Shown here: piece by piece, positions 1 to 64,000 of the stretch
How positions within the stretch are numbered: position 1 is the first letter of the stretch
Layout: every line of letters starts with the position of its first letter
NCBI GenBank assembly: GCA_022565795.1
Contig: JAIUMA010000001.1
Span: 62,001-126,000, forward strand
From: Balneolia bacterium
GTDB taxonomy: Bacteria; Bacteroidota; Rhodothermia; Balneolales; Cyclonatronaceae
Length of the DNA stretch: 64,000 nt
Direction of reading: 5' to 3'
The notes under the pieces: model-generated
The model's database searches: none
Told to the model about the DNA's origin: nothing
What the model saw: the letters and a program-made list of their open reading frames with translations, nothing else
Position numbers and translations under genes: made by a program

Positions 1-1
1 A

Positions 2-937
2 TTGATGTCCGAAAATCATTTTACTACTTTTTCAGGAGTTAATTCGGGGAAACTGTACTCATCTCTCGCGCCTGTTTGCTGTGAAGCTAATGAAGACATC
101 AAAGCTTCAGCATTAGTCGGAAACACGCATCAACTTAAAGATCAAAGGTTTTGGCTTCCAATTCGGAAACCGGCTTCTACGGCTTTTCTGATGCCTTCAG
201 CTGCAGGAAGCTATGCGGACTCTCAGGATATTTTGAACCGGTTGTTTGGCTACTTTGATCCTGAACTTGGTTTCGGACTTATCAGCTATCCCCGAACATC
301 AGCCAATGGATATTATCATGAAACGTGGGAGAAACTATCTGGTCAGGTTCAAAAGACTGAAGGAGCGGATGCCGTTTTAACTCCTGCGTTGCGCAGCATC
401 CATCCTGCTGCTCAGGGGCACGAATCACTGCACGTTACGGATACGAATCTTGAGCCAAATCAGCTCCGTCCTTTTCTCAGGCGAGATCTTTTCGATATGT
501 ATCGCACGCTGTACAGAATCACAATGTCATCAATCAGGCCCCCCTCTGAAACCTCTGCTGAGTACATGCTTAAGTCAGATTCAGGCGCAACGTTTTTCAG
601 TCCGGAGCAGTCAGAACCTCTTGAAGATAGCGTTTTGAAGCCGATATTGACCACTGAGCAATTCATGGAGGCACTGCTAGATACATTTTGGGTGAAAGCT
701 TCATCAATCGGAAAGACAATGGATCGTATTGCCGGTTCTCATCTGTTCTGCCTTTCAAATGATCCCGTTCCTAATATTTCCCTGAATACGTGTAATGAGC
801 TAAACTTGCTCCGTGAATTCTCGTTTAAAACAGGACAAGTAGCCGAAAGGCTGAGGGAATCACTAGAATTATCAAAGAATGAGTTCGGTAGCACTTTCCG
901 CGAATGCAGCCGTGAATTAAACGCTTTATCATTTTGA
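2..937 (+). CDS. Type IA DNA topoisomerase-like protein, C-terminal part (cut by window edge)
   Basis: The reading frame is open to the left edge, so the true start and the N-terminal Toprim region probably lie outside the window. Around residues 60-100 there is the type IA signature: a proline-led segment followed by LGFGLISYPRT, matching the family's GLITYPRT motif, so Y96 would be the catalytic tyrosine that attacks DNA. Further on, IHPAAQGHESLHVTD and DLFDMYRTLYRITMSSIRPP match the region after HEAIRPT in topoisomerase I/III. The protein ends without visible zinc fingers. It overlaps the next gene in TGATG, so the two are probably co-translated. The family call is fairly safe; whether this is topo I, topo III or a divergent plasmid-type enzyme cannot be settled from the fragment. 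Confidence 0.7.
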   Translation: MMSENHFTTFSGVNSGKLYSSLAPVCCEANEDIKASALVGNTHQLKDQRFWLPIRKPASTAFLMPSAAGSYADSQDILNRLFGYFDPELGFGLISYPRTSANGYYHETWEKLSGQVQKTEGADAVLTPALRSIHPAAQGHESLHVTDTNLEPNQLRPFLRRDLFDMYRTLYRITMSSIRPPSETSAEYMLKSDSGATFFSPEQSEPLEDSVLKPILTTEQFMEALLDTFWVKASSIGKTMDRIAGSHLFCLSNDPVPNISLNTCNELNLLREFSFKTGQVAERLRESLELSKNEFGSTFRECSRELNALSF

Positions 938-2055
938 TGAATAAATCACCCCGAAATAGCAGCGATGAAAAGGAAGAGGTTAGCATTCATAACCTCTTTT
1001 CTAAGCATATCGAGCGACGGTTTGAAAATTCAATAAATGAAGAAGTTTTAAGTCTCAAGCCAGAAGATAAACAACAGGCCGGTTTAGGTTTACGGCTGCT
1101 TAAAATCTATCCCTGGCTACTTGGACTGTTTTTTTTGTTTTCATTTTGGTGGGATTTTGATGGTCGTTTGATTACGATCGGAGAATATGCTCTTCCGCTG
1201 GAAGGACTTCTTCGGATTTTGGCCGTCAGCGGACTGATTGGCTTCTTTACCAACTGGGTTGCAATAATCATGCTTTTCTATCCGAGAAAGAGGCGCCCTG
1301 TTCTGGGGCAGGGACTTATTCCTGCTCAAAAGAACAGAATTGCCCTGCGTCTTGCGGCCGCTGTCGAAAGAGAGCTGATTAACCCTGAACTCATCAAACA
1401 AGAGTTTATCGATAACGGACTGCTTCAAAAATACACAGACATCCTAATCTGGGATATCAAAGCGCTGACATCCGATAAAGACTTCAGAAATGATATAACT
1501 ATTCTGTTTGAACAGTATATACGGCAGGGACTTCAGGATCCAAGAGTAAAATCCAATCTCGTTCAGCAGGCTGAGGAAGTTATTATGCAGAGCGTAAAGG
1601 ACAGCAAAGTAGAGCGATCAGCGCTTAAACTTTATTTGGTAATGAAGGGCAAAACGCTGAAAGATTTGCTTGATGAAGCCATAGCTAACCTCCCCGACAG
1701 GATATCAAATGCAGCTGAGCCCATAAACGCCCTGATTGATACCATACCGGCACGAATGAGAAAAGACAGGTTTCGGCTCGAACAAATCTTTGTAACCGTT
1801 CTGAGCCGGATTATCGATCAGATTGATATCCGGAAGATTATTGAGGAGAACATCAATCGATATGATGAAGAAAAGCTGGAGCGCATCATAAAAGGCTCCA
1901 CAGACACGCATTTGAACTACATAAAATATTTGGGCGCGGTAATCGGTTCAGTCGGTGGGCTTGTAATTTGGAATCCACTGGCTAGCCTAAGCTTATTGGC
2001 TGCAATCGGGTCTTTGGTTTGGATTACGGACCGGCTGCTGCATCAGGAGAATTAA
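937..2055 (+). CDS. DUF445 family inner-membrane protein
   Basis: About 372 residues. The ATG at 937 overlaps the TGA of the topoisomerase-like gene. The DUF445 hallmark is clear at about residues 95-150: a membrane segment with GFFTNWVAIIMLFYPRK followed by GLIPAQKNRIA. There are hydrophobic helices near residues 55-75 and 90-115 and a C-terminal pair at about 325-365 (YLGAVIGSVGGLV and LSLLAAIGSLVWI), with a charged helical middle that probably lies in the cytoplasm or periplasm. The biochemical function of the family is not established. The gene converges on the Omp85 gene only 5 bases downstream, and I see no terminator hairpin between them. Confidence 0.85.
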   Translation: MNKSPRNSSDEKEEVSIHNLFSKHIERRFENSINEEVLSLKPEDKQQAGLGLRLLKIYPWLLGLFFLFSFWWDFDGRLITIGEYALPLEGLLRILAVSGLIGFFTNWVAIIMLFYPRKRRPVLGQGLIPAQKNRIALRLAAAVERELINPELIKQEFIDNGLLQKYTDILIWDIKALTSDKDFRNDITILFEQYIRQGLQDPRVKSNLVQQAEEVIMQSVKDSKVERSALKLYLVMKGKTLKDLLDEAIANLPDRISNAAEPINALIDTIPARMRKDRFRLEQIFVTVLSRIIDQIDIRKIIEENINRYDEEKLERIIKGSTDTHLNYIKYLGAVIGSVGGLVIWNPLASLSLLAAIGSLVWITDRLLHQEN

Positions 2056-2060
2056 ACCGG

Positions 2061-3893
2061 CTAAAGATTCGCAGTTATTCCCACGTGTACCTTTCCGTTC
2101 GAAAAATCATCTTCTCTTGAAAGCGCATAGGTAAACTGCATAATACCCAGCGGCGTAGCGTAGGAAAATCCAAAGCCGTACGAATAGAGCCACTCAGACT
2201 GCACTCCGATATTGAGTTCTCGTTCAAAAATGAGTTCAGGACGCTCATAGTAGCCCAATGCTCCAAACACAAAGGCGTAGGACAGCCTGTCGAGAAGGTA
2301 ACGGTACTCGGTGTCTCCCCAGAGCATTCTCGCCGATTGAAACTGATCTTCCCGGTATCCCCTCAGGCTTCTGGCTCCACCAAAACGATTAAAATCACTT
2401 TCGGTGTATTCCGGTGAAATCATCAGGTAGCCGTTTACCGAGGGTGAAATCACCTGCCTGCGAAACGGACTTATAAACGCTCTTGCGGTAAGCTCTATCT
2501 CCTGCTGACTCCACCGGGTTTGTTCTGTAAACTGTGCAACAGCCGGATCATCTATACGCTTGAATCCCGTTTCGGCAAGCATTCGAAAGCGAACACCGCG
2601 CGTCGGATTTATAAGTTGATCCGTTTCTCTATACTCGATTCCCAGACCAGTGAAAAAACTTCTGGCATCAAATACCCGCTGAAACTCAGCCGGAACTGTT
2701 CCGGAAGCTGATATTTCCTGCCTGAGGCTTCCGAGAATACTTGTGCTGCTGCTCAGCCTGTAACGTCCATTGAAGCGAATATTTCGAATCTGATACAGTG
2801 TATCCTGCTGCTCAAAACTGAAACGCATTCCAGCTCCGAATGGCGTGGAGCCGATGTAAACAGATTCATAACCGGCATCAAGTTTGGTCACAAACTGCTG
2901 CAGGCGCTCAAACGAAACGTCAAGACGACTCCCCTGAAAGAATACGTTGCGAATTATAAGGTCACCAGAACCGATGAAGTTGCTGCCACCTGTTGGTTCC
3001 GGTACATAACCGAAAAGCAGGTCGAACGAATTTGTGCGTCGCTCTTCGATGTCGTACAAAAGACTGAACTCATCTCCGGATTTGATAATTGCAATGTCAT
3101 TAACTGCCTGGAAAAGCTCCGTGTTTTCAAGATTAAGCCGAGCGTTTCTGAGTTTCTGCGGATTGATGACATCTCCCTGGCGCACTCCGCTTATGCGGCT
3201 GAGGAAAGCCGGATCATTACGCTCCAGTCCGGGAAATAGCTGATTTGATGCTATCACGCGTTCACCGGGACTAATTTCTATGGCTAAGTCTGCTGTGCAG
3301 GATTCCGGGGCGATTTGAAGAGACGGTGTGGCTTTTGCAAAAAGATATCCTTCAAGCTCCCAAAACCGAATGAGTTCCCGAATTTCGCGTTCGGTATTAC
3401 GCTGTGAGTAAAAGTCTCCCGTGCGGATAAATCGTCTGCTTTCGACTTTAAATTCCGTGACTAGACGTTCACTTAAAGTATCTGAAGCGGTGAGATGAAT
3501 GTTTAAATCGCTGATACTGAATCTGCATCCCCGGTTTGCATGAAAAGTGACGCGCTGCCGCTCCTCATTAACACTAACTGAGTCAAGAGCTGCAGAAAGG
3601 TAGCCATCAGCCCCTATAATGACCGGTATAGCGCGAACGTGCTTCGGGTATGATTGTAGCTGATTCGGTTCTGATGGCAGTCGGACGGAGCGCAGTGAAT
3701 CAGGCAGGGATTCGGTTCTTCCATCGGCAATCAGCATTACGGTAAATTCACGGGTTGAGGAATCATCCTGCTCAGCAGCGGCCGATTTGTGTTTTGTTAA
3801 GCTCTCTGGTGAAGCAAACGCCACAGATGGCATCACCCAAAACAAAAACAACAAAAGCCCCGGCTTGAGAAACCGGAGCTTTTGTATAAGCAA
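2061..3893 (-). CDS. Omp85/BamA-TamA superfamily outer-membrane protein
   Basis: 610 residues. A TTG start at 3893 gives a convincing signal peptide (basic LIQKLRFLK, hydrophobic GLLLFLFWV, cleavage after AFA); the first ATG (3833) would remove it. Residues about 100-290 contain POTRA-like segments (for example LIRFWELEGYLFAKATPSL), and the C-terminal half is a beta-barrel with FGGARSLRGYRED near residue 500, matching the conserved RGY/F motif of the lid loop in Omp85 proteins. The short POTRA region suggests a TamA-like or D15-like member rather than the main BamA. Oddity: the signal-peptide codons overlap a strong terminator-like hairpin that follows speE, so expression may depend on read-through or on a promoter inside speE. 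Confidence 0.85.
   Translation of the reverse strand: MLIQKLRFLKPGLLLFLFWVMPSVAFASPESLTKHKSAAAEQDDSSTREFTVMLIADGRTESLPDSLRSVRLPSEPNQLQSYPKHVRAIPVIIGADGYLSAALDSVSVNEERQRVTFHANRGCRFSISDLNIHLTASDTLSERLVTEFKVESRRFIRTGDFYSQRNTEREIRELIRFWELEGYLFAKATPSLQIAPESCTADLAIEISPGERVIASNQLFPGLERNDPAFLSRISGVRQGDVINPQKLRNARLNLENTELFQAVNDIAIIKSGDEFSLLYDIEERRTNSFDLLFGYVPEPTGGSNFIGSGDLIIRNVFFQGSRLDVSFERLQQFVTKLDAGYESVYIGSTPFGAGMRFSFEQQDTLYQIRNIRFNGRYRLSSSTSILGSLRQEISASGTVPAEFQRVFDARSFFTGLGIEYRETDQLINPTRGVRFRMLAETGFKRIDDPAVAQFTEQTRWSQQEIELTARAFISPFRRQVISPSVNGYLMISPEYTESDFNRFGGARSLRGYREDQFQSARMLWGDTEYRYLLDRLSYAFVFGALGYYERPELIFERELNIGVQSEWLYSYGFGFSYATPLGIMQFTYALSREDDFSNGKVHVGITANL
3852..3884 (-). terminator. Intrinsic terminator after speE, inside the Omp85 signal-peptide codons
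   Basis: On the minus-strand transcript, arms 3870-3884 and 3852-3866 form a 15-bp stem with two G-U pairs and a 3-base loop, followed by a tract rich in U (complement of AACAAAAACAA). It lies 27 bases after the speE stop codon. Confidence 0.75.
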
Positions 3894-3910
3894 AGAAAAT
3901 CCGGACGTGA

Positions 3911-4762
3911 TTAGCCGAAAATTTGGCGTACAAAGCCCGGAAGTGCGAAAGCACCCTGGTGTACGTCTTTGTTGTAATATTTGAGCGTGTCTGCGAATCC
4001 TGATGTTCGTTTTTCAATTTCGGATACCACTTCTTCTGAAAGCGGATCGCGTTGTTTGCTGGCAATCGACATTGACCACATCCCGGTCGGATAGAGCGGA
4101 ATATAAGTCAAAAATAGCTTCGCAACCGGAAACAGGCTGGAAATCGCGTTCTGAACGCTTCGAATGCTGTCGTGGTAAGATTCAACGAACGGGCTTTCAG
4201 TTTGTGATACCAGAACGCCGTCATCTTTCAGGCAGGTATGGCATTTTTCATAGAAATCCTTTTTGAAGAGATCAACTGCAGGTCCGACGGGATCGGAGCC
4301 ATCAATTATGATGACATCGTATTCCTTTACCGGGCCGTTTACAAACTCCAGACCATTTTCGTACACAACGTTCAGCTTGGGGTTAGCGAAATCCCCAACT
4401 TCCGGCATGTGAAGCTTACTCGCGCGAACTACGGCTTCATCGATTTCGACCATATCTACATGATTCACGCCCGGATGCTTTAATACCTCGCGGGCTGTAC
4501 CTCCGTCCCCACCTCCGATAATCAGAACTTTTTCCGGATTCGGGTGCGTGAGCAGCGGTACGTGAGCCATCATTTCATGGTAAACAAACTCATCCTTTTC
4601 GGAGAGCATTACCATTCCGTCGATGGTCATGAGGTTGCCCCAGGTGTCAGTTTCAAAAACTTCAACCGTTTGGAAGGGAGTCTGCTCATGGAAAAGCTGT
4701 TTCTTTATACCAATGGTAAGACCTGTTTGTTCGTTATAGAACTCGTTGTACTGAAAAGGCAT
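3911..4762 (-). CDS. speE: Spermidine synthase (polyamine aminopropyltransferase)
   Basis: 283 residues from the ATG at 4762 (MPFQYNEFYNEQ); an upstream in-frame TTG at 4774 is less likely. It transfers the aminopropyl group of decarboxylated S-adenosylmethionine to putrescine or a related amine. Diagnostic segments are LIIGGGDGGTAREVLKH (about residues 75-92), the SAM-binding loop; YHEMMAHVPLLTHPNPEKV just before it; and IIDGSDPVGPA (about 155-165) carrying the catalytic aspartate. The length is normal for the family. It is downstream of pdaD and speD on the same strand but separated from them by a terminator-like hairpin, so it may be attenuated or have its own promoter. Because the nearby decarboxylase acts on arginine, agmatine is a possible alternative acceptor. 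Confidence 0.95.
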   Translation of the reverse strand: MPFQYNEFYNEQTGLTIGIKKQLFHEQTPFQTVEVFETDTWGNLMTIDGMVMLSEKDEFVYHEMMAHVPLLTHPNPEKVLIIGGGDGGTAREVLKHPGVNHVDMVEIDEAVVRASKLHMPEVGDFANPKLNVVYENGLEFVNGPVKEYDVIIIDGSDPVGPAVDLFKKDFYEKCHTCLKDDGVLVSQTESPFVESYHDSIRSVQNAISSLFPVAKLFLTYIPLYPTGMWSMSIASKQRDPLSEEVVSEIEKRTSGFADTLKYYNKDVHQGAFALPGFVRQIFG

Positions 4763-4792
4763 GGCAATCAACAATTTTAGAATTCATAAAAA

Positions 4793-4821
4793 ATGCCGGT
4801 CCGCCTGAGGCAAACCGGCAT
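4793..4821 (-). terminator. Terminator or attenuator hairpin between pdaD and speE
   Basis: ATGCCGGT pairs with ACCGGCAT (8 bp, 13-base loop), followed on the minus strand by a run of seven U residues, about 30 bases upstream of the speE start. Confidence 0.75.
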
Positions 4822-4842
4822 CGAAAAAAAATCACATGGAGC

Positions 4843-5313
4843 TTACTTGTACCAAAGAACGGCAGCAGCGTAAACGGCACCTTTTTTCACTACGGTATGC
4901 TCAATACCAAGAGTAAGTATTTCACGGTACTTGCGGTTGCGGTACTCATAACCATCAACCACCATCTGGCGAACAACGGCTTCCACTTCGGTAAGCGGCG
5001 CGGTGTCTTCGAACTCCATAATCAGGCCTGGCTCGCCTTCGTTCTCAGGAAGGCCAACGCCGATTGCGGCAGAAATAACTTCACCCGGATTATCGGACTG
5101 AATGGCTGCATAGGCCACAGGAATGAGAGCGCCTTTAGGAAGAATAATTTCGTCTACAAGTTCACAGTTCGGCGGGATGATGCTGCTCATACGAACAAGG
5201 TTGGTATCACCAACACCTGCATTCAGAAGCGCCTGATCGAAAGCGTTTAATACGGTGTTGCCTTCGCCTGCACCTTTAACGAGAGAAAAAATATTAGGAT
5301 TTTGAACCATCAT
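4843..5313 (-). CDS. pdaD: Pyruvoyl-dependent arginine decarboxylase
   Basis: 156 residues. It converts arginine to agmatine with a covalent pyruvoyl group made by self-cleavage. The cleavage motif is MSSIIPPNCELV, with the S43-S44 bond as the predicted site, followed by ALIPVAYAAIQSDNPGEVISAAIGVGLP and the acidic GLIMEFED segment typical of PvlArgDC. Two adjacent ATGs (5313 and 5310) are possible starts. The protein has the usual small size of the family. It lies between speD and speE, so the block supplies amine (agmatine), aminopropyl donor and aminopropyltransferase. A hairpin with a U-tract follows its stop. No agmatinase or agmatine deiminase gene is visible in the window. Confidence 0.93.
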   Translation of the reverse strand: MMVQNPNIFSLVKGAGEGNTVLNAFDQALLNAGVGDTNLVRMSSIIPPNCELVDEIILPKGALIPVAYAAIQSDNPGEVISAAIGVGLPENEGEPGLIMEFEDTAPLTEVEAVVRQMVVDGYEYRNRKYREILTLGIEHTVVKKGAVYAAAVLWYK

Positions 5314-5346
5314 AAGGCTAAATAAATAATGTTGACTGAGAAAAGG

Positions 5347-5760
5347 TTAGTTAACGCTGTTGAATTTGGCCGCGTCTTTTGGTTTGAATAGTAGTTCTTC
5401 ACCTTCTGCCACTTTAAACATGCCACGCTTCATTTCCATACTGGAGACGTTTTGAGACTCGAAAGACTCTTTGATGAACTCCTGAATAATCCACGGATCA
5501 ATGGTTTCGCCACAGGTGAAAATATCTACCGCTGCATAACCATATTCCGGCCACGTATGTATTGCCACGTGTGATTCTGCAATTACCACGGTACCGCTAA
5601 CGCCGTGAGGGCTGAACTTATGGAAGTTATGCGAAATGATACTCGCCTGAGACCTGCGCGTCGCCTCGAGTAGAATAGACTCGATTTTAGCCACATCGTT
5701 AATGATGTCGCTGTTACAATTATAGTATTCGACTAAAATTTGTCTTCCTAAAGCTTGCAT
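5347..5760 (-). CDS. speD: S-adenosylmethionine decarboxylase proenzyme
   Basis: 137 residues. A pyruvoyl enzyme that makes decarboxylated SAM, the aminopropyl donor for SpeE. The processing site is in the motif VIAESHVAIHTWPEYGYAAVDIFTCG; cleavage is expected at E62-S63, and C82, within the FTCG segment, corresponds to the catalytic cysteine of the class 1B (short, SpeH-like) enzymes. The length fits that class rather than the 260-residue E. coli type. The purine-rich AGAGG at about 13-9 bases upstream of the ATG is a likely ribosome binding site and overlaps the stop of a possible upstream frame. It is first in the speD-pdaD-speE series. Confidence 0.95.
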   Translation of the reverse strand: MQALGRQILVEYYNCNSDIINDVAKIESILLEATRRSQASIISHNFHKFSPHGVSGTVVIAESHVAIHTWPEYGYAAVDIFTCGETIDPWIIQEFIKESFESQNVSSMEMKRGMFKVAEGEELLFKPKDAAKFNSVN

Positions 5761-5764
5761 AACT

Positions 5765-6019
5765 TTAACCTCTGCGAATTAAAGTGAACGGATGTGAATG
5801 AGCCGGGATCGAAATTCCGGTAACGTAGCTGGTATTTTGAGCCTGGGCTTCACGCGGAAGGGCTTCGCGCTCGGTGGAAGCTGATAGCAGTAGCAGGTCG
5901 CTGAAAAGATGAGTGCAGCCGCAGCGGGCTGCTAAGGTTTTGAGTTTAAAGCTGAAAGAAGCACTTAATTGCTTCAAACTGTAACCTGTAAAAAGGCATT
6001 TAGAAACTTGATAGGTCAA
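5765..6019 (-). CDS. Possible short frame upstream of speD (doubtful)
   Basis: An 84-codon open frame that needs a TTG start (6017-6019, preceded by AAGGA at slightly long spacing) and stops 4 bases before the speD ATG. The predicted peptide is cysteine- and serine-rich in the first half, then basic, and resembles no family I know. The stop overlaps the likely speD ribosome binding site, an arrangement seen in translational coupling. There is no internal ATG. It may simply be the open leader of the speD mRNA, which also contains a 6-bp GC-rich stem (5915-5932). I list it because it fills most of an otherwise empty 426-base gap. Confidence 0.2.
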   Translation of the reverse strand: MTYQVSKCLFTGYSLKQLSASFSFKLKTLAARCGCTHLFSDLLLLSASTEREALPREAQAQNTSYVTGISIPAHSHPFTLIRRG

Positions 6020-6091
6020 TTCGACTTTGTTTCCTTTGTTTTGAAAGTTATAATAAATGGTATTATGAAGTATCTTCCATAAAAAGATTTG

Positions 6092-6116
6092 AGGTTCAGG
6101 TGCCCTATGGGAACCT
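6092..6116. other. Hairpin in the speD / E1 dehydrogenase divergent gap
   Basis: AGGTTC and GAACCT form an inverted repeat enclosing CCC-TAT-GGG. No U-tract follows on either strand, so it is more likely a regulatory or RNA-structure element than a terminator. The rest of 5761-6186 holds no other signal I can name. Confidence 0.35.
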
Positions 6117-6186
6117 TGATCTGTACATCTAAATAAACATAAAATGTGCAGAACATCAAAAATACTAAAATTTCTGTCTAATTAGA

Positions 6187-8202
6187 ATGCCGTCAAATAA
6201 ATTATTTTTAACCCAAACAGATGCTCCGGTCCTCTATCGCCGGCTTATACAACCAAGGCGTATTGAAGAAAAAATGCTTAAGCTTCTGCGCCAGAACCGC
6301 ATATCAAAATGGTTTTCCGGGATCGGTCAGGAAGCAATTGCCGTAGGAACCGCCCTATCGCTTAAGCCCGAAGACACCATTATGACAATGCACCGGAATC
6401 TGGGAATCTTCACGACGCGTGAAGTACCTTTATATCCCCTGTTTTGTCAGCTTCTGGGTAAAAAAGACGGCTTCAGTAAAGGGCGAGAACGTTCTTTCCA
6501 CTTCGGAATTCCGGCGTACAATATCGTTGGGATGATATCTCATCTGGCTGCTATGCTTCCGGTAGGTACGGGCTTTGCGCTCGCCTCAAAACTTGACAAG
6601 ACCGATAAAATTGCTCTTGCATTTTGTGGTGAAGGCTCAACCAGTGAAGGCGATTTTCACGAGGCGCTGAATTTGGCTGCTGTTTGGGACCTACCGGTTA
6701 TTTTTATGATTGAAAATAATGGCTATGCTCTTTCAACACCTACCCATGAACAGTATCGGTGTAAATCTATTGTTGACAAAGCGTCCGGGTACGGAATAAA
6801 AGGTATTCAGGTAGACGGGAATTCTTTAACTGACGTTATGGAAGCGGTTTCAGGTGCCCGTGATTACGCTGTAAGGGAACAAAAGCCAATTCTAATTGAA
6901 GCCATGACTTTTCGCATGCGTGGTCACGAAGAAGCCTCGGGCACGGCTTATGTACCAAAAGAGCTACTTGAGGAGTGGGCACAGAAAGATCCGATTCTGC
7001 AGTTTGAAGAACTTGTGCTTCGGGAAAACATGCTTGACAAACACGAGATGGAAATCATTCGCGCAGAAGCCGATGACTACTTCAAAGATGATTTAGAGCG
7101 AGCTCTCAGGGCTGATGAACCCGTATTTGATGAAGAAACTGAGACGAGTGCCATATTCGCTACTGCTCCGGACACTGCCCTGTTGAAGCAGCGCAATGGC
7201 AACGGCATCGGTCTCTCCTCTGCTGAAACGCAACCCCTTCGTTTTGTTGATGCCATACAGTCGTCACTTGACTACGCAATGTCGGAAAATGATAAAACCC
7301 TGATTATTGGTCAGGATATCGCAGAGTATGGCGGGGTGTTTAAAATTACGGAGGGATTTCTTGAGAAATATGGCCGTGAACGGGTAAGGAATACACCCAT
7401 TATTGAGTCCGGTGTGGTAGGCGCAGCGATTGGCCTTGCGATGTCAGGCTACCGACCTGTGGTGGAAATGCAGTTCGCAGATTTCATAACATGTGCCTTC
7501 AATCAAATTGTGAATAATGTGGCCAAATCTCACTACAGATGGTCGCCACCGCTCAATATCACCATCAGGGCGCCACACGGAGCCGGCGTTGGCGCCGGAC
7601 CGTTTCACTCGCAGAGCCCGGAGTCGTGGTTCATGCAGCATCCAGGTATTAAGGTGGTTGTTCCCTCAACGGTTGAAGATGCATTCAATTTGCTCTATTC
7701 ATCTATACATGACCCGAATCCGGTACTGTTTCTGGAACACAAAATGCTCTACCGCAGCTTGAAAGGCGAAGTTTCTCAAACTCCGGTTTACGAAAAACTG
7801 GGGAAAGCAAGTGTGGTAAAAGAAGGAAAAAACCTGTCTGTTATAACGTATGGAATGGGCGTACACTGGGCTCTGGAGGCTGCTGAAGCTTTTAAAGTAT
7901 CACACAATGTTGATATTGAAGTCGTTGACCTGCGTACTCTTATGCCTCTTGATATGGAAACTGTTGAGGCCAGTATTCACAAAACGAACATGGCTGTACT
8001 TCTTGAAGAAGCATCATCTGTTCTGGGGCCAATGGCTGAGGTTTCTGCGCAAATTACAGAGCGATGTTTCTACGCACTGGATGCTCCCCTGCTTCGATGC
8101 TCATCACTCTTTACGCCAGTACCGGTAAATAAAACGCTCGAGAAAGGATATCTGGCGAGCAACCGGCTTTACGCGACTATTGAAAAACTCCTGAATTACT
8201 AA
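6187..8202 (+). CDS. 2-oxoacid dehydrogenase E1, alpha and beta subunits fused
   Basis: 671 residues. It is the thiamine-diphosphate decarboxylase component of a pyruvate or branched-chain 2-oxoacid dehydrogenase complex. Residues about 1-320 form the alpha subunit, with LAFCGEGSTSEGDFHEALNL and IENNGYALSTP, the GDG-type ThDP/Mg site, and the MRGHEEAS loop. Residues about 345-671 form the beta subunit (QDIAEYGGVFKITEGF, TPIIESGVVGAAIGLAMSG, GAGPFHSQSPESW). In most bacteria these are two genes; a fused alpha-beta chain is common in Bacteroidota relatives. No E2 or E3 gene is adjacent, so the substrate cannot be assigned; the sequence style is nearer to branched-chain or broad-specificity enzymes than to the homodimeric AceE. 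It is followed by a strong hairpin shared with the opposing sigma-factor gene. Confidence 0.93.
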   Translation: MPSNKLFLTQTDAPVLYRRLIQPRRIEEKMLKLLRQNRISKWFSGIGQEAIAVGTALSLKPEDTIMTMHRNLGIFTTREVPLYPLFCQLLGKKDGFSKGRERSFHFGIPAYNIVGMISHLAAMLPVGTGFALASKLDKTDKIALAFCGEGSTSEGDFHEALNLAAVWDLPVIFMIENNGYALSTPTHEQYRCKSIVDKASGYGIKGIQVDGNSLTDVMEAVSGARDYAVREQKPILIEAMTFRMRGHEEASGTAYVPKELLEEWAQKDPILQFEELVLRENMLDKHEMEIIRAEADDYFKDDLERALRADEPVFDEETETSAIFATAPDTALLKQRNGNGIGLSSAETQPLRFVDAIQSSLDYAMSENDKTLIIGQDIAEYGGVFKITEGFLEKYGRERVRNTPIIESGVVGAAIGLAMSGYRPVVEMQFADFITCAFNQIVNNVAKSHYRWSPPLNITIRAPHGAGVGAGPFHSQSPESWFMQHPGIKVVVPSTVEDAFNLLYSSIHDPNPVLFLEHKMLYRSLKGEVSQTPVYEKLGKASVVKEGKNLSVITYGMGVHWALEAAEAFKVSHNVDIEVVDLRTLMPLDMETVEASIHKTNMAVLLEEASSVLGPMAEVSAQITERCFYALDAPLLRCSSLFTPVPVNKTLEKGYLASNRLYATIEKLLNY

Positions 8203-8209
8203 ATAAAAA

Positions 8210-8236
8210 CCCCGCACAATGTTCAGTTGTGCGGGG
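8210..8236 (-). terminator. Terminator between convergent E1 and ECF sigma genes
   Basis: A 10-bp GC-rich stem (CCCCGCACAA / TTGTGCGGGG) with a 7-base loop. The U-run is on the minus-strand side, so it terminates the sigma-factor transcript best; the stem may also slow plus-strand transcription. Confidence 0.85.
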
Positions 8237-8271
8237 TGGATATGTGTTGAGGGGAAATAAAACTCGTACGA

Positions 8272-8898
8272 TCAGGCGGCGTAGTACACCGATTCCTTAT
8301 CGATAATGCCGCTAAGCATGCTTTGAAGCCTGTTTCTGCCGCGATTGATTCTGGACTTTACGGTTCCCATGGGAAGATTTACAGCTTCGGAAATCTCTTC
8401 ATAGCTAAGATCCTTGTACTCACGCAGATTAAGCAGTTCGCTGTATTCTTCAGGAAGTTCATTCAGCGCTTTTCGAATCATAGACATGGTAAGCGAACTG
8501 TTAACATGCTCTTCAGGCGTAAGATGTGTATCGGGAATCTCAAGGCTGTAGGTCCCGGGATCGTCGTCCTGAGCCGAGGCCGAAATAGAGGAAGTTTGCA
8601 TGCGTTGCCGTTTTTTAAACTGAGTGCGCATCAGGTTTCCGGCTATGGTGTACAGCCATGTGGAAAAGCGGGCAACTTCTTCGTAAGCGTTGCGGCTGTT
8701 GTAGACACGCATAAAGGTTTCCTGTATGATGTCTTCGGTATCTTCATGGTTACGGGTGTAACGGATAAGATAGTGGTACAAACGCTGCTGATAGCGCTGT
8801 ACGAGCATAGTGAATGCGCCCTCATTGCCGGCCTGAAATTGCCGCATTAGCTGTTCATCTGTCGACACAGCTGCTGGTATCTCGGTTGATGACATCAT
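8272..8898 (-). CDS. ECF-type RNA polymerase sigma factor
   Basis: 208 residues. Sigma70 region 2 is at about 28-98 (LVQRYQQRLYHYLIRYTRN, EDIIQETFMRVYNSRNAY, FSTWLYTIAGNLMR) and region 4 at about 140-195 (LPEEYSELLNLREYKDLSYEEISEAVNLPMGTVKSRINRGR, a helix-turn-helix). Regions 1 and 3 are absent, which is the extracytoplasmic-function architecture. Between the two lies a low-complexity linker (SSISASAQDDDPG). No anti-sigma factor gene adjoins it, so the control mechanism is not visible. Two consecutive ATG codons (8898, 8895) could be the start. It lies 58 bases behind holA on the same strand and ends at a strong terminator, so it could be the last gene of the long upstream operon. Confidence 0.92.
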   Translation of the reverse strand: MMSSTEIPAAVSTDEQLMRQFQAGNEGAFTMLVQRYQQRLYHYLIRYTRNHEDTEDIIQETFMRVYNSRNAYEEVARFSTWLYTIAGNLMRTQFKKRQRMQTSSISASAQDDDPGTYSLEIPDTHLTPEEHVNSSLTMSMIRKALNELPEEYSELLNLREYKDLSYEEISEAVNLPMGTVKSRINRGRNRLQSMLSGIIDKESVYYAA

Positions 8899-8956
8899 AA
8901 TAATTCGCCTTTTGCTTACGGTTGTAGTTAGGTAACAAGCGTACTACGAAGCAGAC

Positions 8957-10048
8957 TCAGGCGATTATTCTCTTCAGCATCATCACAAATATGGCTTTTG
9001 AATCAAGCTTGCTGTAGCCCTTTATGGCACGGTCTGCATCAAGCAATGTTTCAAAAATCAGCGGGATTTCTTCGTTTTTGAAGTTTGCTGCGTCCCTTGA
9101 GATAAACCGCAGCCGATAAGGATTTACCGACATCAGCTTGGCAATCTGATCATTGCTCAGATTGCGGCTCACGAGACGCTTGTACTGCCACATATTTATA
9201 AACGAGTTATGCAACAGCGCAATGGTTCGAATAATCTCACCTGCGTCTGAAGAACTGTTTTGCAACATCTGTTCCGCTATGAACATCGTTTTTTTGCTGT
9301 CACGCTGAAACAGGGCCTCCTGCAGCTCAAAGGCCGAATACTCTCTTGAAAAACCTACAACTGCGCGTACATCTTTGGCACTGATGCTCTCAGCTGTCTT
9401 ATTAAATGTACATATCTTATCCAGTTCAGTGGACAGTTTATGCAAATTGGTGCCCGAAATCTGGTACAGAATCTCTGCACCACGCGGATCTATCTGCTTA
9501 TTATGCTTGGTTTGGGTCCATTGCGTAATCCACTGAACAATCTGATGCTCGGCGGGAGAATCAAATTCATAATAGGCACTCTTTGGTGAGGCAGCCAGAG
9601 CTTTATAAAAACGGCTGTTCTTGTTTGGTTTTTTGAAGTCGTGAATTACCAGCACGGTGAATTCAGCAGGATTCTCAAAGTATGGGATGAAGGCATCCAG
9701 CCCTGCTCTACCAGCCGCCGCTTCATCGTCTTCTCCTTCCGGAGTGATGGTTTTATCGAGCGACTGAAAAAACTCACGAACAAAAAGATACCTTTTCTCG
9801 CCCATCATGGGGTAACTTCGGGCGATATCAAGAATTTTTGATGGATCAACATCCTGACCATAAAGAAGGTCGAAGTTGAAATCCTTACTTTCAGGCGGAA
9901 CCAGACTCAGGATTTTCTCCTGAATCTGGTCCGTGAAAAACTGCTCATCACCGCACAAAAAGTAGACAGGCCTCAGCTTTCCTGAGTCCAGCTCATTCAT
10001 AAGCTCTATGAATATCTGCTGACTATCCTGTTTCCCCTTTTTGGCCAT
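8957..10048 (-). CDS. holA: DNA polymerase III delta subunit
   Basis: 363 residues. The delta subunit opens the beta sliding clamp within the clamp loader. The N-terminal region carries the family signature LRPVYFLCGDEQFFTDQIQEKI followed by FNFDLLYGQDVDPSKILDIARSYPMMGEKRYLFVREF, the clamp-interacting domain; the C-terminal part (about 200-363) is the helical collar domain (TNLHKLSTELDKICTF, SAFELQEALFQRD, LRFISRDAANF). The length is typical. It follows asnS by 47 bases on the same strand and precedes the sigma factor. Confidence is high because the GDE segment and the spacing of the collar match HolA rather than delta-prime. Confidence 0.93.
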   Translation of the reverse strand: MAKKGKQDSQQIFIELMNELDSGKLRPVYFLCGDEQFFTDQIQEKILSLVPPESKDFNFDLLYGQDVDPSKILDIARSYPMMGEKRYLFVREFFQSLDKTITPEGEDDEAAAGRAGLDAFIPYFENPAEFTVLVIHDFKKPNKNSRFYKALAASPKSAYYEFDSPAEHQIVQWITQWTQTKHNKQIDPRGAEILYQISGTNLHKLSTELDKICTFNKTAESISAKDVRAVVGFSREYSAFELQEALFQRDSKKTMFIAEQMLQNSSSDAGEIIRTIALLHNSFINMWQYKRLVSRNLSNDQIAKLMSVNPYRLRFISRDAANFKNEEIPLIFETLLDADRAIKGYSKLDSKAIFVMMLKRIIA

Positions 10049-10095
10049 TTAGAAAGCTATAAAGAATTACCGGTGATGATTGTTAATGAAACGTA

Positions 10096-11604
10096 TTAAG
10101 GCGTAAGTCTGCCCAGCATGCGTGGAAACGGTATGGTTTCGCGTACGTGAGACAGACCACATAACCATGCTACGGTTCGCTCAAGTCCAAGCCCAAAGCC
10201 GCTGTGAGGCACGGTACCGAATCGTCTGAGATCCAGATACCATTTGAAGGTCTCTTCATCCAGATTATGTTCTTTAATTCGCTCAAGCAGGAGATCCAGA
10301 TTATCTTCACGCTGTGCGCCGCCAATCATCTCGCCATATCCTTCAGGAGCCAGCATATCCACACCGAGTGCTACTTTGTCGTCGTTTGGATCACGCTTCA
10401 TGTAGAACGCTTTAATAGCAGCCGGATAACCGTGTACCAGCACCGGACGGTCGAAGTGCATGGTTAGCAGCGTTTCATCGCTTCCACCGAAATCATCGCC
10501 CCACTCTTTTTCCATGGCTGACTTTCTCCAAACAGGGATGTTGCGCAGGTTTTCTTCAACCTCTTCTCTTCGGGCACGAAGTTCACGAAGGCGCTTGTCG
10601 ATTTGGAATTTACGGCCTTTCTTAGCCTGACCATGCTCTGACTCAAGCTCGGGAATCTCTTTTTGGATGGATTCAAGTTCATCCATATTGCCGCGCTCCA
10701 TATTATCCAGAAGCGCTGCGGTTTTTCCGCCGGTGAGAAGCTCAACAGCTTCAGTATAGGTAATACGTGGAAACGGCTTTTTGACATTTTCAAGCTTCGA
10801 TATATCACGACCGAGAATTTCAAGTTCATGGCGGCAGTTTTCGAGCACTTTTTCCACTATGAATACGACCATATCTTCTGCCAGGTCCATATTCATTTCA
10901 AGGTCGAAAAACGCCATCTCAGGCTCAATCATCCAGAACTCAGTCAGGTGACGGCGGGTCTTACTCTTTTCCGCTCTGAAAGTCGGGCCAAATGTATAAA
11001 CTTTACCGTGTGCTAAAGCCATGGCCTCACCATACAGCTGGCCTGATTGACTCAGGTATGCCTTTTCATCGAAATAGTCGGTTTCAAACAGCGTGGTGGT
11101 TCCCTCAGCCGCATTTCCGGTAAAAATCGGTGAATCCATCTGGATGAAACCTTCTTTTTGAAAGAACTGGTGTATAGCAAAAATAATCTGATTCCTTACG
11201 CGCATCGCGGCCCATTGACGCTGGCTTCTCAGCCAAAGGTGGCGGTTTTCCATCAGGAATTCAACGCCGTGCTCTTTTGGCGTAATCGGGTAATCCTGAG
11301 CAATCTGAATTACCTCAATATCCTGAACGTGCAGCTCATATCCGCCTACGCTGCGGTCATCCTTTTTCACTTCACCTTTCAGGCGAAGTGATGACTCTTG
11401 AGTGAGCGAATTGGCTTTATCCCAAATCTCTTCGCTAACGTCGTCTTTCGCTACAATACACTGGTTGAGGCCTGTACCATCCCTCATAATAATAAATACC
11501 AGCGCCTTGCTGCTTCTGATGTTTTGTACCCACCCCTGAAGCGTTGCGGTTTTGCCTTCAAACTGATGGATATCCCTAATTGTGCTCAGATTTTCTTTGG
11601 TCAT
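10096..11604 (-). CDS. asnS: Asparagine--tRNA ligase with an extra charged helical insertion
   Basis: 502 residues. It charges tRNA-Asn with asparagine in the cytoplasm. The N-terminal OB fold (about 15-105) begins GKTATLQGWVQNIRSSKALVF; the class II core carries motif 2 around FGPTFRAEKSKTRRHLTEFWMIEPEMAF and motif 3 GFGLGLERTVAWLCGLSHVRETIPFPR near the C-terminus. Between about residues 300 and 355 there is a highly charged, probably coiled segment (MDELESIQKEIPELESEHG...RELRARREEVEENLRNIP) that makes the protein longer than the usual 430-470. The ATG overlaps the stop codon of the preceding M16 protease gene as ATGA, so the two are translationally coupled. Confidence 0.95.
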   Translation of the reverse strand: MTKENLSTIRDIHQFEGKTATLQGWVQNIRSSKALVFIIMRDGTGLNQCIVAKDDVSEEIWDKANSLTQESSLRLKGEVKKDDRSVGGYELHVQDIEVIQIAQDYPITPKEHGVEFLMENRHLWLRSQRQWAAMRVRNQIIFAIHQFFQKEGFIQMDSPIFTGNAAEGTTTLFETDYFDEKAYLSQSGQLYGEAMALAHGKVYTFGPTFRAEKSKTRRHLTEFWMIEPEMAFFDLEMNMDLAEDMVVFIVEKVLENCRHELEILGRDISKLENVKKPFPRITYTEAVELLTGGKTAALLDNMERGNMDELESIQKEIPELESEHGQAKKGRKFQIDKRLRELRARREEVEENLRNIPVWRKSAMEKEWGDDFGGSDETLLTMHFDRPVLVHGYPAAIKAFYMKRDPNDDKVALGVDMLAPEGYGEMIGGAQREDNLDLLLERIKEHNLDEETFKWYLDLRRFGTVPHSGFGLGLERTVAWLCGLSHVRETIPFPRMLGRLTP

Positions 11605-12848
11605 TGTTCAGGTGTTAAAATAGTTTCTGTGAAAAATTCCTGTCTGAAAAAATCCTGCGAGAAGTTACGAATCTCACCGGAAGTTACCGCATCAATCTGA
11701 TCAACAAGTTCATCCAAAGTGATGTAGCGGTCGAAGTAGAGCTCGCTTTTTGCGAGCCGGGTCATGCGGTTGCTCATGCTTTCCTGAGCGAGAAGTAATT
11801 TACCCTTAAGCTGTGATTTAGCTTCCGCAAGTTCCTTGTCTCCTACTGTTTCATCAGCCATTCTGCTTAATTCCTGATACACCAGTTCCTGAACATGATC
11901 TACGTATTCCTGATCGGTACCTACATAGACGCCAAACAGGCCAGTGTCTTTATAGGTTTGGTTAAAGGCGTGTATGGAATAGCAGTAGCCATATTTTTCG
12001 CGAATATTCTGGTGAAGCCTGGAGCTCATACCACCGCTTAGCAGCGTATTTGCCAGCAACAGCTTGTAACGCTCAGGGTCGTTCGTGCTAAGGGATCGTC
12101 GTCCCATCACAAGGTGTGTCTGCTCAATGGCTTTCGTTACTTTCTTGCGCTGCTTCTCATAAGGGCTTAGGGCCAGCGTTTCAATTTCCTCGAACGGACT
12201 ACTGTCTGATGTGAAGTATTTTGAAGCCAGTTCAACCACCTTCTCATGGGAAGCGTTACCCGCAACGGACAGCACAATATTTGCCGGGTTATATCTCTTC
12301 CGGAGGTAATTGTTTAGATCATCCTGCGTAAAGCTGTTTACGGTATGTTCAAACCCAATTATAGGCCTGCCAAGCGGATGATTCTTAAATATCATTCCGT
12401 TGAAGATTTCAAAGACATAATCATCCGGGCTGTCTCGGTACATCTTCATTTCCTCAACTACGACCTTCTTTTCCTTCTCAATTTCTTCTTCCGGAAAGGT
12501 CGAGTTTTGTACCATATCCGATAAAACGTCAATGGCGCGTTCCAGAGCCGTATCGAGGCAGCGGGTATAGTAGCAGGTGTGCTCAAGTGAGGTGAAGGCG
12601 TTCAGGTAGCCGCCTACAGACTCCATCGTTTGGGCAATATCGAACGGAGAACGGTTGTTCGTGCCTTTAAAAAGCATGTGTTCCAGAAAGTGTGTGATGC
12701 CGGCTTCCCGGTCTGTTTCGTCCCTGCTGCCGGTCTTAACCCACACGCCTACTGAAAGGCTTCGTACCGATTCGATTTGCTCCGTTACTACCCGCAGGCC
12801 ACCGGGTAGTGTACTTTTCTTTACGTTAGGCTGATGCTGTTCAGACAT
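11601..12848 (-). CDS. M16 family zinc peptidase (cytoplasmic, processing-protease type)
   Basis: 415 residues from the ATG at 12848 (MSEQHQPNVKK). An upstream start at 12905 would read through a terminator hairpin and is unlikely. The inverted zinc motif HXXEH is present as HFLEH (residues 53-57), with the downstream glutamate region FPEEEIEKEKKVVVEEMKMYRDSP, and the second domain carries SGGMSSRLHQNIREKYGYCYS. There is no signal peptide. This single-domain enzyme corresponds to the ymxG/mlpA-type protease that follows pnp in Bacillus and many other bacteria, and the same pnp-M16 order is found here. Its substrate is not known from sequence. The stop overlaps the asnS start. Confidence 0.92.
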   Translation of the reverse strand: MSEQHQPNVKKSTLPGGLRVVTEQIESVRSLSVGVWVKTGSRDETDREAGITHFLEHMLFKGTNNRSPFDIAQTMESVGGYLNAFTSLEHTCYYTRCLDTALERAIDVLSDMVQNSTFPEEEIEKEKKVVVEEMKMYRDSPDDYVFEIFNGMIFKNHPLGRPIIGFEHTVNSFTQDDLNNYLRKRYNPANIVLSVAGNASHEKVVELASKYFTSDSSPFEEIETLALSPYEKQRKKVTKAIEQTHLVMGRRSLSTNDPERYKLLLANTLLSGGMSSRLHQNIREKYGYCYSIHAFNQTYKDTGLFGVYVGTDQEYVDHVQELVYQELSRMADETVGDKELAEAKSQLKGKLLLAQESMSNRMTRLAKSELYFDRYITLDELVDQIDAVTSGEIRNFSQDFFRQEFFTETILTPEQ

Positions 12849-12879
12849 GTTTGATTGTTCTTGACACTTAAAAGTAAAA

Positions 12880-12917
12880 ATAAAAGCGCCAATTGAACTG
12901 GTCAATGGCGCTTTTAT
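12880..12917 (-). terminator. Intrinsic terminator after pnp
   Basis: A 12-bp stem (left arm 12880-12891, right arm 12906-12917) with additional inner ATTGA/TCAAT pairing, followed on the minus strand by UUUUUACUUUU. It separates pnp from the M16 protease gene. Confidence 0.8.
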
Positions 12918-12953
12918 CGTAATTATGAAATTACTGAATCCTGCCGGAGAGAA

Positions 12954-15065
12954 TTACTCCTTTTCAAGCAGGGCTCTTCTGGACAGACGCAGTTTTCCGC
13001 CACTCTCAACTTTAATGAGCTTGACCTGAATCTTATCGCCTTCCTTGAGCACATCTTCAACATTGTTGATGCGCTCGTGTGCAATTTCAGAGATGTGAAG
13101 CAGACCGTCTTTACCCGGCATAATCTCCACAAATGCACCGTACTCTTTTACAGAACGTACGGTACCTTCATAAACTTCGCCTTCTTCCGGCTTACCGGCA
13201 ATCGCTTTGATGCGGGCAAGAGCAGCATTTGCTTTCTCTTGGTCATCAGCTGCAATGGTAACTACACCTTTGTTATCAATCTCTTCGATGATAATCTCAG
13301 TGCCGGTCTCCTTCTGGATAGCCTGAATTACTTTACCACCAGGACCGATGATTGCGCCAATCATGTCGGAATCAACCTCAATCTTGGTGAAGCTCGGCGC
13401 GTACTTGGAAATATCCTGGCGAGGCGCAGAAATGGTTTCAGCCATTTTCTCAAGAATGTGCAGACGGCCTTCGCGCGCCTGATTCATGGCTTCCTTCATT
13501 AGGCTTGGATTAAGACCCTGGATTTTAATATCCATCTGGCAGGCGGTAATACCATCGGCGGTACCGGTGATTTTGAAATCCATATCGCCGAAGTGATCTT
13601 CAGAGCCTGAGATATCAGACATAATCATGTACTTGCCGTCAGTGTCCATGGCGAGTCCCATTGCAATACCCGCAACAGGCTTCTTCATAGGAACACCTGC
13701 GTCCATCAGAGCCATAGAGCCGCCACAGACGGAAGCCATAGATGATGAGCCATTGGATTCGAGTACATCGGATACTACACGAATGGTGTAGGCAAACTCT
13801 TCAGATGAAGGCAGCATTTGTTTGAGCGAACGCTCAGCAAGGTTTCCGTGTCCGATTTCACGACGGCTAACGCCACGCATCATACGCGCTTCGCCAACGC
13901 AGTAAGGCGGGAAGTTGTAGTCGAGCATAAAGCGCTTGGACTCCGTATCGAAAAGCGTGTCAACAGACTGCTCATCGCGTTTTGTGCCCAGCGTTACTGA
14001 AACGAGCGTTTGGGTTTCGCCGCGGGTGAAGATAGCTGACCCGTGTGTACGGGGCAAGTAGCCAACTTCGCTCCAAATAGGACGGATTTCAGTTGACTTA
14101 CGGCCATCCATACGAACGCCCTCGTTGAGCATCATTGAGCGGATATCAGCATTTCTGAACTCACCGCAGAACTCTTTGATCTCATCTTCAAGTCCTTCTT
14201 CATCCGGATATTTTTCAACAAGTTTTTCGGTTACAGCCGTAACGATTTCCTTGTAGGCTTCACTGTGTGCTTTTTTGTCGAGCTGCTTTCTGTGCAGTTC
14301 AGTAAACTGTGTTCCAACAAGTTCTTTAACTTCAGCCTTCAGGCTTTCATTAACTTCCGGCGCTTCCCACTCGCGCTTCTCTTTGCCATATTCGGCACGG
14401 AGTTCTTCCTGAAATGCACAAAGTTTTTTAATGGATTCGTGAGCCAGATTGATAGCATCAAGCATATCATCTTCACTGGTCTCTTTCATCTCGCCTTCAA
14501 CCATTACGATGGTATCGGCCTTTCCGCCAACCGTTAGATTAAGATCGGATTGAGCGAGTTCATCTACCGTTGGGTTAATGACAAACTGCCCGTCAATTCG
14601 GCCTACACGAACCTGAGCCATTGGGCCGTCGTAAGGCGCTTCGGTTAGGTGAAGAGCGGCCGATGCGGCAACAGCACCAAGAACGTCAGCGTCGTTCTGT
14701 CCGTCTGAGGATATTACATTTACAATAATTTGTACTTCATTTAAGTACCCGTCAGGGAAAAGTGGCCTGATGGTACGATCAATAAGGCGTGCTGATAAAA
14801 TTTCTTTTTCGGAAGGGCGTCCTTCGCGTTTAATAAATCCACCCGGGAATTTACCACCGGCGGCATACGTCTCACGGAATTCCACGCTAAGCGGGAAAAA
14901 GGATTGACCTGGTCTTGGTTCTGAGTTTGCCACTGCTGTTGCAAGCACCATGGTATCGCCCAGACGGGCAACAACCGAACCGTGTGCAAGTTTAGCCAGG
15001 CGACCGGTTTCCAGGTAAATAGTTTTTCCCGGAGCGAATTCTACTGATTTAAAATCTGGTTTCAT
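12954..15065 (-). CDS. pnp: Polyribonucleotide nucleotidyltransferase (PNPase)
   Basis: 703 residues. Phosphorolytic 3'-5' exoribonuclease of the RNA degradation machinery. Two RNase PH domains are visible: the first with FFPLSVEFRETYAAGGKFPGGFIKREGRPSE, the second with GEARMMRGVSRREIGHGNLAERSL and the catalytic DISGSEDHFGDMDFKITGT region. These are followed by a KH domain (MIGAIIGPGGKVIQAIQKETG) and a C-terminal S1 domain (GEVYEGTVRSVKEYGAFVEIMPGKDGLLHISEIA). The length and domain order are standard. It follows rpsO, the conserved rpsO-pnp pairing, with a terminator after each gene, so regulation by read-through and mRNA processing is plausible. Confidence 0.98.
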   Translation of the reverse strand: MKPDFKSVEFAPGKTIYLETGRLAKLAHGSVVARLGDTMVLATAVANSEPRPGQSFFPLSVEFRETYAAGGKFPGGFIKREGRPSEKEILSARLIDRTIRPLFPDGYLNEVQIIVNVISSDGQNDADVLGAVAASAALHLTEAPYDGPMAQVRVGRIDGQFVINPTVDELAQSDLNLTVGGKADTIVMVEGEMKETSEDDMLDAINLAHESIKKLCAFQEELRAEYGKEKREWEAPEVNESLKAEVKELVGTQFTELHRKQLDKKAHSEAYKEIVTAVTEKLVEKYPDEEGLEDEIKEFCGEFRNADIRSMMLNEGVRMDGRKSTEIRPIWSEVGYLPRTHGSAIFTRGETQTLVSVTLGTKRDEQSVDTLFDTESKRFMLDYNFPPYCVGEARMMRGVSRREIGHGNLAERSLKQMLPSSEEFAYTIRVVSDVLESNGSSSMASVCGGSMALMDAGVPMKKPVAGIAMGLAMDTDGKYMIMSDISGSEDHFGDMDFKITGTADGITACQMDIKIQGLNPSLMKEAMNQAREGRLHILEKMAETISAPRQDISKYAPSFTKIEVDSDMIGAIIGPGGKVIQAIQKETGTEIIIEEIDNKGVVTIAADDQEKANAALARIKAIAGKPEEGEVYEGTVRSVKEYGAFVEIMPGKDGLLHISEIAHERINNVEDVLKEGDKIQVKLIKVESGGKLRLSRRALLEKE

Positions 15066-15162
15066 TTCTATCTTTTATTTGTCTGCTTTAGCTGCTTGGA
15101 TTATCAATAGGTAAGAATACTTTTTCTTAATTCAATAATCCTGTTTAATAGGTGGATACAAA

Positions 15163-15189
15163 AAAAGGCACGGGAGTCCCGTGCCTTTT
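15163..15189 (-). terminator. Intrinsic terminator after rpsO
   Basis: A near-perfect hairpin: AAAAGGCACGGG / CCCGTGCCTTTT (12 bp) with a 3-base loop and a U-run on the minus strand, 15 bases past the rpsO stop. It lies between rpsO and pnp, where E. coli also has a terminator and a processing site. Confidence 0.9.
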
Positions 15190-15203
15190 GAAAGTCACTG
15201 AAA

Positions 15204-15473
15204 TTATTTACGAATTCCAAGTTCCTTAATAAGTACCCGGTAGGCCTCAATGTCTTTAGCCATGAAATAGTTGAGCAAGCGACGACGCTTACCAACGAGT
15301 TTCAGGAGACCGAGACGGGTTGAATGGTCTTTCTTGTGTGATTTCAGGTGGTCTGTAAGACGGTTAATCCGCTCAGTAAAGAGTGCGATTTGTGCCTCGG
15401 TAGAACCAGTGTCCTCACCGTTTTTGCCATACTTTTCAAATATGGCCTTTTTTTCTTCAGAAGTGATATTCAT
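15204..15473 (-). CDS. rpsO: 30S ribosomal protein S15
   Basis: 89 residues, the normal length. It binds 16S rRNA helices h20-h22 early in small-subunit assembly. Family signature: [54 protein letters not shown], including the GSxExQ and H-KDxxSRRGLL-type RNA-binding residues. It lies between ribF and pnp on the same strand, the usual bacterial order. Confidence 0.98.
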
Positions 15474-15539
15474 TGAATATGTCCTTTCCGCTTTAGATTA
15501 ATACCATGCTAAAGTAGAAAACTTTAACTTATAAGCTTG

Positions 15540-16481
15540 CTAATATAGCGTTTTAAGAACTTTTATGCAATCCTCTTTGTCCTGTGCAAGCTGAGATTTA
15601 AGCTCGTCCAGACCGTTAAACTTCTTCTCGTCCCGAATGCGGTCGTGGAAGCGTAAACGAAGCTTTTTGCCGTATAAATCATCGCTGAAATCAAATAAGT
15701 TAACCTCGATTCGAAGCTCGTTTGAATTGGTGACAGTAGGCCGGATCCCGATATTCAGCATTCCGCCGTACCTCTGCCCTTCGTAATCCACTTCAACGGC
15801 ATAAACACCATGTGCGGGAATTACTTTACGATGGTTCTCTATGCGAAGATTGGCAGTTGGATATCCAAGCTGGCGGCCTTTTTTATCGCCATGCACTACA
15901 ACTCCCGTGAGCGGATAAGGACGTCCGAGAAATGCTTTTGCCAGGGCAGCATCACCTTCGTTAACCAGCGCTTTACGTATACTGGTTGAACTTACAGTTA
16001 GATGCTCAACTTCATGTGCCTGAATGAGATGAACATTATAATCCAGAAGATTTGAAAGCTCTTCAACGGTTTGGATGGTGCCTTCTCGGTTTTTTCCAAA
16101 CTGGTGATCGTATCCGATGATAAACTCCCGAACTCCAATTTCCTGAAAAATGATTTTTTGTATGAAGTCTTGAGAACTAAGCAGAGAAAAATCACGATCA
16201 AATGGAATTACCACCATAGCGTCTACCCCAAGCTCGTGAAGTATTTCAGCTCTTTCTTCAATGGTAGTTAACAAACCGACCGTATTGTGCCCTCCGTGAA
16301 GTACCTCACGTGGGTGTGGGTTAAACGTAACAAGCACGCTTCTGCCGTTAATCCTTTTTGCTTCGGCTACAAGCTTTTTGATGAGGGTTCGGTGACCCAG
16401 GTGGACACCATCAAAAGTTCCAACCGTAACCGCTGTGTTAGGGTCGTGAGTTACGTCTTTAAGAAAGGTCAATGTCGTCAT
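15540..16481 (-). CDS. ribF: Bifunctional riboflavin kinase / FAD synthetase
   Basis: 313 residues from the ATG at 16481 (MTTLTFLKDV). It phosphorylates riboflavin to FMN and adenylylates FMN to FAD. The N-terminal nucleotidyltransferase domain contains GTFDGVHLGHRTLIKKL (the GxFDGxHxGH motif) and FIIGYDHQFGKNREGT; the C-terminal flavokinase domain contains GRQLGYPTANLRI and HGVYAVEVDYEG. The start lies inside the 3' end of truB (22-base overlap), a sign of translational coupling. The order truB-ribF-rpsO is common in bacteria. Confidence 0.96.
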   Translation of the reverse strand: MTTLTFLKDVTHDPNTAVTVGTFDGVHLGHRTLIKKLVAEAKRINGRSVLVTFNPHPREVLHGGHNTVGLLTTIEERAEILHELGVDAMVVIPFDRDFSLLSSQDFIQKIIFQEIGVREFIIGYDHQFGKNREGTIQTVEELSNLLDYNVHLIQAHEVEHLTVSSTSIRKALVNEGDAALAKAFLGRPYPLTGVVVHGDKKGRQLGYPTANLRIENHRKVIPAHGVYAVEVDYEGQRYGGMLNIGIRPTVTNSNELRIEVNLFDFSDDLYGKKLRLRFHDRIRDEKKFNGLDELKSQLAQDKEDCIKVLKTLY

Positions 16482-17235
16482 CGGCGTTGAACAGTGATAC
16501 AAGGTTTGGCACCGTTAGTGCTTTTTCAACAGAGTAGGGGCCGCTTTTAGTTCGCCTGAGGCTGAAGAGATGTGCGTGTGTACCCAGTAGTTTACCCAAA
16601 TCGTGTGCTATTGAGCGGATATAGGTTCCTTTACCGCAGAGTATACGAATCTCTGCACGCCCAGTCTTAATATCAAAATTGAGAAGCTCCGTTTCATAAA
16701 TGATTACCTCACGGGGTTTTCTTTCAATCTCTTCTCCTCTCCGCGCCAGCTTGTAGAGGCGTTCACCCTTCACTTTGAGCGCAGAATACATGGGAGGCAA
16801 CTGGCTGATTTCACCGGAGAACGACCGGCTCAATTCATCGGTAATCAAATCAGCTGACAGCTGTGAGAAATCCGATCTTTCGTCGACTTCAGTTTCAGCA
16901 TCGTAGCTTAGCGTAGAACTTCCAAACTGAATGCCTGCCACATATTCTTTTTTTGAATCCTGCAGCAGCGATATTGATTTGGTGGCTTTTCCGGTACAAA
17001 GTATTAAAAGTCCGGTAGCCATGGGGTCGAGTGTACCGGCATGTCCCACCTTTTTAATAGAAACGAGCTTACGGAGCAGTCCGACCGGCCGAAAGCTTGA
17101 CCAGTCTTTGGGTTTATCAATTAAAAATACGGCTCCTGTGCTGAAATCCTGATTCAGAATGTCCGTTTCGCTGCTCTCAGATGTGAACAGCGGGAAGGTT
17201 GATACAGGCAGAGGTGTCTTTTTTGAGGAATTCAA
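16459..17235 (-). CDS. truB: tRNA pseudouridine(55) synthase
   Basis: 258 residues. It makes pseudouridine 55 in the T-loop of tRNAs. The catalytic aspartate lies in KKVGHAGTLDPMATGLLILCTGKATK, with the downstream motifs YVAGIQFGSSTLSYDAETEV, QLPPMYSALKVKGERLYKLARRGEEIERKPR and EIRILCGKGTYIRSIAHDLGKLLG. It has a slightly longer N-terminal tail than E. coli TruB and lacks the C-terminal PUA-like extension, as is usual in this group. The ATG overlaps the rbfA stop (ATGA), and its own 3' end overlaps ribF. Confidence 0.96.
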   Translation of the reverse strand: MNSSKKTPLPVSTFPLFTSESSETDILNQDFSTGAVFLIDKPKDWSSFRPVGLLRKLVSIKKVGHAGTLDPMATGLLILCTGKATKSISLLQDSKKEYVAGIQFGSSTLSYDAETEVDERSDFSQLSADLITDELSRSFSGEISQLPPMYSALKVKGERLYKLARRGEEIERKPREVIIYETELLNFDIKTGRAEIRILCGKGTYIRSIAHDLGKLLGTHAHLFSLRRTKSGPYSVEKALTVPNLVSLFNADDDIDLS

Positions 17236-17591
17236 TCCTCTCCTTCCTCCTTGCGCTGATCCTTAACTTTACGGAAAAGGTTTTCCATCTTGCTGGCATA
17301 CTGAGCCGTTTCATCTTTATAGAAATGAAGCTCAGGTACTTTTCTCAGCTGATGACGCACAAGGGCAGCAAGCTCCGTACGAATACTCACCGTATTGTTT
17401 TGAATAAGCTCGTAGACGGAATCTTCGCTGCCAACCGGATCGATAACGCTAAGGTAAATCTTAGCAATCGACAGGTCGGGCGTCATTTTCACATCTGTGA
17501 TGGTAATCATGTTGTTGTTCTGATACTGCTGCAGGATCCTGCCAAGATCCTGCTTTATAACAGAAGCAACTCGTTCAGTTCGAATACTCAT
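17232..17591 (-). CDS. rbfA: 30S ribosome-binding factor A
   Basis: 119 residues. A small KH-fold factor for late 16S rRNA and 30S maturation. Recognisable features are the N-terminal RTERVASVIKQDLGRILQQ helix, ITITDVKMTPDLSIAKIYLSV and the C-terminal LRKVPELHFYKDETAQYASKMENLF segment. It lies between infB and truB as in most bacteria and overlaps truB by 4 bases. Confidence 0.94.
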   Translation of the reverse strand: MSIRTERVASVIKQDLGRILQQYQNNNMITITDVKMTPDLSIAKIYLSVIDPVGSEDSVYELIQNNTVSIRTELAALVRHQLRKVPELHFYKDETAQYASKMENLFRKVKDQRKEEGED

Positions 17592-17618
17592 TTCCTTGAA
17601 ACTTAAAAATATATCTGG

Positions 17619-20447
17619 TTAGGTAGATGAATCAAGCGTACGCTTGGTCTCAACCACTTCGAACCCTTCAATCACGTCGCCAACTTTAATATCGTTAAAG
17701 TTCTTAATACCGATACCACACTCATAGCCAGCGGCTACTTCACGGGCATCATCCTTAAAGCGTTTCAGAGATGAAAGCTCACCGGTAAAGATTACGATAC
17801 CATCGCGAATAAGGCGGATTTTCGTATTTCTGGTGATTTTACCTTCAGTAACGTACGATCCGGCAATGGTCCCGATTCCCGGTACTTTGAAGGTGTCACG
17901 AACATCAACGCTGGCAACAATTTTCTCAGAAAGTTCAGGTGAAAGCATCCCTTCGAGAGCGTCATGAACAAGATCAACAGCTTCGTAAATAATGCTGAAG
18001 AGTCTGATATCGATTTCCTCTTTCTCAGCAAGCTTACGTGCATTTGCAGTCGGACGAACCTGGAAACCTATTATAATAGCGTTTGATGCAGTTGCAAGAA
18101 GCACATCCGATTCGCTGATGGCACCTACACCCGTGTGAATAATATTTACTTTCACCTCCGTGGTGCTCAGTTTCTGCAGCGAACCTGAAAGGGCTTCAAT
18201 CGAACCATCCACATCACCTTTAATAATGATGTTAAGCTCGGAAACATCTCCGGCTGACATACGGCGGCTGAATTCATCAAGGCTCATATGTTTCACCTTG
18301 CGCAGATCCTGCTCACGCTTAATCTGCTGACGTTTCAGCGCAATGTCTTTGGCAGTTTTGTCGTCGCTGGTTACATTAAATTTGTCACCAGCCTGAGGCT
18401 GACCATCAAAACCGGTCATCTGAATAGGCGTTGACGGTCCGGCTATTTCAATACGCTTGCCGAGCTCATTTTCCATGGCTCTCACGCGTCCGTAATGATT
18501 ACCCGCTACAAATGTATCACCAATTTTTAGCGTACCTCGCTGTACAAGAACGTTTGCAACTACACCCTTACCTTTATCCAGCTTGGTTTCAAGCACGATA
18601 CCGGCGGCGTTGCGATCCGGGTTAGCTTTAAGCTCCTGAAGCTCTGCTTCAATAAGTACTTTTTCGAGCAACTCATCAATGCCGGTTCCTTTTTTGGCAG
18701 AAACTTTTGCACACTGAACGCTTCCGCCCCAGTCTTCAACAAGAACATTATGTTCAGAAAGCTGCTGCATGATGCGTTCAGCATTGGCTTCCTCCTTATC
18801 AACTTTGTTGATAGCAACAATGATGGATACACCGGCAGCCTGGGCGTGATTAATAGCCTCAATGGTTTGAGGCATCACCGAGTCATCAGCTGCTACTACC
18901 AGAATAACGATATCGGTTACCTGAGCTCCACGGGCACGCATCGCTGTAAACGCCTCGTGACCCGGAGTATCGAGGAATGTGATTTTTTTGCCATCTTCAA
19001 GATCTACGGCATACGCACCAATGTGCTGTGTAATCCCACCGGCCTCGCCTTCTGCTACTTTTGATTCTTTTATGTAGTCAAGGAGTGATGTTTTACCGTG
19101 ATCTACGTGACCCATTACCGTTACGATTGGCGCACGCGGTTTGAGGTCTTCTTCACTGTCTTCTTCTTCTTCGAAAATTTCCTCTGCTACGGTGTCAGCA
19201 TCAACAAAACGAATGTCTTTTTCGTATTCATCGGCGATAAGCTCGATGGTTTCTGCTTCAAGCCTTTGATTGATGGAAACCATTAGTCCCATGTTCATAC
19301 AGCTTGTGATAACCTGTGTCGGGGTAAGGTCGAAAAGCTCTGCTACATCGCTCACGGTAATGAACTCCGTAACTTCTATAATTGAACTCTCCTCTTCCAG
19401 CTGTAACGCTTCCAGCTCGCGCTTTTCGGCCATCTCGTCACGTTTCTGGCGACGGCGCTTCTGGCGCTGCTTCCCTTTGTTGCCAGACTGCAGAGACGAC
19501 ATCGTCTCTTTTACTTTTTTCTCAATGTCTTTATCGGAAACTTCTGCCTTCTTGCCTTTCTTGATGCGCTTTTTCTTTTTGCGAGATGCGCTTTCGTCTG
19601 CCGGCTCTTCTTTCTTAGGCTTGCCCTTTACAGGTTTAGCCTCTTCAGCAACTTCGGTGTCACGATCTTTTTTGCGCTTACGTTTTTTACGTTTCTTCGA
19701 AGTGTCCGATTCGTCGCCATTCTTCACATCTATAGTACCAAGTACCTTGGTGCCTTGAAGCCTGTTTTTTGAGCGTGCCCGAATTGTATCAGGTTCTTTA
19801 TCATCTTCGACATCTGCTGTTTTTTCTTCTGCTTCATTTTCAGCGACAGTCTCGGATTCTTCTATCGGAGCTTTTGCCACCTTTTCAGGGGCTTCTTCCT
19901 TCTTTTTGGGTTTATCTACAGATTTAGGCTCGGCAGGTTTTTCTGCTTTCTTTTCTTCTTCCTTTTTAGGAGCTGGCTTTTCTTCAGCAACCTTTTCCGT
20001 TTCTTTCGGTTTCTCAACCTTAGGTTCGGGCTTCTTTTCTTCAACCGGTTCAAGAGATGGTTCTAAAGTTGGCTCCTGTACTGGCTTTTTGTCGGCAGGT
20101 TTATCTTCCTGAGGCGTAAGCGAGTCTTCCGGGGAAGCCGGAGCCTGAGGAGTGTCTTCTTCAGGCTCCAAAAGGGTATCGATGGTTACAGACTTAGAGC
20201 CTGAAGCACGAATACTGTCTCTTTTTTCACGATAGGCATCGCGGGACTGATCGTGCTCTTCGTAACGGGCTTTATCTTCACCGTAAATGGTTTCCAGCAC
20301 CGAATACATTTCCGGCGTGATTTTCGTTAACGGCTTGTTATCGACTTTGTAATCCTTCTCGCCAAGTGCATCTACAATAGATTGGGTAGATACGTTGAAC
20401 TCCTGGGCTACTTTAAATAATCGTTTTGGTTTTGCACCTTGCGACAT
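17619..20447 (-). CDS. infB: Translation initiation factor IF-2
   Basis: 942 residues. GTPase that places initiator tRNA on the 30S subunit. Residues 1-55 hold an IF2_N domain (LFKVAQEFNVSTQSIVDALGE); about 80-330 is a long Lys/Glu/Pro-rich disordered region; a second IF2_N-like segment (VSDVAELFDLTPTQVITSCMNMGLMVSINQ) precedes the G domain. The G motifs are GHVDHGKTSLLDYI (about 440), DTPGHEAF and NKVDK. The C-terminal domains II-IV are complete. The length is at the long end because of the charged linker. It lies between nusA and rbfA. Confidence 0.97.
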   Translation of the reverse strand: MSQGAKPKRLFKVAQEFNVSTQSIVDALGEKDYKVDNKPLTKITPEMYSVLETIYGEDKARYEEHDQSRDAYREKRDSIRASGSKSVTIDTLLEPEEDTPQAPASPEDSLTPQEDKPADKKPVQEPTLEPSLEPVEEKKPEPKVEKPKETEKVAEEKPAPKKEEEKKAEKPAEPKSVDKPKKKEEAPEKVAKAPIEESETVAENEAEEKTADVEDDKEPDTIRARSKNRLQGTKVLGTIDVKNGDESDTSKKRKKRKRKKDRDTEVAEEAKPVKGKPKKEEPADESASRKKKKRIKKGKKAEVSDKDIEKKVKETMSSLQSGNKGKQRQKRRRQKRDEMAEKRELEALQLEEESSIIEVTEFITVSDVAELFDLTPTQVITSCMNMGLMVSINQRLEAETIELIADEYEKDIRFVDADTVAEEIFEEEEDSEEDLKPRAPIVTVMGHVDHGKTSLLDYIKESKVAEGEAGGITQHIGAYAVDLEDGKKITFLDTPGHEAFTAMRARGAQVTDIVILVVAADDSVMPQTIEAINHAQAAGVSIIVAINKVDKEEANAERIMQQLSEHNVLVEDWGGSVQCAKVSAKKGTGIDELLEKVLIEAELQELKANPDRNAAGIVLETKLDKGKGVVANVLVQRGTLKIGDTFVAGNHYGRVRAMENELGKRIEIAGPSTPIQMTGFDGQPQAGDKFNVTSDDKTAKDIALKRQQIKREQDLRKVKHMSLDEFSRRMSAGDVSELNIIIKGDVDGSIEALSGSLQKLSTTEVKVNIIHTGVGAISESDVLLATASNAIIIGFQVRPTANARKLAEKEEIDIRLFSIIYEAVDLVHDALEGMLSPELSEKIVASVDVRDTFKVPGIGTIAGSYVTEGKITRNTKIRLIRDGIVIFTGELSSLKRFKDDAREVAAGYECGIGIKNFNDIKVGDVIEGFEVVETKRTLDSST

Positions 20448-20477
20448 AGAAATATTTCTTCCTACCGGTTAATTACG

Positions 20478-21737
20478 TTAGTTTAATTCATCTTCTTCGA
20501 ACTCTTCGCGAATGGTTTTGAAGATCAGATCGGCCTTTTCGGCATCAATTCGTCCTTCTGTTCTGCGTACAAGTTCACCTGCACTCAGGTTTAATACAGC
20601 GCGTGCCGTATCACAACCAATTTCGTACAGGATCTCAATTGTTTCGTTTCCAAACTCATCGCTGAATTCTGAAATTTCAATATCATCTTCGTAGTCCGGC
20701 TCGCGATATACGTCGATTTCACATTCGGTTAGCATAGAAGCCAGCCTGATGTTTACCCCGCCTTTACCAATAGCTTTTGAAACCTGCTCGGCCGGTACAT
20801 ACACACGTGCATGCTTACCTGTAGGGTCCAGATCTACAGAAAGAACTCTTGCAGGCTGAAGCGCACGTTTGATAAACTCTATCTTGTCGTTGGTGTAGTT
20901 GATAACATCGATGTTTTCATTACACAATTCACGCACTATCGAGTGAATCCGAATTCCCTTCATACCAACACAGGCACCAACGGCATCTACGCGTTCATCA
21001 TTGGAAATAACAGCTACCTTAGAACGATCACCCGGCTCACGTACGGTTTTGATGATTTCGATGATGCCATCATAAACTTCCGGAATCTCATTCTCAAAAA
21101 GACGCTCTAAGAAAACAGGCGATGTTCTCGAAACAATAATTGAGAGGTTGCCATTATCACGGCGTACTTCTTCAATTACACAGCGAATGGTGTCGCCCTT
21201 GCGGTAGCGGTCTTTGTAAATCTGGTGCTTCTGGGGCATAACGAGTTCGGTACCGTTATGGTTAATAAGCACGTCTTTGGAACGGATTTGATAAATGTCG
21301 CCGAGCACGATTTCACCAACACGCTCCGAATATTCTTCGAAAACGTTGTCTTTCTCAATCTCGCGAATGCGCTGAGCCAAAGTCTGACGCGCCATCATCA
21401 CCGAGCGTCTGCCGAAATCCTGAATAAAGATTTCCTGAGCAAATTCGTCGAAAAGCTCTAGATCGGGATCCTGCTTTTTGGCTTCAGTAATAGTAATTTC
21501 AGTTACTGGGTTGGTGAGCTCATCATCAGGTACAACTTCACGAATGTGAAGCATCTGGATGTCTCCCCTGTCCGGATTCAAAATAACAGAGAACGATTCG
21601 TCTGATCCGTATTTTTTACGAATCATAGAACGAAAAACGTCTTCCAGTATCGACAGGAGCATGTCCCGGTCGATGCCTTTATCTTTTGCAATCTCAGCGA
21701 AAGACTGAATAATTAATTTTGAAACATCATTTGCCAT
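20478..21737 (-). CDS. nusA: Transcription termination/antitermination factor NusA
   Basis: 419 residues. It binds RNA polymerase and nascent RNA and modulates pausing, termination and antitermination. The N-terminal NusA domain (about 1-125), an S1 domain beginning GEIVLGDIYQIRSKDVLINHNGTELVMP, and two KH domains (VGACVGMKGIRIHSIVRELCNENIDVI and AIGKGGVNIRLASMLTECEIDVY) are in order, followed by a helix-hairpin-like tail with a single repeat (IGCDTARAVLNLSAGELVRRTEGRI). It lacks the two acidic repeats of E. coli NusA. It is the second gene of the rimP operon, and the hairpin just before rimP is a likely target for autoregulation. Confidence 0.97.
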   Translation of the reverse strand: MANDVSKLIIQSFAEIAKDKGIDRDMLLSILEDVFRSMIRKKYGSDESFSVILNPDRGDIQMLHIREVVPDDELTNPVTEITITEAKKQDPDLELFDEFAQEIFIQDFGRRSVMMARQTLAQRIREIEKDNVFEEYSERVGEIVLGDIYQIRSKDVLINHNGTELVMPQKHQIYKDRYRKGDTIRCVIEEVRRDNGNLSIIVSRTSPVFLERLFENEIPEVYDGIIEIIKTVREPGDRSKVAVISNDERVDAVGACVGMKGIRIHSIVRELCNENIDVINYTNDKIEFIKRALQPARVLSVDLDPTGKHARVYVPAEQVSKAIGKGGVNIRLASMLTECEIDVYREPDYEDDIEISEFSDEFGNETIEILYEIGCDTARAVLNLSAGELVRRTEGRIDAEKADLIFKTIREEFEEDELN

Positions 21738-21760
21738 GCAATTCTCCGAACTTGTCGCCG

Positions 21761-22231
21761 CTAAACGGACGGTACAATTTTAGTTTCAATGATTTTGTCA
21801 AACTCTATGTAGGTTGTGCCACTCTTAGATTCGAGCTCAATACCGTTGTCTTCAGTGTTTATAAGCTTGCCTTCGACCATGCTTACTTTATCATCTTCTC
21901 CAAGACGTGCTTTAACCCGTGCTGTACGACCTTTGTTGAGCAGGTATTGCCTTTTGAGTATGAGCGGACGATCCAGTCCTGGAGATGAGACATTGAGCGT
22001 GAAGGTTTTGCCTAACAGCTCGTTTGCTTCAATTACAGTTTGAAGATTACGGCTGATATCAGCGCAATCATCCAGCTTGATACCTCCTTTGTCGGATTCG
22101 ATATAAACTGACAAAACCGGGTTTTTGCCTCCGGTTTTCAGTTCAATATCAACTATAAACAAATCGTCCCTTGAGATATTTCTCTCAACGATTTCAGTAA
22201 GTTCCGATAAAAGTGAGTCTTTCAGCTGCAT
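21761..22231 (-). CDS. rimP: Ribosome maturation factor RimP
   Basis: 156 residues from the ATG at 22231 (MQLKDSLLSELTEIV); the seven upstream codons are U-rich and belong to the leader. It assists early 30S assembly. Family signature: DDCADISRNLQTVIEANELLGKTFTLNVSSPGLDRPL, plus the C-terminal SH3-like domain with KVSMVEGKLINTEDNGIELES. It is the first gene of the rimP-nusA-infB-rbfA-truB-ribF operon, preceded at close range by a hairpin with a U-run. Confidence 0.93.
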   Translation of the reverse strand: MQLKDSLLSELTEIVERNISRDDLFIVDIELKTGGKNPVLSVYIESDKGGIKLDDCADISRNLQTVIEANELLGKTFTLNVSSPGLDRPLILKRQYLLNKGRTARVKARLGEDDKVSMVEGKLINTEDNGIELESKSGTTYIEFDKIIETKIVPSV

Positions 22232-22255
22232 GGTAAAAAAATATAAATACAAAAA

Positions 22256-22282
22256 AAGTGAGACCCTTGTGAGCTCTCACTT
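22256..22282 (-). terminator. Terminator-like hairpin (possible attenuator) before rimP
   Basis: AAGTGAGA / TCTCACTT, an 8-bp stem with an 11-base loop, followed on the minus strand by seven U residues and ending about 20 bases before the rimP ATG. No gene lies upstream on this strand within the 260-base gap, so it is more likely a leader attenuator than the end of another transcript. Confidence 0.6.
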
Positions 22283-22514
22283 CAATTACAGTTCCATAAT
22301 ATAACGTTTTATGAAGCTGTTTACAAACACTCAGCCAACATAAGATTGTACATCTGCGGTTCTGGCTGAAGCTGCTTTTTTGTTATGACTGCAGCTTGGT
22401 CCACTGAACTTATATCTCGGCACCGGTACTATTTTTAACGAACTTCCCTCCTTTTATTTACAATGCGGATTGTTAACTTATGCTCCAAATTCATTCATAA
22501 CTAATCTTTCTGCT

Positions 22515-23009
22515 ATGTTTCGCCCCGCATTATTGCTGCTGATATCCATTGCGTTTCTGTTTTCCTGTAACAGCGATTCTGAAGAAAGTCCGCGCGACAC
22601 ACCCAGTGCTTCCGCCCGAACATTAGATTATACTGCCGTAGTACATTTTAAGACTTCACCCGATGCCATGGAGTTCATCAGCTCGGTAGATGTTGCCGTA
22701 GCCGAGTCTCAGATTGCGCGTCAGGAAGGCTTAATGAACGTGTACGACCTGCCACCGAATAACGGTATGATATTCATTTTTGAGCAGCAGCAGGAGCTCA
22801 GCTTCTGGATGGCCAATACCCCTCTGTCTCTGGACATCATTTTTGTGAATGAAGACATGGAGATCGTTCGCATCCACAGCAACACCCCACCTCACTCCCA
22901 GCAACAGTTTCGCTCCGGTGCTCCTGCACTTTATGCCGTTGAAGTAAATGCCGGCTATGCCGCCAGGCACGATATTCAGGAAGGGCATTTCATCGAAATT
23001 GTACGGTAA
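22515..23009 (+). CDS. DUF192 family lipoprotein
   Basis: 164 residues from the ATG at 22515, which begins a lipoprotein signal (MFRPALLLLISIAFLFSC, lipobox LFSC); a start at 22470 would bury this signal. The DUF192 domain occupies about 55-160: VAVAESQIARQEGLMNVYDLPPNNGMIFIF, then LSFWMANTPLSLDIIFVNEDMEIVRI and ALYAVEVNAGYAARHDI. The function of the family is unknown; it is often a small secreted or periplasmic beta-sheet protein. It lies 35 bases before the ABC ATPase gene on the same strand, so it may belong to that operon. Confidence 0.88.
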   Translation: MFRPALLLLISIAFLFSCNSDSEESPRDTPSASARTLDYTAVVHFKTSPDAMEFISSVDVAVAESQIARQEGLMNVYDLPPNNGMIFIFEQQQELSFWMANTPLSLDIIFVNEDMEIVRIHSNTPPHSQQQFRSGAPALYAVEVNAGYAARHDIQEGHFIEIVR

Positions 23010-23044
23010 ATAACCTAAGTCTTCAATTTAATAAATACACTGCC

Positions 23045-23716
23045 ATGTCTGTTGTTGACATTAAAAACCTAAAAAAAGGATATCGTGACCCCTCCGGAGT
23101 GGGTATGGTTCCGGTGCTGGACATCGATACCCTTCAGCTCGAAGCCGGTAAACATACGGCCCTCAAAGGGACATCCGGATCAGGAAAAACTACGCTGCTG
23201 CACTGCATCTCCGGGATGATTCTTCCCGATTCCGGAAGCATCAATCTGCTTGGGACTGATATCACCACATTATCTGAATCCGTAAGAGATCGTTTCAGAG
23301 CTAATCATATTGGCTATATATTTCAATCATTCAATCTTCTTGATGGTTTTACTGCCCTTGAGAATGTGAAGCTGGGAATGCAGTTTGCAGACAAAAAGCT
23401 GCCGGCATCACGTGCTGAAGAGTTGCTGGTAAAAGTGGGACTTAAGGATCGTCTCAACAACAGGCCTGCACAGCTTTCGGTTGGTCAGCAGCAGCGCGTC
23501 TGTATTGCCAGAGCGCTGGCAAATGACCCGGAAATCATTTTGGCTGATGAACCCACCGGTTCACTTGATCCCAAAACATCCGCTGAGGTACTAAACCTCA
23601 TACGTGAAGTAGCAGAAGGCAAAACGCTCATGCTTGTAAGCCATGAGGAACAAGTACTCAATCAGTTTGATGTGCAGCTGAATCTGGAAACCCTAAACAA
23701 GGCTGTAACAGTATGA
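23045..23716 (+). CDS. ABC transporter ATP-binding protein (LolD/MacB type)
   Basis: 223 residues. Walker A LKGTSGSGKTTLLHCI (about 38-53), Q-loop GYIFQSFNLLDGFTALENV, signature LSVGQQQRVCIARALA, Walker B IILADEPTGSLDP and the H-loop MLVSHEE are all intact, so it should hydrolyse ATP. The family powers type VII mechanotransmission ABC proteins (LolCDE, MacB, FtsEX) rather than classical importers. It overlaps the permease gene by 4 bases. With the downstream DUF3299 gene, the arrangement resembles, from memory, the zrgBCD part of the Vibrio zinc-regulated locus; the metal link is an inference. Confidence 0.93.
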   Translation: MSVVDIKNLKKGYRDPSGVGMVPVLDIDTLQLEAGKHTALKGTSGSGKTTLLHCISGMILPDSGSINLLGTDITTLSESVRDRFRANHIGYIFQSFNLLDGFTALENVKLGMQFADKKLPASRAEELLVKVGLKDRLNNRPAQLSVGQQQRVCIARALANDPEIILADEPTGSLDPKTSAEVLNLIREVAEGKTLMLVSHEEQVLNQFDVQLNLETLNKAVTV

Positions 23717-25179
23717 ATCCGGTAGTAATTGTTTTCAAAAATATGAAGCTGCGACTTTTAAGCACGTTGCTTACAGTTGCTTCAGTAGCCCTGGCTGCCG
23801 CGCTTGTAATAGCTGTGCAGACGCTTGAGCGTGAAACCGAGCAGAATTATACGCAGACCTCGGTCGGATATGATTTGATTCTGGCCGCTCCCGGAAGCAG
23901 GATGCAAACAACCCTGAATACCATTTATCACCTGGAAACGTCGACCGGAGTTATTCCAAATGATGTCTATCTGGCCGCACTAAATGACCAGCGTATTGAG
24001 CGCGCATTCCCATTTTTTGTAGGCGACAACTATCGGGGTGTTCGCATAATCGGTACATCTGCCGCCTTTATTAGTGATAGCGAGCCGAGAGTTGGGCAAC
24101 AGTTTGATCTAGCTGAAGGTCGTAATTTCGAAGCTCCCTTTGAAGCCGTAATCGGTAGCCGCGCCGCTGAACGACTGGGTATTGGCATTGGTCACCGCTT
24201 TAATATGACACACGGTGTTTCAGAAATTGATAGTGAAGACGCTGAGCCCCATGTGCATGATGAATATGAACTCGAAATAGTCGGGATACTCGAACCAAGT
24301 CGTACTGCCAATGATAATGTGATATTTACAAGCACCTACACAACTTATGTCGTTCATTATCATGACCATGACCATGACGAGCACGGCCACTCCGATCATC
24401 ATGCTCATGATCATGATGAGCACAATCATGCACACGACCATGACCATAACGAGCACAGTCACTCCGATGATCACGCTCATGACCATAACGAGCACAATCA
24501 TGCGCACGACGATGAAGAGAGCATTGACCATGATCATCATCATCAGTCAACGTCACTCGCAGAATATGAAGAGCGTGTTCAAAAGCTTGATGCCGTTCTT
24601 TTGAAGTTTAACAATCAGGCGGCTGCTATTCAGCTGGCCGGAATGCTGAATATGCCAACCCCGGAAAACCCTCTTCTACTTAGGAACATGCAGCGCGATC
24701 CTTTCTTTGCCTATAAGGACGATTTGATGGCTGTAATTCCGGCAGTTCAAATTCAGGAATTAATGTCAATCGTAGGTAACGCCGAACAAGTTCTGCGCGC
24801 CATCGGCTGGCTGGTTTTCATAGTTGCACTTTTTGGAATATTGGCTGCCATGTACAATACAATGGAAGATCGTCGTCGTGATATTGCCATTATGCGATCG
24901 CTTGGCGCAAGACGCTCTACCGTGTTTTCTTTAATATTGATGGAGGCCGCCTTCATAACAACTTTGGGTTGCCTTATTGGCCTTGCGATTGGTATGGGCA
25001 TAGTTAGCTCAGTTGCACCTTTCATAGCTGACTCTGCCGGAATAATTGTATCAGCTTATGCAATAGAAGCACAACAATTCGTTACATTAGCATTATTCGT
25101 GCTTTTAGGCGTTGGAGCGGGTATAATCCCGGCGCTGAAAGCGTACCGTACCGATGTAGTAACAAACCTTGCTCCGTAA
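23713..25179 (+). CDS. FtsX/MacB-type ABC permease with a histidine-rich periplasmic loop
   Basis: 488 residues. There is an N-terminal transmembrane helix (about 12-35), a large MacB_PCD-type periplasmic domain, and three C-terminal helices (about 360-385, 405-435, 455-478) containing the FtsX core (LAAMYNTMEDRRRDIAIMRSLGARRSTVFSLILME). Inside the periplasmic domain, residues 215-277 hold 27 histidines alternating with Asp, Glu and Asn, including two tandem 24-residue units (219-242 and 243-266). Such tracts bind zinc or other transition metals. Domain order and partners suggest an envelope ABC machine acting on metal or on a metal-bound protein. A plain LolCE-like lipoprotein role is the main alternative, but it would not explain the loop. 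Confidence 0.88.
   Translation: MNPVVIVFKNMKLRLLSTLLTVASVALAAALVIAVQTLERETEQNYTQTSVGYDLILAAPGSRMQTTLNTIYHLETSTGVIPNDVYLAALNDQRIERAFPFFVGDNYRGVRIIGTSAAFISDSEPRVGQQFDLAEGRNFEAPFEAVIGSRAAERLGIGIGHRFNMTHGVSEIDSEDAEPHVHDEYELEIVGILEPSRTANDNVIFTSTYTTYVVHYHDHDHDEHGHSDHHAHDHDEHNHAHDHDHNEHSHSDDHAHDHNEHNHAHDDEESIDHDHHHQSTSLAEYEERVQKLDAVLLKFNNQAAAIQLAGMLNMPTPENPLLLRNMQRDPFFAYKDDLMAVIPAVQIQELMSIVGNAEQVLRAIGWLVFIVALFGILAAMYNTMEDRRRDIAIMRSLGARRSTVFSLILMEAAFITTLGCLIGLAIGMGIVSSVAPFIADSAGIIVSAYAIEAQQFVTLALFVLLGVGAGIIPALKAYRTDVVTNLAP
24367..24510 (+). repeat. Tandem 72-bp direct repeat encoding the histidine-rich units
   Basis: Two adjacent 72-base copies, 24367-24438 and 24439-24510, encode 24-residue units that both end EHNHAHD. 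The copies differ at scattered, mainly silent or Asp/Asn positions, so the duplication is not brand new. Confidence 0.85.
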
Positions 25180-25206
25180 TACTAACACTACTTCTCTATT
25201 TGAAAG

Positions 25207-25740
25207 ATGAAAACATCCATTCTTTTACCTGTTTTACTAATCGGGCTTTTTATGACGCCCGATTATTCCGCAGCAGAAACCAATACGAAGGCTGAAATCA
25301 ACGCCGAAAATGAGACTGTTCAAAGGGTCTATTTCCGAGACTTTCGCTCCTACCCGATTCACCGTCGTAATGCAGAGGTTCCTGCAGAGCTTGCCGCACT
25401 GGATGGCAAGCAAATCGAAGTAGTCGGATATATGGTCCCATTCGACCGTATAGAAAATATCACGCAGTTTATTCTGCTCCAGGCACCGTTTATGGGCTGC
25501 ATGCACGTGCCACCACCTGGTGCAAACGAAACGCTCATGATCCAGACTGAGCGTCCTTTGTCGTCTTACACCTACGATCCGCTTCGCATAACTGGCACGC
25601 TTAATATTGATGAAGTCTTCGTTGATGGCTATCTGATTAGTGTCTATACCATAAGCGAGGCGCGTGTATCATCCAGTTCATCATCTGATGCCGAAACCGA
25701 CGGACTGCCGGATAATTTCCACTTTTACGGCGATATGTAA
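25207..25740 (+). CDS. DUF3299 family secreted protein
   Basis: 177 residues with a probable signal peptide (MKTSILLPVLLIGLFMTPDYSAAE). The DUF3299 domain has FRSYPIHRR, LDGKQIEVVGYMVPFDR and the hallmark APFMGCMHVPPPGANETLMIQ, in which the Cys and His could contact metal. The family has no proven biochemical function, but members are often found beside LolD/FtsX-type ABC genes, as here (28 bases after the permease). In Vibrio a DUF3299 protein is, from memory, part of a zinc-responsive operon. The serine-rich tail (SSSSSDAET) is likely disordered. The gene ends at a bidirectional terminator. Confidence 0.85.
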   Translation: MKTSILLPVLLIGLFMTPDYSAAETNTKAEINAENETVQRVYFRDFRSYPIHRRNAEVPAELAALDGKQIEVVGYMVPFDRIENITQFILLQAPFMGCMHVPPPGANETLMIQTERPLSSYTYDPLRITGTLNIDEVFVDGYLISVYTISEARVSSSSSSDAETDGLPDNFHFYGDM

Positions 25741-25762
25741 ACGGATAGTTGTATTTTTAAAT

Positions 25763-25800
25763 AAAAAAGGTGGCTGAATTTCCTTTCAGCCACCTTTTTT
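25763..25800. terminator. Bidirectional terminator between DUF3299 and fbp
   Basis: GGTGGCTGA / TCAGCCACC, extended by A/T pairs, 8-base loop; A-run on the left and T-run on the right serve both converging genes. Confidence 0.92.
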
Positions 25801-25819
25801 TGTGCCCGTTTACTGATAA

Positions 25820-26881
25820 TTAAACCACTGCAGTTTCAAATTTTTTAGATCCGGAAGTGACGGTCTTTTTGTATTTCTTCATGAAGTCTGCGCACATTTG
25901 AACATTATCCCGGCTTCCCATGTAGATTTCGCTGCGCTCGTGTATATCACTTACCTCTCGTTCCATCAGTCGATCGCCGTTTTTGTCCACAGCCATTCCT
26001 CCTGCCTGCTCAACTAAAAAGGCCATGGGATTACACTCATACATTAAACGAAGTTTCCCGTTTGGCTTGGATACGCTCTCAGGGTATATGAAAATACCTC
26101 CCTTTAGCAGCGTACGCTGCACGTCGGCAACCATTGAGCCGATGTAGCGGGATGTGTAGGGCCGATTGGTTGACTCATCGTTTTCTTTGCAGTACTCAAT
26201 AAACTTTTTCAGGCCTGGTGACCACCCGTTGTAGTTGCCTTCATTCACGCTGTAAAAGCTCCCAAACTCAGGAATTTTGACATCCGGATGTGACAGGAAA
26301 AACTCCCCTATGCTGGGATCCAGCGTGAAGCCGTTTACCCCGATTCCGGTAGTGTACATCATAATTGTGCTTGAACCGTACAGCACGTATCCGGCAGCAA
26401 CCTGGTTGATTCCTGGCTGAAGCGCATCTTCGTCAACCGGATAATCTTCGGAGTCGGACTTACGCATGAAAACTGAAAAAATAGTGCCAATAGCCACGTT
26501 TACGTCGATGTTCGAAGAACCGTCGAGCGGATCCATAAAGACCACATACTTACCGGATGATGACTGCATCCGTATGATATCCTCATTCTCTTCCGAAATT
26601 ACCATGCTGACTATACCGGAACGCGCAAAAGCATGAAGCATCTGATCATTTGAAAATATATCCAGCTTTTTAACTGTCTCGCCCTGCACGTTCTCAGATC
26701 CTGCTAAACCGAGAATATTTGTGATTCCCGCTTTGTTTACTTCCCTTGAGATGATCTTAGATGCAAGGCCGATATCACGCAGCAGTTGAGACAGTTCACC
26801 GGTTGCTCCGCGAAACTTATTCTGACCCTGAATGATGAACTCTTCGAGCGTGATGAGGCGTCTTGAGGATGAGGGCGACAT
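25820..26881 (-). CDS. fbp: Fructose-1,6-bisphosphatase, class I
   Basis: 353 residues. It hydrolyses fructose 1,6-bisphosphate to fructose 6-phosphate in gluconeogenesis. The metal and substrate motif VVFMDPLDGSSNIDVNVAIGTIFSVF is intact, as are YVLYGSSTIMMYTTG, the substrate-binding SRYIGSMVADVQRTLLKGGIFIYP and the conserved NGKLRLMYECNPMAFLVEQAGG. The length is normal for bacterial class I enzymes. It lies alone between two convergent or divergent neighbours. A second, unrelated (class III) fructose bisphosphatase lies about 6 kb away in the window. Confidence 0.96.
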   Translation of the reverse strand: MSPSSSRRLITLEEFIIQGQNKFRGATGELSQLLRDIGLASKIISREVNKAGITNILGLAGSENVQGETVKKLDIFSNDQMLHAFARSGIVSMVISEENEDIIRMQSSSGKYVVFMDPLDGSSNIDVNVAIGTIFSVFMRKSDSEDYPVDEDALQPGINQVAAGYVLYGSSTIMMYTTGIGVNGFTLDPSIGEFFLSHPDVKIPEFGSFYSVNEGNYNGWSPGLKKFIEYCKENDESTNRPYTSRYIGSMVADVQRTLLKGGIFIYPESVSKPNGKLRLMYECNPMAFLVEQAGGMAVDKNGDRLMEREVSDIHERSEIYMGSRDNVQMCADFMKKYKKTVTSGSKKFETAVV

Positions 26882-27023
26882 GTAGAAAAAGCGTTAATGT
26901 GAAAGATTGGATACCACATACTGATTGCCCAAAATTACATGAAAAAGCGCTTTTATAAAACTTCAAATTGGAAGCTGTGCAAAATATTTCACAATCTGAG
27001 CTACCTAATTCGCTACAGCCTGA

Positions 27024-27947
27024 TTAGTAAACCTCAAGGAACATCCGCTCCCCTGTCTTCACAGCTCTCTTCATTTCATCAGCATCCCAGCTAAACGGAT
27101 CTCCGGTGAGTTCTTTCTTGAAAGTGAGATACTCTTCCAGTCCCTGAGAAGCCAGCCCCTGAATAATGCCCGTCTCCATTCCCTTAAGTCCGCAAATATA
27201 GATGAGCGTATTTTCCTGCTTGAGGATTGGATAGAGCAGCTTCTGACGGTCGAACAGCTGAGTTTGAACATAAGGACGGGATCCGTCCGCACGCGGCTCT
27301 TCTCTGGAAATAGTCGGTATGTAGTGGAAGTTTTTGTTTGTCCCCTCAACTTCACGGAAATACGACTCATAAAGTAAATCAGTCCGGTAAGGAGCTCCGA
27401 AAATGAGCGCGATTTCTCCTCTGTGCTTCTTCTTCATCAGGTCTTTAATCATGCCTCTGAACGGCGCTACTCCTGTACCTGTAGCAAAGAAGACGTAGTT
27501 AAAATCTTCCGCATTTTCCGGAAGCAAGAACCGTTTACCGCTCGGTCCGGTCACCTTCACGATGTCTCCTGCTCTCAGGCTGCTCAGATAGTTTGAGCAT
27601 GTACCCGTGAATAGCTTTTGGGTTTCCCAATGCTCACCGATCAGTCTTTTAACGGTTGTAGAGTGATGCTTTCCGTTACCGTCTTCACCGTCTGAGGGTG
27701 AACTGATTGAATAGAGTCGCAATGGCTCTGGTTTTCCTTTATCCGTAATGCCGGGAGGAAGTACGCCTATACTCTGACCCGCATGGAATTTACCTTCTAG
27801 CTCGGTTCCGCTCAGATCAAATGTGATATGACGAATAATGTTCGGACTTGCCGCCGAAGTGGCAACCTCTGAGCTGAGGATAGGCACCTCTACAGGGTTA
27901 TTTTTATTGTAAATGTTCAGTTCCACCTGTGGGAATTGAATTCTCAT
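27024..27947 (-). CDS. Plant-type ferredoxin-NADP(+) reductase
   Basis: 307 residues. FAD enzyme moving electrons between ferredoxin or flavodoxin and NADP(H). The FAD-binding barrel carries the LRLYSISSPS motif (RxYS) and TGTCSNYLSSL, the GxCSxxL segment of plant-type FNRs; the NADP domain carries VFFATGTGVAPFRGMIKDLM and LIYICGLKGMETGI. The chain ends ERMFLEVY, with the aromatic C-terminal residue that stacks on the flavin in chloroplast and cyanobacterial FNRs. This is a different fold subgroup from the thioredoxin-reductase-like FNR of many Gram-positives. Its redox partner is not in the window. Confidence 0.9.
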   Translation of the reverse strand: MRIQFPQVELNIYNKNNPVEVPILSSEVATSAASPNIIRHITFDLSGTELEGKFHAGQSIGVLPPGITDKGKPEPLRLYSISSPSDGEDGNGKHHSTTVKRLIGEHWETQKLFTGTCSNYLSSLRAGDIVKVTGPSGKRFLLPENAEDFNYVFFATGTGVAPFRGMIKDLMKKKHRGEIALIFGAPYRTDLLYESYFREVEGTNKNFHYIPTISREEPRADGSRPYVQTQLFDRQKLLYPILKQENTLIYICGLKGMETGIIQGLASQGLEEYLTFKKELTGDPFSWDADEMKRAVKTGERMFLEVY

Positions 27948-28031
27948 AGCTTATTTATTTCATTGCACTTTATTGATAGCAGCACTTAATATACACGCTT
28001 TACGATATCATCAAAACGGGTTTTGAGGTCC

Positions 28032-28691
28032 TTAGAAAGAAAACGTTAGAGTAAGGCCTTGAACGAGCTCTGCGGTACCATTTGGTAACATTGCCTGAAA
28101 AGATGACGGCAGAACAGCCAGTTCACGCAGGCGGCTGTTCGACGATGTTAGCAACCAGAGATCAAATGCCATCAGAAAAGCACCTTGTGCCATTACCGCT
28201 GTTCCAAACTGTCGTGTTCTCGAAGAATTACCCAAATAGTTCATCGTAAAACCCACGCCCATATAACCCGCATTCAGTCCTGTGTTAATAGCCAGAATTC
28301 GGTTGAAGAGCTGCTCATCCCTTAGAACAGTTTCAAAGCTGGTTGATGTGGTATACACATCACTTCCGAAAAGCGCGAATGTGGCAATCCCAGCATTCAC
28401 TGCTCCCCAGCCCGCCGTCATGATACCAAAGTCTCTGTACTCTTCACCAAGCGCAAGCGCTGAGCCGGCCAAAACGTTGAGCGCGCCCCAACCCAGAAGA
28501 ATAATCATAGCCTGACGCTCTTGTGCTAGACGGTCAAACCCTGTTTCCAGGTATGCAGAACTACCTTCTGAAATGGGCTCAGAACTGAAATAACTATCTG
28601 ACAAGATTTGAGCTTCACTTTTTTGATAAGTCAAAATACAAGCCAGGAGCCCTGCCAGCGTTATAAAGGTCGCGAACTTTACGGTTGCCAT
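28032..28691 (-). CDS. Small multi-pass membrane protein of unknown function
   Basis: 219 residues. There is a signal peptide or first helix (FATFITLAGLLACILTYQKSEA, start MATVK at 28691), then four hydrophobic segments: MIILLGWGALNVLAGSALAL, GIMTAGWGAVNAGIATFALF, ILAINTGLNAGYMGVGFTMNY and AVMAQGAFLMAFDLWLLTSS. The repeated GWGxxN pattern in the first two suggests an internal duplication (helix pairs 1-2 and 3-4). It resembles Bacteroidota proteins of the DUF6992 kind, but I am not sure of the number. No catalytic residues stand out. The gene is divergent from the M16 pair across a gap with a perfect 9-bp dyad. Confidence 0.75.
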   Translation of the reverse strand: MATVKFATFITLAGLLACILTYQKSEAQILSDSYFSSEPISEGSSAYLETGFDRLAQERQAMIILLGWGALNVLAGSALALGEEYRDFGIMTAGWGAVNAGIATFALFGSDVYTTSTSFETVLRDEQLFNRILAINTGLNAGYMGVGFTMNYLGNSSRTRQFGTAVMAQGAFLMAFDLWLLTSSNSRLRELAVLPSSFQAMLPNGTAELVQGLTLTFSF

Positions 28692-28751
28692 TGGATATAG
28701 TTAAAAAATGTTTGTAGCAGGATAATTACTCTGCCTCAGATAGTTACATAG

Positions 28752-28776
28752 TATAATCTTTAATCATAAGATTATA
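28752..28776. promoter_or_regulatory. Perfect inverted repeat, candidate operator
   Basis: TATAATCTT - 7 bases - AAGATTATA, a perfect 9-bp dyad between divergent genes (28691 minus, 28894 plus). The symmetry and AT-rich arms fit a binding site for a dimeric regulator. Confidence 0.45.
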
Positions 28777-28893
28777 AAAATGTCACAGGCAATTCCGTTC
28801 CGATTGGCGTATTTTATTTCGCAACAAATCAACTATGGATTCGTAGGGAAGCCATCCGATAATCCATCAACAAACACTAATTAAACTCAAACT

Positions 28894-30417
28894 ATGAAGT
28901 TTACCCGACTATTATCCGTCGCGCTTACAGCTTTTATGTTTTATGCCGTGCAGCCCGCATCGGCGCAGAGCGTGGAAGCCTTTGAAGAGCGCGTAACAGA
29001 GTTTACGCTCGATAACGGTTTGCATTTTATCATCATAGAACGTGATGTGGCACCTGTTGCCTCATTCGTTACTTTTGTTAACGTCGGTGCCGTAAATGAG
29101 CCTGTTGGCCAGACCGGTATCACGCACATTTTCGAACATATGGCCTTCAAAGGTTCCAAAACAATCGGGACCACAGACATTGAAGCCGAACTCCCGCTCA
29201 TTGAAGCCATGGATGATGCCTATCGCGCGTGGTTCAGAGAATCTACCCGTCCGAACCCGGATGAAGAAATGCTTGAAGAGCTTTGGGAAGAGTTTCTCCG
29301 TCTGCAGGAAGAATCTCAGCAGTTTGTAGTAAATAATGAGTTTTCCATGATTGTTGACCGTGAAGGCGCCGTTGGCATGAATGCATTTGTAAGCGCTGAT
29401 GAAACCGCCTTCTTCTACAGCCTGCCTCAGAATAAAGCTGAGCTTTGGTTCAAAATGGAGGCCGATCGCTTCATGAACCCTGTGATGCGTGAGTTCTACC
29501 TTGAAAAAGACGTAATTTGGGAAGAGCGTCGTGACCGTACCGATAACAATCCGGTAGGCCGCCTTATCGAAGAGTTCAACTCTGTGGCTTTTTCTGCTCA
29601 TCCCTATAAAAATCCCCCAATTGGTTGGCCATCAGATATTGATGCCGTTACCATTGAACACACCATGGAATTCTACAGAACATTTTATGTTCCACAGAAT
29701 ATGACCATTGCTATCGCTGGTGATGTGGATCCAAGCGAAATGAAGCGTCTGGCTGAGAAGTACTTCGGACCAATGCCTGTCGCTGAAGATCCGCCACAGC
29801 TTACTGTTGTTGAGCCTGCGCAGCGCGGTGAGCGTCGTTTCACCATCGAAGATCAAAGCCAGCCTATACTAATGATTGGTTACAAGAGCGTTGATGGTAA
29901 TCATCCGGATGCTGCGGCTATTCAGCTAATGTCTTCTATTCTGTTTGATGGCCGTACCTCTCGCATTTACCGTTCTCTTGTAGTTGAAGAGCAGCTTGCC
30001 CTTCAGATAAGCGGATTTAACGGCTTTCCCGGTGATCGTTTCCCCGGTCTGTTCGTAATCCTTGGCGTTCCTAACCAAGGCGTTGAAGTAAGCGAAATCG
30101 AGTCCAGAATTTACGAGGAAATTGAGCGCCTAAAATCGGGTGGTGTAACTGAGTCTGAGCTTAACCGTGTTCGTACCCAGGCACGTGCTGCTACTATTCG
30201 CGGCCTTACCAGCAACATGAACCTTGCTCTGGAGTTTGCCCGCAAGCATACCCGCACCAACGACTGGCGCACGATTTTCACAGATCTGGACCGTCTGAAT
30301 GAAGTAACTCCTGAAGATATTCAGCGCGTTGCTCAAACCTATCTAATTCCGAACAGCAGAACGGTCGGAGCAATTGTTACCCGTCAGGATGATGAAGCAA
30401 CAGCTTCCATCGATTAA
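28894..30417 (+). CDS. Secreted M16 family zinc peptidase (active member of a pair)
   Basis: 507 residues with a signal peptide (MKFTRLLSVALTAFMFYAVQPASAQ). The inverted zinc motif is HIFEH (residues 78-82), followed after a charged, helical insertion of about 60 residues by GMNAFVSADETAFFYSLP and the glutamate region EKDVIWEERRDRTDNNPVG. The second M16 domain (FDGRTSRIYRSLVVEEQLALQISGF) is present. It probably acts in the periplasm on peptides or small proteins. It is followed after 29 bases by a related gene lacking the zinc motif, the usual active/inactive pairing of bacterial heterodimeric M16 proteases. Confidence 0.93.
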   Translation: MKFTRLLSVALTAFMFYAVQPASAQSVEAFEERVTEFTLDNGLHFIIIERDVAPVASFVTFVNVGAVNEPVGQTGITHIFEHMAFKGSKTIGTTDIEAELPLIEAMDDAYRAWFRESTRPNPDEEMLEELWEEFLRLQEESQQFVVNNEFSMIVDREGAVGMNAFVSADETAFFYSLPQNKAELWFKMEADRFMNPVMREFYLEKDVIWEERRDRTDNNPVGRLIEEFNSVAFSAHPYKNPPIGWPSDIDAVTIEHTMEFYRTFYVPQNMTIAIAGDVDPSEMKRLAEKYFGPMPVAEDPPQLTVVEPAQRGERRFTIEDQSQPILMIGYKSVDGNHPDAAAIQLMSSILFDGRTSRIYRSLVVEEQLALQISGFNGFPGDRFPGLFVILGVPNQGVEVSEIESRIYEEIERLKSGGVTESELNRVRTQARAATIRGLTSNMNLALEFARKHTRTNDWRTIFTDLDRLNEVTPEDIQRVAQTYLIPNSRTVGAIVTRQDDEATASID

Positions 30418-30446
30418 CAAAGGCCTTATCCTAATTTTTCAGATCT

Positions 30447-32537
30447 ATGTTACGTAATCTAACTTTACTTACAGCTGCTTTAATGCTTCTTCTTACAGCA
30501 TGTACGGGTAGCTCCCAAACCACACAACAAACGGTCGACAGACCTGAAGACCTTGTGTTCCCCGAACTGAATCCTATTCAGGTTCCGGAAGTACACGAGT
30601 TCGAATATAACGGAATCACCTTCTATCTGGTAGAAGACAACGAGGTTCCTCTAATCAATCTCAATACCATCATTCGTGCAGGATCATGGATGCAGCCTAT
30701 GGATCAGGTGGGTCTTGCTTCGATTACCGGTGAAGTAATGCGTTCCGGCGGGACTGCCAGCCTCTCGGCCGACGAGCTGAACGAGTTCCTTGAAAGCCGT
30801 GCCGCCTCGATGGAGACCTCATTTGGACTTGCTTCAGGTAGCGCACGTATGAACGTGCTGAAGGAGGATTTCGAAGAGCTTCTGCCCGTATTTATAGAGC
30901 TTCTTACTGCTCCTGCGTTTCCGGAAGAGAGACTCGAGCTCACTAAAACGCAGCGCCGAAGCGGCATTTCTCGCAGAAATGATAGCCCTGCAGGTATTGC
31001 GGGTCGTGAGTTTCAGAATCTTATATACGGCAGACAAACCGTGTTCAGCAACACGCTGGAGTATGACCACCTCAATAATATCAATATTGACGATCTCAAA
31101 GCTTTCCACAGCAATGCTGTAAATGCCAATAATCTTATGGTTGGTATCGTAGGTGATTTCAACGTTGAAGAGATTCGTCCGGTACTTGAAGCTGCCTTTG
31201 GTGAAATCGAGCAGGGCGAGCGAAATGAGTTCGACTTCCCGGAAATCGACTATACCTTCGAGTCTACCATCAACTTCATTCCGCGTTCCGATATGAATCA
31301 GAGCATAATCCGAATGGGTCACATTGGTGGACTTCGCGATAATCCTGATTACACAGCGCTACAGGTAATGAACCAGGTCTTAAGCGGTGGATTCTCCGGT
31401 CGTTTGATGCAGGAGGTTCGTACCCGTCTGGGGCTTGCTTACTCAGTGAGTGGCAACTTCGGCAGTAGCGTTCTGTATGAAGGACAGTTCTTTGCCGGTT
31501 TGAGCACAGCAGGCGAAACAACAGCTCAGGCTATTGAGGCGACCATCAGTGAAATTCGCAGGCTTCAGGATGAACTGGTGCCGCAGAGTGAGCTTGATGA
31601 CACCAGAGAGCGTTTCCTCAACAGCCTTGTTTTCAGAAATGCAAGTCGCTCTTCAGCATTAAATGAGCAGATTAACAATGCCTATCTCGGACTGCCCTTC
31701 GATGCATTTGAGCGTTATGTGGAAGAAGTTCGTGAGGTTACACCCGAGGATATTCAGCGTGTTGCCCGTGAGTATCTCCGGCCAGATGCCATGCATATTC
31801 TTGTTGTAGGTAATCCGGATTTGGTTGGTAATCAGCTTGATCAGTTCGGCGATGTACGTGAAATTGATATCACCATTCCGCGTCCTGGTTCGATGGAAAC
31901 CCGCGAAGTGGTATCCGGCGATACCGAAGCAGGTCGCGAGTGGCTTGATAAAATGGCTGCTCAAATTCTTAGCAGCGGCCCCGTAGATGAAATCGTTTAT
32001 GAAGGCCGAATGCAGTCTGCTCAGCTACCCGGCGGCATGATCGTAGATGTTGTCATGACCTATGATTTTGCTAACGGCAACCTCACACAAATGCTTAACA
32101 CTCCTATGGGCTCACAAGCCATTAAGCTGGAAAATGGCCGTGCGTTTTTGGAAGCAGGTGGACAGCGCCAGGATCTCCCGGGAAATTTCGCTGATAATCT
32201 TAGAAATCTGCTCGACCGCCATTACGCAAGTATCGCTATGAAAGCATCTGATCTGAGCCCGGAATATCTTGGCATGCAGTCCAAAAATGGTTTAGAATAT
32301 GCAGTAATACTTCTTAGCGACCTTGAGGTTAAACTTTGGTTAAATCCAGAGACCAGCCTTCCGGATATGATTACCTTTGATGAGTTTAATCCGGAGACGG
32401 GTGGTGATGTTGAAGTTGTTTCCATGTATGAAAACTGGAATGAAAAAGACGGGGTGAAATCATCCTGGCTGCAAACTCAGGAAGTTGACGGCAGCGAAAT
32501 GAGCCGTTTTGAGTTCTCAACTCATTCTGCAAACTGA
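30447..32537 (+). CDS. M16 peptidase-like lipoprotein without the zinc motif
   Basis: 696 residues. Lipoprotein signal (LTLLTAALMLLLTACTGSS, lipobox LTAC). The M16 fold is clear (LINLNTIIRAGSWMQPMDQVGLASITGEVMRSGG, LSGGFSGRLMQEVRTRLGLAYSVSGNF), but where HXXEH should stand the sequence is ITGEVMRSG, so it cannot bind catalytic zinc. A further C-terminal domain (about 500-696) is more like an outer-membrane or lipoprotein beta-sheet domain. It probably forms a heterodimer with the active protease just upstream and anchors or shapes the substrate chamber. It ends at a strong bidirectional terminator. Confidence 0.9.
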   Translation: MLRNLTLLTAALMLLLTACTGSSQTTQQTVDRPEDLVFPELNPIQVPEVHEFEYNGITFYLVEDNEVPLINLNTIIRAGSWMQPMDQVGLASITGEVMRSGGTASLSADELNEFLESRAASMETSFGLASGSARMNVLKEDFEELLPVFIELLTAPAFPEERLELTKTQRRSGISRRNDSPAGIAGREFQNLIYGRQTVFSNTLEYDHLNNINIDDLKAFHSNAVNANNLMVGIVGDFNVEEIRPVLEAAFGEIEQGERNEFDFPEIDYTFESTINFIPRSDMNQSIIRMGHIGGLRDNPDYTALQVMNQVLSGGFSGRLMQEVRTRLGLAYSVSGNFGSSVLYEGQFFAGLSTAGETTAQAIEATISEIRRLQDELVPQSELDDTRERFLNSLVFRNASRSSALNEQINNAYLGLPFDAFERYVEEVREVTPEDIQRVAREYLRPDAMHILVVGNPDLVGNQLDQFGDVREIDITIPRPGSMETREVVSGDTEAGREWLDKMAAQILSSGPVDEIVYEGRMQSAQLPGGMIVDVVMTYDFANGNLTQMLNTPMGSQAIKLENGRAFLEAGGQRQDLPGNFADNLRNLLDRHYASIAMKASDLSPEYLGMQSKNGLEYAVILLSDLEVKLWLNPETSLPDMITFDEFNPETGGDVEVVSMYENWNEKDGVKSSWLQTQEVDGSEMSRFEFSTHSAN

Positions 32538-32558
32538 TTTAAACCCAATTGACAAAAC

Positions 32559-32599
32559 AAAAAAGGGTGATGCGGTCTCGGACGGCATCACCCTTTTTT
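32559..32599. terminator. Bidirectional terminator
   Basis: A perfect 15-bp stem (arms 32559-32573 and 32585-32599, core GGGTGATGC / GCATCACCC) with A-run and T-run flanks, between the convergent M16 pair and class III fbp genes. Confidence 0.95.
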
Positions 32600-32622
32600 A
32601 TTTTGTCAGTATGTGATTCTGG

Positions 32623-34584
32623 CTAATCTGTTTCCTTGATTGAACCGTTTCGGTAGGCTTCAAGTAGTGCGTTCAGGTCATCTATCTGTTTCTGAATTTC
32701 ACGCCCGTCATCAGTGTCACAAACTCTCATCCGCTCTTTATTATGCTCAAGAATCTGCGTGGATGAATGAATATCGAGCCCATCTTCAATAGCTCTCTGG
32801 GTCGACTCAAAGGCTTGATGCGCCGCTAACAGCAGGCCGTATGAATTGAAAATGAGCGTATACCCGGCTATACCTGTTTGCGATTGATAGGCTTTAGCGA
32901 AACCGCCGTCAATTACCAGCAATTTTCCACCTGCCTTTAGCGGGCTCTCCCCTTTTTTTACTTTCACCGGCACGTGCCCGTTGATGATGTGACCTTTTTG
33001 AGGATTCACTCCAAATGCTTTAAGTATCTCCTCAGCGACTTCCTTATCCATTCTGAAGTCGTAATATGGATTCATGTTTTCTTTGTGGGTACTGCTGTCT
33101 TCCACAAAATAGCGTTCAAAAGTCGCCATTTTTGACTTTCCGAAAAGCGGAGAGTTGGCGCCGCTCCAGAGGTACCACATGGTATCCATTCCATACTGCT
33201 TTTTCTCAATGTCGTCTTTTGTGAAGTATCCCTGTCGAGCAAGGCGCTCGAGCCGGTCCATAAACGCTTTCGGGTCATGATCTTTGCCATCGAGCCTAAA
33301 GTGCATGAGTTCACCTTCAGGAGTCATAGGTATGCATCCGTGGTAGAGAAGGTTTCCGTTGTATGCCAGATACATGCTCCCTTTTGAAAACAGAAAACGA
33401 GCATGAGCCTGTAGCTTTTCACTGTTTTTGAATGAAATAACAATTTTCTCCATGGCCAGCGCTTCTTCTTCCGATAGCTGATATGGATCCTCAGCGTTTA
33501 AGGTAGGCAGATTGGAGTCGATGAGAGGATATCGCTCATCACCAATTCTTACTTCACCCTTTTCTAAATCGATGTTTTGCAGCAACAGACGGTCTTTCAT
33601 CCTGAACTGCGGTCGCCGCCGGACAATTTGCCCCTCAAGCTTCAGCTGAATTACCGTTATGGCTTTATGCATACGTGCCATCAAAAGTTGCTCGCTTTCA
33701 GTGAAGTTTTCTGATTCTTTGGGCCTGAATTGTTCACAGGGGTCATCACCATAGACCTCAACAGCGAGAGAAATTAAGGGCAGCATGCTTATAGCATAAC
33801 CGTTCTCTAAAGTCTCCATGTTAGCATAGCGCAACGAAACGCGAATGACGTTCGCTATACAGGCCTGACTCCCTGCCGCAGCACCCATCCAAACGATATC
33901 ATGGTTACCCCATTGGAAATCAACCGCATGATAATCCATGAGCTTATCCATGATGAGATGCGCGCCAGGGCCGCGATCGTAGACATCACCAATTACATGA
34001 AGCCTGGCAACGGTAAGCCTCTGAATGAGCTCTGCAAGTGCAGCGATGAAAGCTTGTCCGCGTCCGGTTTTTATGATGCTTTCGATAATGCTTGCATAGT
34101 AGTGTTGGCGGTTCTGTATGCTCTCCTGCTCATGCAGAAGCTCCTCGATAATGTAGCTAAAATCTTTCGGTAGCATCTTGCGGACCCGGTTCCGCGTGTA
34201 CTTTGAAGAATAGACCCTGCAAAGCTTTATAAGATGAAAGAGCGTTTCTCTGTACCATGAAGCATGGTCTTCGGTTCGCTTGAGTACCAGCGGAATTTTC
34301 TGCTCCGGATAGTATATTACGGTTGCCAGATCCTGTTTTTCAGTTTGGGTAAGGGTATCGCTGAATATTTCGTCAATCCGACGCTTGATAGATCCTGAAC
34401 CGTTGCGCAGAACGTGTAAAAAAGCCTCATCAGCACCATGGATATCCGAAATGAAATGTTCAGTGCTTTTAGGCAACTCCATTATCGCACTGAGGTTAAT
34501 GATTTCCGTAGATGCGGTACGAATTGACGGATATTGTTTCGACAAAAGCCGCAGGTATTCCAGATCAGTTCGGGATTTGGTCAT
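32623..34584 (-). CDS. Fructose-1,6-bisphosphatase, class III
   Basis: 653 residues. The Firmicutes-type enzyme, with a metallophosphoesterase core: TEHFISDIHGADEAFLHVLRNGSGSIKRRI, VIGDVYDRGPGAHLIMDKLM, FQWGNHDIVWMGAAAGSQACI and a late INGHVPVKVKKGESPLKAGGKLLVIDGG supply the metal ligands. The N-terminal STEIINLSAIMELPKSTEHF is a family hallmark. The length is normal for class III (about 640-670). It catalyses the same gluconeogenic step as the class I enzyme elsewhere in the window, so the organism appears to hold two unrelated FBPases, perhaps used under different conditions. Confidence 0.94.
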   Translation of the reverse strand: MTKSRTDLEYLRLLSKQYPSIRTASTEIINLSAIMELPKSTEHFISDIHGADEAFLHVLRNGSGSIKRRIDEIFSDTLTQTEKQDLATVIYYPEQKIPLVLKRTEDHASWYRETLFHLIKLCRVYSSKYTRNRVRKMLPKDFSYIIEELLHEQESIQNRQHYYASIIESIIKTGRGQAFIAALAELIQRLTVARLHVIGDVYDRGPGAHLIMDKLMDYHAVDFQWGNHDIVWMGAAAGSQACIANVIRVSLRYANMETLENGYAISMLPLISLAVEVYGDDPCEQFRPKESENFTESEQLLMARMHKAITVIQLKLEGQIVRRRPQFRMKDRLLLQNIDLEKGEVRIGDERYPLIDSNLPTLNAEDPYQLSEEEALAMEKIVISFKNSEKLQAHARFLFSKGSMYLAYNGNLLYHGCIPMTPEGELMHFRLDGKDHDPKAFMDRLERLARQGYFTKDDIEKKQYGMDTMWYLWSGANSPLFGKSKMATFERYFVEDSSTHKENMNPYYDFRMDKEVAEEILKAFGVNPQKGHIINGHVPVKVKKGESPLKAGGKLLVIDGGFAKAYQSQTGIAGYTLIFNSYGLLLAAHQAFESTQRAIEDGLDIHSSTQILEHNKERMRVCDTDDGREIQKQIDDLNALLEAYRNGSIKETD

Positions 34585-34766
34585 GAATGGTGTGCCTTAT
34601 GATTCAGTTTTGATAACAGACGAATTGCGAGGCATAACTATAGCCTGCATTCATTATAAACGAATTGACACTAATTGCCAAAAATACCCTGAATTCAAAC
34701 TTACTTTATGTTCAGGTCTTACATTAGGGCATATTATTAACCGTGTTCAAACATCATTATCAGGCA

Positions 34767-35261
34767 ATGGCGAAGAAATCAGTATTATTTGAAGAATTTG
34801 ACAAAATCCTAACCAGATCAATGGCGAGGTTTGGGATTCCACTTTTGCGCTACAGCATAGGACTCATCTTCGTATGGTTTGGCGCATTGAAATATGTGCC
34901 GAATTTGAGCCCAGCCCAGGAATTAGCAACATCTACTATTGAGCTACTCACCTTTGGAATGCTCTCCCTGCAGGTATCTTTAATTCTCCTGGCCACGCTT
35001 GAAGTCGCGATTGGTTTACTGCTTATATCTGGAAAATGGATCAGGCTCACTATATTCCTCCTCCTGTTCCAAATGGCCGGGACTATGTCTCCGGTATTTC
35101 TTTTTCCTGATTTAGTATTTACGCAGTTTCCCTATGCTTTAACCATGGAAGGTCAATATATCTTCAAAAATTTTGTGGTAATTAGCGCAGCACTTGTAAT
35201 CGGAGCAACGGCACGGGGGGGAATACTCGATGCAGAGCCGAAGAAATACAAAACTCTGTAG
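34767..35261 (+). CDS. DoxX/DUF417-like membrane protein
   Basis: 164 residues from the ATG at 34767; a GTG at 34743 would add eight residues. Four membrane segments are visible: FGIPLLRYSIGLIFVWFGALKYVP, LLTFGMLSLQVSLILLATLEVAIGLLLIS, LTIFLLLFQMAGTMSPVFLF and NFVVISAALVIGATARGG. The RYxIGxxFxWFGxLK start and the EGQYIFKNFVVI segment before the last helix fit the DoxX-like/DUF417 group, thought to take part in redox or envelope-stress functions. I cannot give a substrate. It converges on the adenine deaminase gene with only 8 bases between. Confidence 0.75.
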   Translation: MAKKSVLFEEFDKILTRSMARFGIPLLRYSIGLIFVWFGALKYVPNLSPAQELATSTIELLTFGMLSLQVSLILLATLEVAIGLLLISGKWIRLTIFLLLFQMAGTMSPVFLFPDLVFTQFPYALTMEGQYIFKNFVVISAALVIGATARGGILDAEPKKYKTL

Positions 35262-35269
35262 TACCAAGT

Positions 35270-36889
35270 TCAAATGTCTACAAAGCTGAAGGTTTCACCG
35301 TCGAAAAGGCCTTTATCGCTGAGTTTAAGTGACGGGATGACCAGAAGCGCCATGAAAGAAATAAGCATGTAGGGTGCTTTAAGCGAACTTCCCATATCTA
35401 CAGCCATGCGACTCAGCTCTTCGTACATTGTGGCTACTTCTTTACCGTCTTTGTTGCTCATGATTCCTGCTACCGGCAGTGGAAGAACAGAGGATTTGGC
35501 ACCATTCACTGCTGAGAGTCCGCCGCCTTGATCCATTATCATGTTTACAGCCTGTACTATCGCTTCATCGGAATCTCCAACAGCAATAATGTTATGACAA
35601 TCGTGACCTACGGACGACGCGATTGCACCGTTCATAATCCCAAAGCCATTAATGAAAGCCACAGCTGGTTCAGCCGTCTGATATCTGTTTACAACAACCA
35701 TCTTCAAAATATCCCTTTGAGGATCAGCAAACACTTCACCCTCCTCAGACATTGGTAAATTTGCACGAAATTTTTCGGTAATTAATTCACCGTCGATTGC
35801 CCTAATTATTGGAAATTCTGTTTTTTGAGATGATATCTTAATATCTTGTGCTGCAATATGATATGGCGTGAAGTTATTAATAATTCGAGCCGGTTCTGCA
35901 TCGAATGAAATGCCATCTTTATTGAAGACACAAGTCCCGTCTATCCAGGTCTCGAGAATATTGAAATCATCAGGATTGTCGATGATGATGAAGTCCGCGG
36001 GATCATCTTTCCGAAGTAAACCAACCGGCAAATTGTAGTGCTCAACAGTGTTTAATGAGGCGGCACGGAGCACGTCAAAAATATCATAACCAAGACTCAG
36101 GCTGCGCTTCACTACCTCATTGATATGGCCCGGAATGAGCTCGTCAGGGTGCTTGTCATCAGAACATAGCATGAGTTTCTCCGGATGAGATGCAAATAAG
36201 GGGTGCAGCGCCTCATAATTCCTGGCCGCACTTCCCTCCCTTATTTGAACCATCATTCCGGCTTTTATTTTATCCAAAGCCTCTTCAATTGTAAAGCACT
36301 CATGATCGGTAGTTATTCCTGCTTTTGCATAGTAAGAAGCCTGATCACCTTTAAGCCCCGGTGCATGACCGTCTACCGGTTTACCAGTCTTCTTTGCTGC
36401 CTCAATTTTAGCCATAACTTCTGCATCACCATGCAATACGCCGGGCCAGTTCATCATTTCAGCGAGATAGTAGATGTCATCCCTGCCTAACAATTCCTTT
36501 ACATCTTCCACGCTAATTTCAGCTCCAGCGGTTTCAAAAACAGTGGCTGGAACGCATGAGGGTGCTCCGAAACAGAATTTGAGCGGTACTTTCCGCCCGT
36601 CCTCAATCATGTAATTGATCCCATCCATTCCGCATACGTTAGCTATTTCATGGGGATCGGAAACAGTAGCAACCGTGCCGTGCTGAACCGCTAAACGGGC
36701 AAATTGGGAAGGCACCAGCATAGAGCTTTCAATATGGATGTGTGCATCTATAAAACCCGGCATAATATAGCGTTCCGGAACATCATCACGCTCCGATATA
36801 TTAGTGATACGTCCGTTCTCAATGGTGATGATACCTTTAAAGAAAGTACGGTTTCTTAAATCTGCTATTATGCCTGAAATCTGATGCAT
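35270..36889 (-). CDS. ade: Adenine deaminase
   Basis: 539 residues. Binuclear metal amidohydrolase converting adenine to hypoxanthine in purine salvage. Motifs: YIMPGFIDAHIHIESSMLVPSQFARLAV with the HxH metal site, VATVSDPHEIANVCG, GHAPGLKGDQASYYAKAG, TDHECFTIEEALDKIKAGMMVQIREGSAARN and LCSDDKHPDELI with the catalytic aspartate. The C-terminal region (SSVGHDCHNIIAVGDSDEAI) is the family's domain with conserved histidines. The length and order are standard. Confidence 0.96.
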   Translation of the reverse strand: MHQISGIIADLRNRTFFKGIITIENGRITNISERDDVPERYIMPGFIDAHIHIESSMLVPSQFARLAVQHGTVATVSDPHEIANVCGMDGINYMIEDGRKVPLKFCFGAPSCVPATVFETAGAEISVEDVKELLGRDDIYYLAEMMNWPGVLHGDAEVMAKIEAAKKTGKPVDGHAPGLKGDQASYYAKAGITTDHECFTIEEALDKIKAGMMVQIREGSAARNYEALHPLFASHPEKLMLCSDDKHPDELIPGHINEVVKRSLSLGYDIFDVLRAASLNTVEHYNLPVGLLRKDDPADFIIIDNPDDFNILETWIDGTCVFNKDGISFDAEPARIINNFTPYHIAAQDIKISSQKTEFPIIRAIDGELITEKFRANLPMSEEGEVFADPQRDILKMVVVNRYQTAEPAVAFINGFGIMNGAIASSVGHDCHNIIAVGDSDEAIVQAVNMIMDQGGGLSAVNGAKSSVLPLPVAGIMSNKDGKEVATMYEELSRMAVDMGSSLKAPYMLISFMALLVIPSLKLSDKGLFDGETFSFVDI

Positions 36890-36971
36890 GCTTTTCTATT
36901 TGCCTGATTACTTTATTCCCAACATTGGGGTGGCAAATATAGCATCTTCTGTTAAGAAAGACTTGAATAAA

Positions 36972-37469
36972 TCAGGTATCGAACAGATTTGAAAGTTTGC
37001 AGGCAGATTCTGCTTCATCCAGCGCGTTTTGCAGATCTTCCGGGGAGGGCACGCTGGACTTATCCAGCTCATTGCCGTCTTCAACAGCCTTAAGAGCTGT
37101 TTTCTCCAGCTTGAATGCCAATGCAGCTAGTCTTTCGAAGCTAAGCATTACGGCTAGCCCTTTTATGCTATGACCGAAGTTATGTATCGAAAGCGCCTCA
37201 TTTTTGTCCCAGGCATTTCTCAGCAAATCCAGCCTTTTATTGAGAGTTGGTATAGATTTGCCTAGCACGCTTCGAATAAAAATAACGTCGTCTTCCAGCC
37301 TGCGTCTTAGCGCATTTTCGTCAAAAGCTGGTTTTGTATGTATATTTGAATTTTCGATAATTTTAAACTGCGGTAGTATCAGGTACGTCCTTGGTTCTGC
37401 GTTTGAAGATCTGAACGAAGTAAGATAACATTGATAGCAAAAAGAGGGAGCTTCATCATACGTCGCCAT
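36972..37469 (-). CDS. Hpt (histidine phosphotransfer) domain protein
   Basis: At most 166 residues. The Hpt four-helix bundle spans the C-terminal 110 residues; the phosphorylatable histidine is in HNFGHSIKGLAVMLSFERLAALAFKLEKTA, matching the HxLKG consensus. The start is uncertain: the frame is open back into the preceding glycosyltransferase gene, the nearest ATG is at 37469 (inside that gene), and only non-standard codons lie after the glycosyltransferase stop at 37379, so the first 30 or so residues may be unreal. As an Hpt protein it would relay phosphate between a receiver and a second receiver. Its place after an EPS glycosyltransferase with a sigma54-type promoter suggests a regulatory role in the EPS system. 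Confidence 0.75.
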   Translation of the reverse strand: MATYDEAPSFCYQCYLTSFRSSNAEPRTYLILPQFKIIENSNIHTKPAFDENALRRRLEDDVIFIRSVLGKSIPTLNKRLDLLRNAWDKNEALSIHNFGHSIKGLAVMLSFERLAALAFKLEKTALKAVEDGNELDKSSVPSPEDLQNALDEAESACKLSNLFDT

Positions 37470-38158
37470 CTTGATGGCTGTAGCCATAGCCGGTATAACC
37501 ACTCTGTCCCGGTTTTTCTGAAAGCTGCCGGAGCCCTTTTCACTGTACCTGCTATAAAATCAAAACTGCCGCCAATACCGATAATTACCCTGCAGTTATC
37601 CAGGAATTTCATGTTATTATAAATCCATTTTTCCTGAGCAGGCGCCCCGAGTGCAACAAAGACAACTGATGCTTTTCGTAATGCATCTTGTGTTGATCGC
37701 GGCAGATTCTCTACAGTCAAATCGGGTTTGTCGGGCGAATAGGTGCCTGCAATGGCCAGGTTCTCTATTCTCTGTTTAAGAATATCGGCTGCTTTTGTTG
37801 CAACACCTGGTGCAGCGCCATAAAAGAATACGCTTTGATTATTCTCGGCACTAAGCCTGCAAATTTCTTCAAGAGAGTCAGAGCCGGTGATACGTTCTAC
37901 CTGTTGCCTATAGATATGCTTTACGGCCCAGCTAATCCCTACTCCATCAGCAGTGTTTATTTGTGACTGGTTGAGAATGTGCCTGAATTCATCATCATAA
38001 ATGGTATGTGTTGCAATTTCAGGATTAACTGTCACCACAAATAAAGGAGACGTTTTCTCTTGGCTTTCAGCAAGTTTTTGATTGATTTCACGGTAAAACT
38101 CATCGCGTGAATGGGCCGATATTGGAACACCTAAAATATTGAATCTTTGGGCAGACAT
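37379..38158 (-). CDS. WecG/TagA/CpsF family glycosyltransferase
   Basis: 259 residues. The GT26 family transfers a sugar such as N-acetylmannosaminuronic acid or N-acetylmannosamine onto a lipid-linked acceptor on the inner membrane face. Clear motifs: VVTVNPEIATHTIYDDEFRHILNQSQINTADGVGISW, ERITGSDSLEEICRLSAE, VFFYGAAPGVATKAADILKQR and VFVALGAPAQEKWIYNNM, then GVGxSFDFxAG-like IGIGGSFDFIAGTVKRAPAAFRKTGTEWLYRL. It is the first gene after a near-perfect sigma54-type promoter and is followed, with overlap, by the Hpt gene. Confidence 0.93.
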   Translation of the reverse strand: MSAQRFNILGVPISAHSRDEFYREINQKLAESQEKTSPLFVVTVNPEIATHTIYDDEFRHILNQSQINTADGVGISWAVKHIYRQQVERITGSDSLEEICRLSAENNQSVFFYGAAPGVATKAADILKQRIENLAIAGTYSPDKPDLTVENLPRSTQDALRKASVVFVALGAPAQEKWIYNNMKFLDNCRVIIGIGGSFDFIAGTVKRAPAAFRKTGTEWLYRLWLQPSRWRRMMKLPLFAINVILLRSDLQTQNQGRT

Positions 38159-38200
38159 GTCTTGATCTGGTACGAGATTGATTGCAAACTATTTGTTTAG

Positions 38201-38216
38201 TGCAAAACCTGTGCCA
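38201..38216 (-). promoter_or_regulatory. Sigma54-type -24/-12 promoter for the WecG/TagA gene
   Basis: Minus strand reads TGGCAC-AGGTT-TTGCA: a full match to the RpoN consensus (TGGCAC-N5-TTGCA) with GG-N10-GC spacing, ending 43 bases before the ATG at 38158. The best of five such elements in the EPS locus. Confidence 0.8.
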
Positions 38217-38319
38217 TACATACAATACGTGCATTCAGCAAAAACCAGGGCTTTTATGAGACATAAATGGAAAAATCAATACCCAACTTTACTCAGCTGG
38301 TAACAATTCTACCCAGGAG

Positions 38320-39264
38320 TTAAGATTGTCCTTCCTGTGAAAACCGGTGGCCATTGAGCTGTTGCACCTCTTCATTACTAAGCTTCTTATTCACATTCCG
38401 GATGTCGGTAATTTGCAGATCGAAATCTCCAGTAGATACAAAAAGCAGATCACCTTCGACACGGATAGTGCCAGGTTCAGAGATGGATCTTATGTCTGAA
38501 ATAATGCTTTTCCAAAAGAAAAACCTATCATGATTAATAAAGCTGTACGGCGTGCCCCAGGGTGATGCAAATGGAGCGTAATTCGAAGCCCGTATGAAGG
38601 CATCACAGCGTGAAGCCTTGTTTTTCCAGTCCATTTGTCCATCTCCCGGAATCTCGTGTCTTTTAAAGTAAGACCTTTGAGACAACTCCTGTACCCTTCC
38701 ATCAGGAACCTGATTGTCGATCAGGTCGGTTAGAAGCATTCCAATGAGATCAATTCCTTCTTTAGCACATTTCAGACTTACAGAGAGACCGGTATCTGTG
38801 GGTTCGGCAGGTATACGGGATTCGTAAATTACGTTTCCTGTATCTACTCCTTCTGTAATTCTGTGAAGAGAAACTCCGTGATGCGGTTCTTCGTTAAAAA
38901 TTGACCAGCTTGGCGTATTTAAACCTGCGTATTCCGGTAGTCGTCCGGGGTGTAAATTGAATGCGCCCATTTTTGCAGCATCAATTACTTCAGAATGTAT
39001 CAGGTAAAGCGAGTGAACATTGAGAAGTATGTCAATTTTATTTTTGATCATCCAATTGGCAAACTCCGGCTTCTTTACGTTTTCTGCCGGAAATACCTCA
39101 CAGCCAATTTTTGAAGCTAGCGTATATACAGGAGAGGTCGAATTCTCATCGCCCGATCCGGTTAGAACACCTTTCAGATTGAAATCAAACCTGCGGTTAT
39201 AAAGTAGCTTTAGCGTTTGTAGTCCTGCTGACTCTTCAGCGGCCAATAGTATGTTGATGCTCAT
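38320..39264 (-). CDS. Formyltransferase family protein (N10-formyl-THF dependent type)
   Basis: 314 residues. The N-terminal formyltransferase fold has the catalytic asparagine/histidine segment GAFNLHPGRLPEYAGLNTPSWSI and the downstream GVSLHRITEGVDTGNVIYESRIP, equivalent to the N-H-D triad of methionyl-tRNA formyltransferase and of sugar N-formyltransferases. The C-terminal part (WKNKASRCDAFIRASNYAPFASPWGTPYSF) resembles the OB-like Formyl_trans_C. It is not a standard Fmt because the tRNA-binding loop looks different and it lies beside an adenylation/monooxygenase module. Likely role: formylating an amino sugar or a carrier-bound amino acid. It is divergent from the flavin monooxygenase gene across 286 bases. 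Confidence 0.8.
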   Translation of the reverse strand: MSINILLAAEESAGLQTLKLLYNRRFDFNLKGVLTGSGDENSTSPVYTLASKIGCEVFPAENVKKPEFANWMIKNKIDILLNVHSLYLIHSEVIDAAKMGAFNLHPGRLPEYAGLNTPSWSIFNEEPHHGVSLHRITEGVDTGNVIYESRIPAEPTDTGLSVSLKCAKEGIDLIGMLLTDLIDNQVPDGRVQELSQRSYFKRHEIPGDGQMDWKNKASRCDAFIRASNYAPFASPWGTPYSFINHDRFFFWKSIISDIRSISEPGTIRVEGDLLFVSTGDFDLQITDIRNVNKKLSNEEVQQLNGHRFSQEGQS

Positions 39265-39459
39265 TTGTTATCTCAGATGCCGGATAAAACCTTTTTACAC
39301 CAGCTGAATTTGTATGTGTGAAATATTGTAACAGTGTGGAACCAAGTTACGGGAATAGGATTGTAAAAATGAAGGGAAATTGGGACTATGTAAATTATTT
39401 TCGTCTTTTGTTCATCCAAATGAATATATAAGATATTCTAATACCATAAAGTCATTCGT

Positions 39460-39475
39460 TGGCATACTCATTGCA
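39460..39475 (+). promoter_or_regulatory. Sigma54-type -24/-12 promoter for the NRPS-like module
   Basis: TGGCAT-ACTCA-TTGCA, GG-N10-GC, 76 bases before the ATG at 39551. It differs from consensus only at the last -24 base. The rest of the 39265-39550 gap is AT-rich and holds no other signal I can name. Confidence 0.75.
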
Positions 39476-39550
39476 ATTCAACTTTAGTTTATGAGTCCTT
39501 TCAATTTCACACCTTACATACTTGTCGGTTGGGTTTGCACATAAAACTAT

Positions 39551-40567
39551 ATGGATATAAAACTATTTACAACTACTCCTCAATCGGTTGACTTTGAGGG
39601 TCCCGAGTTTTTAAATGAATTAAAAAATATTGCACGACTAAGCGAGAAGCACGGGTTCCGTGGTACGCTCATATATAGCGATAACCGCCTTGCAGATCCG
39701 TGGATGCTGGCCGGGCTTATTATGTCTGAAACCCGGAACCTCATACCAATGGTAGCCCTGCAGCCAGTGTATATGCATCCGTACACGGTAGCCAAGAAAA
39801 TCTCAACTCTGGCTCTTCTGTATAACAGACCGGTTGCCATGAATCTGATTGCTGGTGGATTTATTAATGATCTCAAAGCTTTGGACGATGACACACCACA
39901 CGATAAGCGCTACGACAGGCTATGCGAATACACTGAAATTATACAGCAGCTGCTAACTTCACGACGGCCCGTTACCTATGAAGGTGAATTCTACCGAATT
40001 AAGAATTTAAAACTACAGCCAGAGTTGCCGGAGAATCTTCAGCCTGAGTACTACCTGTCAGGTTCTTCTGAGGCTGCCAAGGAAACGGCCAATAGACTTG
40101 GAGCAACTTTAATTGAGTATCCGGAGCCTCCCGAAGCTTATACTGCAAATAACGGAGCTACCGCTCGTAAACTGGTTGGCATTAGAATTGGTGTACTAAC
40201 AAGAGACAACCATGATACAGCATGGGCCATAGCCCGATCACGCTTTCCGAATACCCGTGAAGGTCAACTTTCACATCTGCTGGCCACGAAAGTATCTGAT
40301 TCTCAGTGGCACAAAAAACTATCAGATCAGAAGCTGGAAGACGATCAGGAGAATACTGAACCTGTATACTGGATGGGACCTTTCAAACACTACCAAACTT
40401 TCTGCCCTTATCTTGTAGGTGATGTTAACGAGGTTTCTAATGAAATCAGTAACTACATCGAAAAAGGATGCTCTTTATGTGTACTTGACATTCCGGTGAG
40501 TGAAGAAGAGCTCGAATACACCGTTGAAGCTTTTAAACGTGCAAGTGAACTTGCTGTAGCAAGATGA
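39551..40567 (+). CDS. Luciferase-like flavin-dependent monooxygenase
   Basis: 338 residues. LLM-class (SsuD-like) FMNH2-dependent oxygenase. Typical segments: IARLSEKHGFRGTLIYSDNRLADPWMLAGLIMSETRNLIPMVALQP at the N-terminal barrel, AMNLIAGGFINDLKAL, HDKRYDRLCEYTEIIQQLL, VTYEGEFYRIKNLKLQP and YYLSGSSEAAKETANRLG. In known systems relatives oxidise sulfonates or carrier-bound amino-acid units; the NRPS-associated branch (MupA/Atu3671-like) is often found with formyltransferase and adenylation domains, which are its neighbours here. It overlaps the adenylation gene by 4 bases (ATGA) and is the first gene after a sigma54-type promoter. Confidence 0.88.
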   Translation: MDIKLFTTTPQSVDFEGPEFLNELKNIARLSEKHGFRGTLIYSDNRLADPWMLAGLIMSETRNLIPMVALQPVYMHPYTVAKKISTLALLYNRPVAMNLIAGGFINDLKALDDDTPHDKRYDRLCEYTEIIQQLLTSRRPVTYEGEFYRIKNLKLQPELPENLQPEYYLSGSSEAAKETANRLGATLIEYPEPPEAYTANNGATARKLVGIRIGVLTRDNHDTAWAIARSRFPNTREGQLSHLLATKVSDSQWHKKLSDQKLEDDQENTEPVYWMGPFKHYQTFCPYLVGDVNEVSNEISNYIEKGCSLCVLDIPVSEEELEYTVEAFKRASELAVAR

Positions 40568-42162
40568 TGCTCTACGACTACTCCCGCCTGCAGTCTGAAA
40601 TCAGGTCCGATGCTCCTGCTATAACTATGGGTTCGAAAACTCTTACCTATGGCGATCTGGAAAAGCAGAGCAATCAACTTGCTCATGTGCTTTTGGAGAA
40701 AGGCCTGAAGCCGGGTGACAGGGTTTGCTTATTTGCTGAAAAGAATCCGGATACAATTGTTGCAATGCTGGGTGTGATGAAAGCCGGAGGCGTTTATGTC
40801 CCTCTTGACATTAACAGCCCGGCTGAACGCATCAGCCGAATGGTTTTGTCGTCCTTTCCTGCCTTTATCCTTACAGATAAAAAAGCTGAGGCTGCTTTTC
40901 AAGAGCTTCGCAATACTGATTCATATATACCTGGTATTCCAGTTATTTGGTGGTCAGATTCTGAAAATTCATTTAAAGTAAATACTGCTTTTTCAAAATC
41001 TGATGTAATACATGCCGAAAACATCCCATATGCGGTAGTTCGAAACCCTGAAACAGCTGCGCATATCCTGTTTACATCCGGCTCTACTGGTCTGCCCAAA
41101 GGAGTTGTTATTAAGCATAGTAACGTAACGGCATTTGTTGCTTGGGCTGTAGACTATTTCGATATGAAACCGGGAGAAAGAAACTCGGGACATTCCCCAC
41201 TTCACTTCGATCTTTCAACCTATGATATTTACGGTACCTTTGCGGCCGGCGGACATTTATTTCCTGTGCCAGTCGATATGAGCGTACATCCAGTGAAACT
41301 GGTTGAGTTCATCCGTGACAATAGATTAACACAGTGGTTTTCTGTTCCTTCTGCACTTAACTATCTGGCCCGGTTTAAAGCTGTACCTGAGAGCGGATTT
41401 CCGGATTTAAAGCGGCTAATCTGGTGTGGTGAAGTATTTCCGCTTTCTGGTCTGCAATACTGGGTGAAGAGTCTGAATGATGTACAGTTTACTAATCTAT
41501 ACGGCCCAACGGAAGCAACCATTGCGAGTAGCTTTTTTACATTATCAGACTTTCCGGAAAAAAATATTCCAATTGGCAAAGCCTGCAGCAATGAGGGGCT
41601 TTTGATTTTGGACGATGACATGAAACCAGTTAGAAACGGAGAAAAAGGCAACTTATATATATCAGGTGCTGGTCTGAGCCCCGGGTATTGGGTAAGCCCT
41701 AACCCAAATGTAGATCACCAGCTGCCCCCTTCACCATTTGTGTTTTTTGAGAACGAAAGCGGTGAACAGGAGCGTATTTATAAGACTGGAGACCTTGCAT
41801 CAATTGGAGAAGATGGTTTGGTTTATTTCCATGGTCGTGCAGATTATCAGATAAAAAGTCGTGGATACCGAATCGAGCTCGGCGAAATAGAGGCAGCGCT
41901 TAGTAAAAGCGACATTTTACGTGAGTTTGCGGTGGTTCCTGTCGAAAAAGGGGGGTTTGAAGGAACCTCAATCGGATGTGCATTTGTGCTAGCCGAAGAC
42001 GTAAGTGGCAACGGGCGTCCTGAGCCCAGGATAAAAAAAACATTGCAGGAGCTTGTGCCACCTTATATGATTCCTCATTTTTGGAAAGCATATGATAAGC
42101 TGCCAAGAAATGCTAATGGGAAGATCGACAGAAGAAAACTGTCTGATCACTTTGAACAATAG
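40564..42162 (+). CDS. Stand-alone amino-acid adenylation enzyme (NRPS A-domain)
   Basis: 532 residues. It activates a carboxylic acid, most likely an amino acid, with ATP and loads it on a carrier protein. Core motifs in order: AHILFTSGSTGLPKGVVIKHSN (A3), LHFDLSTYDIYGT (A4), NLYGPTEATIASSF (A5), YKTGDLA (A7), FHGRADYQIKSRGYRIELGEIE (A8) and LPRNANGKIDRRKL (A10 with the catalytic lysine). The Asp in FDLS corresponds to the residue that binds the alpha-amino group, so an alpha-amino acid substrate is favoured. No condensation, carrier or thioesterase domain is fused; the carrier is encoded by the next gene. Confidence 0.92.
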   Translation: MMLYDYSRLQSEIRSDAPAITMGSKTLTYGDLEKQSNQLAHVLLEKGLKPGDRVCLFAEKNPDTIVAMLGVMKAGGVYVPLDINSPAERISRMVLSSFPAFILTDKKAEAAFQELRNTDSYIPGIPVIWWSDSENSFKVNTAFSKSDVIHAENIPYAVVRNPETAAHILFTSGSTGLPKGVVIKHSNVTAFVAWAVDYFDMKPGERNSGHSPLHFDLSTYDIYGTFAAGGHLFPVPVDMSVHPVKLVEFIRDNRLTQWFSVPSALNYLARFKAVPESGFPDLKRLIWCGEVFPLSGLQYWVKSLNDVQFTNLYGPTEATIASSFFTLSDFPEKNIPIGKACSNEGLLILDDDMKPVRNGEKGNLYISGAGLSPGYWVSPNPNVDHQLPPSPFVFFENESGEQERIYKTGDLASIGEDGLVYFHGRADYQIKSRGYRIELGEIEAALSKSDILREFAVVPVEKGGFEGTSIGCAFVLAEDVSGNGRPEPRIKKTLQELVPPYMIPHFWKAYDKLPRNANGKIDRRKLSDHFEQ

Positions 42163-42177
42163 GAAATACATACTTTA

Positions 42178-42462
42178 ATGAATAACAAATCGGATCAGTT
42201 TATGGCGGAGGCTGCTTTAAAACAAAACGCGACAGATAACCGAGTGCATATGGTTCTTTGTGATCAACTATTGCTGGACTCGGTAGATCCTGACACAGAT
42301 CTTTTCGAAGAAGGATTACTCGACTCTATGGCGCTTGTGAATCTTATGATGGCTCTCGAACAAGAGTTCTCAATTATGATTGCACCTGAAGACTTAGATA
42401 TGGAAGATTACAGAAGCATGGAGAGCATTGTTTCCATGGTAAATCGCATGCAGTCTATCTGA
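42178..42462 (+). CDS. Acyl/peptidyl carrier protein
   Basis: 94 residues, of which about 20-94 form a four-helix carrier domain. The phosphopantetheine attachment serine is S50 in FEEGLLDSMALVNLMMALEQEF, followed by the helix III segment IAPEDLDMEDYRSMESI. It lies 15 bases after the adenylation gene and would carry the activated aminoacyl group for oxidation or transfer. It is closest in style to D-alanyl/aminoacyl carrier proteins that work with a stand-alone A-domain. No phosphopantetheinyl transferase gene is in the window. Confidence 0.9.
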   Translation: MNNKSDQFMAEAALKQNATDNRVHMVLCDQLLLDSVDPDTDLFEEGLLDSMALVNLMMALEQEFSIMIAPEDLDMEDYRSMESIVSMVNRMQSI

Positions 42463-42486
42463 CGAATATTGAAAATCGAAGTTGCT

Positions 42487-43611
42487 ATGAATCTTGCTAA
42501 AACAGCTCAGCCCCTCAGGCCATCACCCTCTTCGTCTTTTAAAATACGTGCTTTTACCCCTGGTGATATTGAATCGGTTGTCCAGATGTCTATCGAGCAT
42601 TTCCCGCAGTGCCGACTGGTTTCTCCAGGGTATCTGTATGAAACCATTGACGACTTATATTTCAAAGACACCTTTTCTTTTGATGGAATAGACAGCCTTG
42701 TTGCAGTTGACCCGAATGGTACTGTTTCCGGTTTTTTGGGAGTAACTCCCAAAAAGTTTCGATATCAGGGTGAAACTATTCTTGCCTCAATGTGTAATCA
42801 CCTTATGGCCTCAGAAGAAGCACGGTCTGCACTGGTTCCAATGAGGCTTTTACAGCAATTTTTATCAGGACCTCAAAAGTTTTCGTACGCTGACGGATCT
42901 GTGGAATCCACTCGTTTACTTTGGAAAAGATTAGGTGGCGAGCCCTCATTTAGTAACAGCGTGTATTATAAAGTTCCCCTTCGGCCGATGTCCTTTGGAA
43001 CCAGACCACTTCAGCAGCGTTTCCCCAATTCTCTCAGAAAGCCAATTAAAAAGATTAGTTATGGCGCAGATTATTTATTTGGAGTTGCCCGCCTGCCCTT
43101 CTCTCGCAGAAAGCAGCCTGACGTTAGATTAAGCCCAATAGGCATCGATCAAATCTTTGAAGGTTTAAATCGAATCTGGAGGTCAAAAGAAATTTACCCG
43201 GAAACAAGTACTTCAGATTTAGACAAAATATTCCGATTACTCAAGAATGATCCCCGGAATGGAACTTTGCACCATATAGGCATCTGGAACAATCGTGATA
43301 TACTTACAGGCTGGTTTATTTACTATGCTTCGGCCGGAGGTGTGTGTGAGGTTATCCAGGCCGTTTCTCTCCCAGGCAAAGAAACGGAGCTATTTGAGTC
43401 AATTTGCTGGCATGCTTATAATGAGGGAGGGACTGAACTATCCGGGCGAGCCATTCCGTCTCAAATAGGAACTCCTTTTACCACAAAAGCTTTTAGCATG
43501 CCCGGTCGAATGTGGACCTTGTTTCATTGTAAAGATGATGGTTTAGCGAGAGTATTACATTCCGACAAAGCCTTCCTTACCCGTATGGAAGGCGATTTGT
43601 GGCTTATTTAG
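42487..43611 (+). CDS. GNAT-like acyltransferase
   Basis: 374 residues from the ATG at 42487; the longer TTG start at 42469 has less support. The N-terminal half has a GNAT pattern: FKIRAFTPGDIESVVQMSIEHFP, LVAVDPNGTVSGFLGVTPKKFRYQGETI, ASMCNHLMASEEARSALVPMRLLQQFL (motif A) and SYADGSVESTRLLWKRLGGE (motif B). The C-terminal half (about 190-374) is a second GNAT-like domain (NGTLHHIGIWNNRDILTGWFIYYASAGG). Two tandem half-GNAT domains recall the FemAB/Eis type. Its place after the carrier protein suggests that it moves the carrier-bound acyl group to a sugar or lipid acceptor. A bidirectional terminator follows. Confidence 0.7.
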   Translation: MNLAKTAQPLRPSPSSSFKIRAFTPGDIESVVQMSIEHFPQCRLVSPGYLYETIDDLYFKDTFSFDGIDSLVAVDPNGTVSGFLGVTPKKFRYQGETILASMCNHLMASEEARSALVPMRLLQQFLSGPQKFSYADGSVESTRLLWKRLGGEPSFSNSVYYKVPLRPMSFGTRPLQQRFPNSLRKPIKKISYGADYLFGVARLPFSRRKQPDVRLSPIGIDQIFEGLNRIWRSKEIYPETSTSDLDKIFRLLKNDPRNGTLHHIGIWNNRDILTGWFIYYASAGGVCEVIQAVSLPGKETELFESICWHAYNEGGTELSGRAIPSQIGTPFTTKAFSMPGRMWTLFHCKDDGLARVLHSDKAFLTRMEGDLWLI

Positions 43612-43642
43612 CCAATATATACCTTCAGTTTTAATTACATAA

Positions 43643-43671
43643 AAAAAGCCGGTTCCCTGAATCGGCTTTTT
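43643..43671. terminator. Bidirectional terminator
   Basis: AAAAAGCCG / CGGCTTTTT with additional GGTT/AATC pairing (one G-U), flanked by A and T runs, between the convergent GNAT-like and GT2 genes. Confidence 0.88.
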
Positions 43672-43698
43672 TATGATAACTGATATTTTAGATGAAGT

Positions 43699-44916
43699 CT
43701 ATTTCACGTCCCGCTCTGTACGGATCCAGTCGACTTCACGTCCTTTTCTAAAGGTGTTGAGATACAAACGAATTTTCCAAATTATATACTTTGGTAAATG
43801 GAGCAGCGATTTATATAACTCTTTGTCTGCACCACCTACGTATAGACAAATGAAAACATAAAGAAAACCCATAACTCCCAAAGTAAACCAAAGCCCGGCA
43901 ATAACCGGTGAAAGGAATCCGAAAATCGATAGCCCAACAGACAGTACAATCATCGCCATTGTAATCACCATCATATTTACAAAAGGAGGCGTAATCAAAT
44001 CCAGGAATGTGTCCAGGCGTGAAAATGATCTTTCCGTAATGGCCTGTTTAAAGAAAGAACCGGCATAAGCTCTTATTATCTGAAAGCGTCCCATTTCCCA
44101 TCTCGATCGTTGAGACTCAGCGTTACTAGACTGAACGGGCATTTGAGCCCAAACTGTAGCCTCAGGGGCAAAATCAATTTTTTCACCCGCCTGAAGCAAG
44201 ATAAGGCCATACTCTACATCTTCTGTCAGCGACCAGGCCTGCCATGGAGTTTTACGAAATACGCTATGATGGAAACACATTCCGTTTCCGCGAAGCCCCA
44301 TATTGAAGCCCAAAGCTTTTCTTCCAAGCGGCTTCACATAATTGTACATCATAAATCCAATTCGTGTCGCCTCTATGCTCCAGTTACCGGGTTGCCGAAG
44401 AACTAAATCCGAGCTTTGTATAACCCGGCTTCCTGACTCAAGGTAGTGGTTCATCACTTCAAGATAATTGCCGGAAACCAGACTATCCGAATCGACAACA
44501 ATAAATGCATCGTATCTTGATTTCTTATCCCTGGCTACAGCGTACCCCATAATGGTATCAAATGCCCAGCGTAAGGCATGTCCCTTACCCTTTTTAGTTT
44601 CATGATGCCTTTCCAGAACATTTGCACCAAGTTTCGAAGCAATTTCTGCTGTTTTGTCCGTACAGTTATCGGCGATCACAAACACATCGTACAGCTTTCT
44701 GGGATATATCAAACCTGAAAGGCTGTAGATTGTTTTAGAAATTATTTTTTCTTCATTATGCGCCGGAACAACTATAGCAAAGCGTCTTTTAGTGCTACTT
44801 TTGAAATCCGTTTTTTGCTTTGCTCCAATAGCAATTACAGCCAATATGAACTGATAGCCAAGAAGCAGAAAGAAGAAAATGAGCAGTAAAGTAAAAAGTA
44901 TATTGGCAAGGATCAT
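43699..44916 (-). CDS. Processive GT2 family membrane glycosyltransferase
   Basis: 405 residues. One N-terminal membrane helix, a cytosolic GT2 domain, then two to three C-terminal helices (about 305-355). Catalytic motifs are complete: RRFAIVVPAHNEEKIISKTIYSL, VDSDSLVSGNYLEV (DxD), SLTEDVEYGLILLQ (TED base) and ESQRSRWEMGR (QxxRW). The QxxRW motif is the mark of processive beta-glycan synthases such as cellulose, hyaluronan or poly-GlcNAc synthases. The gene starts inside the stop codon of a GH9 glycanase gene, a pairing reminiscent of cellulose-type systems. It is the last gene of the unit that starts at the polysaccharide deacetylase. Confidence 0.9.
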   Translation of the reverse strand: MILANILFTLLLIFFFLLLGYQFILAVIAIGAKQKTDFKSSTKRRFAIVVPAHNEEKIISKTIYSLSGLIYPRKLYDVFVIADNCTDKTAEIASKLGANVLERHHETKKGKGHALRWAFDTIMGYAVARDKKSRYDAFIVVDSDSLVSGNYLEVMNHYLESGSRVIQSSDLVLRQPGNWSIEATRIGFMMYNYVKPLGRKALGFNMGLRGNGMCFHHSVFRKTPWQAWSLTEDVEYGLILLQAGEKIDFAPEATVWAQMPVQSSNAESQRSRWEMGRFQIIRAYAGSFFKQAITERSFSRLDTFLDLITPPFVNMMVITMAMIVLSVGLSIFGFLSPVIAGLWFTLGVMGFLYVFICLYVGGADKELYKSLLHLPKYIIWKIRLYLNTFRKGREVDWIRTERDVK

Positions 44917-46640
44917 AAAGTTTCCTGTACACTATATGGTTTTGAATAATCTGATAATGAGCTCATGACCCACGCGAGTATAGCCGTAAAATTAATTGCC
45001 GGCTCGCTTACGAAGTAGTTCCGAAAAGCATCTTCAAAGTTTTTTGCCGGGTAGGGTGAAATTTCCCGATCATTAAGAAAAACGTAGTTATTGGGCCCGC
45101 CTACAAGCATGCCCGGCACAGGATTGCTAAAGTTGCCCACTTTTGAAAGTTGATGATACGGATTGCGTACAGCTCTATACCCTACGCCTGTAATCTGCGA
45201 AAGATTTAATGGATTTCTTCCCATTACAAAATGAAGCTGATCCAGCGCGGCTTCTCTGTACGCAGTATTACCTGTAATCTTCCAGGCCTGCACTAAATCA
45301 TGGGCATATGCTAAGCCTACACTGTTTGAGCCCCAGTAGTATTCCGTGTGTTTAAGAAGATTATCGTAGTTGTTTCTTTTGTGTGTATCGAGCAGCTGAT
45401 CAGCATGTCTGATCAAAGCTGTTTTAACGTCTTCTTTACTTTGGCTGAAAAGGCCGTCGGTATCGCTGAAGTAGAAAGCATGAAGGGCCAGGCTATGAGC
45501 ATTGCGCCAGCTAATTGGATGTACAGGTCTAAGCTGAATTCGGTTTAGATGATTGATGAAAAAATCAAGATACTGACGCTCAGAAGTGAGATTGTATAGC
45601 TCAATCGCTGCCCAGAGCCTCTCATCGCTATCATTTGTATCACCATATTCCCCGCCTGACACATCCGGCGGGTTTCTGAATCCTCCCAAAGGCAGATTCA
45701 TAGGGTTAAGAATGAGATAGTTCCAGGCTTTGAGAGCGGCGTTTTCGAGTTCCTGTGCAAAGTTGGGGTTATATGGATACATAACCCTTGCACCTATGGC
45801 AGCCGTTGCTGCAAACGATGCAGTTGCTGCAGAGCTCGGTTCAAACAGATAACGGACAGAGGGATCAGTATGTGGCAGGAATTCACCAATCCATCGCTTT
45901 TGTGAGACTTTATGGAAAAGTGCCCCGTCGCTTCGCTGCATGGAAAGCAGCCATCTTAGCGCCCAGCTGATTTCATCAAGAACATCTGGTATACCGTTTC
46001 CGGACTCTGGTATGCCTAATTGACCATCTGAAAAACGATCGGGATTCTCAGCGTACATGTAGAGAAGAAGTGATGCGCTGAGTGTGGTATTTACTGTGAA
46101 CTTGTTGTAGTCACCTGCATCATGCCAGCCTCCTGTAACATCAATTCGCTGTTCCGGATTGTCATAAAAAGGAGCGTCGTCGAGGTGACAAATCTCGTAA
46201 CTCCATTCATCACCCAAGTCAACGCTAACTCCGCAACGATGGTAGTAGTAACTACGAATTATTGTTTCCAGAGCTCCAGCATATACTTTGGCCCCTACTG
46301 AAAAAGGTGATGAATGTACCTGATGATTGTCCCGCATGCGAAGAATAAATGAACCTGAGTCATTAAACTCTGAGAAGTCAATTATACCAACAACATCACC
46401 TGAAGCAGGATCCGGATCTCTGAATACTCGTATTGAATCTGTGAATACGACTTCATGTGTTTGTGAGTTTACTAATTCGAAATAATAGCCAGTATCGGGA
46501 CTGTTAACCAGGTAGGCAATTTTAGGCGTGTCCGTCTCATAGCCAGTCTGGTTCACTGATATAAACGTTTTATACTCGTTTCCCGAACAGGAAAAAAGTA
46601 TAAATGCAAAAGCAAGAACTATGAGATTGGAGTGATTCAT
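44913..46640 (-). CDS. GH9 family glycoside hydrolase lipoprotein
   Basis: 575 residues. Lipoprotein signal (MNHSNLIVLAFAFILFSCSG, lipobox LFSC). An N-terminal immunoglobulin-like CelD_N domain (about 28-120: FISVNQTGYETDTPKIAYLV) precedes the GH9 (alpha/alpha)6 barrel. Catalytic regions: DVTGGWHDAGDYNKFTVN (about 167-182, the two aspartates), the histidine segment VMGRNPLNLSQITGVG, and a C-terminal FVSEPAINFTAILAWV with the acid glutamate. GH9 enzymes cut beta-1,4-glucans or related beta-glycans. The gene overlaps the GT2 gene by 4 bases, so it probably trims or releases the polymer made by that synthase. Confidence 0.92.
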   Translation of the reverse strand: MNHSNLIVLAFAFILFSCSGNEYKTFISVNQTGYETDTPKIAYLVNSPDTGYYFELVNSQTHEVVFTDSIRVFRDPDPASGDVVGIIDFSEFNDSGSFILRMRDNHQVHSSPFSVGAKVYAGALETIIRSYYYHRCGVSVDLGDEWSYEICHLDDAPFYDNPEQRIDVTGGWHDAGDYNKFTVNTTLSASLLLYMYAENPDRFSDGQLGIPESGNGIPDVLDEISWALRWLLSMQRSDGALFHKVSQKRWIGEFLPHTDPSVRYLFEPSSAATASFAATAAIGARVMYPYNPNFAQELENAALKAWNYLILNPMNLPLGGFRNPPDVSGGEYGDTNDSDERLWAAIELYNLTSERQYLDFFINHLNRIQLRPVHPISWRNAHSLALHAFYFSDTDGLFSQSKEDVKTALIRHADQLLDTHKRNNYDNLLKHTEYYWGSNSVGLAYAHDLVQAWKITGNTAYREAALDQLHFVMGRNPLNLSQITGVGYRAVRNPYHQLSKVGNFSNPVPGMLVGGPNNYVFLNDREISPYPAKNFEDAFRNYFVSEPAINFTAILAWVMSSLSDYSKPYSVQETL

Positions 46641-46663
46641 TCGCGCATAGGTGAATTAGAATG

Positions 46664-47800
46664 TCAAACTGCCTGAACAGTTTCAGCCGATTCATGTTTC
46701 CCGACGATTTTCGAAAAGCCTTTTGTTTCTTGTACCGTGGCCTCGACTTCACGTTTTATAGCTTCAGCAAACTGTTCCATATTATGGTAGGTATCGACAT
46801 ACTCTTGAGCTTTTTTCCCCATCTCACGGCATTTATCCGGATTATTCCAAAGGTCAAGAATTGCCTCTCTCATTGCTAACGGATCACCCTGGGGAATCAT
46901 TATTCCCGTTTCGCCATCCCGTATTACATCGATCTGCCCTTCTGCTTTGGTGCATATAACAGGTTTTCCCATTGACATGGATTCAAGAATGGCCGTTAAG
47001 CCGTTATCCGAATCAGTTGGCATTAATGAGACAACTGAAAACCTTGATTTTGCATACAGATCACGAAGCTCAAACAGTGTCTTCTCACCTATTGTGACGT
47101 TATCAGGCACATTGTCGATATCGTAAAGTTTCTTCACCGTTTCAAATAACTCACCCCGCGACTGTCCGGCAGCAATATGAATAGGTATGTCTACCTCCCG
47201 CATGGCCTCAACGAGCGTAGGATAATCACGAGCTTCCATACCTACAGAACAAATCATGTTTTGATCATTAGAATCCTGTTTCCAAAACAGCTGATCGGTT
47301 CCACGTTTAATGAGAATTATCCGCTCCGGATTTATTCCAATCTCATTTATGGCAATATTACGCTGGTTAGAAGACCAGATAAGATAGCGGCTTATGGTAT
47401 CTTTGGTTTTATTGAAGAACCACATTTTACGCTTGGTCCTTTTTTCGTAAACAGAGGTTATTCTGGAAATAATAAGGCTATGCGGGGTCTTCATACCCAG
47501 ATATTTCATTACCAGTGCAAGTGGTAAACCTACCTTTTCCGACTGCGAGAGGATTGCGTTGTATCTGTTTTGAATGAAAAGTGCTTCAATAATCTGAGAA
47601 AAATGAGTGGGCAAATATTTATACAAAAGCTTTCTGATTGCCGGTGGTTTTTCCATCAGATAGCGTTCATCCAGCAGATCGGCGTTTAGAACATCTTCCA
47701 ACAGTGTCCATCTCGGAACCTTACGTTCAGCTTCCAACCTTCTGATTTCTTCATCAGATGGTTTATTTATGCCTTTTGAAATAATATAGAGTGTTTTCAT
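46664..47800 (-). CDS. GT4 family glycosyltransferase
   Basis: 378 residues. GT-B fold. The C-terminal half shows ICSVGMEARDYPTLVEAMREVDIPIHIA, VTIGEKTLFELRDLYAKSRFSVVSLMPTDSDNGLTAILESMSMGKPVICTKAEGQIDVIRDGETGIMIPQGD, the usual nucleotide-sugar binding region with the E-x7-E pattern. The N-terminal half includes a retained membrane-associated patch (HFSQIIEALFIQNRYNAILSQ). The donor sugar cannot be deduced. It lies between the deacetylase and GH9 genes in the same unit. Confidence 0.88.
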   Translation of the reverse strand: MKTLYIISKGINKPSDEEIRRLEAERKVPRWTLLEDVLNADLLDERYLMEKPPAIRKLLYKYLPTHFSQIIEALFIQNRYNAILSQSEKVGLPLALVMKYLGMKTPHSLIISRITSVYEKRTKRKMWFFNKTKDTISRYLIWSSNQRNIAINEIGINPERIILIKRGTDQLFWKQDSNDQNMICSVGMEARDYPTLVEAMREVDIPIHIAAGQSRGELFETVKKLYDIDNVPDNVTIGEKTLFELRDLYAKSRFSVVSLMPTDSDNGLTAILESMSMGKPVICTKAEGQIDVIRDGETGIMIPQGDPLAMREAILDLWNNPDKCREMGKKAQEYVDTYHNMEQFAEAIKREVEATVQETKGFSKIVGKHESAETVQAV

Positions 47801-47849
47801 TAAGGGAGTTACTTCCGCTTTTGCGGTTATTTTGTTCAGTCCTTTTGTA

Positions 47850-48674
47850 TTAGCTAACTTCTGTAATCATTGTTCGGGTCACGCGGCGCGTTTGTGTTGT
47901 CCTTTTCTTCTTGAGCCTGTAATAGCCCCACTCCAGATACTGATAAGGAGTTAGGAGTTTTACCAGAAATTTGTAAAGAGGTGTATACTGATCTACGGCC
48001 AGTCTTCGGAAATCCAGTACTGAATCATCAAATCTTGGCGCTCCGGTGTATACTCCGCATGCAAATTCAAAACCAGCTTTAGCAACTATGCTTTGCGTGC
48101 GCTGGTCAACTGCGCCATAGGGATATGCAAATGAGTAAACTTGTTCATTTAACACGTCTTCAATTTGTTGTTTTGAACATTTAACCTGGTAAGCGACTTC
48201 GTCCAGACTGAGATCAAGCAGATTGGCATGATTCATCGTATGGGCACCGATTTCAAAACCATACTTCCGCATTTCACGAAGCTGCTGATCGTTCATTAGT
48301 TGATAAGTCTCTGAATCATTTTGTTCCTGATCCCAGGTCGCCTTCCGAATTGTACGGTCACCTAGTGCAAAAACAACGGCCCTCATATTATGCTCAAGCA
48401 TAACTGGCAACGCGTTTTCGAAAGTATCAAGATACCCGTCATCGAAAGTTATAATGATTGGTTTTGCGGGAAGCGTCAGCTTTCCCTCTTTGTAAAGCTT
48501 GTAATCGATAAAGGTAATTGGTGTAAATCCAAACCAGTCGATAATCTGCATATGACTTTTAAAATCTTCAGTCGTAACGTAATGCATTTTAGTAGGGTGG
48601 TCCGGAGCCTGATCTACAACTCTGTGGTACATCAGAACCTTGATCTCTGGTCTTGGTTTTGATTCGTTAGTCAT
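47850..48674 (-). CDS. Polysaccharide deacetylase (NodB/CE4 type)
   Basis: 274 residues from the ATG at 48674 (MTNESKPRPEIKVLMYHRVV); the upstream TTG at 48704 is weaker. NodB motifs: IIITFDDGYLDTFENALPVM (motif 1, two aspartates), FEIGAHTMNHANLLDLS (motif 2, the HxxxH metal ligands) and YSFAYPYGAVDQRTQ (motif 3). No signal peptide is seen, so the enzyme may act on lipid-linked intermediates inside, as in exosortase-A-type EPS loci, where a similar deacetylase is common. It is first in the unit deacetylase-GT4-GH9-GT2, behind a sigma54-type promoter. Confidence 0.92.
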   Translation of the reverse strand: MTNESKPRPEIKVLMYHRVVDQAPDHPTKMHYVTTEDFKSHMQIIDWFGFTPITFIDYKLYKEGKLTLPAKPIIITFDDGYLDTFENALPVMLEHNMRAVVFALGDRTIRKATWDQEQNDSETYQLMNDQQLREMRKYGFEIGAHTMNHANLLDLSLDEVAYQVKCSKQQIEDVLNEQVYSFAYPYGAVDQRTQSIVAKAGFEFACGVYTGAPRFDDSVLDFRRLAVDQYTPLYKFLVKLLTPYQYLEWGYYRLKKKRTTQTRRVTRTMITEVS

Positions 48675-48731
48675 CTGATGTAAGCTTTCTGGATAATGGT
48701 GCAAAATATTTAATGATCTCTGTATGAGAAT

Positions 48732-48747
48732 GACAATAAGCGTGCCA
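48732..48747 (-). promoter_or_regulatory. Sigma54-type -24/-12 promoter for the deacetylase unit
   Basis: Minus strand TGGCAC-GCTTA-TTGTC: the -24 half is perfect (TGGCACG), the -12 half TTGT instead of TTGC, with GG-N10-G spacing. It ends 58 bases before the ATG at 48674. Confidence 0.65.
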
Positions 48748-48896
48748 ATACGCTGAATATTAGATTATACTATCTTCATATTTGTTAATATGCTGTTAAG
48801 CAACAATTTAACGGTTTTTAAAGGGTAGCATAATGGTATCGGTGGTTTTCTTATGCGTTCAGCTTTGCAACATGTGTAATATTGATACGTCCTGAA

Positions 48897-50192
48897 CTAA
48901 GATTCTGCGGCCTTTTCACGCAGTCTTTTGGTTCTGAACTGAACATAAGACACCGGCATTTTAAGTAGTCCTTTGTTGATGTACTGAACCTGCATAAGCT
49001 GAATTTCTTTACGCGTGTGTTTGTAAATGAAAGACAATAGTTTTGTTGCCTTATTGAGCGGTTTATTAACACCTTTAGCTTGCGGGTGTTCGCTTATAAC
49101 TGCTGTGTAGTTAGAAAATGTCTTATCAGTAAAATCAAATTTATACGACTCTTCTCCCCTCAAAAGGTCGACACGCTTTATTCCTGTTTTTAGCGCATCA
49201 TCGATTACATCCAGCAAAAGCCCTATCCCGGGCCTGTATTTGGCCGATACAGCATCATCACTGAATCCGCTTATATAGTCAAAATAGCGTCCATTATATA
49301 AAATAAGCATTCGGGTAGCGCAAATACCCCCTTCATCTATGGCATGTTTGAGCCAGAGGGTTTTGTTATTAAATGCATCAAATACTATTCGCTTAAAAAA
49401 CTCTACAAAGCGTTTGTCAAAAAAGACTCCCGTATAACCAATAGCATTCCATCTGTTTTGATGAAGTGAAATAATTCGGTTTAAAGCGTCCTCAAGCTCT
49501 TCCCTGTTTTCAACTTTTACTATTTTGTACCCTTTGTCTGTTTCGGGCTTCTGGGCTTTCAGACACTGCCTGAATCTTCTTCTTACGCTTCCGGAATCCT
49601 TATTTTTTATGAAGTCAGAAAGGTTTTGATCCTGACTTAGATCAATGTAGGGGCATGTATCAGTAGCATTTACTTCAACGTTTCTACTATTATTATTGAA
49701 GCGAGGGAAAAGGTAGTTATGAATAAAGTTACCTTCATTTATATTCACAAAATGAAATCTGTACTTTGACCACTCCTCGTTGTCAAGCATTTCTATAAAG
49801 TAATCTGCTATGATTTCTTCGAAACCCGGTTTTATAATAAAATCGAGGAAGTCACTTATTCCGTAAAAATCAGAAAAGCCAAGCGTTTCATTTGGATTTC
49901 CACCACTTCCAAGAAGCTGAATACGTTGTTGTGCTTTAATACCAAGTATATTCGTTTTACCGATAAAAAGTGGCAGGATGGCAATCAACTCACCATTTTT
50001 TTGAATAGTATGTACAAACAGGCTTCTATTTGGGTTGTTACCAAATACTTCCCACCAATTGTTCACCCAGCTGTAGGACATAAACATCGTCTGCCCAGAT
50101 TCTCCCGCTAATGCTTCCCAGTCCATTTTTAGCTGTTTAAGAGAATTATTGTCCCTGAAAATCTTTACGTCCAACTGTTCTATCGTACTCAT
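48897..50192 (-). CDS. CelD/BcsL (FemAB-like) GNAT acyltransferase
   Basis: 431 residues. The Acetyltransf_6 pattern is clear: KQLKMDWEALAGESGQTMFMSYSWVNNWWEVFG, LIAILPLFIGK, LLDVIDDALKTGIKRVDLLRGEESYKFDFTDK. The family acylates sugar or glycan intermediates and includes BcsL-type proteins of cellulose systems and the FemAB-like protein of exosortase-A loci. It is last in the long Wzz-to-acyltransferase unit, 30 bases behind a GT4 gene. A possible role is adding an acetyl or aminoacyl group to the EPS repeat. Confidence 0.85.
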   Translation of the reverse strand: MSTIEQLDVKIFRDNNSLKQLKMDWEALAGESGQTMFMSYSWVNNWWEVFGNNPNRSLFVHTIQKNGELIAILPLFIGKTNILGIKAQQRIQLLGSGGNPNETLGFSDFYGISDFLDFIIKPGFEEIIADYFIEMLDNEEWSKYRFHFVNINEGNFIHNYLFPRFNNNSRNVEVNATDTCPYIDLSQDQNLSDFIKNKDSGSVRRRFRQCLKAQKPETDKGYKIVKVENREELEDALNRIISLHQNRWNAIGYTGVFFDKRFVEFFKRIVFDAFNNKTLWLKHAIDEGGICATRMLILYNGRYFDYISGFSDDAVSAKYRPGIGLLLDVIDDALKTGIKRVDLLRGEESYKFDFTDKTFSNYTAVISEHPQAKGVNKPLNKATKLLSFIYKHTRKEIQLMQVQYINKGLLKMPVSYVQFRTKRLREKAAES

Positions 50193-50222
50193 ATTGATCT
50201 CTTAGATATGTGTTGAATATTA

Positions 50223-51467
50223 TCAAGCGATTGTTACCTGCTCTGGTGCTTGAGCAGGTTTTTCATGTTCTGTACTAAACAGATGTTTAATTGCAGTGTC
50301 AATTTCGCTGCACACACTTTTCCAGTCATATTTTTGATGGACCAACTTGTATCCATTGTCTTTCAGTCTGTTTCTTAGCTCATAATTCTCAAATAGTGTG
50401 CAAATAGCATTGGCAAAATCTTTAGGCTGATCTTCTATGAGAATGTTTTCCCCGTGGCTAACGTCAATTCCCTCACATCCTATTGATGTGGAAACTACCG
50501 CCTTTTTCATTGCCATAGCTTCCATCACCTTAAGCCTTGTACCTCCTCCCATTCTGAGAGGCACGATATATACAGCCGCCTTATCTATGTATGGGCGGGT
50601 GTCATCTACAAAGCCTGTGAACTCGACATTTTCTGATTTTAATGATGTAACCGATTCCGGTGGGTTCTTGCCAATGATGGTTACCTTGCAATCGGGGTAT
50701 TTTTCCAGCACCAAGGGGAAAACTTCTTCCAGGAAAAACTCGATACCATCAACGTTGGGCAGGTACTGCATCATGCCAACAAAAACAAGCGAGTGAGGAT
50801 TTGTAACGTTTTCTTTTGGCGTGAAGAATTCTGTGTCAACTCCATTGGGCACTAGATACTTGGGTGTATCCGGCACAGTTCTTTCAAGTTCCTGAATATC
50901 TCGCTCGGATGTTACTAGTAAAGCATCCTGCCGGTTCAGCGTATGTGTCTCCTCATGGAAAAAAATCTTTGCCTGATGCTTGTAAAACCATCTCCTGAGA
51001 GGATTTGAAGCAATCGTCATTCTCCGGAAATTATCGTATTCTACGTTATGGCAGTTCACGATACGCTTCACATTATGTTTACTGCTATACATTTCCATTA
51101 CCGGAAATTCGCTAATGGATAAGTCGAACTGCTCTTTTTGAAATAGTTGATCTATTTTCTCCTCAAATTCAGAAGATTCCGTTACGATCCTCCAGGAGCT
51201 TTTGTTCATAAATACGGTTTTAAGTTTCGCCAATTCACGGTTCAAACCATCATATCTATGATCGATAAAAAGTGTTTGACCCTTTAATTCAGGAAACTCT
51301 TCTACCAGTAGTTCTTCCTGTTCTTTAGTACCAAATCCGGCAATTGTAACATCATAGTTTGCCAGTAAATGTTTAAGCACATGATATACCCTCAGTGCAC
51401 CTCCAAAAGAAGGATTAACCGGGTTGTAAGGTACCAGGTGCAATATTTTCAACTTTGATTTACTCAT
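50223..51467 (-). CDS. GT4 family glycosyltransferase
   Basis: 414 residues. GT-B glycosyltransferase with N-terminal LKILHLVPYNPVNPSFGGALRVYHVLKHLLANYDVTIAGFG, NCHNVEYDNFRRMTI, and C-terminal LVFVGMMQYLPNVDGIEFFLEEVFPLVLEKYPDCKVTIIGKNPPE...VPLRMGGGTRLKVMEAMAMKKAVVSTSIGCEGIDV. The glycine-rich loop and the E-x7-E region are intact. The style recalls the exosortase-associated GT4 (TIGR03087-like), from memory. It is separated from the flippase by one base. Confidence 0.9.
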   Translation of the reverse strand: MSKSKLKILHLVPYNPVNPSFGGALRVYHVLKHLLANYDVTIAGFGTKEQEELLVEEFPELKGQTLFIDHRYDGLNRELAKLKTVFMNKSSWRIVTESSEFEEKIDQLFQKEQFDLSISEFPVMEMYSSKHNVKRIVNCHNVEYDNFRRMTIASNPLRRWFYKHQAKIFFHEETHTLNRQDALLVTSERDIQELERTVPDTPKYLVPNGVDTEFFTPKENVTNPHSLVFVGMMQYLPNVDGIEFFLEEVFPLVLEKYPDCKVTIIGKNPPESVTSLKSENVEFTGFVDDTRPYIDKAAVYIVPLRMGGGTRLKVMEAMAMKKAVVSTSIGCEGIDVSHGENILIEDQPKDFANAICTLFENYELRNRLKDNGYKLVHQKYDWKSVCSEIDTAIKHLFSTEHEKPAQAPEQVTIA

Positions 51468-51468
51468 C

Positions 51469-52971
51469 TCATTTTTTGAAATATGGGGATATTTTATTCA
51501 GTCCTTTTGTCATCTGATCTCGTATCAGTCTGGTCTCATCGGGCTGGAATGTCCTGATCACAAAAATTGCAATTAGGTATACGATTCCGGCGATTAAGAG
51601 ATTTATCATCCAGTACAGTCCAGTCTGGATTAAGAAATAAGTTGGAATAATCATTAATGCCGTAGCTATTACGGGCTTAGCAAAATAGGAAAAACGAAGC
51701 CCTTTGAAGTACGATTTCGGCAAGATCCATATAGCGCATATCATTACAAACAGCTCTGTTATCAATGTCGCGAAAGCAGCTCCTATGCCGCCATTCATGT
51801 ACAAGTCCTGCGTGTATGGTATCAGGACTAAGTTTGCTGATATATTCACAAAGATTGCAACAAGACCTACAACAGCCCATGCATTTTGTTTATTCGCTGC
51901 TCCCATTATGGCGCTACCGAGTATGATGTCGATATAAATAACCGGAATACTCAGGGCAAAAATTTGCAATATGATGATGGAGGGCGTGTATTCCTCAAGT
52001 CCCATAAAAAAGTGAACAATATCTCCGGAAAACATAAATATGACCGCTGCTGTTGGAATCCCAAGAATTATCATGAGCCTGATGCTTCCCTGAAGCGTGT
52101 ATTCAAGAATTCCTTTAGTGTCCTTCCACAATTTAGCGAATACGGGAAATACGGCCGTTCGGTAAAGCAGTGGCAAGACCATTACTATATCGAAAAAACG
52201 ATAGGCACCTCCATACCATCCGGTTACTTCCGTATTTGTTATAGAAGCAAGCATTAGTGCATCGATCCGATAATAAATCACAGAAAAAAGTGAGAACAAA
52301 AAGTAAGGCATACCGGAATGCAGCAGCCCGAATATTTGCTTATCGAACGTGTAGCTAACTTTCACATACTTCCTTGAAAACCAAAAAACTACGATCAGAT
52401 TAAGCAGAGCACCAATAGTAATTATTATGGCCATCACGGTGGAGTCCGCACCGTAAAGCAGAGCTATCACCGAAACAGATGCTACAAATACTCTTTCCGT
52501 AATAGTCCCGATTGACGGATATTCCATTTTCTCAATTCCCTGAAAGAATGCAGAAAAGGCCGTCGTACTTCCCTCCCAAAGTTTGGCTATTGCCAGAATG
52601 AGAATCAGCAGGTTTACGTGATCAGAATACCCCAGTATGTCAGAGAACAATAGAATTAGACCTATGGATAGAACCCATAAGCCAATTCGGAGCAGTATGT
52701 AGCTGCTCATTATTTTAGAGCCGATTTTAACGGATCGTGATACCTCTTTAGGTATCAGATAGTTTCCGCCAAAATCGATAAAAAGGCCGAGAATCATTTT
52801 CACGCTTAAAGCGAGATATAATCGGCCAAAATCTTCGCTTCCTAAATATCTGGGTAAGAAGTAAAGCAGAACAAATCCGGCTATCCAGCCAACAATCTGA
52901 GCTGCAAACATAACCGAAAAATTTCTCGCCACGCCTTTGCTTACGGACGATTTCGTATTTTCATCGGTCAT
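51469..52971 (-). CDS. Wzx-type oligosaccharide flippase
   Basis: 500 residues with about 12-14 membrane helices. The N-terminus KGVARNFSVMFAAQIVGWIAGFVLLYFLPRYLGSEDFGRLYLALS is the classical MOP/Wzx start. It would move lipid-linked repeat units across the inner membrane for polymerisation by the adjacent Wzy. It ends one base before the next gene and starts one base after wzy. Confidence 0.9.
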   Translation of the reverse strand: MTDENTKSSVSKGVARNFSVMFAAQIVGWIAGFVLLYFLPRYLGSEDFGRLYLALSVKMILGLFIDFGGNYLIPKEVSRSVKIGSKIMSSYILLRIGLWVLSIGLILLFSDILGYSDHVNLLILILAIAKLWEGSTTAFSAFFQGIEKMEYPSIGTITERVFVASVSVIALLYGADSTVMAIIITIGALLNLIVVFWFSRKYVKVSYTFDKQIFGLLHSGMPYFLFSLFSVIYYRIDALMLASITNTEVTGWYGGAYRFFDIVMVLPLLYRTAVFPVFAKLWKDTKGILEYTLQGSIRLMIILGIPTAAVIFMFSGDIVHFFMGLEEYTPSIIILQIFALSIPVIYIDIILGSAIMGAANKQNAWAVVGLVAIFVNISANLVLIPYTQDLYMNGGIGAAFATLITELFVMICAIWILPKSYFKGLRFSYFAKPVIATALMIIPTYFLIQTGLYWMINLLIAGIVYLIAIFVIRTFQPDETRLIRDQMTKGLNKISPYFKK

Positions 52972-52972
52972 A

Positions 52973-54535
52973 TCAGTCTTTTTCTTCTTCTCCGGATTCA
53001 GATTTAGCTAATTGATGTTCATTATTGATTTTCTCAATGACCGGAAGCATCCCCATCAAACATCCCAGATAAAACATATTCCTGGAATACGTTAGCTGAA
53101 GATCAAAAAATGAAACGACCATCTGATTAATCACTGCAATGGTTATCACTGCCGTAATAGCCTTAAGCCAGGGATCTTCAAGTCTCATGAAAACTTTGGT
53201 GGATTTTGCGACAAATGAATTGAAGAAAAACCAAAAAATGAAAAAGCCGACTGCCCCCATTTTGACGAAAACCCAGTATATCTGATTGTGCGGGATATAG
53301 TCCATGAGTGGAAACGCGATATTTACCAAGGGAATGGGTTGCTCGTAGGCATTTCCGAACCCGACACCCAGTATCGGATTGTTAAGGGCTGTTTGTGCAA
53401 GGTTATAATTTTCGTTTTCCCTGTACAGATTAGAAGAATAATCGCGATAGTTTTCAGTTTTATCTGCCTGCCCTATTCCTGATTTAAATTTCTGAACGGG
53501 GCCACCGATAGGATGTGATGAACTCCAAAATGCTGCACCGTAGATAAATAGTCCAACCATTATAGGTACGAAGTAATGCATAAACGCTATTCGCTTAGCC
53601 ATAGGTAGCAAAATGATAAAAGCACCTAGAGAGACAAATAACGAACCAAATGTTGCACGCCGCTGAGCAACAATGAAACCCATGAGGATTGGCAAAAGCA
53701 TGACTAACAGGAAAATCCGCTGGCGATCATTAACTCTGTATGATAAAAAAGCCATAAGCAGAATAAACAAGGTCACAAAGAAGACGGCATCTTCATGGTT
53801 TGTGAGCACCTGAAACCCTCCGGTCGAAAATCCCATACCCACAAACCTTCCAACTCCCTGCAAAGCCTTGAAAGTTATCCCGATCAGGAATATCCAAAAT
53901 AGCGTATGGAGCTGCTGCTTGGTGTCGACAAGCTGGGGTACTATGATGAACATAATGCACAGGTAAAACAGAGCCCGTACTTCCCAAAGTGCAACCATGA
54001 AGTCTCCTCCCTGGCTCATACCATACCCGAAAAAAGCTACAATGCTTCCCATAAACATTAAAAAAGGAATCGGTACAGGTATACCCTTATACTTGAAATC
54101 TCTAAGCATGGAAGCGTGAAGCAATAAACCAGAACACAGAAAAAACAGATGTATTTCCGCCGGATTCATGAAACCCGAATGGATATAAGGTATATATGGT
54201 ATTTCCTTTAGATTATGGAAAAAGCGTACTTCGAACGTGATAGGGCTAAATCCCGGAATTGCGTACTGTTCGAACAACATTACGGTTGCCATAAGCATAT
54301 ACAGACTGTAAACCGGTTTAATGATACTCACCAGTAAAGCACACGTCATGTACATCATTGCGGCAACAAGAGCAATGTTGCCATCAAACATAAAAAGTCC
54401 GCCGAACATTAGCAGGGATGATGCAAGAAGCACAAGTAAAACAGGCGCACTCTCTTTGTCCAGGCCAAAAATCCCCAGGAAAGAATCTATGCCGGATGAA
54501 GTCCCTCTGTATGATTGTGATTTTACGCTGCTCAT
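52973..54535 (-). CDS. O-antigen ligase/polymerase family protein (Wzy-like)
   Basis: 520 residues from the ATG at 54535; a TTG at 54565 would make it overlap the small upstream gene. About 11-12 membrane helices with a large loop (about 370-430: SSNLYRENENYNLAQTALNNPILGVGFGNAYEQP), the Wzy_C region of O-antigen ligases and polymerases. It probably polymerises repeat units in the periplasm. Position between the 54-residue membrane protein and the Wzx flippase supports this. Confidence 0.88.
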   Translation of the reverse strand: MSSVKSQSYRGTSSGIDSFLGIFGLDKESAPVLLVLLASSLLMFGGLFMFDGNIALVAAMMYMTCALLVSIIKPVYSLYMLMATVMLFEQYAIPGFSPITFEVRFFHNLKEIPYIPYIHSGFMNPAEIHLFFLCSGLLLHASMLRDFKYKGIPVPIPFLMFMGSIVAFFGYGMSQGGDFMVALWEVRALFYLCIMFIIVPQLVDTKQQLHTLFWIFLIGITFKALQGVGRFVGMGFSTGGFQVLTNHEDAVFFVTLFILLMAFLSYRVNDRQRIFLLVMLLPILMGFIVAQRRATFGSLFVSLGAFIILLPMAKRIAFMHYFVPIMVGLFIYGAAFWSSSHPIGGPVQKFKSGIGQADKTENYRDYSSNLYRENENYNLAQTALNNPILGVGFGNAYEQPIPLVNIAFPLMDYIPHNQIYWVFVKMGAVGFFIFWFFFNSFVAKSTKVFMRLEDPWLKAITAVITIAVINQMVVSFFDLQLTYSRNMFYLGCLMGMLPVIEKINNEHQLAKSESGEEEKD

Positions 54536-54545
54536 GTCTGGCTTA

Positions 54546-54710
54546 TCACTGTTCAGGGACTTCAATCGTCCCCATCATAAAAAGCACATAAACTACCATA
54601 ATTGCGGAAATGGCTGCCGTAAGCATATAAGGAACCCTATCGTTCTTTGTGAACTTCGTGCCCCAAATAACCAGAAAGTGCAATATGATTAGCCCCAGAA
54701 GTATTTTCAT
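54546..54710 (-). CDS. 54-residue two-helix membrane protein between BY-kinase and Wzy genes
   Basis: The frame starts at the ATG at 54710, overlapping the stop codon of the kinase-like gene as TGATG, and stops 10 bases before the ATG of the Wzy gene. Its first helix is KILLGLIILHFLVIWG (about 2-17), then a charged turn KFTKNDRVPY and a second helix LTAAISAIMVVYVLFMMG (about 30-47), ending with an acidic tail. No family is recognised. The exact fit into a 4-gene overlap chain makes it a likely real gene; it might be an accessory of Wzy, Wzz or the kinase. Confidence 0.75.
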   Translation of the reverse strand: MKILLGLIILHFLVIWGTKFTKNDRVPYMLTAAISAIMVVYVLFMMGTIEVPEQ

Positions 54711-55426
54711 CACTTCTCAACTTTGTTGAACACATATCCAAGGAACTGCTTCTCTTCTATATGCTTAAAAACCTTTTCAAGTTCACCCTTTTTAGTCTTA
54801 TTAGCATTAACCACGCTTATAAGGCCATCGATTTCATTAATAAAGTGTACCGGAAAGTCTTCAATTGGAAGAATTGAGCACATGTCTACTATTACAAAGT
54901 CAAATTCATGCTTAACAGTGTTCAAAATCTGGCGGAGTATCAGCGTGTGCTCGATACCAGGCTTAAGGCGATGCACATCACCTATGGGCATGAGGTAAAG
55001 GTTTTCAAATGATGTGGGCACAACGCGTATTTTTTCATAGCAAAGGGCTTCAGCCAGACCGGGTGAAGATTCAGCACCAAAAACGTTATGCAAACTAGGA
55101 CGCTGAAAATTCATATCAATAATAAGCGTCTTCTGTTGATACCCACTGGCGAGTGATACGGCCATGTTAGCAGCTACAACGGTTTTTCCATCAGCCGGAC
55201 GTGCGCTCGTAATACCAACGGTTAGTTTGTTGTCGCCAAACGCCTTAGCAAGTCTTGAAAAGTTAAAGCTATTGTAATGCTTCCACTGAATGATTTCCTT
55301 GTCCGGCTTCTGCAAGACCTCAGCAGAAACCAATACAGGCAGTAAACCACCGTTTTTTCTTGGTGATTTATGATCTTTAAGAATGATAGAAGAGCTTGAT
55401 TCCTGCTTCACTTCCTGTGAATTCAT
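54710..55426 (-). CDS. CpsD/CapB-type ATPase (BY-kinase-like) without tyrosine cluster
   Basis: 238 residues. The MinD/ParA-like fold with VGITSARPADGKTVVAANMAVSLA (Walker A with GKT), KTLIIDMNFQRPSLHNVFGAESSPGLAEAL (Walker A' with D and RP) and FDFVIVDMCSILPIEDF (Walker B). BY-kinases normally end in a tyrosine-rich cluster that is phosphorylated; this chain ends GYVFNKVEK and has none, so autophosphorylation would differ. It probably partners with the Wzz-like protein whose gene lies 29 bases upstream, to set EPS chain length. Confidence 0.85.
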   Translation of the reverse strand: MNSQEVKQESSSSIILKDHKSPRKNGGLLPVLVSAEVLQKPDKEIIQWKHYNSFNFSRLAKAFGDNKLTVGITSARPADGKTVVAANMAVSLASGYQQKTLIIDMNFQRPSLHNVFGAESSPGLAEALCYEKIRVVPTSFENLYLMPIGDVHRLKPGIEHTLILRQILNTVKHEFDFVIVDMCSILPIEDFPVHFINEIDGLISVVNANKTKKGELEKVFKHIEEKQFLGYVFNKVEK

Positions 55427-55455
55427 CTATAGAACTCCGGTTTACCTGAAATTAA

Positions 55456-56778
55456 TTATGATAAGTAGGCTATAATTGGTTTTGGATAGGGTAAGTCAGC
55501 CTCTTTTCTGATGGTAGTATCCATTACTTCTGCAAGCGATACCAACCCAACACCCATAATCATACCCATCAGTAATCCAATGCTAAGAATTAGCCTTTTA
55601 TTGGGTGAAGATGGTCTTTCTGGAATATACGGAGCATCAAGTACCATAAACTGCTCACTACCCCTTCTTCCAATATCGCGGGTCATTTTTGCTTGCTCAA
55701 GGTTAACTCTCATGTCATTAAGAAGCCCTTCATAAATTCTGAGGGATGACTCAGACGAACCTGCCTGTTGAGTTGCTACAAAAAATCGTTGCATATCTGA
55801 AACCACACGACCACGCTGTTCATTTAGTTCAGCTCGTCGTGATTCCAGCGTAGACATTCGCGATTCAATAGCCGGTGGTATACGATTTACAAGCTGCTGG
55901 ATTTGAACAGCCATGCTTCTTACCCTTGGAAAACTCTCTGTAAACTGCTGTTGCAGCGTGTCGTACTCGCTTAAAAGTTCAGACAACTCAGACCCAAAGG
56001 GTGTTTCATCAACCGGTAGTCGGTACAAATACTGTATACCGTCTGCGGTCATTGCCGCCTCTTTATAATTGGAAATTGCAGTTAGCATGTCCTCATACCG
56101 GTACAAATCCCACTCTACGGTTTCAAGCTGATTCTCAACATTCTGTAATCGCGCCTGCATCGCATTGGTATCTGACGGAATATCCTGAAGCCTGGTCGAT
56201 GTCCTGTCAGTCTGCTGGTTCCGTAATTCATCAACGGTCTGTTGAAGCTGTTCCAGCTGATTGCTGAAGAAGGTAACCGTTTCCTCATTGGTTCTGTTTT
56301 CCAGCCTCAGCCTTGACGAAATAAAGTGGTTAGCAAGGATTGATGTACCGTCTCTTGCACGAACAGGGTCTGTATCACGGTAAGTAATTTCAAAAGAATC
56401 AGACGCTCTTGATGTAGTGTAAATATTTCTGCGCAGATTGGAAATAAGCAATTGCTTCTCGGATTCTGTCCGTAAGGTCCTGTCTAATCCAAGGCTGTCA
56501 ATAAGCATCTCCATAGCCGTACGGCTGTAAATGATTTCGTTAAATGAGTTCAGGCGATCCTCATTTGCGGAGGATGCTCCCATATTATACATCACTAATG
56601 GATTTAGTGTCTCATCCTTTAATACTAATATAGAGGTAGATGATTCGAATTTTGGTTCGATATACTGAAGAGCAACAACAGCTGCTCCAACAAAAAATAG
56701 TGGCGTTATTAAAAGGAGCAACCACCTTCTGCGAACTACATCCTTTATATTTTGTACAATTTCTTTTATGTCTTGCAT
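55456..56778 (-). CDS. Polysaccharide chain-length determinant (Wzz/GNVR type)
   Basis: 440 residues. One N-terminal helix (WLLLLITPLFFVGAAVVALQYIEP), a long periplasmic coiled-coil region (about 150-360: LQQTVDELRNQQTD, LESRRAELNEQRGRVVSDMQRF), a GNVR-like segment (RIYEGLLNDMRVNLEQAKMTR ... LDAPYIPERPSSPNKRLIL) and a C-terminal helix (ILSIGLLMGMIMGVGLVSLAEV). It controls polymer length with the downstream BY-kinase-like ATPase. The ATG is directly preceded by TTTGCACC. First gene of the Wzz-to-acyltransferase unit, divergent from the Wza-like exporter. Confidence 0.93.
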   Translation of the reverse strand: MQDIKEIVQNIKDVVRRRWLLLLITPLFFVGAAVVALQYIEPKFESSTSILVLKDETLNPLVMYNMGASSANEDRLNSFNEIIYSRTAMEMLIDSLGLDRTLRTESEKQLLISNLRRNIYTTSRASDSFEITYRDTDPVRARDGTSILANHFISSRLRLENRTNEETVTFFSNQLEQLQQTVDELRNQQTDRTSTRLQDIPSDTNAMQARLQNVENQLETVEWDLYRYEDMLTAISNYKEAAMTADGIQYLYRLPVDETPFGSELSELLSEYDTLQQQFTESFPRVRSMAVQIQQLVNRIPPAIESRMSTLESRRAELNEQRGRVVSDMQRFFVATQQAGSSESSLRIYEGLLNDMRVNLEQAKMTRDIGRRGSEQFMVLDAPYIPERPSSPNKRLILSIGLLMGMIMGVGLVSLAEVMDTTIRKEADLPYPKPIIAYLS

Positions 56779-56819
56779 GGTGCAAATGAGTTAATGTGAA
56801 TCACGTTTGCAGATATTAA

Positions 56820-56835
56820 AACAAGAGCCATGCCA
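56820..56835 (-). promoter_or_regulatory. Sigma54-type -24/-12 promoter for the Wzz unit
   Basis: Minus strand TGGCAT-GGCTC-TTGTT, GG-N10-G spacing, ending 42 bases before the ATG at 56778. Both halves deviate by one base from the consensus, so it is the weakest of the five. Confidence 0.5.
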
Positions 56836-56930
56836 AACGTGCCTGCTTTTGCAAAAAACACATTAGACCATCGTAATAAATGCGAATGTGGGCAATAGGA
56901 GCCGATTTTCAAAGTATGGGTTTGCAATAA

Positions 56931-56957
56931 ATTCGGTTGATTTAGAATCGACCGAAT
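56931..56957. promoter_or_regulatory. Inverted repeat between the two divergent EPS promoters
   Basis: ATTCGGTTGAT - 5 bases - ATCGACCGAAT, an 11-bp dyad with one mismatch. It lies about 95-110 bases upstream of the minus-strand sigma54-type element and about 155 bases upstream of the plus-strand one, the usual distance for an activator (UAS) site. The rest of the 404-base gap (56779-57182) is AT-rich without other clear signals. Confidence 0.55.
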
Positions 56958-57110
56958 CAGTTTTACACATCCCCCCTGAATGAATTTGTAAATATGCTAC
57001 TCTTTGTTCCGATATGTATTGATTTCAAATATGAGGAAACCCTAATAAGAGTGCCTATAGTACTTAATATCAAATACATACAAATACTGAAATGTAAAGT
57101 TTTAAAAGAT

Positions 57111-57126
57111 TGGCACATTTGTTGAC
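57111..57126 (+). promoter_or_regulatory. Sigma54-type -24/-12 promoter for the Wza-like unit
   Basis: TGGCAC-ATTTG-TTGAC: perfect -24 half, -12 half TTGA instead of TTGC, with GG-N10-G spacing, ending 57 bases before the ATG at 57183. Confidence 0.6.
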
Positions 57127-57182
57127 TATAGACCACCAGCACCTACTCTTTTGACATCAACAAAAAAATTACACGATATCCG

Positions 57183-57917
57183 ATGAGAACGATTATTTCG
57201 TTACGATACTATCTAATAATGGCAATTACTGCCGGATTTTTATTTACAGGCTGTGCTTCAAGTAATAATGTGAGCAATAGTTCTGAACTTAATGCTGGCA
57301 TGCAGGCCCAGGCAATGTCTAGCACCACTACGCAGCGAAGTACTGATACGCCTACTTACCGCATTCGGCCGGGTGATGAAATCGAGGTTTTGGTTTGGGA
57401 GCACCCGAATTTTAACGTACTAACTACAGTCTCAAGTACCGGAAGCATAGCTGTTCCACTAGTTGGTGAAATGAGAATCGCGGGACTAACCCAAGAAGAA
57501 TTTGAGCAAGAGCTTAGCCGCAGACTATCTACTTACATACGAGATGAAATAAGCCTCACTATCTCAATACGTAATACAGAAAGTCTTATGGTTTCTGTAT
57601 TCGGTATGGTTACCAGACCTGATAATTACCCTGTAGTCGATGAAATTTCCATTTTTAGATTATTGTCTACGGCTGGCGGACCAACGGAAAACGCCAATAT
57701 GAGAAAGGTGCACCTATACAGACAATCGGGGGCTGAAGATTCAGCAATTTTGGATCTTACAGAATATTTGGATAGCGGCCGCATGGAAGACCCGGCCATT
57801 CTGGTTCGACAGGGCGACATCATATATATACCAAGAAAAGACAATGCCGTAAGAGAGATGTCTGAGTTTCTTCGTGATGTCGTAGTTCTATTCGGAATTT
57901 TCAGGATCTTTAATTGA
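57183..57917 (+). CDS. Wza-like polysaccharide export lipoprotein
   Basis: 244 residues. Lipoprotein signal (LIMAITAGFLFTGCASS, lipobox FTGC). A Poly_export domain (about 58-140: YRIRPGDEIEVLVWEHPNFNVLTTVSSTGSIAVPLVGEMRIAGLTQEE) and a SLBB-like domain (about 145-220: LMVSVFGMVTRPDNYPVVDEISIFRLLSTAGGP, IYIPRKD) form the periplasmic part of the export channel. It is shorter than E. coli Wza (about 380) and lacks the C-terminal outer-membrane helix, so the neighbouring barrel protein may provide the pore. First gene of a six-gene unit. Confidence 0.93.
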   Translation: MRTIISLRYYLIMAITAGFLFTGCASSNNVSNSSELNAGMQAQAMSSTTTQRSTDTPTYRIRPGDEIEVLVWEHPNFNVLTTVSSTGSIAVPLVGEMRIAGLTQEEFEQELSRRLSTYIRDEISLTISIRNTESLMVSVFGMVTRPDNYPVVDEISIFRLLSTAGGPTENANMRKVHLYRQSGAEDSAILDLTEYLDSGRMEDPAILVRQGDIIYIPRKDNAVREMSEFLRDVVVLFGIFRIFN

Positions 57918-58876
57918 TGAGCGTCTACATGAAAAAAGTTATTTTCATAATTTCCTTAATGCTATTCCTTTTTCCTTTTGATTTCCTTCTCGCGCAGGAA
58001 GGTGAAGAAGTGATACAAAGAAACCGACTCACGGTTCAAAATGCAGATACTCGTTCTCTCGCTCTGGGTAGTTCAACATTAGCTGATATCTACTTCAGTG
58101 ATGCTTTTGGTATTAACCCGGCCATTGTAGGGTTCGGTGAACATGGTAATTATATACACGGATCACTGAACCAGGACTGGAACACAAATATCTTGCAGGC
58201 AACCCTGGCACTTCCACGACTTGAAGTGGGGCGCCATTCTATTGGTAGCCGTCTGAGCGCTGTAAACCGTGGCCCGGCTGCCATTAATATAGGTGATGCA
58301 CCAGCATTTAACCCGACCTACACGCTTGTTCAGGCAAGTGTTGCCTACGCGTACCGAATCCATGAACACCTGAGTCTTGGGACCCTCCAATACGTTACCT
58401 ATGCCGATCATCTAAGTGATAGCGGCGTTAGTTACGGCGCAGATTTAGGCCTGCTGTACGCTCCGGACGGTGCCGTAACCTACGCCATAGCTTTCCGTGG
58501 TTTAGGACAGGATCCTGTCGTTTTACGAGATGAAGCAGGTGAACGGCTCAACTACGAAATGATGCATCAGGTGCTGGAAATTGGTGCTACGCTCAGATAT
58601 CCGGAGTTTGAGGACTACCATTACTTTTCTTTCTCGCTATCTAACGAGAAGCGATTTAACGAAGATGGAATGTGGTACAAAGCAGGTTTAGAAGTTCTGC
58701 CTGTATCATTTCTGGCTCTTAGGTCCGGACTTATGCTTCAAACCGAAGATAACAGACTGGTACCAAGATTTGGTATTGGTACATCATTTTCAATTCTCCG
58801 GTTCGACTATTCTATTGGTCCGAACGAACGAAATAATGTTCGGTTCCATCAATTTGGACTCTCATTGCAACTATAG
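57917..58876 (+). CDS. Outer-membrane beta-barrel protein, PorV/UPF0164-like
   Basis: About 319 residues; the ATG at 57917 overlaps the previous TGA, and an alternative ATG at 57929 starts directly at the signal peptide (MKKVIFIISLMLFLFPFDFLLAQ). The mature part starts with a DTRSLALGSSTLADIYFSDAFGINPAI segment, like the ALGxGGA start of PorV/FadL-type barrels, followed by alternating polar/hydrophobic beta-strands and a C-terminal aromatic-rich strand (FHQFGLSLQL). No enzymatic motif. Given its place between the export lipoprotein and a regulator, it may act in EPS secretion or surface attachment. Confidence 0.75.
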   Translation: MSVYMKKVIFIISLMLFLFPFDFLLAQEGEEVIQRNRLTVQNADTRSLALGSSTLADIYFSDAFGINPAIVGFGEHGNYIHGSLNQDWNTNILQATLALPRLEVGRHSIGSRLSAVNRGPAAINIGDAPAFNPTYTLVQASVAYAYRIHEHLSLGTLQYVTYADHLSDSGVSYGADLGLLYAPDGAVTYAIAFRGLGQDPVVLRDEAGERLNYEMMHQVLEIGATLRYPEFEDYHYFSFSLSNEKRFNEDGMWYKAGLEVLPVSFLALRSGLMLQTEDNRLVPRFGIGTSFSILRFDYSIGPNERNNVRFHQFGLSLQL

Positions 58877-58878
58877 AT

Positions 58879-59697
58879 ATGAATTACTTATCTGCTCCCG
58901 AAAGCAAAATTGCTTCAAATAGATTGCTTCTTCGCAGCTCAAGCGTACTAATGCAAGATATTTATGATAAAACCATGACCGTTGCACGTCTCGAAAAGCA
59001 CGTGCTTCTTATCGGAGAAATGGGTGTAGGCAAAAAGCATGTTGCCCGAATAATTCACAACGAAGGAGCCCGAAAAAGTGGACCGTTCATGTCATTCTAC
59101 TGTGTGGATGTAGATGAAGCTCAGCTTAAGGATGCTTTCTGTGAGCATGTTTTCATCGAAGGCAATCATATAAACCTTAAGTATGACCTGCTGGAGAAGG
59201 CCAGTCATGGTGTCCTTTTCATAGATCAGTTTGGGGAGCTTGATGTAAGCATGATGTACAGCGTGTTAGATTCGTACAGAATTGGATGTCATCAGCTGTT
59301 CCGCTATAACACGAGCGCTGCTCCAAGGCTGGTTATTTCAATAAGCCAGAGTTCCTACAAAAGACTCATTGGTACAGAAGTATGGGATTATGTACTTCAA
59401 ACACTGAACCCTATTTCCATCATGCTACCACCACTGCGTGAGCGAAAGGAGGATATTTTTGACCTTGTACATGATTTTATATCGCAAATTAGTCAGTCTG
59501 AAGATGATTGGAGCCAGCTTACTATTTCTGATGAAGCAATGAATAAGTGCATGGCATACAGCTGGCCCGGTAACATCAGGCAGCTCAAAAATGCATTGAT
59601 GCAAGGAGCAGTATTGTCCTGCGGTGAAACAATTCAAAGCCATCATCTCCCCTTTTCCATGAACTGGAAACTTCCATATCGCCAAGATTCTGAGTAA
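58879..59697 (+). CDS. Degenerate sigma54-activator AAA+ domain protein (no GAFTGA, no HTH)
   Basis: 272 residues, a single AAA+ domain of the bacterial enhancer-binding protein (EBP) family. Walker A VLLIGEMGVGKKHVARIIHNEG (about 43-65) and C-terminal LPPLRERKEDIFDLVHDF and MAYSWPGNIRQLKNALMQGAVLSCGETI are typical. Altered parts: the L1 loop with GAFTGA is missing (only HVFIEGNHINLKYDLLEKA remains), Walker B is LFIDQFGEL with Gln in place of the catalytic Glu, and the FRxDLYYRL arginine-finger segment reads VWDYVLQTLNPI. No receiver or Fis-type helix-turn-helix is present. It cannot be a classical activator; a role as modulator of an active EBP or a moonlighting AAA protein is inferred. Confidence 0.85.
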   Translation: MNYLSAPESKIASNRLLLRSSSVLMQDIYDKTMTVARLEKHVLLIGEMGVGKKHVARIIHNEGARKSGPFMSFYCVDVDEAQLKDAFCEHVFIEGNHINLKYDLLEKASHGVLFIDQFGELDVSMMYSVLDSYRIGCHQLFRYNTSAAPRLVISISQSSYKRLIGTEVWDYVLQTLNPISIMLPPLRERKEDIFDLVHDFISQISQSEDDWSQLTISDEAMNKCMAYSWPGNIRQLKNALMQGAVLSCGETIQSHHLPFSMNWKLPYRQDSE

Positions 59698-59704
59698 AAA
59701 TAAA

Positions 59705-59722
59705 CGTTTGCACCGTTTGCAC
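59705..59722 (+). repeat. Tandem 9-bp repeat before the WecA fusion gene
   Basis: CGTTTGCAC occurs twice head-to-tail, ending 8 bases before the ATG at 59731. The same TTTGCAC core stands just before the starts at 56778 and 48674 (minus strand) and 39551. Confidence 0.5.
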
Positions 59723-59730
59723 CTGAAGCC

Positions 59731-61668
59731 ATGATTATAACTTACCTTTATGCCTTTTTAATACCCATGTTATTGGCACTGCTGATAACGCCGTGGGTTA
59801 TTAAATTTGCGTTTAAAATCGGCGCTACTGATTCGCCCGATGAACGTAAGGTTCACAAAAAAGTAATGCCTCGTATTGGAGGGTTGGCTGTTTTCGTGAG
59901 CATGGCTTTGTCTATTCCGCTCTCTATCGTTCTTTTTCCTGAGCTGCTCGAAGAACTTCTTCTAAATCTTAACAAAACAGCGTTACTCGCTTTTAGTTTC
60001 ACAGCAATATTTGCGCTGGGATTCTGGGATGACATGAAAAACCTGAGTCCTGAAATTAAGTTTGGAATTCAGTTTGCAATTGCAGCTGTTATCTATTTCG
60101 CAGGTTTTAAGATTTCAATGATAACTCACCCGTTTGGTGATGGGCTGCTAAATGTAGAACTCATAGATTTCCCGCTTACGCTGTTATGGATAGTAGGTGT
60201 AACAAACGCATTCAACCTAATCGATGGGCTTGATGGACTAGCTTCGGGAGTTGCGGCTATTGCGTGCCTTTCGATTTTTACTGTTTCTGCTCTTGCTGGA
60301 CAGGTCTGGCCAGCCGTTTTAGCGCTTGTGCTTGCCGGGGCTTTGATAGGCTTTCTCCGGTATAATTTCAACCCTGCAAAAATATTTCTTGGAGACTCAG
60401 GAAGCCTTTTCATCGGTTTTGCTTTGGCTTTATTATCAATACAAAGCACTACAAAAATCACCACAGGTTTTGCTCTGCTTTTTCCTGTCTTGGTACTGGC
60501 CCTGCCAATAACAGATACCATTATCTCAATGGTACGCAGGTTTCTGGGAAGTTACCTGGAGAGGAATCCTTCAAAAGATGAATCTATACTGAAGAAGATT
60601 CATTTTATGTTCAGGCCGGATCGGGCTCATATACACCATCAGTTAATTTCACTGGGACTCACACACAGAAATGCAGTTCTATGTTTATACGGTGTTTCCG
60701 TTCTTTTTGCAATATCTGCTTTTTCCCTGTCCTTACTAATGAGCAGAGAAGGACTTGCCGCAGTTGCCATACTTTCTGGTGTTTTGCTTTTTGTTGGAGT
60801 AAAGAAGCTAAGCTACCATGAGATAGCCATTTTTAACAATGGACTTATGATGCCATTGTATGAGAGATGGATCATAAATCGTTCAGTTTATCTGTATCTC
60901 GTGGATCTGTTTTTCATCGCTGCTGCCGGAATGCTCAGCTATATTCTAATTAGTACGATAAATTCCGGACTAGATACTTTCATACAAAATGAAATTATTC
61001 TGATGCTTTCTCTGGCATCACAGATGGTTGCTTTTTGGGTTCTGGGGCTATACAAAGATGACATTCGCCAGTTTGGTATTGGAAATGCCCTGCACATCGT
61101 TAGCGCTGTCGCTTATGCTGTGGGATTGTCCGGTGTTGTGATCTACTTTGCCGGCTTTACTAATATTCCGGTTCTTTTTGTCTTTCTGGTGATGAATTTC
61201 TATGTACTTCTGAGCTTTGTGCTGGGATTCAGAGTAATGTACAGAGCGCTTCGCTTCTGGTTCAATCGTGAAAAGCGCACTGGTGAACGCGTTTTGATTT
61301 ATGGAGCTAATGACAACGGCCTGATGCTTCTTAATAAACTAAACCACTCCCCTGAGATGCAGATGAAGATTATCGGATTTCTGGATGACGATCAAAAACT
61401 CGAAGGCAAAATCATTAACGGATACCCGATATTAGGTAACCATTGGAAACTGTCTAAAACGCTCGAAAAGCAGAAAATTGATTCTATTTTAATCTGCAAG
61501 GAAGAAATGAAGTCTGAAGACCTGAATCGGATTAAAGACATAGCTCATAGCAAGGGTGTTCAGGTAAAGTGGCTGCATATAAGCATGGAGAGTATTTTTA
61601 AGCTTCCAAAACCTGCAAGTGGTAACATGTGGCCTGTATCGTCAGATACAGCGGTATCATCAAACTAA
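59731..61668 (+). CDS. WecA-type phosphoglycosyltransferase fused to a CapD-N/Rossmann region
   Basis: 645 residues. Residues about 1-345 are a polyprenyl-phosphate HexNAc-1-phosphate transferase: MPRIGGLAVFVSM, LGFWDDMKNLSPEIKFGIQF, VTNAFNLIDGLDGLASGVAAIA, PAKIFLGDSGSLFIGFALA and HIHHQLISLGLTHR, with about 10 helices. Then residues about 375-500 form four more helices and 510-640 a Rossmann domain (RVLIYGANDNGLMLLNKL, KIIGFLDDDQKLEGKIINGYPILG) matching the N-terminal region of WbpM/PglF-type epimerases, without their catalytic SDR domain. It would start the repeat unit on the lipid carrier; the second half may sense a nucleotide. This fusion is not one I recall as common. Confidence 0.88.
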   Translation: MIITYLYAFLIPMLLALLITPWVIKFAFKIGATDSPDERKVHKKVMPRIGGLAVFVSMALSIPLSIVLFPELLEELLLNLNKTALLAFSFTAIFALGFWDDMKNLSPEIKFGIQFAIAAVIYFAGFKISMITHPFGDGLLNVELIDFPLTLLWIVGVTNAFNLIDGLDGLASGVAAIACLSIFTVSALAGQVWPAVLALVLAGALIGFLRYNFNPAKIFLGDSGSLFIGFALALLSIQSTTKITTGFALLFPVLVLALPITDTIISMVRRFLGSYLERNPSKDESILKKIHFMFRPDRAHIHHQLISLGLTHRNAVLCLYGVSVLFAISAFSLSLLMSREGLAAVAILSGVLLFVGVKKLSYHEIAIFNNGLMMPLYERWIINRSVYLYLVDLFFIAAAGMLSYILISTINSGLDTFIQNEIILMLSLASQMVAFWVLGLYKDDIRQFGIGNALHIVSAVAYAVGLSGVVIYFAGFTNIPVLFVFLVMNFYVLLSFVLGFRVMYRALRFWFNREKRTGERVLIYGANDNGLMLLNKLNHSPEMQMKIIGFLDDDQKLEGKIINGYPILGNHWKLSKTLEKQKIDSILICKEEMKSEDLNRIKDIAHSKGVQVKWLHISMESIFKLPKPASGNMWPVSSDTAVSSN

Positions 61669-61704
61669 GAGTACCCAAATATATGATCATAAATATCGAA
61701 GCTT

Positions 61705-62409
61705 ATGAAAAAGATAAGTGGAATTCTCAGATTAATAAGAGAGGGCAAAAGTTCAGTAATTTTTGCTGAAATAAAGAAGAGATTCAAATCTGAATCTATA
61801 TGCTTCGGTCTCAGAAGAGACATGATGAAACCTTTCAAAAACCCTGATGCAAAGATACCCATAAGTGTGAGAAAGATTGAAGCACGGGATACTTCTCACA
61901 TTCTTGATGAAGAGTTCCAAAAAGACGATCCCAGACAGGCTGAATATCAACAGGCGATAATCGACTCTGGGTTGAAAACCGGATATGTAGCAGTAGATGA
62001 GCATGATACGGCTGCTTATATGCAGTACCTTATGGGGGCGGAACAAAACGACCTTATACAGTCTCATTTTAATGGTACATTTCCTGTATTGAAAAACGAC
62101 GAAGGCCTGCTTGAAGCTGCTTTTATGAACCCAAAATTCAGAGGGCAGCGAATTATGCCTGCTGCCATGGCGAGAATTGCCGAGCAGGCTTCCGATCTGG
62201 GACTCAGATGGACGATAACATTCGTGGATGTAACAAACATCCCTTCCCTTAAGGGTTGCCACAGAGCAGGATTTTCTCCTTACATCGTCCGACTCGATAA
62301 GTGGTTTTTGTTTAAACGTACGGTTAGCTACAAACCTATAGAGAGTACTCTGCTTGTGGAGTACGAGCAAAATATGGGCATCAGCCCAGCTGAAACGGTC
62401 TTCGCATGA
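61705..62409 (+). CDS. GNAT family acetyltransferase
   Basis: 234 residues. The N-terminal 60 residues are basic and may be membrane-associated (KKRFKSESICFGLRRDMMKPF); the GNAT fold follows, with IPISVRKIEARDTSHILDEEF, TGYVAVDEHDTAAYMQYLMG, the acetyl-CoA loop LEAAFMNPKFRGQRIMPAAMARIAEQA and DVTNIPSLKGCHRAGFSPY. The R-G-Q-R pattern corresponds to the CoA-binding Q/RxxGxG/A loop, with variation. It overlaps the GH5-like gene by 4 bases. It may acylate a sugar or amino sugar of the EPS repeat. Confidence 0.82.
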   Translation: MKKISGILRLIREGKSSVIFAEIKKRFKSESICFGLRRDMMKPFKNPDAKIPISVRKIEARDTSHILDEEFQKDDPRQAEYQQAIIDSGLKTGYVAVDEHDTAAYMQYLMGAEQNDLIQSHFNGTFPVLKNDEGLLEAAFMNPKFRGQRIMPAAMARIAEQASDLGLRWTITFVDVTNIPSLKGCHRAGFSPYIVRLDKWFLFKRTVSYKPIESTLLVEYEQNMGISPAETVFA

Positions 62410-63716
62410 GTCCATCAATTAGTTATTTTAGTAATATGAAGCTATCACCCCTTAAGTCCTTATACATTTTGATACCAGCTCTAATTATTGCCGGATTAAT
62501 GTTCAACACACCACTCGTCGGTGAAGATACAGAACAAATACCAACTGTAGTTCATGTTGATGACAACATCGACAGAACTGACTTTGTGCAGACTCAAGGC
62601 ACAAATTTTGTTCTAAACGGTGAACGGTTTCAGTTTGTTGGTACAAATGCCTACTACCTCCCCAATTTCCAAAAGCTTAATGAAAATGTGGTAAGACGCG
62701 CATTTGATGTTTTTGAAGAGGCAGGTATTACCGTTGTGAGAATGTGGGCTTTTTATGATGGCTACGACTGCGGGTATAGTAGAAATGACCCGAATGAATC
62801 TGTGATACAAACAGCACCCGGCGTTTATGATGAGCAGGCTTTGCGCTACCTGGATCAGGTAATCGCTGAAGGTAAAAGACGCGGAATCCGTTTCATTTTG
62901 CCTTTTGTTAACTACTGGGATGAACTGGGCGGTATTTGCCAATACAACACATGGGCCGGAGCTGATTCACCGTCCCGAAATATGCAGTTTTTTATCGAAA
63001 ATGAAGAAACGCAAAAGTGGTTTCGTGATTACATAGAAATGTTGTTGAACCGGGTTAATACTGTCACGGGGGTCGCTTATAAAGACGAACCGGCAATTAT
63101 GTCGTGGCAGATTATTAATGAAGGCAGAAATTCCGGACAAGATCCTTCAATCTTAAGAGACTGGTATGCGGAAATGGCGGCTTTCATTAACGAACTTGCC
63201 CCCAAACAACTTTTGGGAACCGGTGAAGAGGGGTTAGATGAAGGTACTCCATCAGTTTATTCTCGCAACCTCTATTCCAATACATACGCCCTTCGCGCAA
63301 ATGAAGGAACTAGCTTTGTTATGAATACTTCGATTCCTGGTATTGACTACGGAAGCGCGCACTGGTATGCCAATGACTTTGGATTTGGTCATGATGCTAA
63401 TGAAGCCAGCATAGTTGCACAAAGCGCGTGGCTAAAAGATCACCAAAGAATTGCAGCTGATGCAGGAAAACCATTTATACTCGGCGAATATGGCTTCCCC
63501 GGTTGGGGCGATGAGCGAGTGATAAGAATGTACGGTGCCTTATGGGCCACCGCTGAAGAGATTGATTTGGACGGTTCACTATTGTGGCAGTTAACAGCAG
63601 ACTATGTGAAATGCTACGAGTATGGCGGTAATATTTGCTGGCCTGGTGCACGGGCTGATCGTGAGCTGTTTGAGATGTTTCGCAATCATCTGGACGTGAT
63701 GCAAAATCCCGAATAA
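62406..63716 (+). CDS. GH5-like (mannanase-type) glycoside hydrolase
   Basis: 436 residues. The ATG at 62406 overlaps the preceding TGA; a signal anchor follows (LYILIPALIIAGLMF, about 20-35). The TIM-barrel core resembles GH5_7 beta-mannanases: NFVLNGERFQFVGTNAYYLP, ITVVRMWAFYDG, FILPFVNYWDELGG, the acid/base region IMSWQIINEGR (usual form WELxNEPR) and the nucleophile region FILGEYGFPGW. Replacement of the proline after NE by glycine is unusual but both glutamates are kept. It is last in the export unit, so it could trim, release or remodel the EPS at the outer face. The gene ends before a clear terminator. Confidence 0.88.
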   Translation: MSPSISYFSNMKLSPLKSLYILIPALIIAGLMFNTPLVGEDTEQIPTVVHVDDNIDRTDFVQTQGTNFVLNGERFQFVGTNAYYLPNFQKLNENVVRRAFDVFEEAGITVVRMWAFYDGYDCGYSRNDPNESVIQTAPGVYDEQALRYLDQVIAEGKRRGIRFILPFVNYWDELGGICQYNTWAGADSPSRNMQFFIENEETQKWFRDYIEMLLNRVNTVTGVAYKDEPAIMSWQIINEGRNSGQDPSILRDWYAEMAAFINELAPKQLLGTGEEGLDEGTPSVYSRNLYSNTYALRANEGTSFVMNTSIPGIDYGSAHWYANDFGFGHDANEASIVAQSAWLKDHQRIAADAGKPFILGEYGFPGWGDERVIRMYGALWATAEEIDLDGSLLWQLTADYVKCYEYGGNICWPGARADRELFEMFRNHLDVMQNPE

Positions 63717-63743
63717 CTAAGTATTTATACCTAATTTTTATCA

Positions 63744-63770
63744 AAAACTGCTTTCTCAGGAGGCAGTTTT
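63744..63770 (+). terminator. Intrinsic terminator at the end of the EPS export unit
   Basis: AAAACTGC / GCAGTTTT, an 8-bp stem with an 11-base loop followed by TTTT, 27 bases after the GH5-like stop. The remaining sequence to 63987 is AT-rich and contains a perfect 14-bp palindrome (TTAAAATATTTTAA, 63864-63877) but no frame I can support. Confidence 0.85.
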
Positions 63771-63987
63771 TTTTATGTACATGTAAAAATATTAAATATT
63801 TTTAATTAAATCTGCGCTTAATTGCTATTAAACAAGGGTATATTGCAAAAGCGACAGGACATATTAAAATATTTTAATTTATTTATTGGGTATAGTCGTA
63901 ACTTTATGGGTAGTAACACAAATTGCAGTAAAACACCCGCTTCTTAAACCTTGCATACTTTGTGCGAAGTAAGTAAGAGCAAGCATT

Positions 63988-64000
63988 ATGAAAAACTCCC
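63988..64000 (+). CDS. Possible start of a gene running off the right edge
   Basis: ATG AAA AAC TCC at the very end of the window has the look of a signal-peptide start (Met-Lys-Asn), but only four codons are visible, so neither the frame nor the product can be judged. Confidence 0.25.

Follow-up and report, generated by a model that had tools for sequence, protein, structure and literature searches.

A probable sigma54 regulon for exopolysaccharide in a Balneolia bacterium, with a likely orphan activator and a degenerate activator domain as its possible brake

The 64-kb window (the whole stretch of DNA that was analysed) contains, at 37-64 kb, an exopolysaccharide (EPS) locus whose transcription units are preceded by short elements of the form TGGCAY-N5-TTG, which raises the question of whether these elements are sigma54 (-24/-12) promoters, which activator would drive them and how that activator might be restrained. 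A preliminary description had placed five such elements before five first genes, and all five are present there on the strands described, with start codons 41-75 bp downstream of the end of the -12 half. The element TGGCACAGGTTTTGCA (38203..38216, minus strand) lies before a WecG-type glycosyltransferase gene (37379-38158), and TGGCATACTCATTGCA (39460..39473, plus strand) before a luciferase-like/adenylation/carrier-protein unit; in a crude sigma54 matrix scan of the window these two are the top matches, with scores of 18.0 and 16.2, respectively. A polysaccharide deacetylase unit is preceded by TGGCACGCTTATTGTC (48734..48747, minus strand), the wzz-tyrosine kinase-wzy-wzx unit by TGGCATGGCTCTTGTT (56822..56835, minus strand), and the unit comprising wza, a PorQ-like gene, a degenerate activator domain (dAAA) and wecA by TGGCACATTTGTTGAC (57111..57124, plus strand). 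The scores of these remaining three (13.2, 12.6 and 10.7) are no better than those of some matches inside genes, so that these elements rest on conservation. The GG at -24, the spacing and the G of the -12 half are found in all five elements. The C of the -12 GC occurs in two, which carry the full TTGCA half, as had been reported; the other three read TTGTC, TTGTT and TTGAC, and this missing C is a weak point.

Exact matches to TGGCAY-N5-TTG number six in the window, five of them intergenic and one within a gene; the latter, at 40177 in the coding region of the luciferase-like gene, was set aside as a chance occurrence. Upstream of genes in the first 36.9 kb of the window there is no match. 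For the upstream DNA of the locus (1,746 oriented bases in the 36.9-64 kb part), the genome rate gives an expectation of about 0.017 against the five elements observed, close to the 0.02 of the earlier estimate. When spacers of 0-15 were tested (16 lengths), five matches fell at spacer 5, one at spacer 2 and none at the others, so only spacer 5 clusters; the spacer-2 readings before wza and the deacetylase gene (TTTGTTG, CTTGTTG) are largely the same sites reread and were not taken as additional elements. Across the whole genome, both strands included, there are 71 exact matches vs 62 for the reversed control pattern, and the pattern is therefore not enriched genome-wide. By simple open-reading-frame calls, about 10 of the 71 fall between genes with a gene downstream, and five of these are the elements of the EPS locus. 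The occurrence of the pattern thus says little by itself, and its positions say a great deal.

The absence of rpoN had been named beforehand as a possible refutation, as had a lack of -24/-12 conservation. The genome encodes a single rpoN (one PF04552 match, E 1e-55), and the gene was found in 19 of 20 relatives tested, the exception being an assembly that is 80% complete. Conservation was followed in relatives that extend from congeners to members of other families within one order, with the element sought within 300 bp upstream, and it held at a fixed position and strand before orthologous genes. With our own genome included in each count, the element is found before wzz in 20 of 20 genomes, before wza in 19 of 19 upstream regions (G016 contributing twice, with two overlapping stretches), before the deacetylase gene in nine of ten, and before the luciferase-like gene in all four genomes. 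Before WecG it is found in three of eight, G002 and G053 carrying the same element; in the other five, the WecG match is a diverged gene (~30% identity) within another unit. Genes in the interior of operons are without the element, with few exceptions (1/18 for the tyrosine kinase, 3/17 for GT2). In the alignment of the wzz-wza gaps, both elements are the best conserved blocks amid diverged intergenic DNA, and the distance from the wzz element to the wza element is 275-280 bp in most genomes. Elsewhere in the same genome, further intergenic matches precede flgB, an Hsp20 gene and htpG (L076:2479, L074:2531 and L058:2527), all plausible sigma54 targets, and these elements suggest flagellar and heat-shock sigma54 promoters.

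The five units cover most genes of the locus. Unit 1 (36972..38158, minus strand) comprises the WecG/TagA glycosyltransferase and an Hpt-domain protein (Pfam PF03808 and PF01627), with cotranscription assumed. The Hpt-domain (histidine phosphotransfer) protein, at 36972-37349 or longer on the minus strand, lies directly downstream of the WecG gene and is possibly cotranscribed from the 38203 element. Unit 2 (39551..43611, plus strand) encodes a luciferase-like monooxygenase, an amino-acid adenylation enzyme, a free acyl carrier protein (42178-42462) and a protein at 42469-43611 that has no Pfam or NCBIfam match; several relatives have all four conserved at their EPS locus. Unit 3 (43699..48674, minus strand) holds the polysaccharide deacetylase, GT4, GH9 and GT2. 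Unit 4 (48897..56778, minus strand) encodes the Wzz-like protein, a tyrosine autokinase, Wzy, Wzx, a glycosyltransferase (stp1-like) and a FemAB-like acetyltransferase, and unit 5 (57183..63716, plus strand) a Wza-like export protein, a PorQ-like protein, dAAA, a WecA-like sugar transferase, an acyltransferase-like protein and GH5. The set expected of a Wzx/Wzy-type EPS locus is thus complete: Wzx, Wzy, Wzz-like protein, tyrosine kinase, Wza and initiating transferase. The preliminary description had taken the whole 37-64 kb locus for one RpoN regulon. The five units and with them most genes fit this view, the luciferase-like/adenylation/carrier-protein module among them. No sigma54 site was seen, however, before the activator gene considered below or before the formyltransferase gene (38320-39264), the latter in both genomes known to carry it, and for the distal genes of unit 5 (62-64 kb) read-through is assumed. 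The view of the whole locus as one RpoN regulon is accordingly partly supported, for five transcription units though not provably for every gene. Two genomes of the same genus (G004 and G005) are without a close Wza homologue, and the locus is therefore not universal within the genus.

The candidate activator, EpsAct, is a 335-aa NtrC-family protein encoded at contig position 127823-128830, 1.8 kb past the end of the window. It is intact in its AAA+ domain, Walker A and B motifs, GAFTGA, arginine fingers and Fis-type HTH; it has no receiver domain, and its N terminus is very short. Orthologues of EpsAct form one clade (SH-aLRT 91), and 17 other genomes, from several genera and families, encode one in or close to the EPS locus; in G001, no EpsAct was found in the nearly 20 kb examined downstream. 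Of 18 upstream regions of the EpsAct gene, none has a sigma54 element. Canonical sigma54 activators number four in our genome: EpsAct, two with a receiver domain and one on contig 19. The activator on contig 21 sits among flagellar-type genes.

A candidate activator binding site (UAS) was found midway between the divergent wzz and wza elements, where the inverted repeat TTTACACA-N15-TTTGTAAA (56962..56992) is the best match in the window. The second-best place in the window, TTTACACC-N13-TGTGTGAA (39294..39322), lies 166 bp upstream of the 39460 element and has a similar copy in G001 and none clear in G002. Their shared form, TTTACACA-N13-15-TGTGTAAA, is an aligned block in the wzz-wza gaps of relatives; among the 7-mers of 23 such gaps, its TGTGTAA half shows the strongest enrichment (12 occurrences vs 1.3 expected from shuffles), and in 17 of the 23 the best copy is no more than 25 bp from the midpoint. 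Taken individually, nine of the 23 scores fall short of p 0.06 vs shuffles. Upstream of the WecG and deacetylase units, copies are weak or absent, with none clear. A 27-bp palindrome in the wzz-wza gap (~56931-56957) was also considered as a UAS and dropped, as it is not conserved in relatives. The inverted repeat is probably the EpsAct binding site.

The third gene of the wza unit (58879..59697, plus strand) encodes dAAA, a degenerate sigma54-activator AAA+ domain (Pfam PF00158, AAA_lid_14), for which the closest solved structures by Foldseek are the sigma54 activators FlrC, NtrC1 and FleQ (model pLDDT 76, medium confidence). Across the 27 genomes compared, all of one order, the Walker-B DE is replaced by DQ, DN, NK or KG, a Glu-to-Gln change in most genomes; the arginine-finger segment FRxDLxxRL is lost together with both fingers; and GAFTGA is found in none, nor in a diverged relative from G016. 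The Walker A motif is retained in all but one of the 27 (in which the P-loop Lys is replaced), and the lid motif WPGN is present in all. The Fis HTH is absent, being vestigial in a few of the genomes, and the copy in our genome has none. When 245 genomes of the class were searched, strong matches (E <1e-99) came from 26 genomes, all in this order, with canonical activators far weaker (~1e-43 at best), and the family forms one clade (support 99). A dN/dS of ~0.1 in the two unsaturated pairs of relatives indicates that dAAA is under purifying selection and is not a decaying gene. Scanning contigs by means of the dAAA alignment gave no outside dAAA, the matches being generic canonical activators (26-33% identity), though the peptide patterns were too general to exclude one.

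In our genome, the dAAA and EpsAct genes are ~6 kb apart. In genus g20, dAAA is adjacent to EpsAct in opposite orientation, with its own sigma54 element in six of eight cases, and for most genomes of this genus the EpsAct-dAAA locus yielded neither a wza nor a wzz homologue. In the two that were fully read (L261 and L264), what remains is EpsAct, dAAA with a sigma54 element, and one GT2 with another sigma54 element. Mainly because of this pairing without wza and wzz, we interpret dAAA as a partner of EpsAct in regulation and not as an EPS enzyme. The reduced module of L261 and L264 sits among fatty-acid-synthesis and other housekeeping-type genes.

In the mechanism that we favour, the sigma54 promoters would switch on the units of one Wzx/Wzy-type exopolysaccharide locus, with EpsAct binding TTTACACA-N13-15-TGTGTAAA midway between the wzz and wza promoters and looping to both. 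The wza unit, itself in the predicted regulon, would then make dAAA, a protein that has kept the P-loop while the parts for ATP hydrolysis, sigma54 contact and DNA binding are gone, and that may enter or cap EpsAct rings, damping activation once the locus is on. Since dAAA is made from a regulon promoter, its action on EpsAct would amount to negative feedback.

Control in trans is established for activators without a regulatory domain of their own, PspF and HrpR/HrpS among them, and the ring of HrpR/HrpS is a mixed one (PMC7057263). EpsAct shares their layout of an AAA+ domain and an HTH, its N terminus being very short. The trans-regulators named in PMC7057263, PspA and HrpV, are to our knowledge not AAA+ proteins, whereas dAAA is itself an activator-like AAA+ domain. 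PspF E108Q, a Walker-B Glu-to-Gln variant, is described as defective in ATP hydrolysis with complex remodelling still possible (PMC4132715); most dAAA carry the same Walker-B change and additionally lack GAFTGA and the arginine fingers. Among the activator homologues with a defective GAFTGA (PMC3162934), VpsR, TyrR and YplP resemble dAAA in having no functional GAFTGA, and VpsR likewise controls a polysaccharide. As characterized there, however, these three are DNA-binding regulators thought to act without sigma54, whereas dAAA is mostly without an HTH, has also lost the Walker-B Glu and the arginine fingers, and travels with a canonical activator. Our search of open-licence literature turned up no account of a conserved partner that is without an HTH, hydrolysis-dead and paired with an activator.

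A link between sigma54 and surface polysaccharides has precedents. As described by Haft et al. 2006 (PMC1569441), PEP-CTERM/exosortase systems are under the control of PrsK-PrsR and sigma54. The present locus resembles them in its sigma54 motif with an upstream activator motif, its dedicated NtrC-family Fis-HTH protein and its EPS neighbourhood, and several of its EPS proteins are distantly related to XrtA-associated families (stp1, pepcterm_ChnLen, TyrKin). However, the sigma54 sites of those systems stand before PEP-CTERM genes and here they stand before EPS genes, and in Aquincola the EPS biosynthesis genes are apparently not RpoN1-dependent (PMC9850573). A PEP-CTERM/PrsR explanation was rejected on three grounds: EpsAct is without the receiver that PrsR-type proteins have, the EPS locus contains no exosortase, the single match of the genome lying on contig 11, and the scores of XrtA-family models against the locus proteins are below cut-off. 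The contig 11 match (L221) is a short exosortase-family protein (open frame of 181 aa) encoded elsewhere than at the EPS locus. Sigma54-associated EPS and cell-surface genes have also been surveyed (Francke et al. 2011, PMC3162934), with an enrichment in Myxococcia (PMC12316311); the relevant passages of both surveys likewise link EPS export and glycosyltransferase genes to sigma54 but, unlike the case here, describe no degenerate activator partner. Names beginning with Balneol- or Rhodotherm- do not occur in PMC12316311.

If the five elements were chance matches or the sites of another DNA-binding protein, one would point to a pattern hardly commoner genome-wide than its reversed control and to the three sites without the -12 C; yet spacer, strand and distance to the start codon are all fixed, the conservation at five genes is near-perfect, and flgB and heat-shock genes have the same element in front of them. 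This leaves such a reading very improbable, and the elements are almost certainly genuine sigma54 promoters. Such promoters could nevertheless be driven by another activator, from the receiver-domain pair or contig 19, with EpsAct serving otherwise. The genome does encode three further canonical activators, and clear copies of the candidate UAS occupy just two places in the locus, but we consider this unlikely given the recurrence of EpsAct orthologues at the locus across several genera and families of relatives, and the contig-21 activator has its place among flagellar-type genes. Gene neighbourhood and the candidate enhancer together argue that EpsAct is very probably the activator of these promoters, and to the joint reading, sigma54 promoters with EpsAct as their activator, we assign a probability of roughly 0.78.

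The role of dAAA is the more tentative part. It might be a required co-activator or structural subunit of a mixed ring like that of HrpR/HrpS, or an adaptor through which EpsAct is coupled to a signal or the EPS machinery: EpsAct, having no cis-regulatory domain, should need an input in trans, and HrpR with HrpS is an obligate hetero-hexamer (PMC7057263). The loss of GAFTGA, the catalytic Glu and both arginine fingers is, however, more than would be expected for a working motor subunit, and we hold these roles to be rather unlikely. A feedback brake on EpsAct comes slightly short of an even chance as the function of dAAA. On that reading, to be taken with similar reserve, dAAA made from EpsAct-driven promoters would join and poison EpsAct rings, giving a self-limiting switch conserved through the order.

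Sigma54 control near EPS loci was known already, for PEP-CTERM and surface genes; here, the EPS units themselves carry the promoters. The locus would offer a sigma54 regulon for exopolysaccharide that is clean and open to testing, in a lineage that a sigma54 survey leaves unnamed (PMC12316311). In dAAA, it presents a natural, conserved and apparently hydrolysis-dead activator domain tied to an activator without a regulatory domain of its own, and the dAAA-EpsAct pair bears on how such activators are restrained and on mixed AAA+ rings as switches.

Follow-up and report, generated by a model that had tools for sequence, protein, structure and literature searches.

At positions 58879-59697 (+) of the window (the whole stretch of 64,000 nucleotides that was analysed, G000:C1:62001-126000 of a 3.59-Mb genome) lies the gene of a 272-residue protein, which we call PSEUDO or the dead subunit, and which resembles the AAA+ domain of sigma-54 activators while lacking the GAFTGA loop, the Walker B glutamate, the arginine fingers and the DNA-binding domain. 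The open reading frame is exactly the one given in a preliminary description of this DNA. The gene is part of an exopolysaccharide (EPS) operon, and its family is conserved in the order together with an intact sigma-54 activator encoded nearby, to which we refer as EBPnear. The dead subunit is probably a built-in brake or partner subunit for the switching of the exopolysaccharide genes.

The dead subunit and its family

In the comparison with Pfam, PSEUDO matches Sigma54_activat (4.6e-15), covering only positions 4-114 of the 168 in the profile, and AAA_lid_14 (3.2e-19); HTH_8 was found by Pfam neither in PSEUDO nor in the 22 core members of its family described below, in agreement with the DNA-binding domain having been reported absent. 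An AlphaFold2 model built from 22 orthologues (mean pLDDT 82.6) was matched by Foldseek to the AAA+ domains of FlrC, NtrC1, ZraR, FleQ and PspF, with E values of 1e-13 or better, and VpsR is also among the fold matches. By both comparisons, PSEUDO has the Sigma54_activat (EBP) AAA+ fold followed by AAA_lid_14. About 45 of its 272 residues precede Walker A, and the receiver-like domain and HTH of the VpsR type were not found; VpsR, which had been put forward as a parallel, is a structural relative only: its receiver and its DNA-binding domain are retained, and PSEUDO has neither.

The state of individual residues was read from an alignment of 27 orthologues, using the numbering of PspF verified against PDB chain 2vii. 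F85 of the GAFTGA loop occurs in 0/27 orthologues, which have there a different sequence, shorter by one or more residues; the Walker B glutamate (E108) is likewise present in 0/27, with Gln in its place in 19. The arginine-finger segment had been thought to be missing: its helix is present, and what has changed is that both arginines are replaced, R162 being found in 0/27 orthologues (a conserved Trp takes its place in 25/27) and R168 also in 0/27. R122, E125 and D164 are lost in the family as well. By contrast, the Walker A lysine (K42) is present in 26/27 orthologues, the protein of the window included, its surroundings (G36, E37, G39, G41) are kept in the 27 sequences, and the Walker B aspartate (D107) and the sensor II arginine (R227) are present in 22/27 and 21/27, respectively. 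Apart from the finger helix, these counts bear out what had been read from the single sequence, namely loss of the loop, Gln for Glu in Walker B, and retention of Walker A and of the sensor II region.

It can be seen that the lost residues are those that act in trans across the subunit interface or that contact sigma-54, and that the residues binding the nucleotide in cis are mostly retained; with the trans face and the sigma-54 loop lost and the cis nucleotide face kept, the dead subunit is thus one-sided. On the strength of the retained Walker A it still looks able to bind ATP; since the Walker A lysine is lost in G021 and D107 in five members, ATP binding is not universal in the family. By its sequence, PSEUDO would not be classed as a functional sigma-54 activator, of which GAFTGA, the Walker B glutamate, the arginine fingers and HTH_8 are the defining marks. 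A frameshift or assembly error masking a normal GAFTGA or HTH region can be ruled out: the next gene begins 33 bp after the stop codon, a gap too short for an HTH to be hidden there by a frameshift, and the same lesions recur in the 27 orthologues, including independently assembled genomes, which excludes a sequencing error. No syntenic homologue with an intact motor was found.

The family was searched for with a four-sequence profile in 128 genomes of the order, probably Balneolales, and 244 of the class. The scores show a clean gap, with 22 orthologues at 332-536 bits and ordinary activators at 125 bits or less. Four intermediate scorers (G036, G041, G031 and G038) occupy the same place in the EPS locus, and two further members were recognized by their position in it (G015, and G083, where the gene is split over two contigs). 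In total, the dead subunit is present in 28/128 genomes of the order; none was found in the rest of the class, nor among 394 genomes sampled across the phylum, and a scan of contigs yielded no new member, its matches being swamped by ordinary activators.

The 22 core orthologues keep a length of about 272 residues and at least 45% identity. Values of dN/dS were 0.04-0.17 in three pairs with unsaturated or usable synonymous sites, while the G000/G002 pair was left out, its synonymous sites being saturated; the gene is clearly under purifying selection where synonymous sites allow an estimate. A C-terminal motif, HLPFSMNWKLPY, is specific to the family and nearly invariant in the core members; it stands directly after the AAA lid, where the linker to an HTH would start, and may be a docking tail. 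An HTH-like C-terminus is retained in three divergent orthologues, G036, G015 and G083 (HTH_8 scores 20.7 bits in G015, where 22 would be needed to pass the cut-off, and does not match G036), and a degraded C-terminal extension in G041, G031 and G038. As all of these are already without the motor, the order of losses suggested by the sequences is that the motor probably went first and the HTH afterwards.

The EPS locus, its control region and the partner activator

The unit that contains PSEUDO opens with the gene of a Wza-like polysaccharide export protein (Poly_export, SLBB; 57183-57917, +), followed by that of a PorQ-like predicted outer-membrane protein (OMP; 57929-58876, +), which ends 2 bp before the PSEUDO start codon and served as marker of the EPS locus; the next gene after PSEUDO encodes a WecA-like glycosyl-1-phosphate transferase fused to CoA_binding_3 (59731-61668, +). 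The divergent unit starts with a Wzz-like chain-length determinant (55456-56778, -) and includes a BY-kinase-like (Wzc C-terminal) ATPase (54710-55426, -) and a Wzy-type polymerase (52973-54565, -). The Wza-OMP-PSEUDO-WecA order is strict in 21 genomes. When the family was profiled against EPS loci, the OMP was found in 25/244 genomes, with the dead subunit directly after it in 21 of them. An OMP and an EBPnear-like gene occur without the dead subunit in G047, G122 and G123 (Wza, OMP and WecA-like genes are all there in G047, Wza and OMP in G123), and G149 has a weak OMP match, also without the dead subunit. Conversely, in seven genomes of the genus g7 the dead-subunit gene lies outside the EPS operon, near EBPnear and with its own control region, and no OMP of the EPS operon was found in these seven. 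With the OMP occurring without the dead subunit, and the dead subunit without the OMP, the EPS genes are not its constant companions; the activator is the more constant one.

Two sigma-54 -24/-12 elements face the two units: TGGCACATTTGTTGAC (57111-57126, +), upstream of the Wza-like gene, and TGGCATGGCTCTTGTT (56820-56835, -), upstream of the Wzz-like gene. Taken singly, neither site is strong in G000, and a search of the window by pattern alone gives 3 matches versus 2.5 expected by chance; since this is not above chance, conservation across genomes was used instead. Both sites are conserved in the alignment, in 17/17 intact Wzz-Wza intergenic regions, and are about 275 bp apart in most genomes; the sigma54-type promoter that had been ascribed to the unit is thereby confirmed as a conserved feature. 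Between the two divergent promoters lies a bipartite enhancer-like element, GAATCAGTTTTACACA ... TGTAAATATGCTACTCT (56954-57003) in the window, whose conserved form is TTTACACA-N15-TGTGAAN5TTCACA, with its centre about 115 bp upstream of the Wza-side -24 box. The lone dead-subunit gene of g7 has its own sigma-54 site in 7/7 genomes and the same bipartite enhancer element upstream, and its divergent neighbour, which in several cases is a glycosyltransferase, likewise possesses a sigma-54 site.

In 505 kb of loci there are only 6 copies of the perfect palindrome, and 5 of these belong to the enhancers described here; one of the 5 is that of G021, which is outside the enhancer model and has the palindrome 122 bp upstream of its -24 box. 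The model itself matches G000:C1:118950-119006 with E = 1.1e-6, a locus that belongs to its training set. Matches with E <1e-4 are confined to dead-subunit genomes; 18/20 of the model matches are by construction training loci or their genomes, and the held-out matches are those of G062 (E = 9.6e-10) and G015 (E = 2.8e-4). The weaker sites of G031, G038, G065 and G021 were not recovered by the model under stricter filters.

EBPnear (G000:C1:127823-128830, -), the intact sigma-54 activator near the dead subunit, is encoded about 6 kb downstream of the PSEUDO gene, 1.8 kb past the end of the window. The genome contains rpoN and four strong canonical activators, EBPnear and three others, and among these EBPnear is the nearest relative of PSEUDO (107 bits vs 79 or less). 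EBPnear proteins form a distinct family, with 28 genomes above 300 bits and the remainder at 267 or less. The motor motifs are intact in 28/28: Walker A, GAFTGA (GSFTGA in 2), Walker B DE, the RxDxxxR fingers and sensor II. The N-terminus before Walker A is short, 12-82 residues (open-frame values for the 28 proteins), and thus there is no receiver.

Both proteins are present in 24/128 genomes, with four genomes having the dead subunit alone and four EBPnear alone (raw counts, in which relatedness is ignored); the genomes with a dead subunit and no detected EBPnear (G003, G061, G062 and G077) are all fragmented assemblies, one of them 98% complete. Wherever contigs are long the two genes are on one contig, as convergent neighbours in most of g7 and about 4-27 kb apart elsewhere. 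The other activators are present across the order irrespective of the dead subunit, and co-occurrence and linkage are seen for EBPnear only. As would be expected of a FleT-like partner, the dead subunit co-occurs and is co-regulated with an intact activator. In the tree, EBPnear and the dead subunit each form a clade (100/100 and 100/99); descent of the dead subunit, which is on a long branch, from EBPnear has an AU p of 0.454, and sister status is neither supported nor rejected. A second EBPnear gene is found elsewhere in the g7 genomes G021, G024 and G029, and an EBPnear-similar match in G025 is a 198-aa open frame.

A possible brake inside the partner ring

We judge the chances to be about even that PSEUDO is a ring subunit, enzymatically dead itself and devoted to the regulation of EBPnear, which damps or tunes EPS transcription by negative feedback. 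EBPnear has no N-terminal regulatory domain and hence needs control in trans, like PspF or HrpR/S; receiver-less bEBPs are known to be regulated in this way (PMC7057263; PMC3791423). According to the proposed mechanism, EBPnear bound at the TTTACACA-N15-TGTGAAN5TTCACA enhancer would drive the EPS operons from their divergent sigma-54 promoters. The dead subunit, encoded in one of these operons, would accumulate as the EPS genes are expressed. Through its retained nucleotide-binding face the dead subunit would enter EBPnear rings, where it would accept an arginine finger and donate none, having the conserved Trp instead, and would offer no GAFTGA loop for contact with sigma-54. The run of adjacent functional loops needed for sigma-54 engagement would then be broken and transcription damped or fine-tuned, the outcome being negative feedback on the EPS operons. 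We infer the binding of EBPnear to the enhancer, the mixed rings of both proteins and the negative effect from what is observed in the genomes: the lesions, the conservation and purifying selection, the co-occurrence and linkage with EBPnear, and the promoters and enhancer, those of the relocated gene included. Mixed rings and feedback had both been raised in the preliminary description, and each is now partly supported, the former by a candidate partner, namely an intact activator without a receiver whose gene is found in the same genomes and mostly in linkage, the latter by the conservation of a sigma-54 promoter and enhancer, which the gene retains even outside the EPS operon.

By analogy, published mutants of PspF support the logic of such a brake. 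The E108Q protein forms constitutive hexamers that bind ATP about 30-fold more tightly and hydrolyse almost none (PMC4132715), and mutants of R162 and R168 have lost ATPase activity or retain little, yet are constitutive hexamers (PMC3419264). When wild-type and loop-dead T86A subunits alternate in the ring there is no transcription, two adjacent intact loops being needed (PMC4132715).

The main rival to the brake is that the sign could instead be positive, as for FleT or HrpR: the dead subunit would be a required or stimulatory member of the hetero-ring that helps EBPnear to assemble or provides a defined asymmetric seam. This is a serious candidate, if on the unlikely side. The same genomics fit it, and among known kinds the dead subunit would work most like FleT with FleQ; the closest precedents are FleQ/FleT, HrpR/HrpS and PspF/PspA. 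In Rhodobacter sphaeroides, FleQ activates the sigma-54 operon encoding FleT and then acts with it as a hetero-oligomer (PMC7277832, PMC3162934), and FleT is activator-like without regulatory and DNA-binding domains (PMC3162934). HrpR and HrpS of Pseudomonas syringae, which form receiver-less hetero-hexameric activators controlled in trans (with HrpV), are co-dependent (PMC7057263), and PspF can still remodel DNA when alternating subunits are defective in hydrolysis (PMC4132715). On the other hand, the GAFTGA loop is absent from every dead-subunit member, loop-dead subunits are not tolerated in alternation in PspF (PMC4132715), and four EBPnear genomes do without the dead subunit. FleT, compared here by description only, is counted among the functional activators with GAFTGA and its effect is activation (PMC3162934), whereas the dead subunit is without GAFTGA, the Walker B glutamate and both arginine fingers. 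HrpR and HrpS, too, differ from it in that both keep all motifs.

HrpV, the inhibitor of HrpR/HrpS, is not known to be an AAA+ relative, and pspA belongs to PspF's own regulon. In Escherichia coli the receiver-less PspF is restrained in trans by PspA (PMC3791423), a coiled-coil protein that binds the ring from outside, whereas the dead subunit has the activator fold and could sit in the ring. VnfA1 and VnfA3 of Azotobacter vinelandii are paralogous activators that interact and whose hetero-hexamers tune promoters (PMC9542535), but they keep their GAF, AAA+ and DNA-binding domains. TyrR, DhaR, YplP, HupR and VpsR are AAA+ proteins of the same fold without a functional GAFTGA (PMC3162934); unlike the dead subunit, which has no DNA-binding domain, they are full DNA-binding transcription factors. 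At the PEP-CTERM/exopolysaccharide loci controlled by PrsR/PrsK, EPS-associated genes also have sigma-54 promoters and a conserved upstream motif (PMC1569441), but PrsR, a response regulator, has a kinase of its own and a receiver, the latter being absent from EBPnear.

It is distinctly improbable that the dead subunit, co-transcribed with Wza, OMP and WecA, has a non-transcriptional role in the machine that assembles or exports EPS, where it would bind ATP and act as a scaffold or sensor. Such a role would account for the strict gene order in 21 genomes, and the unique C-terminal motif HLPFSMNWKLPY could dock elsewhere; but in the seven g7 genomes the gene is outside the operon, no such OMP was found, EBPnear is near (convergent and adjacent in most), and the relocated gene keeps its own sigma-54 promoter and enhancer. 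Moreover, Wza, OMP and WecA-like genes persist in G047 without the dead subunit, as do Wza and OMP in G123. Two observations lower the likelihood of the EPS-assembly ATP sensor considered in the preliminary description: some orthologues have lost Walker A or B, and the g7 gene stands beside the activator, with no Wza, OMP or WecA gene next to it. That the target is another activator, or the sigma-54 holoenzyme itself, and not EBPnear, has very little probability: the genome has three further strong canonical activators and AAA+ interfaces are conserved among them, but EBPnear is the closest relative of PSEUDO in its own genome, and it alone co-occurs with and is linked to the dead subunit, the others being spread over the order regardless. 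A decaying gene without function, to which the many lost catalytic residues and the stepwise disappearance of the C-terminal domain within the family might point, is practically inconceivable, being refuted by purifying selection (dN/dS 0.04-0.17) and by the length and identity conserved over the 22 core orthologues, with the conserved Trp at the arginine-finger site and the retained promoter and enhancer also speaking against it.

The known cases in which a receiver-less activator is controlled in trans all involve either co-activating paralogues or one of a few unrelated inhibitors, and the open-licence papers searched contained no account of a conserved subunit with the activator fold that lacks the loop, hydrolysis and DNA binding together. 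Somewhat tentatively, we suggest a new class of control, in which a pseudo-ATPase derived from an activator by staged losses (motor, then HTH) enters the intact hexamer one-sidedly and governs EPS synthesis in a self-limiting manner. If this is true, it would be, as far as could be found, the first case in nature of a sigma-54 ring governed by a pseudo-ATPase, and a question of long standing, the number and positions of defective subunits that a ring tolerates, would become testable with natural components. Activator, brake, enhancer and promoters would together provide a concrete model of exopolysaccharide control in a little-studied bacterial group.

Further control elements and neighbouring genes

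Perfect sigma-54 matches occur at just two places in the window, namely TGGCACAGGTTTTGCA (38201-38216, -), upstream of a WecG-like gene (37379-38158), and TGGCATACTCATTGCA (39460-39475, +), before a luciferase-like and AMP-ligase-like gene pair (39551-42162). Upstream of the latter site there is a second enhancer-like element, CCTTTTTACACC ... TGTGAAATATTGTAACA (39290-39333, +). Enhancer-related elements are also present upstream of the genes orthologous to the 39460 target in G005 and G035, and in G005 the orthologues of the genes behind both perfect sites lie near EBPnear. From these sequence comparisons, 39290-39475 is a probable second target and member of the same regulon.

In G073, a 48-bp match to the enhancer model is present in six near-identical copies, on contigs C47, C59, C101, C150, C202 and C203; several are near contig ends, and the copies have the look not of enhancers but of a piece of some repeat or mobile element. 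In the g7 loci L089, L088, L091 and L092, the EBPnear-dead-subunit pair adjoins a fatty-acid synthesis cluster (plsX-fabH-fabD-fabG-fabF-rnc), and a glycosyltransferase or carbamoyl-phosphate-synthase-like gene is divergent from the dead subunit. Finally, a resemblance to XrtA/PEP-CTERM families, at scores under the respective cut-offs, is seen in the window for the Wzz, BY-kinase and Wza genes, and elsewhere in the genome, at G000:C11:9240-9662 (-) in locus L291, a 181-aa open frame matches the exosortase family (PF09721, 52.8 bits).
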